From the IMG/VR virus record IMGVR_UViG_3300031999_002005, positions 1 through 22,274 of that record: a DNA stretch of 22,274 nucleotides; one strand, given 5' to 3'. Under the pieces are notes generated by a model. It was not told the origin of the DNA, did no database searches, and saw nothing but the letters and a program-made list of their open reading frames with translations. The translations under genes and the position numbers were made by a program. Each line of letters starts with the position of its first letter. Position 1 is the first letter of the stretch. The stretch is from a virus. Positions 1 through 22,274 of the stretch are shown here, in pieces.

Positions 1-129
1 GCCTTCTTCTCGCTGGTACTTGAGTACTTCCTTCAGGTACTTGAGTTTGGTCAGTCCACTGTTAGCTAGGTGCCTTACCTGCTCGTTAGTAAGGTTGCTT
101 GTGTCAAAGTCAAAGTGGTTAGTATCCAC
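1..129 (-). CDS. Small unknown phage protein, cut by the left window edge
   Basis: A leftward reading frame with a GTG start at 129-127 stays open for 43 codons to the window edge. It begins M-D-T-N-H-F-D-F and ends in a Lys/Glu/Tyr-rich helical stretch (KYLKEVLKYQREEG). A GGGGGTGA ribosome-binding sequence lies just upstream, inside the end of the preceding gene, and the gap to that gene's stop is only four bases, so the two are probably translationally coupled. I do not recognise the family. The C-terminus lies outside the window. Confidence 0.6.
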   Translation of the reverse strand, partial: MDTNHFDFDTSNLTNEQVRHLANSGLTKLKYLKEVLKYQREEG

Positions 130-133
130 AGCT

Positions 134-343
134 TCACCCCCTACATAGCCAGTTTGCTATCTCATCCAGCTTCCCTGATATATGCTGCCGCTCAAACTCC
201 ACAGTATACACAGCTCCCTCAGGCATGATGCAGCAACTGATGGTTAGCTGCCTGTACTGTGCCGCCAGCTCAAACAACTGGTGCAAAGCTTGAGCATCCC
301 TGATTGCTTCGATAGTTCGCTCACTGTATCTTGGCTGCTCCAT
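134..343 (-). CDS. Small unknown phage protein (69 aa)
   Basis: This 69-residue leftward gene starts with ATG at 343, preceded by a strong GGGAGG ribosome-binding site. It is the first gene downstream of the promoter at 384-412. The protein is mixed alpha/beta in character, with a helical N-terminal half and a Cys-Cys pair at the middle; there is no signal peptide or membrane segment. Its stop lies four bases before the next leftward gene, suggesting a two-gene or longer operon. I do not recognise the family. The promoter, ribosome-binding site and tight spacing make it a real gene. Confidence 0.7.
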   Translation of the reverse strand: MEQPRYSERTIEAIRDAQALHQLFELAAQYRQLTISCCIMPEGAVYTVEFERQHISGKLDEIANWLCRG

Positions 344-383
344 ACTTACCTCCCTTCGTTACTCATTCTCCATTGCATACCTC

Positions 384-412
384 AGTATACAACTCCATGT
401 TGACAATGTCAA
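384..412 (-). promoter_or_regulatory. Sigma-70 promoter for the leftward genes at 343 and 129
   Basis: Reading leftwards, an exact TTGACA (407-412) is followed by a 17-base spacer and TATACT (384-389, five of six to consensus). It lies about 40 bases upstream of the ATG at 343. The -35 box is half of the perfect inverted repeat GTTGACA-A-TGTCAAC at 399-413. Confidence 0.75.
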
Positions 413-413
413 C
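399..413. promoter_or_regulatory. Candidate operator: 7+1+7 inverted repeat over the -35 box
   Basis: GTTGACA, one central A, then TGTCAAC is a perfect two-fold repeat. It covers the -35 hexamer of the leftward promoter, which is where a repressor dimer would block RNA polymerase. Part of the symmetry comes from the -35 sequence itself, so chance is possible. Confidence 0.4.
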
Positions 414-542
414 TGGTTGGGCCTGAAAAATGATGCTCTACGCACCATAACTGAACACCTACTGAGTTGTTTTGAGTCTGTTTGAACTAGTTTGAAGCTG
501 ACTGGCTGGCAACTAAGCTCAGTCATTTTGCTTCACTAGTGC

Positions 543-1052
543 TTACACTAGGTTGAGTGTTTTGGCGAGCCGCATCCTAATGCTGAACACTTTGTTCCCG
601 TCGCCCTTAGCATCAGCATACAGCTCATTCCAGGTTTTGCCAGTTTCTGCTTCAGCAACCTCATCACCGTGCTCTTTGAGCAGTTCAGCGGTACTAGCGA
701 ACTTTTTGCCTTTGCCTGCATGAGTTCCACCAGTGCCACCAGCACTTTGACGCTTAATCAGCCTGCAGCTCGTGATACTCTCTTCAAAGTCTTGACTGTA
801 CCACACTCCCTCAGCAGCATCCAGCTCACCTTTGTCGTAAGCTTCAGCTACTACCGCATCAATAGCGGACTTGAGCTTGAGAGTGATACTGGCCAGGGCA
901 GCGAGCTTCGCATCATGGGCAGCTTTTTCAGCTCCAGCTTGCTGTGTCACAATCTGCTTAGAGATTGCAGCTACAGCTCGCATATCGCCCTTGTCAAACG
1001 CTGCGTCCAGTTCGGCTTTGAGTTGCTGAAGAGTCTTTAGCTCTTCTGTCAT
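543..1052 (-). CDS. Unknown phage protein (169 aa), Ala/Lys-rich helical
   Basis: The leftward frame is open from 1133, but I place the start at the ATG at 1052. A strong GGAGGTG ribosome-binding site lies six bases before it, whereas the upstream ATG at 1133 has none. The N-terminal half (about residues 1-75) is Ala/Lys/Glu-rich and probably a long helix or coiled coil. A Gly-rich linker (GGTGGTHAGKGKK, about residues 103-115) leads to a compact C-terminal region ending in a basic helix (SIRMRLAKTLNLV). This could be a small DNA-binding or nucleoid-type protein, but I recognise no family. Transcription probably starts at the promoter at 1214-1242, giving a leader of about 150 bases. If the 1133 start is used, the protein has 196 residues. 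Confidence 0.7.
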   Translation of the reverse strand: MTEELKTLQQLKAELDAAFDKGDMRAVAAISKQIVTQQAGAEKAAHDAKLAALASITLKLKSAIDAVVAEAYDKGELDAAEGVWYSQDFEESITSCRLIKRQSAGGTGGTHAGKGKKFASTAELLKEHGDEVAEAETGKTWNELYADAKGDGNKVFSIRMRLAKTLNLV

Positions 1053-1153
1053 CTTGACACCTCCATCATATTTTGTACTTAGGTCAGTGAGTTGTGGGTT
1101 AGTGTCTAATGACGTTGCCACTCCATCAGACATATTCGATTGTACTTAGTGTA

Positions 1154-1166
1154 AGGGTTATACCCT
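1154..1166 (-). other. Small hairpin in the leader of the 169-aa gene
   Basis: AGGGT-TAT-ACCCT is a perfect five-pair stem with a three-base loop. It lies in the predicted 5' leader between the promoter at 1214-1242 and the start at 1052. It is too short to assign a role; it has no T-run, so it is not an intrinsic terminator. Confidence 0.25.
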
Positions 1167-1213
1167 CTGTGAGTGTTCCATCCGTTTCGCTCCTGTCCGT
1201 TCTGTCATGATTC

Positions 1214-1242
1214 ATTATCGCACTATGGGAATCAAGTGTCAA
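1214..1242 (-). promoter_or_regulatory. Sigma-70 promoter for the leftward 169-aa gene
   Basis: Reading leftwards, TTGACA (1237-1242, exact) is followed by a 17-base spacer and GATAAT (1214-1219, five of six). The spacer ends in TGC, giving an extended -10 (TGn). It points at the gene starting at 1052, with the predicted transcription start near 1207. Confidence 0.8.
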
Positions 1243-1616
1243 GACCAGTGAAACGAACTGGCGACCATTGGTGAGCGTTGTGCTAATCCCAGCTCTTTCA
1301 ATCGAGCAATATCTCCCCCATGCTCACGTTCTCATATGCTCATGGTTGAGCGGTTAGGCCAGCGCCATGTGTCCGTAATGGTGCTCAGTCTGCGGACAGT
1401 TGGCAAGCGAACATATGTTCTAATGGGCTGAGGGGAGTGCTTAACATAATGTTTCCTTATCCTTGCCCTTACTGTTTGCTGTACCCTAACACTTAGCATC
1501 CAGCTAATAATTGAGGTACGGTCAACCTACTTTGATGAGTACTTTGTTGTTTTAGAGCTTATCTTGGAAATTACTCAAAATGTAAAATTCAATACTTACT
1601 ATACTTACTATACTTA
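1243..1616. other. Non-coding stretch, no gene seen
   Basis: About 370 bases between the promoter of the 169-aa gene and the end of the 96-aa gene hold no open frame with a credible ribosome-binding site on either strand, and no tRNA. Contents I can point to are a LexA-box-like palindrome (1409-1420), repeats of ATGCTCA (1320-1326 and 1337-1343) and three copies of ATACTTACT at its right edge. I could not find an intrinsic terminator for the leftward transcript that ends here. Base use between about 1150 and 1440 looks somewhat more CpG-rich than in the surrounding genes. Confidence 0.5.
1409..1420. promoter_or_regulatory. LexA-box-like palindrome GAACATATGTTC
   Basis: A perfect 12-base palindrome in the context CGAAC-ATAT-GTTCT fits the GAAC-N4-GTTC LexA (SOS) box known from Bacillus and other Gram-positive-type hosts at all but one position of the longer consensus. 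No good promoter or start codon overlaps it, so a role in SOS control of a neighbouring leftward gene is only a possibility. Confidence 0.35.
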
Positions 1617-1618
1617 CT
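1592..1618. repeat. Three tandem copies of the 9-mer ATACTTACT
   Basis: Copies at 1592-1600, 1601-1609 and 1610-1618 are identical. A partial copy (AGTTACT) follows at 1619-1625. The array overlaps the stop codon (1617-1619) of the leftward 96-aa gene. It may be slippage-derived or a small set of protein-binding sites. Confidence 0.8.
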
Positions 1619-1907
1619 AGTTACTAGGTGGGGTGGTAGACCGCTTGTCGCCCTGCAGCTCTAGCACCTTATGAATAGTGGTGTGGATATACTCCAGAGT
1701 CTCTGCAGCGATACGGCCAAGCATGATGTCAGTCCCGAGGGGAACTACGATTACGTTGGAGTGAGTCAAGCTAGCAATCTGCTGTACAGCTTGCGGAGGT
1801 AGCTGTGGTACTCCAACTGGTACCTGTATCACTACCAGCCCAACTTGGCTTATGAGTGGTCTTCCATCAGGCCCATACACTAGCTTGTTCCCATTTCCAC
1901 TTGTCAC
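1617..1907 (-). CDS. Unknown phage protein (96 aa)
   Basis: The leftward gene starts with GTG at 1907, directly after the TAA of the preceding gene (TAAGTG). An AGGAGG ribosome-binding site lies six bases before it, which fixes this start. The protein has a short polar N-terminus with GPDGRPL, a Val/Pro-rich middle (VVIQVPVGVPQLPP) and a helical C-terminal half containing HTTIHKVLELQ. There is no convincing membrane helix because prolines break the hydrophobic stretch. I recognise no family. It is the last gene of the leftward operon that begins at the divergent promoter (2693-2722). Confidence 0.7.
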   Translation of the reverse strand: MTSGNGNKLVYGPDGRPLISQVGLVVIQVPVGVPQLPPQAVQQIASLTHSNVIVVPLGTDIMLGRIAAETLEYIHTTIHKVLELQGDKRSTTPPSN

Positions 1908-2219
1908 TTACTTCCTCCTACTGTTCCTATCTATTAGTTCCTTAGCTTTCCACAGTCTGCTCAGCTTCTCTTTAGCACCTGGAGTACACTCTACCAAGTT
2001 GTGATAAGCTTCCTCTATCCCCTTATATCTCAGCTCAGTACCAAACTTAAATGCTTCATCCCAGCTCCAGGGTATCAGTACAGGTACATTACAGAACTTG
2101 CATATCCAAGTGCTCTTCTTATCCACTGTTACATACCAGTGAGCTCCACTCTCACTCTGTGGACAGTGAGCATCTGGGTATGCTATTCCATTCTGGTTGA
2201 TAGCTCGTTTCTTTACCAT
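1908..2219 (-). CDS. Zinc-ribbon-like small phage protein (103 aa)
   Basis: The leftward gene starts with ATG at 2219 behind an AAGGAAC ribosome-binding site. Cys19, His27, Cys40 and Cys43 (CP...H...CKFC) are spaced like the four ligands of a small zinc ribbon, with Trp and Tyr between them. The rest is a helical, basic tail ending NSRRK. Proteins of this kind usually bind nucleic acid or a protein partner; no specific function can be given. It is sandwiched between the 140-aa zinc-finger gene and the 96-aa gene in one operon. Confidence 0.7.
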   Translation of the reverse strand: MVKKRAINQNGIAYPDAHCPQSESGAHWYVTVDKKSTWICKFCNVPVLIPWSWDEAFKFGTELRYKGIEEAYHNLVECTPGAKEKLSRLWKAKELIDRNSRRK

Positions 2220-2234
2220 TAGCTTGTTCCTTTG

Positions 2235-2657
2235 TTACCAATCCTTAGGTGCTCCTCCATAAACTTCTATCTCGCTCCGCAGCTCAGCTAGCATAGCACC
2301 TAGATGAATAATACGGTCAACATTTTGAGACTCAGCTACCTTGACTCTCTCTAACTTGATTCTCTGTACTACTGCAGCCCTTCTCCTCATTATCTTGAGC
2401 CTATTGACTCGGGTCTCATCAGTCATAGGTTGTCGCTTTCTTCCTCTCGTCTCCACTCTAGGATTGTTCTCAATATGCTGTATGCCTCTCTCTATCCAGC
2501 AGTTAGCATGGAACCTCATCTTGAACGGCCAGTTGACTGCGTTTCCATCTCTCTTTCGCCAGTACTTACACACTACCATATAGTCATTATTCTCTATTGG
2601 CTTCTCACAGTGGTAGCACTTGGCAGTCTTCCTGCACTTGGTCAGCCATACGTCCAC
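2235..2657 (-). CDS. Zinc-finger-like phage protein (140 aa)
   Basis: The first gene of the leftward operon uses a GTG start at 2657, because a TAG stop lies three codons upstream in frame and no later start fits. A GGAG sequence lies about 13 bases upstream, rather far. Cys14-x2-Cys17 and His50-x2-Cys53 form a CxxC...HxxC pattern like treble-clef or PARP-type zinc fingers (TAKCYHCEKPI and RFHANCW). From about residue 68 the protein becomes strongly basic and helical (RGRKRQP, RRRAAVVQRIKLERVKV). The layout suggests a DNA- or RNA-binding protein, perhaps a regulator of the divergent late operon, but this is inference from position. Confidence 0.75.
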   Translation of the reverse strand: MDVWLTKCRKTAKCYHCEKPIENNDYMVVCKYWRKRDGNAVNWPFKMRFHANCWIERGIQHIENNPRVETRGRKRQPMTDETRVNRLKIMRRRAAVVQRIKLERVKVAESQNVDRIIHLGAMLAELRSEIEVYGGAPKDW

Positions 2658-2692
2658 TTGTCTCTAACTGCTCCTTCTTTATCCTTATATAT

Positions 2693-2722
2693 ATTATATC
2701 ACTCTCCATATCCCAGTGTCAA
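2693..2722 (-). promoter_or_regulatory. Sigma-70 promoter for the leftward zinc-finger operon
   Basis: Reading leftwards, TTGACA (2717-2722, exact) is followed by an 18-base spacer ending in TGA and an exact TATAAT (2693-2698). The start at 2657 lies about 35 bases downstream of the -10 box. The spacer contains CTGGGATATGG, which recurs in the promoter at 13256. Confidence 0.8.
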
Positions 2723-2755
2723 TACAGTAATAGAGTAGAGGTATATATATGTAAA

Positions 2756-2769
2756 TAGATATATATCTA
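2756..2769. promoter_or_regulatory. 14-base palindrome between the divergent promoters
   Basis: TAGATATATATCTA is perfectly two-fold symmetric and sits between the -35 boxes of the two divergent promoters (2717-2722 and 2800-2805). It is a candidate operator for a factor controlling both directions. Its AT-richness raises the odds of a chance palindrome. Confidence 0.4.
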
Positions 2770-2799
2770 ACTGTTATATGGTTTAATTTATTATATATA

Positions 2800-2828
2800 T
2801 TGACACCCAGCTACTACTGTGATATAAT
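2800..2828 (+). promoter_or_regulatory. Strong sigma-70 promoter for the rightward late operon
   Basis: Exact TTGACA (2800-2805), a 17-base spacer ending in TGA (extended -10), then exact TATAAT (2823-2828). An A/T-only stretch directly upstream (about 2781-2799) could act as an UP element. It lies about 20 bases before the start at 2851 and is the best promoter in the window. Confidence 0.85.
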
Positions 2829-2850
2829 GTAAGTATGATGGGAGAACTAT

Positions 2851-3525
2851 ATGCAAGAAGATAACGGTGCTAACAAGCTTGACACTAACGCTGAGATAAT
2901 CGCTCCTGAAGAGGCTAGACGAGTACAGGCTGTAGCAGCTAGACATGAAGTTACTCAAGAGGAACAGATAGCTCAGTCTCTCATCCCTTACAACCATGAT
3001 GATGCTAGAGCAAAGTATCTTGGCTACCGCTCCAGTGGATTCACTACCAGAGAAGCCCTCAAACTGATAGGTTATGGTGCAAGTGCACTATCCATGTGGA
3101 GGAGAGACAGTGAGTTCCTAGCTATCGAGAATGACTTACCAAGATACAGGAAGCAGCTAGCTAACGAATACGTCCACTTGGAATTTATCCGTAACTACCG
3201 CCTAGTACTTCTGAAAGACTACAGAGTCTACCAGAGGAGCCTTACTACTGAGAAAGATATAGAGGGGCACATTCTCCCTATGTCTGACCAGGACCATGAC
3301 TATCTGCTGAAGGCTCGTACTCACTACACTCCACAGCAGCTCCAAATAATTGAGTCACTTATGTCTGGCACTGAGCCTGGTAAGGAATTTAACTTCACTG
3401 ACTTCATTCTGGCAGCTGCAGCTCAGACCAAGAAGCGGGTAACTGTGGAGTCCAAGAAGGCTACATTTGAACTGACTAGGGAGGAGATAACTACAAGCGA
3501 GGAGGCAGCTACCAGTGAGACGTAG
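2851..3525 (+). CDS. Candidate small terminase subunit (224 aa)
   Basis: TerS proteins recognise phage DNA as a ring and feed it to the large terminase. This 224-residue protein is the first gene of the rightward operon, two small genes ahead of the large terminase, which is the usual TerS position and a typical size. Residues about 51-92 (from DDARAKYLGYRSSG to SMWRRDSEFLAIE) look like a helix-turn-helix. A helical, charged middle follows that could be the oligomerisation domain, and then an acidic Thr/Glu-rich tail (EEITTSEEAATSET). The ATG has a GGGAGA ribosome-binding site five bases upstream. The assignment rests on position and fold character rather than a recognised signature. Confidence 0.65.
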   Translation: MQEDNGANKLDTNAEIIAPEEARRVQAVAARHEVTQEEQIAQSLIPYNHDDARAKYLGYRSSGFTTREALKLIGYGASALSMWRRDSEFLAIENDLPRYRKQLANEYVHLEFIRNYRLVLLKDYRVYQRSLTTEKDIEGHILPMSDQDHDYLLKARTHYTPQQLQIIESLMSGTEPGKEFNFTDFILAAAAQTKKRVTVESKKATFELTREEITTSEEAATSET

Positions 3526-3643
3526 TCCATCACCTAAACAGTCAGCGGCAAGTAGGCATAACATCAGAAAGGCTCAGCTCAGTAGGTACAGACGGACTGA
3601 GCCACGCAGTCTAGGGCGAATGCGAAAGAGAGGGAAGTACTAA
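3515..3643 (+). CDS. Very basic 42-aa phage peptide overlapping the TerS end
   Basis: A GTG start at 3515 opens a 42-codon frame that overlaps the last 11 bases of the preceding gene and ends with TAA at 3641-3643. GGAGG lies nine bases upstream. About 15 of 42 residues are Arg or Lys, with the stretch SPKQSAASRHNIRKAQLSR followed by MRKRGKY at the end. Short basic proteins with this kind of KQxAAxRxNIRKAQ pattern occur in many phage head modules. The likely role is binding DNA or RNA. It is easy to miss because of its length and GTG start; the ribosome-binding site and tight fit between neighbours support it. Confidence 0.6.
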   Translation: MRRSPSPKQSAASRHNIRKAQLSRYRRTEPRSLGRMRKRGKY

Positions 3644-3679
3644 CTAACTAATACTAGCTTCTGTGTATGGGAGGTTACT

Positions 3680-3895
3680 ATGGCAGAGAAGTGGATAGCT
3701 AAGGCAATCAAGCGACCTGGAGCCTTAACTAGAAAGGCAAAAGCCGCTGGTATGACTACCAAGCAGTATGCTCGAGCTCATAAGTCAAGTAAGGGAACTA
3801 CAGGTAGGCAATCTAGACTGGCTATCACTCTATCCAAAATGCCTAAGAGGGGAAGTAAATCAGCTACTAAGAGAGCAAGGAAAGTGAGGAGATAA
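3680..3895 (+). CDS. Conserved basic small phage protein (71 aa)
   Basis: This 71-residue protein starts with ATG behind GGGAGG. It carries 23 Lys/Arg and begins with the characteristic run KWIAKAIKRPGALTRKAKAA, followed by GMTTKQYARAH and GTTGRQSRLAITL. Proteins with this layout recur in phage genomes next to terminase or portal genes; their function is not established to my knowledge. The charge suggests binding to packaged DNA or to the packaging complex. Its stop (TAA at 3893-3895) overlaps the ribosome-binding site region of TerL, pointing to coupled translation. Confidence 0.8.
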   Translation: MAEKWIAKAIKRPGALTRKAKAAGMTTKQYARAHKSSKGTTGRQSRLAITLSKMPKRGSKSATKRARKVRR

Positions 3896-3898
3896 CAC

Positions 3899-5503
3899 TT
3901 GTCCACTAGTTCCCAGACTAACTCTCAAATGTCAGTACAGGATGCTATGCAACTGTTGCTAAGTGACAGGCGACAGTTCATGGAAACTCTCTATGAGATT
4001 GAGAGTAAAGACCGAGAAGTAGTCCCTCTCAAACTTAATCCCATACAGTCTGATATGTACGGTACTCGTACAGGCAGGGACATATATGTCAAGCCAAGTC
4101 AGGTGGGAGCTACTACTTTCTTTGTAGCCGACTACCTAGCTGATGTAATGACTATTCCTGGTACTACTGCAGTAATAATCTCCTATGATGAGTTTATCAG
4201 TGGAAGACTGTTGAGAAAGGCCTATACTATCTATAACCATCTAGCTCAACGTGTACCAACTATTCCAACGCTGGGCCACGGTTCAACCTACGAAATGACT
4301 TTCCCAGCCATCAACTCAAGCTTCTATATAGCCTCAGCAGGTAAGTTTAGTATGCCTAGAGGAGAGCCGATACATAAATTACTTCTGGATGAGTTCGCAT
4401 TCTGGCCTACTGACTCTCCAGAGAAGGTATTTGCTTCTGCAATACAGCGAGTTCCTCTCTCTGAGGGTACTAACATAGATATCCTCTCCACTCCCAATGG
4501 AGAAGCTAATGACTTCTATGAGCTCTATGTAGCTGCCAAGGAAGGAAAGGAGTTTGGTAAGTCTGTCTACAAGCACCACTTCTACAGGTGGTTTGACCTT
4601 CCTGAATATCAGCTAGCTCCAGACAGTCCATTTGCTCTCCCTGGCGACACTGCACCTGAGCTTACCAGCATTACTCCAGATGAGTCTAAGCTGATGGTAA
4701 ACTGGGGCGTAAACTTTAATCAGATTCGCTGGAGACGCTACAAAATAGCTGAGATGGAGAGCTTACGGAGAAATAGTGATACTCGACTTCTCTTTGGCCA
4801 GGAATATCCAGAGGACGACATCAGTTGTTTCATATCAGCTGGAGACCAAGTATATGACTCAGAGCAAGTGAATCAACTAGCTAAGGACTGTTATCCAGCT
4901 CCTTACCATAAGCTCTACACTGATATCTGGTATGATATGGAACCTGAAGCAACCTATCTCCTCTCTATTGACCCTGGTCTAGGCAAGATAAGTGAGTCTG
5001 TAGCTACAGTGTGGAAGTTCCTGGAGTCTGAGTTTATCCACTGCGCTACTCTCTCTGGACTCTATGCTGGCTTTGAAATGGCTCAGAAGTGTATGCAGTT
5101 GGCAGAATACTATAATGGAGCTATCATTACAACTGAGAATGCGTTGGATATAGTTAGTCACTTATCTAACTACCATAACTTATACTACTACACTAACCCT
5201 GTAGATGGTAAACAGGACACTCGAGTCATAGGCTGGCAAACTAACACTAAGACCAAGCCGTACATGATAAATGAGCTGGCTAGGCATCTAAGTAAAATTA
5301 AGACTCACGATATAAGACTAGTGAGTCAGCTCAGAAATATCCGCTGGGTACAAGGGAAGAGAGGAGAGCGAGCAGTATCAGTAGGTATGGATGACTACCA
5401 TGACTCAGCTGCAATAGCTATAGCCTGCCGCCAAGCTGCTCCTGTATTCAGAGGAGTGATAGGAACAGCAGGCTGGAGTGACTCCTGGGGTAAGCGAAGA
5501 TAA
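3899..5503 (+). CDS. terL: Terminase large subunit (534 aa)
   Basis: TerL is the packaging ATPase and headful or site-specific nuclease, docking on the portal. The expected motifs appear in order: an adenine-binding Q-type region (KLNPIQSDMY, about 45-54), a Walker-A-like loop KPSQVGATTF (65-74), a Walker B LLLDEFAFWP with Asp164-Glu165 (161-170) and the coupling motif STPNG (197-201). The nuclease domain has Asp358 (SIDPG), Glu413 (TTENA) and the acidic cluster DDYHDSAAIA (498-507). The signature GWQTNTKTKP (445-454) is typical of this domain. The start is TTG at 3899, supported by GAGGAG seven bases upstream; the next ATG is ten codons in. Length is normal for the family. Confidence 0.95.
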   Translation: MSTSSQTNSQMSVQDAMQLLLSDRRQFMETLYEIESKDREVVPLKLNPIQSDMYGTRTGRDIYVKPSQVGATTFFVADYLADVMTIPGTTAVIISYDEFISGRLLRKAYTIYNHLAQRVPTIPTLGHGSTYEMTFPAINSSFYIASAGKFSMPRGEPIHKLLLDEFAFWPTDSPEKVFASAIQRVPLSEGTNIDILSTPNGEANDFYELYVAAKEGKEFGKSVYKHHFYRWFDLPEYQLAPDSPFALPGDTAPELTSITPDESKLMVNWGVNFNQIRWRRYKIAEMESLRRNSDTRLLFGQEYPEDDISCFISAGDQVYDSEQVNQLAKDCYPAPYHKLYTDIWYDMEPEATYLLSIDPGLGKISESVATVWKFLESEFIHCATLSGLYAGFEMAQKCMQLAEYYNGAIITTENALDIVSHLSNYHNLYYYTNPVDGKQDTRVIGWQTNTKTKPYMINELARHLSKIKTHDIRLVSQLRNIRWVQGKRGERAVSVGMDDYHDSAAIAIACRQAAPVFRGVIGTAGWSDSWGKRR

Positions 5504-5522
5504 CTAATGAGGAGAAGATACT

Positions 5523-7202
5523 ATGGCAAACACCCTTACTGCAAGTAATATAACTAGCCGTGCACTTACTCTCAAGTCTCACTGGCAAAGGAGAAATACA
5601 AAGTTTCTAGACTGGTACAGAACTCTCCAACTGAAGGACGAACTTGAGCAAGAGAATATGGAGAGCTTTGTGAGCTCAGACCCTCGCTCTGCCTACAACC
5701 TGCTTCTCCATATGCTCAACTCCCCTCGTATTCCTCACCGCATACCTCCTGAGCTGGTCACTCCTGAGCTAGTTATTCCAGCAGGCAACCTAAGCAAACT
5801 GCTTGATGTAGCCTGGCAAGATGTGTTCACTAGATACAGACTCTCTGGTAGAGCTAGCTGGATGCGAGACTTAATAGGCTTTATGCTTGCTACAGGCTGG
5901 TACTCAGTCATAGCAATGACTTCTCAGGATGGCACTCACTGTATTGCAGAAGTACTGAATCCAGGCACAGTCTTTCCAGTCTGGGATGATGAGCTGGTGG
6001 AGTGTGCTAGGATAGACTCAATCTCGGCTGGAGCTGCAGCTAGACTCATAGCTCGTAACCAGTGGAAGGTGGCAGTACCTAAAATTTCAGTACTTATCTA
6101 CGACTACTGGTACATAGAGGCTAACCAAGTGATGAACGCAGTAGTATTGGGAGATGCTCTAGCTAAGCCTTCTACTCCTGAGACTCGCTTCTCCCGTATA
6201 CCTATCTTTACTGCCCCTGTTGGAGGCCTGCCTGATACTGGCATCCTATCTCAAGACCCTGAAGCTTGGAAGGAAGACATAGGACAGGCAAGCTTAGCCA
6301 CTGCTGAATCTGTCTATAGGTCAATGAACAAGTGGTGGACTTTCTCCATGCAGCTACTGAGAGACACTGCTCAGTCTCGCTGGTTTGAGCGGTCTGCTGG
6401 TGGCAAACCTATCTTGAAGAAAGAGGACCTATATAAGAGAGGCTTCATAGCCAGACTAGGCCCTAACGATGAGGTTGGCCCTCTTCCTGTTCCTCCCATA
6501 CCAGTGGAGCTCAGAAGTATGCAGCTTGATATGGAAGCTATGCTGCAGAGAGCTGGCCCTCCCTGGTCTATGTTTGGAACTAGCACTCAAGGTATGACTG
6601 CCTATGCTATGGCACAAATAGCTTCTGGTGCTGCTCAGATGGCGCAGCCTTATCATCAAGGAGTAATAGATGTTCTGACTGACATAGATAACTTCTGGCT
6701 GGAGCAAATAAGAGCAAGTGGCTCTAAGCCTTACGGCATGGGTTTTCCTAAGGAGCTGCCTGAAACTACCAGAGTAACTGCATCTTATGACATACGGATA
6801 CCTGGAGACATCATACAGCGAGCAACAGTAGCTCGTATGCTTGACCCAGACTTCCGCCTAAGCTCCACTAGGGTAACTGAAGAACTCTTCCCTGAGGTCA
6901 AGAATCCTATGGAGGAAAAGGCTCAGGTCATGGCTGACAAAGCTGAGACTCATCCTATCCGAGCCTATATATCACTTATACTTTCTCTTAGGCAGGAGGC
7001 AGCTACTATCAGGAAAACTCCAGGTGGCAATACTGAAGCAGCTAGACTGTATGAGCTGGCTGCCAATAATATCGAACAGAGTCTAGGAGTATCTACACAG
7101 GAGCAACCCACTCAGCAGGCATCAGCTAGGCCTGAGGTAGTGCCTAACCGAGAGCAGACTCTTAACAACAGGAATGGTGAGGCCCCTACTCCAGTCTCGT
7201 AA
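5523..7202 (+). CDS. Portal protein (559 aa)
   Basis: The portal is the dodecameric ring at one capsid vertex through which DNA enters and leaves and on which TerL docks. The gene follows TerL by 19 bases and has a GAGGAG ribosome-binding site. The 559-residue length, an N-terminal segment rich in charged helices (SHWQRRNTKFLDWYRTL), a beta-rich middle with IAEVLNPGTVFPVWDD, and a helical region with GTSTQGMTAYAMAQIASGAA (about residues 353-372) fit portal proteins of large phages. The final 50 or so residues are Gln/Pro/Asn-rich and probably flexible. The call is made by position and general pattern. Confidence 0.85.
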   Translation: MANTLTASNITSRALTLKSHWQRRNTKFLDWYRTLQLKDELEQENMESFVSSDPRSAYNLLLHMLNSPRIPHRIPPELVTPELVIPAGNLSKLLDVAWQDVFTRYRLSGRASWMRDLIGFMLATGWYSVIAMTSQDGTHCIAEVLNPGTVFPVWDDELVECARIDSISAGAAARLIARNQWKVAVPKISVLIYDYWYIEANQVMNAVVLGDALAKPSTPETRFSRIPIFTAPVGGLPDTGILSQDPEAWKEDIGQASLATAESVYRSMNKWWTFSMQLLRDTAQSRWFERSAGGKPILKKEDLYKRGFIARLGPNDEVGPLPVPPIPVELRSMQLDMEAMLQRAGPPWSMFGTSTQGMTAYAMAQIASGAAQMAQPYHQGVIDVLTDIDNFWLEQIRASGSKPYGMGFPKELPETTRVTASYDIRIPGDIIQRATVARMLDPDFRLSSTRVTEELFPEVKNPMEEKAQVMADKAETHPIRAYISLILSLRQEAATIRKTPGGNTEAARLYELAANNIEQSLGVSTQEQPTQQASARPEVVPNREQTLNNRNGEAPTPVS

Positions 7203-7213
7203 GGAGAACTAAT

Positions 7214-10200
7214 ATGAGTGATGGTGAACAGTTTCTATCGGACCTTAAGAAGTGGCAAGACCAAGCTAAGCTATTTAGTAAGCAGGTAGATACTGCTGCT
7301 AGTAAATTGGCTAAGGTACAAGCTATTGCTCAGCCAACTCAGCAGCCTCCTCTACTATCCAAGATTATACCTGGCTACAAGACTCCATCATGGATTGCTA
7401 AGCTTAAAGGTATGCCTACTCCTTCAAGTGTAATTGGAAAGCAAGCTGAGCTAGTAGCTGCTGGTCTAGAATTTGGTGATGCTGAGCGCAAGGAGTATGC
7501 GTCAGCAGTACAGAACTATGCTCGTGCTACCTGGTTCTCGAACTTCTATTCAGCTGCTCCTCAACTAGTGAAGTCTGGTAAAGTAAATACTGTAGATGAC
7601 TATCTTACAGCTATGAAGTCCGACCCAGAAGGCATCCTTACACCTGACGATATGGCTGCAGCTACTGAATCTCTAGCTAGAATGAAGGAAACTTACCCTC
7701 TCACTGACACTGGAGCTCCATCCTGGTCTGAAGCTACTGGTGAGGAAGAGGAGCAAGTAAGAGAGTTCCTCAGAGGAATGTCAGAAGCTATCCCTATGCA
7801 GTCAGTAACTACTATGACTACTACTGAGATAGCTAAGGCTCTAAAATTCATCACTCCAGTACCTGAGCTTCCTGAAGGCTGGACTGACGAAGATATACTG
7901 AAGACAGCGGCTCTTATGGGTATACCTGCTGAAGCTCTAGCTGATGCTAGTACAATAGAAGCTGTTGTAGAGGAGTTTAGTAGACAGGCTCAGGAGCAGG
8001 AGCAGAAGATTAAAGATGTACTGGCAGGATTGTCTGAGTGGGAGAAGCCCAAGCTGTCAGTTGGTGAGCGGCTTAAGCTCCTTGCTATATCACCTTTCCA
8101 AGCTGTATCAGAAACTATGCAACCATATATCCAAAATGTAACTTACCCTATCTCTGGGTTCTGGGTATTGACTTGGCAGCGATTCTTGGCTGGTACTCAG
8201 GACTTAGAGCGTAACTTCGACCAGCTCAGAGCTGAGGGAAAGAGTGTCTGGAGTAGCTTAGGAGAATCATACACTAAGGACGACTCTATTCCTTGGTGGG
8301 GAAAGCTTGCTATCGAAATCTTTAGTGACCCAATCACTTATATCCCTGGCTGGGGACTGTCTGCTCCAGCAAAGGCAGCTAAGCTAATCGGACTAGTGAA
8401 GGTCAGCCGAGCCCTAACAACTATAAATAGAGGTATGTACGTTGGCCTTGATGTGCCATTTACTACTCTCAAAGCATACTGGCTTAGACTGCCAAAGTCA
8501 TTTAAGCAGGAAGTTGTCGCAAGTAGTGACCAATTTATCGAGCACCTGGAAGTATCTATGCAGCAGGTCAATCCAGGTAAGACTTACTTCAATGCAGCTG
8601 ACTTTGAGAAAACTATAACTGCAGCTGTAGATTCTTTTAGAGCTAATCCAGCAGCAAATGATACACTTACTACCTTTGGCAGTGAACTGCATAAGTTTAC
8701 TCATATGAATCCTGAACAGATTGAGATGTGGAGCAGGAAGCTTGGCGGCAAACTGACTAAGGAAGCTGCTAATGCTCCATCTATATCTCAGACTGTCAAT
8801 GATGCTATGGCTCAGATGGTAAACAAGACACTACCTGCTGAAGCTGCAGCTAAGGTAATTGCATCTGCTCTTGATGTTGCTGATGAGCCTGTTGTTATCA
8901 AGCAGGTAATCAAAGATGCTAATGTGTGGGTAGGTAAGAGTCTCAAGCGCATCCAAGCGTCTATTGATATAGCCAAGACAACCACTACTACCAATCCCTA
9001 CCATGAAGCTGCAGCTTATCTCAGGAAGACTCAGCAAGCATTACTTGAGGCTGAACTGAAGTCTAAAAAAGCTTCTGGTGACTTCCTCTCTGGTGTTATA
9101 CTTGGTCTCCAGCGATACACTGACAAATTTGAGAACGGCAGATTTCATCTAACTGTTGACCGCTATCTTACTAAGTTCATGGCAGAAGCTTACCTTGGTA
9201 ACGCATCCTATGCTATCTGGAATGCTTTTGAAGGTGTTGCTATCTCCATGTTAGAAGGAGTAGTTCCAGGAGTAACTAAACTTAGTGTAGCTAGGGAAAT
9301 GTTTAGAGGTACGATTGGACTTGATGCATCTATCAGAAGTACTATAGAGCAGCTCGAGAAGGCTGCTAGTGATGTTGCTGGTATGAAGCTTAATAATCCT
9401 AACCGTATTAGTTTGATTAGGATGCCTGAACTATTCAAGATACCTTTTACTGACATTGAACTGAAAACTCCCAGCTGGATGAAGCAACTAGAGTGGGTGC
9501 TTGGTGGTAAGTACATAGATGCCTCTAACACTTTGGGTAACATTATTAGGGTGAACTTCATTACTAAGAAGATGGCACAGCATCTATATAGGCTAGCTGA
9601 GGATAAGTACGGCACTCGGTTTGTTATAGAAAGAATTGCTAAACTAGCTAAGGGAGCTCCTAAGTTATCCTCTAACAGTAGATTAGGCCTGTCAAAGGAA
9701 GTATTAGAGGACGATATGTTCTACAGGATACTGTCAGGTGACATAGAGCAAGTGCTAGCTGCTCACGAAATCTATACTAATGGCTCACTAATGCAGGCTG
9801 AGCAGCTCAAGATTCTTCGTAAGTACACATCAATAACTCCTAGAGCACGAGTACTTGCTGAGGAAGATATCAAAGCTAACCTAGTAATGATTACTGACAT
9901 ACAACCTTACAGTAAGGTGGCTGACAGTCTTGCCTCTGGTATGACTACTGAAGAAGCAGTGGAGGCTGGTGCTACTCAAAGTATGGTAGACTATGTGAGT
10001 AGTGTGTGGAAGAAGATAGATAAGAACCGAACACTGTATGGTGTCACTGACAGCTCCCAGATGAAGGCTGCTGTACTATCTGAAGTAAGAAGAGAAGTGC
10101 CTGACCGTATCACTGACTTTGCCAAAAAGGTAGTGGGTGAGTCTATCAAAGACCTGAAGCTCCGTCCTGGCTCAATGCCTGACACCTTTGAAGCATTTGC

Positions 10201-13018
10201 TAACAAGCTAGACATGATAGAAATTAAGGATGCTGATACTCTCATGAGTGTGTATCAGTCATACAGGGTACTGGCAGCTGATGCTAGTAACCTTCCTTCC
10301 TTTCTAATGACTCAAGCTATGGAAGAAGCAGCACCACTGAGAGGAGTTAGAGGTGGTGAGCGAGCTATAGATAAACTGTTCGTAGCTAAACGTGCTGAAC
10401 TTGAAGCTGCAGTCTCTAAGGCTGACTTTGCACTTGAACGAATTAAGAACAAGATAGTGGCTAACACAAACCTAATCACTACTGACCAGGCAGATGCACT
10501 TATCCGTACACTGGATGGTATGACAGCTCGTAACTCACTAAAGGCTAGCACACTAGCTCTTGACCGTGACTTACTAGATAAGTTCTGGACAACAAAGAGA
10601 GTTGAGCGCGACTACGATAAATTTTGGCATGAGCGGCAAGCAATCTGGGTGGGCCATATGCAAGAGGATGCTGTATTAGCAGGTCAGGAGTTTGTAGCTG
10701 GTGGAGATTATGCTAAACTCTACTCTCGTCTACCTCCTGAGAAGCTCACTCCAGTGGATGCCACTAACAGAGCACTATCCCAGGATGATGTAGCTAAAAT
10801 ACTTGGCACTAACGTAGATGGACTGTCCTCTGGCCTGATGGATAATACTGCTCTCACTCAGTTCAAGGCGCACTTTGTTCAGATGGTGCTACAGCGTGCT
10901 AATGGAAGACCTGACCTATTCAAAGAGATTACTGAGCAGAAGATAGGCACAGTTTATGATGAGATACTCCAAGGTATGAAGATGTCACCTGAGAAAGCTA
11001 TAGCTGAGCAGAAGATTATGCTAGAGGGTGAGAGTATGCGGCAGGAGCTTGTTACTCTCAAGCTGAATGGTGGACTGTCTCCTAGTGATGAGAAGGCTGT
11101 GCATATCTGGATAGATAACGCAGCTAAAGGAATGAAGAGTATCTTCAATGAGAGTACTGGAATAACCAAGGCAGATTGGCTAGCAATTCGTCAAGAAGCT
11201 TCTCACTTGGCTCATCAGGACTACTACAAAGCTTTCGCTGACTATACTAACCAAAATATAATTGACGCCATGATGCGTACTGTCATGCCATTCTGGAACT
11301 ACCATCTGTATCGCTGGTTCTTCCTACCCCGCACCTTTGTCAGGCATCCTGGTGTAGCTCTAGCTTGGGGTAAGTATAACAACTACACTGACAATGGCTA
11401 TGTGCATATACCTAACTCCAACCTAGACATGAATCCATTTGTTAGCAGCGTAATGGGTGCTACCTTTGGTCTAGCTCGGCACGACTTCAAAAGTTACTAC
11501 AATAACCTTGGTCTGCTGGGAGAAGGTCTTGACTTCTGGATGAGGAGAGGATTCTTCCCTGGAGCTCAAATCATGCTACCTGTCACAATAATGAGCTCAG
11601 TGGTATCAGGTAGAACTCCTGAGTTAGGCGAAATGCTACCTCCAGTAGGCAATTTTGGTCTAGGTCTATTTACTGGTAGTAACATACCTGGAGTAAAGGA
11701 TGCTGCTATCTGGCTACAGGATAGAGTCTTCCATAATAACTTCCGAGACTACTACATCTCTACTGAGATAGCAGCAATGCAGGCAGATGCTGGTGGCAAC
11801 CTTATAGGAGGCCAGAGTGGAGTTGACCTATGGTTCAAGATAAAGGATAAAGTCAAGCTGACTGAGGAAGAGCAGAATCTTTGGGATGAAGCTTATAGAC
11901 GCACTGCCTGGTATGGTGTACTCAGGAGCCAGTTCCCACAGTTCAGAGTTCGAGAAGAAGAATATACTGAAGCCTTCCTGCAAGTGACTAAGCTAATAGA
12001 GTCTCAGCTAGGTATGACTGCTGAGTATCAGGAGTACCTGTGGCAGCATAACCTACGTCCTACTGATATAGTAGGTGGTCTTCCTCTCGACCTCAAGAAC
12101 TCTCTAGACCAGATGTGGCAGTGGAAAATCTGGTTTGGTAGAGGACAAATCCTCATGCCTGCTGACCAGAATGACTTGGCTGGCAAGATAAACAGCTACT
12201 GGAACTTAGTTAAGTCCTACCAGACTGATAGGATAACTAGGCAGACTGATACTGATGCTGGCTTCCTGACTCCCACTGACAAACTGCACTTCACTGGCAG
12301 TGAGTGGCGTACTGAGTACGCTGATAATTGGTCACAGTATGCACTGGCAGTGGAAGACCTGGCAAACTATGACACTCATCCTGAATTTGCTGATGCTATA
12401 GATGCTATGACTCCTGAGGGTCAGGTAAGACTGGCTAAGACAATGGGGTATGCTGTACCAGTTAGTGGCCCTCTAGATGAGGCTATCAATCTATACTTCT
12501 CTCTTGAGCTTAAGAAGAAGAAAGACCCTTACACTGGCGAAGAAGATGATGATTACTTAGGCTTCTGGCTGAACCGAGAAGCTGTAAGGCAAGCTCTAAC
12601 AGATGAGCAGAGACAAGACTTTGACGCTTACATCAGGCGCTATGAGACTCCTATGGAGCGGCTGTTCAAAGATGTAACTAACAGGTACTTACGAGGCTAC
12701 CGTGCAACTACTCGTATTATGCTTGAGGATTATACTAATGAACAGCAAGCTCTCATAGCTGAGTTCTATGCTGACAAAACAACTCTCGAGCGGAAGCAGG
12801 AGATACAAGCTATGACTAATCCTAAGTCTGGTAGGCAGCTTATATCCGAGTGGAGCAGTATCTTGTCTGATGCTCGAGCCAGCTTACGTACAGTATCTCC
12901 TAAGCTTGACTTCTGGCTCTATGTGTTTGGCTACACTACTGTTCCAAAGACAGATGCTGCTCAGTCCATGATAAGCAAGTGGGAGCAGGATAAATCAAGT
13001 ATATTGGCAGGATACTAA
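7214..13018 (+). CDS. Giant virion protein (1934 aa), probable internal or ejection protein
   Basis: This single 5.8-kb gene between portal and scaffold takes up a quarter of the window. It is mostly helical, with an acidic Gln/Glu-rich stretch near residues 250-285 and a segment DPITYIPGWGL near residue 372. An amphipathic Gly-rich segment lies near 671-695 (FEGVAISMLEGVVPGV), and an aromatic patch at about 1358-1370 (PFWNYHLYRWFF) is followed by PRTFVRHPG. A hydrophobic stretch with MLPVTIMSSVVSG sits near 1453-1465. The DP-x-YIPG and PFWNY patterns resemble those in very large phage proteins thought to be packaged in the head and injected with DNA. I saw no protease, lysozyme or polymerase signature. 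Start: ATG behind AAGGAG. Confidence 0.8.
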   Translation: MSDGEQFLSDLKKWQDQAKLFSKQVDTAASKLAKVQAIAQPTQQPPLLSKIIPGYKTPSWIAKLKGMPTPSSVIGKQAELVAAGLEFGDAERKEYASAVQNYARATWFSNFYSAAPQLVKSGKVNTVDDYLTAMKSDPEGILTPDDMAAATESLARMKETYPLTDTGAPSWSEATGEEEEQVREFLRGMSEAIPMQSVTTMTTTEIAKALKFITPVPELPEGWTDEDILKTAALMGIPAEALADASTIEAVVEEFSRQAQEQEQKIKDVLAGLSEWEKPKLSVGERLKLLAISPFQAVSETMQPYIQNVTYPISGFWVLTWQRFLAGTQDLERNFDQLRAEGKSVWSSLGESYTKDDSIPWWGKLAIEIFSDPITYIPGWGLSAPAKAAKLIGLVKVSRALTTINRGMYVGLDVPFTTLKAYWLRLPKSFKQEVVASSDQFIEHLEVSMQQVNPGKTYFNAADFEKTITAAVDSFRANPAANDTLTTFGSELHKFTHMNPEQIEMWSRKLGGKLTKEAANAPSISQTVNDAMAQMVNKTLPAEAAAKVIASALDVADEPVVIKQVIKDANVWVGKSLKRIQASIDIAKTTTTTNPYHEAAAYLRKTQQALLEAELKSKKASGDFLSGVILGLQRYTDKFENGRFHLTVDRYLTKFMAEAYLGNASYAIWNAFEGVAISMLEGVVPGVTKLSVAREMFRGTIGLDASIRSTIEQLEKAASDVAGMKLNNPNRISLIRMPELFKIPFTDIELKTPSWMKQLEWVLGGKYIDASNTLGNIIRVNFITKKMAQHLYRLAEDKYGTRFVIERIAKLAKGAPKLSSNSRLGLSKEVLEDDMFYRILSGDIEQVLAAHEIYTNGSLMQAEQLKILRKYTSITPRARVLAEEDIKANLVMITDIQPYSKVADSLASGMTTEEAVEAGATQSMVDYVSSVWKKIDKNRTLYGVTDSSQMKAAVLSEVRREVPDRITDFAKKVVGESIKDLKLRPGSMPDTFEAFANKLDMIEIKDADTLMSVYQSYRVLAADASNLPSFLMTQAMEEAAPLRGVRGGERAIDKLFVAKRAELEAAVSKADFALERIKNKIVANTNLITTDQADALIRTLDGMTARNSLKASTLALDRDLLDKFWTTKRVERDYDKFWHERQAIWVGHMQEDAVLAGQEFVAGGDYAKLYSRLPPEKLTPVDATNRALSQDDVAKILGTNVDGLSSGLMDNTALTQFKAHFVQMVLQRANGRPDLFKEITEQKIGTVYDEILQGMKMSPEKAIAEQKIMLEGESMRQELVTLKLNGGLSPSDEKAVHIWIDNAAKGMKSIFNESTGITKADWLAIRQEASHLAHQDYYKAFADYTNQNIIDAMMRTVMPFWNYHLYRWFFLPRTFVRHPGVALAWGKYNNYTDNGYVHIPNSNLDMNPFVSSVMGATFGLARHDFKSYYNNLGLLGEGLDFWMRRGFFPGAQIMLPVTIMSSVVSGRTPELGEMLPPVGNFGLGLFTGSNIPGVKDAAIWLQDRVFHNNFRDYYISTEIAAMQADAGGNLIGGQSGVDLWFKIKDKVKLTEEEQNLWDEAYRRTAWYGVLRSQFPQFRVREEEYTEAFLQVTKLIESQLGMTAEYQEYLWQHNLRPTDIVGGLPLDLKNSLDQMWQWKIWFGRGQILMPADQNDLAGKINSYWNLVKSYQTDRITRQTDTDAGFLTPTDKLHFTGSEWRTEYADNWSQYALAVEDLANYDTHPEFADAIDAMTPEGQVRLAKTMGYAVPVSGPLDEAINLYFSLELKKKKDPYTGEEDDDYLGFWLNREAVRQALTDEQRQDFDAYIRRYETPMERLFKDVTNRYLRGYRATTRIMLEDYTNEQQALIAEFYADKTTLERKQEIQAMTNPKSGRQLISEWSSILSDARASLRTVSPKLDFWLYVFGYTTVPKTDAAQSMISKWEQDKSSILAGY

Positions 13019-13019
13019 C

Positions 13020-13202
13020 ATGGATACAGTTAAGCTTACTCAGGACTTTGAGGATAACTTTGAGAAGCTCATCTGTGTCAGTCACAACAGTGGCTTGCAC
13101 TTCTGGGATATACTCAGAGTAGTGGTGGTTATGGTACCTAAGCTAGTCATGCTGGCTGATGTGGAGTACTACAAGAACCAGCAGAGAGGTGGTAAGGAAT
13201 AA
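13020..13202 (+). CDS. Small unknown phage protein (60 aa)
   Basis: The ATG lies one base after the stop of the giant gene, with AGGA upstream, so translation is likely coupled. The 60-residue protein has an acidic N-terminal helix, a hydrophobic central helix (FWDILRVVVVMVPKLVMLADV, about residues 28-48) and a basic end. The hydrophobic segment contains Arg, Pro and Lys, so it may be an amphipathic or membrane-associated helix. No family recognised. It is the last gene before the internal promoter. Confidence 0.65.
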   Translation: MDTVKLTQDFEDNFEKLICVSHNSGLHFWDILRVVVVMVPKLVMLADVEYYKNQQRGGKE

Positions 13203-13223
13203 TATATATAATAATATGATATA

Positions 13224-13234
13224 ACAGTAACTGT
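13224..13234. promoter_or_regulatory. ACAGT-A-ACTGT inverted repeat upstream of the capsid promoter
   Basis: A perfect 5+1+5 inverted repeat lies in A/T-only surroundings about 20 bases upstream of the -35 box at 13256. The half-site ACTGT/ACAGT also appears three times in the divergent promoter region near 2724, 2770 and 2816. It is a candidate site for a phage regulator. Confidence 0.35.
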
Positions 13235-13255
13235 ATATATTATTACTTCTATATA

Positions 13256-13284
13256 TTGACAACGGCGCTGGGATATGGTAAACT
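13256..13284 (+). promoter_or_regulatory. Internal sigma-70 promoter for scaffold and capsid genes
   Basis: Exact TTGACA (13256-13261), a 17-base spacer ending TGG (extended -10), then TAAACT (13279-13284, four of six). It lies in a 104-base gap before the scaffold gene and would give extra transcription of scaffold and major capsid protein, which are needed in many copies. The TA-rich sequence upstream may act as an UP element. Confidence 0.7.
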
Positions 13285-13306
13285 GAAGTTAGAATAGGAG
13301 GATACT

Positions 13307-13846
13307 ATGACAGACCAAAATCAGGCTCCTGACCAGCCTAAGCTAGTTCCTGAAAAGGATTTGCTAGCGTTGAAGGCTGCAAAGGAGAGTCTGGAGCAGA
13401 AGCTTAAGGAAACTGAGTCCACCCTCACTTCCACTGTAGAGACTCACAGGAAGAGTCTGGATGAAGTAACCAACAAGCTCTTTGCTGCAGAGGCTTCTGT
13501 AAAGAAGTTTGAGGAACAACTAAGTGAGAGTGCAAAGTCTGGAAAAGACTACGCGGAGGTCAAAGCTAAGCTGGAGGCTGCTGAGAAGAAAGCTGGTGAA
13601 CTAAGCATTAAGACTCTTGAATATCGCAAGAAGCTTATCGCTGACACCTTCAAGATACCAGCCGACTCGCTCAAGGATAAGTCTCTAGAACAGCTAGACC
13701 TATATGAGGAAGCTCTCAAAGCCGTGCAAGCTGCCAGGGGAGCAGGGAATTATGCGCTACCTGGAGCACCTGGGAATGGAGCTGCTCCTATGCCAGCCAG
13801 GGAGAGAATCAGAACTGGCTTCGATGCTTTGCATCCCAGCGGATAA
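13307..13846 (+). CDS. Head scaffolding protein (179 aa)
   Basis: Scaffolding proteins guide capsid subunits into a closed shell and then leave or are degraded. This 179-residue protein sits immediately before the capsid gene and has the expected features. Its N-terminus is acidic and Pro/Gln-rich. A long Lys/Glu/Ala coiled coil follows (about residues 15-105, with repeated LKAAKESLEQKLKE-type heptads), then a short helical segment with KIPADSLKDKSLEQLDLYEEAL and a Gly/Pro/Ala-rich linker before a basic C-terminal tail (ARERIRTGF). The basic end is where scaffolds often bind the capsid protein. AGGAGG precedes the ATG by six bases. Confidence 0.8.
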   Translation: MTDQNQAPDQPKLVPEKDLLALKAAKESLEQKLKETESTLTSTVETHRKSLDEVTNKLFAAEASVKKFEEQLSESAKSGKDYAEVKAKLEAAEKKAGELSIKTLEYRKKLIADTFKIPADSLKDKSLEQLDLYEEALKAVQAARGAGNYALPGAPGNGAAPMPARERIRTGFDALHPSG

Positions 13847-13871
13847 CTAAAAGTAATTAGAGGAGGAACAC

Positions 13872-14900
13872 ATGGCAATAGTCGGTCATTTCGAATCACT
13901 TGCCGAGGCTCAAAAGCTTGTTCGTAGCGAGCTGTTGGCTGGTGTAGTGCAGGAAATCTACGAGGAAGGTCAGCTACTCAAGATGCTTCCTGTAACTACT
14001 ATCAATGCAAAGTCACTGCTGTACAACAGGGAAAAGACTCTTCCATCAGCAGCTTTCTTTGACATACACGAGCAAATTCCCTGGACTGCTGACACTAACT
14101 TCACAGCACAGGTAGAAGTGTCTCTCAAGACAGTGGCAAGACAAGATGTGCTGGATAACTTCATGATGAAGACCTACAAGACTCCTAACGACTACAGGTC
14201 TATCATACTGTCCATGCTGAGGAAAGGCTGCATGAGAACCTTGGAGGACAAGATTGTCTATGGCAATATAGATAATGATGCAGCTGAGTTCGATGGACTT
14301 GGTCACTTGCTCTACGCCGACATCGCTGGTGCCGAAGCCTGGGCAGCTGCCAATCCTCAAGCTTATGACATGGGTGGCGTTGCAGCTCCTGTCACTCTCA
14401 AGGTACTTCGAGAACTTATTGATGCAGTCCGACCTAAACCTACCTGTCTTCTCATGACTCGTACTATGCGCAACACTCTCAGTGCAGTAGCCTTTGAAAA
14501 GGGTATTGTGCTGGCTAGTGCTACAGGCGGCGGCCGCATCACTTACGGGCCTGACGAGTTTGGCAGACGAGTAGACTACTTCGATGGTGTACCTATCCTT
14601 ATCTCTGACTACCTACTGGATGAGACTGATAACACTGTTAACAAGGATGATGGTAATGACTCAGGAATCTCCAGCATCTGGGCAATCCGCTTCGGTCAGA
14701 TTGAGGATGGCGGTCTGTGCATGGTGACAGGCGGAGACACTGGTGGAGTGGACTTCTTCAAGATGGTGGAACTACCAGACCTGGAAGACTACGATGCTGG
14801 TGGTATCCGCTTGGTAGCATACATGGCTCTAGCAAATGGCAGTACCAAGTCACTGGCTGTTATACACAGCATTGATGAGGATGGTGTCATAGTAGGCTAG
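13872..14900 (+). CDS. Major capsid protein (342 aa), HK97-fold type
   Basis: This 342-residue protein forms the icosahedral shell. It follows the scaffold gene by 25 bases with an AGGAGGA ribosome-binding site. Family-like features are an N-terminal helix (LAEAQKLVRSELLAGVVQEI), a region resembling the extended loop (FFDIHEQIPWTADTNFTAQ) and the helix RTLEDKIVYGNIDNDAAEFDG with the G-x-x-x-x-EFDGL pattern seen before the A-domain. A later run is GRRVDYFDGVPILISDYLL, a common strand pattern in HK97-type proteins. No N-terminal delta domain or protease gene is seen, so the separate scaffold probably does that job. Confidence 0.9.
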   Translation: MAIVGHFESLAEAQKLVRSELLAGVVQEIYEEGQLLKMLPVTTINAKSLLYNREKTLPSAAFFDIHEQIPWTADTNFTAQVEVSLKTVARQDVLDNFMMKTYKTPNDYRSIILSMLRKGCMRTLEDKIVYGNIDNDAAEFDGLGHLLYADIAGAEAWAAANPQAYDMGGVAAPVTLKVLRELIDAVRPKPTCLLMTRTMRNTLSAVAFEKGIVLASATGGGRITYGPDEFGRRVDYFDGVPILISDYLLDETDNTVNKDDGNDSGISSIWAIRFGQIEDGGLCMVTGGDTGGVDFFKMVELPDLEDYDAGGIRLVAYMALANGSTKSLAVIHSIDEDGVIVG

Positions 14901-14966
14901 ACCAAAGTATGCAGAGTTTCAATAGGGTTCTCTATAAAAACACCAAAATATGATAGGAGAGTCTAA

Positions 14967-15830
14967 GTGAGTAAAACAAGTCCAATAATGATTAACCAAG
15001 ACCTGAGAGCAGTAAATGGGAAAACTATTCAATTCCCAAACTGGTCAGCCAACAATGCTGATGAACCTCTGTGGGGGAACCTACATATTCCTGATGTCTA
15101 TGGTGCTGCCCATTCAGTACAGCAGTATCCAATAGGTACAGTATTCAGGGATGATGGTAGGACATTTGTCTATGGTAAGTGGTCAGCCACTACGACACTA
15201 AAGACCTCTGGCTACATGGTATGTACTGTGGCTACCTACAAAGACCTATCCAACGCTGTTATTAGTGGTGCGGCTGGTGCTAATACCGTTATAGTGAACT
15301 ATGGTGGAGCCTGTGCTGTCAACAAATATGCTGGCGGATACATGGGCATAAAGGGTAACAACTACAGGAGCTTCCGAATTATCAGCAATACAGTACAGGA
15401 TGCTTCCAACTACGTTACTTTCACTCTTGATGGCACCTTCATCAATGCCTGCACTACCACTGATGATGTAGTCCTGATGGAAGACCCATATCGTGAGATG
15501 CGATGGTATATCACTTTGGATAGTAGACCATACATAGGAGCAACAGTTAACACCGTCGTAGCCAGCTACTACACCTGGATTCAGACTTGGGGAGTCCACA
15601 TGATGATGTCAGCCTTTGGTACATGGGAAGGCGCTACTGGTTTCCAGTTTGGTATTGCTGCATATCATGGGAGTGTGAATGCTCTTCCTACAAGCACCTC
15701 TGGTATAGTTGCAAATACCGATGTCTATGGAGCTTGCCAACCAATTGGTGTGTTTGCTGCTGGCACTGACCCATCAAGTCCTGCAGACGTGAGTATTGCA
15801 TATCCTGTCTACCTGATGGTTAGGCCATAG
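14967..15830 (+). CDS. Virion surface or decoration protein candidate (287 aa)
   Basis: The GTG start at 14967 has AGGAGA six bases upstream. The 287-residue protein is beta-rich, with many Thr, Tyr, Gly and Asn residues and no coiled coil or membrane segment. Patterns such as YPIGTVFRDDGRTFVYGKW (about residues 51-69) and YGGACAVNKYAGGYMGIKG (about 112-130) resemble proteins found directly after capsid genes in many environmental phages. Location right after the major capsid protein and before a collagen-like gene suggests it decorates the head or forms part of the neck. A strong hairpin lies after its stop. Confidence 0.65.
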   Translation: MSKTSPIMINQDLRAVNGKTIQFPNWSANNADEPLWGNLHIPDVYGAAHSVQQYPIGTVFRDDGRTFVYGKWSATTTLKTSGYMVCTVATYKDLSNAVISGAAGANTVIVNYGGACAVNKYAGGYMGIKGNNYRSFRIISNTVQDASNYVTFTLDGTFINACTTTDDVVLMEDPYREMRWYITLDSRPYIGATVNTVVASYYTWIQTWGVHMMMSAFGTWEGATGFQFGIAAYHGSVNALPTSTSGIVANTDVYGACQPIGVFAAGTDPSSPADVSIAYPVYLMVRP

Positions 15831-15838
15831 CAGATTGG

Positions 15839-15875
15839 CTTAAGGGGAGGGAAGGAAAAACTCCCTCCCCTTGAG
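15839..15875 (+). other. Very stable intergenic hairpin (14-pair stem, 9-base loop)
   Basis: AAGGGGAGGGA (15842-15852) and TCCCTCCCCTT (15862-15872) are exact complements around the loop AGGAAAAAC. Three more outer pairs (one G-T) extend the stem to 15839 and 15875. It lies directly after the stop of the 287-aa gene. There is no T-run on either side, so it is not a classic intrinsic terminator. It may be a partial terminator, an RNA-processing site or a 3' stabiliser for the capsid transcript. Confidence 0.75.
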
Positions 15876-15894
15876 AGCATGAGGGAGGACTGGA

Positions 15895-16743
15895 ATGTTA
15901 TATTCATGTGCAGGAGTCGCTGTTTGGGTATCAGATGGGAGTCCACCGCTACCTGAAGCTAACTGTACGTTGTGGCTTAATGAGCTTACTGGTAAGTGGT
16001 CTAAGTTTAATGGCACTTCTTGGAATACTCTACCCACTCCTGTTGAAATCACTATGGACGAAGAGCTAGCAGCTGCTCTGGCTAATATCGAATTGCTACC
16101 TGGCCCTCCAGGTCCTACTGGTGCTGATGGTTCTCAGGGTCTGCCTGGAAATGATGGTGCTCAAGGTATTCAGGGTATTCAAGGAGACCTAGGTGCTTCT
16201 GGTGCTAAGGGCGACACAGGGGATACTGGAGCTACAGGCTCGCAAGGAATACAGGGAGAAACTGGTTTACAGGGTGAACAAGGAATACAAGGCGTTCAAG
16301 GAGAACAGGGCATACAAGGAGTACCTGGTACTCCAGGCTCAAATGGTATTGATGGCTTCCCTAACATTCTAGTAACTCTCTGGCAGGATGCTGCCTTGAC
16401 TGCTTGGACTAATATGCCTGCTGCTGAAACAGAGTTCAGGGCTGTTCTAAATACCAGAACCAAGATTGACCTAACCTCAGCCAATAATAGTAGAGTAATA
16501 GTTAGGATAGGTACTGCGCCTGTAGCCAATGCCAAGATAAAGGTTCAATACTCTACTGACGATACCAATTTCTCTGACCTGTGTTCAGTTACTATGCCAG
16601 CTACAGCCAACAAAACTAATGTGGGTGACTGGACTGCTGTGCCAGGTGGAGCAAAGCAAGATGTGTTTGTCAGAGTAGTAGGAGTAGATGGTAACGGCTC
16701 AGCTGACCCAACCTTTGGACTAATAACTCTAGGAGTGAACTAA
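15895..16743 (+). CDS. Collagen-like fibre or head-appendage protein (282 aa)
   Basis: Three parts are visible. Residues 1-68 form a small N-terminal domain with [20 protein letters not shown], a pattern common in phage fibres. Residues 70-156 are 29 uninterrupted Gly-X-Y triplets ([10 protein letters not shown] at the start, many GIQG and GEQG), expected to form a collagen triple helix and therefore a trimer. Residues 158-282 are a beta-sandwich-like C-terminal domain containing [20 protein letters not shown] and [11 protein letters not shown]. The ATG lies six bases after GGGAGG. Location among head genes fits a fibrous decoration of the capsid or a tail fibre. In phages such repeats are thought to aid attachment to surfaces. 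Confidence 0.85.
16102..16362 (+). repeat. Collagen-like Gly-X-Y coding repeat (29 triplets)
   Basis: Every third codon encodes Gly from residue 70 to 156 of the 282-aa protein without a break. Short near-repeats at DNA level (GGAATACAAGG, CAAGGAGTACC) suggest growth by slippage or recombination, so length may vary between relatives. Confidence 0.9.
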
Positions 16744-16744
16744 T

Positions 16745-16996
16745 ATGGCTGGAGTATTTGTCACCGACCTAACTGTTAACCCTAGTGGAGATAACCTAGA
16801 ACTCAAGCTCGACATGGTATTCTTTGCTTCTGGCCTGAAGGACTTGTCTGTAGTAACTATTACTATCTCTCCAGCTGATACTCTAGCTCAAGTCAAGGCA
16901 GCTATAGTAGCAGCTATACAAGCTGAGGCTACTAGACTAAGTCTTAATGTACCAGCTGCTAACATGATACTCCCAGCCTTTCAGAAGGGGGCGTAA
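16745..16996 (+). CDS. Unknown small virion-module protein (83 aa)
   Basis: The ATG lies one base after the stop of the collagen-like gene, with AGGAGTGA upstream. The N-terminal half looks like beta strands (VFVTDLTVNPSGDNLELKLDM), and the C-terminal half is an Ala-rich helix (LAQVKAAIVAAIQAEATRL) followed by a short tail. No cysteines and no membrane segment. I recognise no family. Its place suggests a small structural or assembly protein. Confidence 0.65.
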   Translation: MAGVFVTDLTVNPSGDNLELKLDMVFFASGLKDLSVVTITISPADTLAQVKAAIVAAIQAEATRLSLNVPAANMILPAFQKGA

Positions 16997-17000
16997 GCAG

Positions 17001-17252
17001 ATGCCACTGTATGAGTATCACTGTCAGCTGTGTGGTAATGACTTTGACAAGCTACTGCTAGTGGAGCTTAGAGACTCAGTAAGCTGCACCAAGTGTGGAG
17101 CTAAGGTGGACAGAGTAATGTCAAACTTCCAGTATAAGATGTTTGACTTCTCTACAAAAGATGGGGAAGGATTCAAGACAATCCAATACTCAAAAGATGA
17201 GTACAATGCCAGGTGGCGAGACAAGAACTATGACTACAGGGACAGAACTTAG
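17001..17252 (+). CDS. FmdB-type zinc-ribbon protein (83 aa)
   Basis: The N-terminus MPLYEYHCQLCGNDFDKL matches the start of the FmdB family of small zinc ribbons, with ligands Cys8, Cys11, Cys29 and Cys32 (CxxC...CTKC). FmdB-like proteins are found in bacteria and many phages; their exact role is not settled. The second half is polar and aromatic (FDFSTKDGEGF, DEYNARWRDKNYDYRDRT), unlike the Gly/Ser-rich tails of many bacterial members. It starts four bases after the previous stop with GGGGCG upstream and is surrounded by structural genes, so it may help assembly or bind nucleic acid in the head. Confidence 0.85.
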   Translation: MPLYEYHCQLCGNDFDKLLLVELRDSVSCTKCGAKVDRVMSNFQYKMFDFSTKDGEGFKTIQYSKDEYNARWRDKNYDYRDRT

Positions 17253-17275
17253 GGAAAAGCTTAGGAGGAAATCAG

Positions 17276-17488
17276 ATGCCTACTGCTGCTGAAAGTTTAA
17301 CACCATCCAGTCCAGACGATGCAGTCAAGGAAGCTATCAGCTCATGTATCTCTCAAATGGCTGGGGAGCATCCTGACTGGAAGAATGAGCAGGCTATAGC
17401 TGCCTGCTACTCAATGGCTAACAAAGCTACTGGCAAGACTAACAAGAGCAAATCCATGAGAGTAACTGGTATGCAAGGAAACCAATAA
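17276..17488 (+). CDS. Small phage protein with the CIS-type motif (70 aa)
   Basis: The core DAVKEAISSCISQMAGEHPD followed by QAIAACYSMANKATG resembles the short helical motif (roughly AI-x-x-CISKL...QAIAIC-x-S-A) that recurs in phage structural regions, alone or at the end of head proteins. Its function is unknown to me. The N-terminus is Ser/Pro-rich and the C-terminus basic. AGGAGG precedes the ATG. Two conserved Cys (in SSCIS and AACYS) are a visible feature. Confidence 0.75.
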   Translation: MPTAAESLTPSSPDDAVKEAISSCISQMAGEHPDWKNEQAIAACYSMANKATGKTNKSKSMRVTGMQGNQ

Positions 17489-17498
17489 GGAGGAAATC

Positions 17499-17777
17499 AT
17501 GGCTATAAGACATATCGCTAAAACTATCGCTGCTAATACTACTGAGCTACTTGCAGCTAATGCTAGTAGGTCATATGCACTACTCCAGAATGATTCTGAC
17601 ACTGCTATGTATATAGGTATAGGAACTGCTGCCGTAGCCAATACTGGCCTTAGACTTAATGCTAATGGTGGCAGCTATGAAATGAGCAGAGCTACAAATA
17701 ATCTTACCAACCTGGCTATCAATGCTTTAGCTTCTGGTGGTAACAAGGTAGCTGTCGGTATTGAAATATATGACTAG
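17499..17777 (+). CDS. Small beta-rich virion protein candidate (92 aa)
   Basis: The gene starts with ATG behind AAGGAGG, ten bases after its neighbour. The 92-residue protein has patterns of a small beta-sandwich (SYALLQNDSDTAMYIGIGTA, GLRLNANGGSYEMS, NKVAVGIEIYD) that recur in minor head or appendage proteins of phages. No membrane or coiled-coil segment. The exact place in the virion cannot be told. Confidence 0.7.
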   Translation: MAIRHIAKTIAANTTELLAANASRSYALLQNDSDTAMYIGIGTAAVANTGLRLNANGGSYEMSRATNNLTNLAINALASGGNKVAVGIEIYD

Positions 17778-17786
17778 GAGGATACT

Positions 17787-18221
17787 ATGGCTGAAGCTGA
17801 GAACATTAGACTCTTCCTAGCTAAACGTGGCTACGACACCAAAGTAGAAAAGTCTGGAGCAAACTATACTATAGGTATCAGGGCCAAGTCTATTGAGGAA
17901 GTTTCCAAACTCCTAGCTACCATAGGTGAGCCTGGAAGATTCATAGTGTCTGTAGAACTTTCAGACCTGATTGGAGTATTGAGTGACTCCTTTGGCTTGA
18001 GGGACATAACTAAAGGGATAGCTGACTTGGAGGTAACTATGTCTAATAATGTGAGGATGCTCACTGAAACTGATGATACGCTTAAGAGACAGAGTGAAGA
18101 GTCAATATCGTCTCTTACTGTAAAGATAGAGAACCTTACCAAGGTAGTGAGTGACTTGGTTGCTGATATGCAATATGTCAAGTCTCTACCTTGGTGGAAG
18201 CGATTACTTGGCGTGAGGTAG
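17787..18221 (+). CDS. Unknown coiled-coil phage protein (144 aa)
   Basis: The ATG is preceded by TAGGAGGATACT, identical to the leader of the scaffold gene. The N-terminal 60 or so residues look like a small alpha/beta domain (NIRLFLAKRGYDTKVEKSG). From about residue 75 a long helix or coiled coil follows (DITKGIADLEVTMSNNVRML to SLTVKIENLTKVVSDLVADM), ending in an amphipathic, aromatic tail (LPWWKRLLGVR) that could touch a membrane. No family recognised. It may be an assembly or fibre-attachment protein given the fibre gene four bases downstream. Confidence 0.65.
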   Translation: MAEAENIRLFLAKRGYDTKVEKSGANYTIGIRAKSIEEVSKLLATIGEPGRFIVSVELSDLIGVLSDSFGLRDITKGIADLEVTMSNNVRMLTETDDTLKRQSEESISSLTVKIENLTKVVSDLVADMQYVKSLPWWKRLLGVR

Positions 18222-18225
18222 ACTT

Positions 18226-19950
18226 ATGCCTATTGAGAATCCTGAATTCTCCACCTTACTAGAAGAAGGTGTCATAGTAGCTACTAGGCCCAAGATTAAC
18301 TTCATTGGTGCCTCGGTAACAGCCGCTGACAATCCTGGTGATGGTAGGATAGATGTCACTATAGCAGGCGGTGGCGGTGCTGGTGATATGACTGTGGCAG
18401 TATATGACCCTGCTGGCATAGCTGAGCAGCTTGTTGGTTTGGTAGCGGTTCAGGAACTAGACAACAAGACTCTGGATAGCTCAGTACTCAAAGGGACATT
18501 TACAGCTAGTGGGATAGTGACTCTTCCAGCTATCACTCTTGCTGGCGACCTTACAATGGCGCTGCTTAAAATCCATACTACCAACCTTACTATGTATGAT
18601 GGAGGCGTTGGTGCTGGTTGGACTATTAGGAACGCTGCTGACAGTGCCTATGCTAGACTTACTGCTGGAGACGTTTTAGCTCAAGGTGATTATCTGCTAA
18701 ATGCTTCAACGAGTTACATCAGAACCCAGAATGCTGATGGCTTTGCTGGGTTATTTGGAGCTAGGGATACTGGTGTAGGGATAGTTGAAGTTGCTAGATT
18801 ACAGGGAGCTGCTGACCCTTACTTCCAAATGACTCTACCAGTTGTGCTACTTCCTATCGCCACAGCCTCTCTTCCAGCTACACCAGTTGAAGGGATGCTC
18901 ACTTATGACGCTACCCTGGACGAATTGACCTTCCGAGACTCAGATAGTTGGGAAGTGATACTTACCAGAAGTGACCTAGACAATACAGCTGGTGGTACTG
19001 ATGCTCTGATTACATCAGCACCAACCTCTAATGTCCTGTATGACCACGGAGTAGCTACTACAGGAGTACATGGAGTAGGGGCAGGAACCATAGCCAAGAC
19101 TGCTGATATTACAGCGACTAAACTGGATGATTTCGCTACTCCTGACGATAACACTGACCTCAATGCTAATACCACTAATCATGGTCTATTACTTAAAGCA
19201 ACTGCCCCTGCCGTTGGCCTGTACAACTATGTAGGTATAACTAATGGTGAGACTGTCTACACTAATAAGGCTTTGTTTGATGCCACCGCTCCAACTGATA
19301 GTGATGCTGTTAGTGCTGGTGCAGTAGGAACAGCAGCTACAGCAGCCAGAAGAGACCATATACATAAGGTTGATGCTGCCATTGCTGATGATGCAGTCCT
19401 AACTGTAGACTCTGCTGATGCAGCAGATAATGAGTATGCTAGATTCACTGCCAGCGGTCTGGAGAGTAGGACAGTAGCTGAAGTTATTGCTGACCTACTG
19501 AGTGTTGCCTTACCAGAAGATACTGCCATTATTCTTGATGCATCAATAAGTGCTGATGGGCACTACTCAGGGATTGTCGAGGCTGGTACTGCTGGTGCAA
19601 CACTGGCATTTGGTGACTTAGTATACTATGCAGTAGCAGACTCTAGATGGGAGCTGGCTAAGGCTGATGTGGCTGCTACCTCATTCGGGAAGTTGGGTAT
19701 ATGTGTACTAGCTGCTGCTAATGATGGTTCAGCTACTACAATTCTACTGTATGGCAAAGTGAATGGAGCAACAGCTTTCCCAGCCCTGACAATAGGTGCT
19801 CCAGTGTTCATAAGTGCAGCCACGGCAGGTGACATAACTATAACTGCACCAACTGGTACTACTAACTTTGTGGTTAGGATAGTAGGCTACGGTAATACAG
19901 CAGATGAGTTGTTCTTCTGCCCAGACCTAACCTACATAGAGTTAGCATAA
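18226..19950 (+). CDS. Tail-fibre or appendage protein (574 aa)
   Basis: The N-terminus contains NFIGASVTAADNPGDGRIDV (about residues 25-44) followed by a Gly run (AGGGGAGD), a layout common in phage fibres. The middle is Thr/Ala/Asp-rich, suited to a beta-structured shaft, and includes GTAATAARRDHIHK (368-381), the RxDHxH-type motif seen in many fibre and baseplate-associated proteins. Residues about 431-574 form a distinct C-terminal domain (GDLVYYAVADSRWELAKA, GAPVFISAATAGDITITAP, ELFFCPDLTYIELA) like the terminal heads of other phage fibres. It probably contacts the host surface. The start lies four bases after the previous stop; the upstream ribosome-binding site is weak (GTGAGG), suggesting coupling. 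Confidence 0.8.
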   Translation: MPIENPEFSTLLEEGVIVATRPKINFIGASVTAADNPGDGRIDVTIAGGGGAGDMTVAVYDPAGIAEQLVGLVAVQELDNKTLDSSVLKGTFTASGIVTLPAITLAGDLTMALLKIHTTNLTMYDGGVGAGWTIRNAADSAYARLTAGDVLAQGDYLLNASTSYIRTQNADGFAGLFGARDTGVGIVEVARLQGAADPYFQMTLPVVLLPIATASLPATPVEGMLTYDATLDELTFRDSDSWEVILTRSDLDNTAGGTDALITSAPTSNVLYDHGVATTGVHGVGAGTIAKTADITATKLDDFATPDDNTDLNANTTNHGLLLKATAPAVGLYNYVGITNGETVYTNKALFDATAPTDSDAVSAGAVGTAATAARRDHIHKVDAAIADDAVLTVDSADAADNEYARFTASGLESRTVAEVIADLLSVALPEDTAIILDASISADGHYSGIVEAGTAGATLAFGDLVYYAVADSRWELAKADVAATSFGKLGICVLAAANDGSATTILLYGKVNGATAFPALTIGAPVFISAATAGDITITAPTGTTNFVVRIVGYGNTADELFFCPDLTYIELA

Positions 19951-19960
19951 GGAGAGCAAT

Positions 19961-20161
19961 ATGGTAACAGTAACTTTCACAATACCTGATGCAATAGCTA
20001 CAGAGCTAAACCAAATGGCTGTATTAGCGGGGTATCCAAATGCTAAAGCTATGGTCGTAGCCTACCTAAAGTATGAGCTACAAACAGCTAGAACTCAGGC
20101 TAGAGACAATCTCATTAAGCAAGCTAATCCTGTATCTACTGACGATGCTATAATTAGTTAG
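19961..20161 (+). CDS. Small unknown phage protein (66 aa)
   Basis: The ATG is preceded by AAGGAG. The protein begins with a beta strand (VTVTFTIPDAIATELNQM) and then helices (AKAMVVAYLKYELQTARTQARD), a strand-helix-helix order like ribbon-helix-helix folds. Similar small ITIPD-type proteins are common among phage structural genes, where a regulatory role is unproven. Either a small assembly protein or a DNA-binding one is possible. Confidence 0.65.
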   Translation: MVTVTFTIPDAIATELNQMAVLAGYPNAKAMVVAYLKYELQTARTQARDNLIKQANPVSTDDAIIS

Positions 20162-20168
20162 GAGAACT

Positions 20169-21392
20169 ATGCCACTAACTCTGATAGGAAACAACACATA
20201 CAGATGGACTTACCCTAACGGTGAGACTGTAGAGATAGGTGACGCTGCTACTGGAGTATTTCGCCCTCACATGAAGTTCAATAGGTGGGGAGAGTGTAGT
20301 ATAGGATTAGGATTCCCAGGTATAGCAGCTATGAGTCAGGTAGTCAATGGAGATACCATCGTAGCAGAGAATGCTGGGTACAAGTTGGAGTGGTCTCCTA
20401 CTCCAGTTAGCTCACTCTACAATGAGTTTGGAGGCTACGACTGGAAGATAACTCTGAAGGCTAAGCCACCTACCAATTCATTTGCTTTTGCATTTGATTC
20501 TACTAATGTAGTTGCCTCTCATCAACCTGTACTCACAGCACAGGAAATTTTATTTGGAGCTACTCGACCTGACCATGTAGTTAACTCTATAGCTTTTTTC
20601 CACGCTACAAAAGGTGGAACTGTATCGGTATCTGATGTTGCTAGAGGTCTAACTACAGGTAAGATAGGGCACTGGTATAGGATGCAAGCTGTAGACTCTT
20701 CTCCTATCCCAAAGACTGCATGGCTTGATTGGTCACTTCCTTCAGCTAACATAATAAGAGGAACTATTGACCAAAACTTTCTTAATGCTGCTACATATCC
20801 AGTTGTTTTATCTCCTATAGGAGATACATTTGGCTTTACTACTAAAGGTGGCTCACAAGGTTCTATAGAGAATACTTTCTGGGGGTCAAAAGTAACTGGC
20901 GCTGCTGGTACAGGTGTAAGTATATCAGCATGGCTAATTGTAACAACCACTACTCATTCTACCAAGTGCTGTGTATATACCTATGCAACAAAAACTCCGT
21001 TTACTAATGGAGACACTGAGGCAAAGAATCTAACAACCGCTGTTGATGGAAGTGTAGTAACAACGTTCAATTTTTCAGTTGCTCCTACCCTAACTGCTGC
21101 TACATATGGGCTGATTCCCTGGTCTATAAGTACAACAGGAGACTGCAAGATATACTATGATTTAACTGGTGGTACTGCACTACTATATGACTCCAGGAAC
21201 TATAATGGCTGGCCTACATCATACTGGATTGAATATGCTGACTACAAGATATCTATATACTGTACTTATACCCCACCAGTTTCTGGTTGGACTGGTATTG
21301 CAAAAGTAAGTGGAGTTACTCAAGCTGCCTTAGGTAAGATTGATGGTGTAGCTAAGGCAGCTATAGCAAAAATAAATGGGAGGGCAGTGTGA
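20169..21392 (+). CDS. Fibre-like or receptor-binding candidate (407 aa)
   Basis: The ATG follows TTAGGAGAACT. The protein is beta-rich with many Thr, Tyr, Trp and Gly residues, and no coiled coil or membrane helix. An N-terminal strand-rich part (LIGNNTYRWTYPNGETVEIG) leads into a large middle, then a Cys-Cys pair (STKCCVYTY). The last 32 residues hold three related units: GIAKVSGVTQAAL, GKIDGVAKAAI and AKINGRAV. Similar I-x-K-x-x-GV repeats end many phage tail-appendage proteins. Position after the larger fibre gene supports a surface role. The stop overlaps the next gene's start by four bases. Confidence 0.65.
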   Translation: MPLTLIGNNTYRWTYPNGETVEIGDAATGVFRPHMKFNRWGECSIGLGFPGIAAMSQVVNGDTIVAENAGYKLEWSPTPVSSLYNEFGGYDWKITLKAKPPTNSFAFAFDSTNVVASHQPVLTAQEILFGATRPDHVVNSIAFFHATKGGTVSVSDVARGLTTGKIGHWYRMQAVDSSPIPKTAWLDWSLPSANIIRGTIDQNFLNAATYPVVLSPIGDTFGFTTKGGSQGSIENTFWGSKVTGAAGTGVSISAWLIVTTTTHSTKCCVYTYATKTPFTNGDTEAKNLTTAVDGSVVTTFNFSVAPTLTAATYGLIPWSISTTGDCKIYYDLTGGTALLYDSRNYNGWPTSYWIEYADYKISIYCTYTPPVSGWTGIAKVSGVTQAALGKIDGVAKAAIAKINGRAV

Positions 21393-21589
21393 CAGAAGAA
21401 ATTACTCAGGCAGTAGATAAGGTTATTACCAAGCAAAAGTTGATAGCAGATAGGGAAAAGTTTGCCAAGCAGCTCAATACCCTAATGGAGCAAGCTGCAT
21501 TAGTTCAGGAGAATATTAGCAGATGCAGAGGAGCTATAGGGTATATCAATGAGACACTGAATAAACTAGAGGAGAAGCCAGATGGATAA
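21389..21589 (+). CDS. Small coiled-coil protein (66 aa)
   Basis: The start is GTG in the GTGA overlap with the previous stop, so translation is probably coupled. Nearly the whole protein is a charged helix (KLIADREKFAKQLNTLMEQA, YINETLNKLEEKPDG) likely to form a coiled coil; a single Cys lies near the middle. No family recognised. Its end overlaps the next gene by eight bases. Confidence 0.65.
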   Translation: MTEEITQAVDKVITKQKLIADREKFAKQLNTLMEQAALVQENISRCRGAIGYINETLNKLEEKPDG

Positions 21590-21830
21590 GCTATATCATA
21601 GCTTCCTCTATGTCATGGGCTTTCCTACTAAGTCTGAAGAAATAGGGACTGGTGGACTATATATTACTGATATGCTTCAGCTTCAGAAGCAGCGGTTTCC
21701 TAAAGCTTGGTGGGTAATGAGTATTCTGTCAGTATTCCTATCCTTCTGTTTGTTCATATTCAATATCTGGCTATTACTCCATGTCATAGGTATCAGGCCA
21801 TTTGGTACTCCAAGAAAAGAAGGAGAGTAG
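21582..21830 (+). CDS. Small membrane protein, one transmembrane helix (82 aa)
   Basis: The ATG lies eight bases inside the preceding gene, behind GAGGAG. Residues about 42-71 (AWWVMSILSVFLSFCLFIFN then IWLLLHVIGI) form one long hydrophobic helix, flanked by basic residues on both sides. The N-terminal 40 residues are polar. It could belong to a lysis module (holin or spanin-like accessory) or be a virion-associated membrane protein; there is no signature to decide. Confidence 0.7.
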   Translation: MDKLYHSFLYVMGFPTKSEEIGTGGLYITDMLQLQKQRFPKAWWVMSILSVFLSFCLFIFNIWLLLHVIGIRPFGTPRKEGE

Positions 21831-22019
21831 ATGGATACTTGGATACTGAGCCTCTTTGGAACTACTCTAATAGCTCAGATAGCTCAGGGATATTTTGTAT
21901 TCAGAAGGCTAGGCTCTATGGAGACTGCTCTGAGAAATGCCTGCCCATTTGGTTCCTGTCCACTGTTTAATAGAGCAAAGACAGAAGCAGCTCCACAGAG
22001 AGCAGAGTCTCAACCGTAA
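21831..22019 (+). CDS. Small membrane-anchored protein with CPFGSCP motif (62 aa)
   Basis: The ATG directly follows the TAG of the preceding gene, with AAGGAG as ribosome-binding site. An N-terminal hydrophobic helix (WILSLFGTTLIAQIAQGYFVF, residues 4-24) is followed by a short basic region, then ACPFGSCPLFNRAK and a polar tail. The two Cys-Pro pairs could bind metal or form a disulfide. Probably anchored by its N-terminus. No family recognised; the membrane cluster suggests a lysis or host-envelope role. Confidence 0.65.
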   Translation: MDTWILSLFGTTLIAQIAQGYFVFRRLGSMETALRNACPFGSCPLFNRAKTEAAPQRAESQP

Positions 22020-22029
22020 GGAGGAAGCG

Positions 22030-22274
22030 ATGATTTGGTTAATAGTGTCTGCATTCTTTGGTGGTATACTGGTAGACCTGGCTAGCTGGGCATCTAATAA
22101 GCCAGAGCCATTCAATACTAGAATGTTTATCTGGAGTGCTATCAGGTCATTCTTCACTGCAGTAGGAGCAGTATTCGTTCTGAAGTATACAGCTCCACTA
22201 GATATTCAACAGATAGCTATGGCGCTAATCTTTGGAGCTGGTGGTGATGCTACCATCAAGAGACTATTTGCTGT
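22030..22274 (+). CDS. Holin-like membrane protein, cut by the right window edge
   Basis: An ATG at 22030 behind AAGGAGG opens a frame that continues for 81 codons to the window edge. Three hydrophobic segments are visible: MIWLIVSAFFGGILVDLA (1-18), a second with WSAIRSFFTAVGAVFVLKY (about 36-54) and a third with IAMALIFGAGGDATIKRLF (about 62-80). Small multi-pass proteins with a Gly-rich end segment at the end of a late operon are often holins, which make the pores that time lysis. No endolysin is in view to confirm this. The gene is incomplete. Confidence 0.6.
   Translation, partial: MIWLIVSAFFGGILVDLASWASNKPEPFNTRMFIWSAIRSFFTAVGAVFVLKYTAPLDIQQIAMALIFGAGGDATIKRLFA

Follow-up and report, generated by a model that had tools for sequence, protein, structure and literature searches.

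GATC is absent from all 22,274 bases of the window, a whole IMG/VR virus record that is linear and incomplete (1..22274), and it is lost or nearly lost in most of the analysed relatives in the phage family defined by the large terminase subunit (TerL). This loss has very probably been driven by long-term selection by GATC-cutting type II restriction in the hosts.

Absence of GATC and synonymous escape in the window

Base composition predicts 85.3 GATC sites in the window, dinucleotide shuffles 74.9 ± 8.1, a second-order Markov model 64.0, and 200 shuffles preserving every protein and codon usage 60.9 ± 6.0 (minimum, 46). The earlier note had reported the absence of GATC by reading and proposed the Markov comparison as a check; the count of zero agrees with it under every null. 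As avoidance is defined here by an observed/expected ratio of <0.1 under a composition-aware null, zero sites against 61–85 is avoidance in its complete form. The Poisson probability of zero with 64 expected is about 1.6e-28, and GATC is the most depleted of the 184 palindromic motifs with enough expectation. The loss covers coding and non-coding DNA, as had been claimed, the non-coding part being a small sample of 1,793 bases with no site. Other palindromes are present, also as described before: CTAG occurs 120 times (5.4 per kb), AGCT 302, GTAC 97 and GGCC 33 times.

In the coding DNA, all three reading frames of GATC are emptied via codon choice. Where the next codon starts with C, aspartate is encoded 55 times by GAC and never by GAT, compared with 144 GAC and 206 GAT codons elsewhere. 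Isoleucine after a codon ending with G is encoded by ATC in none of 81 cases, compared with 108 of 316 elsewhere, and an xGA codon never precedes TCx. These frame-specific counts indicate that selection acts on the DNA word rather than on the proteins.

Gene content of the window

The terminase, HK97-type capsid protein and tail genes, which occur in order, assign the window to Caudoviricetes (Table 1). The window covers about half of the genome of a virulent-type tailed phage, namely its structural part; the term virulent-type is used because no integrase was noticed among the proteins scanned, which were part of the protein set. The relatives of 41–46 kb additionally encode a family A DNA polymerase, AAA ATPases and a ClpP-like protease. 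The gene at the portal position has no match in Pfam or PHROG. At the DNA level, no phage record resembles the window and no similar isolate phage was found; its terminase shares at best about 26% identity with those in isolate and GenBank phage records.

Table 1. Features of the window and of related contigs (prefix L or G)
Feature	Position	Strand	Evidence or remark
Whole record	1..22274		GATC 0, CCGG 0
Terminase large subunit (TerL), defines family	3899..5503	+	PHROG 2, E=2.9e-11; 456 IMG/VR relatives
Putative portal protein	5523..7202	+	Position after TerL; adjoins TerL in relatives too
Putative virion protein, 1,934 aa	7214..13018	+	Position kept in relatives
Putative scaffold protein	13307..13846	+	Position before capsid gene; relatives
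Major capsid protein, HK97 type	13872..14900	+	PHROG 212, E=1.2e-40; Pfam PF05065 above cut-off
Tail fibre protein, collagen-like Gly-X-Y repeats	15895..16743	+	PHROG 5073, E=1.5e-27
FmdB-family zinc ribbon protein	17001..17252	+	TIGR02605, 50.8 bits, over cut-off
Core phage methylase	L045:4285-5169		SPPY motif
Core phage methylase	L051:12300-13055		SPPY motif
Core phage methylase	L284:7651-8535		SPPY motif
Core phage methylase	L276:3446-4297		SPPY motif
NPPY-type methylase	L108:5938-6438 (G036:33288-33788)		Private to GATC-tolerant G036
tRNA-Tyr, 87 nt	L053:18647-18733		Relative G012

Loss of GATC throughout the TerL family

The family set consists of the window and the best 80 of 456 IMG/VR stretches matching the terminase alignment. 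Together these 81 sequences contain 309 GATC sites where 3361 are expected (9%). Of the 75 sequences for which 15 or more sites are expected, 38 have none and 64 fall below 0.1 of expectation. A control of 120 IMG/VR loci picked by an arbitrary 15-mer includes 107 loci with at least 15 expected sites, of which 18 (about 17%) have no GATC and 19 fall below a tenth. Complete loss of GATC is therefore common in environmental viruses and far commoner in the TerL family. The Fisher test (P = 2.7e-20) is a guide only, as family members are not independent of one another and exceed the control loci in length and GC content. Within the control itself (L143–L262), GATC also ranks first among complete losses (18 of 107), followed by CATG (5 of 100).

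Near-complete relatives without GATC have lengths of 43,685, 40,883, 42,430 and 43,744 bp (observed/expected sites, 0/143, 0/166, 0/144 and 0/160, respectively). Another relative of 45,776 bp has two sites (2/168), both in or beside tail genes whose proteins are 72–78% identical to those of GATC-tolerant relatives, suggesting that these two sites are a recent import. The loss recurs in contigs of many separate metagenomes; the one sample whose source is named, IMG 3300035698, is from Ace Lake, Antarctica.

These data also bear on whether the absence of GATC could be a by-product of composition or codon usage, or an assembly or library artefact such as DNA pre-cut with a GATC enzyme. The window is indeed unusual in composition, with a general excess of AG/CT and a CpG ratio of 0.31, but nulls fixing dinucleotides, trinucleotides, or protein and codon usage still expect 61–75 sites. 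A cut library is rejected because GATC-free contigs of 40 kb occur in many samples beside relatives keeping dozens of sites. Both the control and the family data contradict explanations of this kind, which are extremely improbable.

Other lost palindromes and mismatch repair

CCGG is also absent from the window (expected, 11 by the Markov model and 22–23 by codon shuffles), GGWCC occurs 4 times (expected, about 18–25) and CGCG twice. Thus, GATC is the clearest lost site but not the sole one: the earlier note, which had described the loss of one palindrome, was right about GATC and wrong about its being alone. The CCGG and GGWCC losses suggest further restriction specificities in the host, and the loss of CpG-containing palindromes may partly be a consequence of the general CpG depletion. 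In the family, 39 of 67 GATC-avoiding relatives exclude other palindromes too, in member-specific combinations of CCGG, GGCC, CGCG, TCGA, GTAC, ACGT and CATG. Strong over-representation is seen for AGCT, whose copies in the window amount to 3.5 times the base-composition expectation and lie 9 SD above codon shuffles; the highest ratio in a control contig is 3.13 and the family median is 2.0.

The breadth of these losses is informative about methyl-directed mismatch repair, which could counterselect GATC either because MutH nicks unmethylated or hemimethylated sites when phage DNA is under-methylated or because escape from repair benefits the phage. Such counterselection has already been proposed for enterobacteriophages and phiX174. 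Like the window, the whole phiX174 genome lacks GATC, and restoring about 20 sites lowers its mutation rate eightfold (PMC5014478). Some family members likewise lose GATC wholly and alone (e.g., G001: GATC 0/143, CCGG 55/76). However, phiX174 is a 5.4-kb single-stranded DNA phage of E. coli in which the loss has been connected with mismatch repair, not with a set of palindromes (PMC5014478), whereas CCGG is also missing from the window and from many relatives, where GGWCC, GGCC and others are depleted as well. Mismatch repair, covering GATC alone, does not account for these losses. Depletion restricted to GATC is found neither in the window nor in the 39 relatives mentioned above. In addition, the family spans many environmental samples, whereas repair by MutH/Dam is found mainly in gammaproteobacteria. 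Mismatch repair is thus quite unlikely to be the cause.

Restriction as the probable driving force

Host restriction, by comparison, would act on each palindrome in the same manner. The uncultured bacterial hosts would carry a type II restriction enzyme cutting GATC; a new GATC arising by mutation or import would leave an incoming unmodified genome open to double-strand cleavage, and such sites would be purged, mostly via synonymous change. CCGG and GGWCC would be purged likewise, and their parallel loss suggests that several type II specificities are probably present in the hosts. The earlier note had already attributed the loss to a GATC-cutting restriction enzyme, an idea supported by the selective loss at the DNA level in a tailed phage, its spread in the family, the other palindromes lost alongside, and the lack of a detectable Dam-type methylase in 48 relatives. 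The host enzyme presumably cuts either plain GATC, as MboI/Sau3AI do, or methylated GATC, as DpnI does.

The latter mode would require phages to alternate between Dam-positive hosts, in which their GATC would become methylated, and hosts in which a DpnI-type methylation-dependent nuclease would cut it. GATC is under-represented in 46 of 46 phages whose hosts have a type IIM GATC enzyme (PMC6286503); a nuclease of Hfx. volcanii targets A-methylated GATC, and haloviruses have no GATC (PMC3622292). Yet the authors of the phage survey suspect that most of the weak methyl-dependent signal is due to ordinary type II enzymes sharing the site (PMC6286503), and two alternating host types would be needed across the whole family. 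A DpnI-type nuclease is therefore an unlikely selective agent.

Selection by type II restriction has precedents. A survey covering nearly 4,000 prokaryotic viruses found (almost) complete elimination of sites in approximately one tenth of the genomes; exclusion concerned mainly orthodox type II sites in non-temperate double-stranded DNA phages (PMC6286503). The window shares with these the (near-)complete loss of type II palindromes in a virulent-type tailed phage; it differs in that host and enzyme are known for the survey phages (PMC6286503), whereas the TerL family is known from environmental sequences and its exclusion is family-wide. The haloviruses PH1, SH1 and HHIV-2 are likewise relatives that all lack GATC, which has been ascribed to host nucleases specific for GATC and CTAG (PMC3622292). 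Unlike the window, in which CTAG is abundant, these viruses are archaeal, of another kind, and also (nearly) devoid of CTAG (PMC3622292).

GATC-tolerant relatives

Tolerant relatives are defined as those with GATC at 0.2 of expectation or more. Avoidance is widespread in the terminase tree, and tolerance requires about nine changes, at scattered tips. G036 (84/218) is tolerant, whereas its relative G041 (2/170) is not; the two are largely syntenic and many of their core proteins are 63–87% identical. In aligned codons, none of 40 GATC sites of G036 is kept in G041, although 21 of these sites encode identical residues, mostly as GACC in G041; by contrast, 23–85% of other tetramers at identical residues are kept. 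Selection on the DNA word is thus evident between genomes as well as in the codon counts of the window.

Avoidance of another palindrome persists in three of the 13 tolerant contigs (L009, GGCC and TCGA; L082 and L107, CCGG); for these, a changed set of host enzymes is a better fit than protection of the DNA in general. More broadly, GATC-directed restriction might be near universal in the hosts of the family, with an ancient loss kept over terminase divergence to about 33–50% identity and repeated reversals marking shifts to enzyme-free hosts; this is a serious possibility, short of a probable one.

Phage methylases

A Dam-type methylase (PF05869) has no match in 48 relatives, and the D12 family (PF02086) has a single weak match in them, to the core methylase of G037. 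This core methylase, of about 250–300 residues with a SAM-binding motif before an SPPY motif, is encoded by most near-complete members of the family, which counts against restriction as the cause of the loss. Its similarity to proteins in the PDB (a putative methylase, DpnA and RsrI) is limited to the SAM-binding part. SPQY replaces SPPY in G039 and G041, a change that is possibly inactivating. As the core methylase coexists with total loss of GATC, it probably does not protect this site. The window record being incomplete, a methylase may be encoded in its missing half.

The NPPY-type methylase of G036 has one weak match in a search of 47 other records, in G042 (24% identity), and it could be what permits GATC retention in G036. 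Tolerant G006 encodes two further methylases. An extra methylase as the general cause of tolerance is rejected, as the tolerant G004, G008 and G010 show none and methylases and tolerance are not consistently associated.

Hosts of the family

The tRNA-Tyr gene of relative G012 includes the CCA end and specifies a long variable arm, a feature of bacterial tRNA-Tyr that points to a bacterial host. Scans of two genome collections (84,980 species) with the capsid and terminase alignments found no close relative, and thus neither a host nor a restriction gene, which counts against the restriction reading; they gave one distant terminase (27%), in a Dethiobacter MAG with no GATC depletion in its phage region (75/84). 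Among 398 genomes from the phylum of this MAG, distant terminases alone were found, at loci without GATC loss.

Implications

Avoidance of restriction sites is itself well known, and its extent over an entire uncultured family is the new aspect. Taken singly, the contig is ordinary for its kind, and the family pattern is the useful part. Paired relatives with or without GATC (G036/G041, L108/L113 and L121/L137) are natural experiments on the rate at which sites return once the pressure has ceased. The palindromes that a phage has lost are a record of the restriction enzymes it has met, and could help to link uncultured phages to their hosts.
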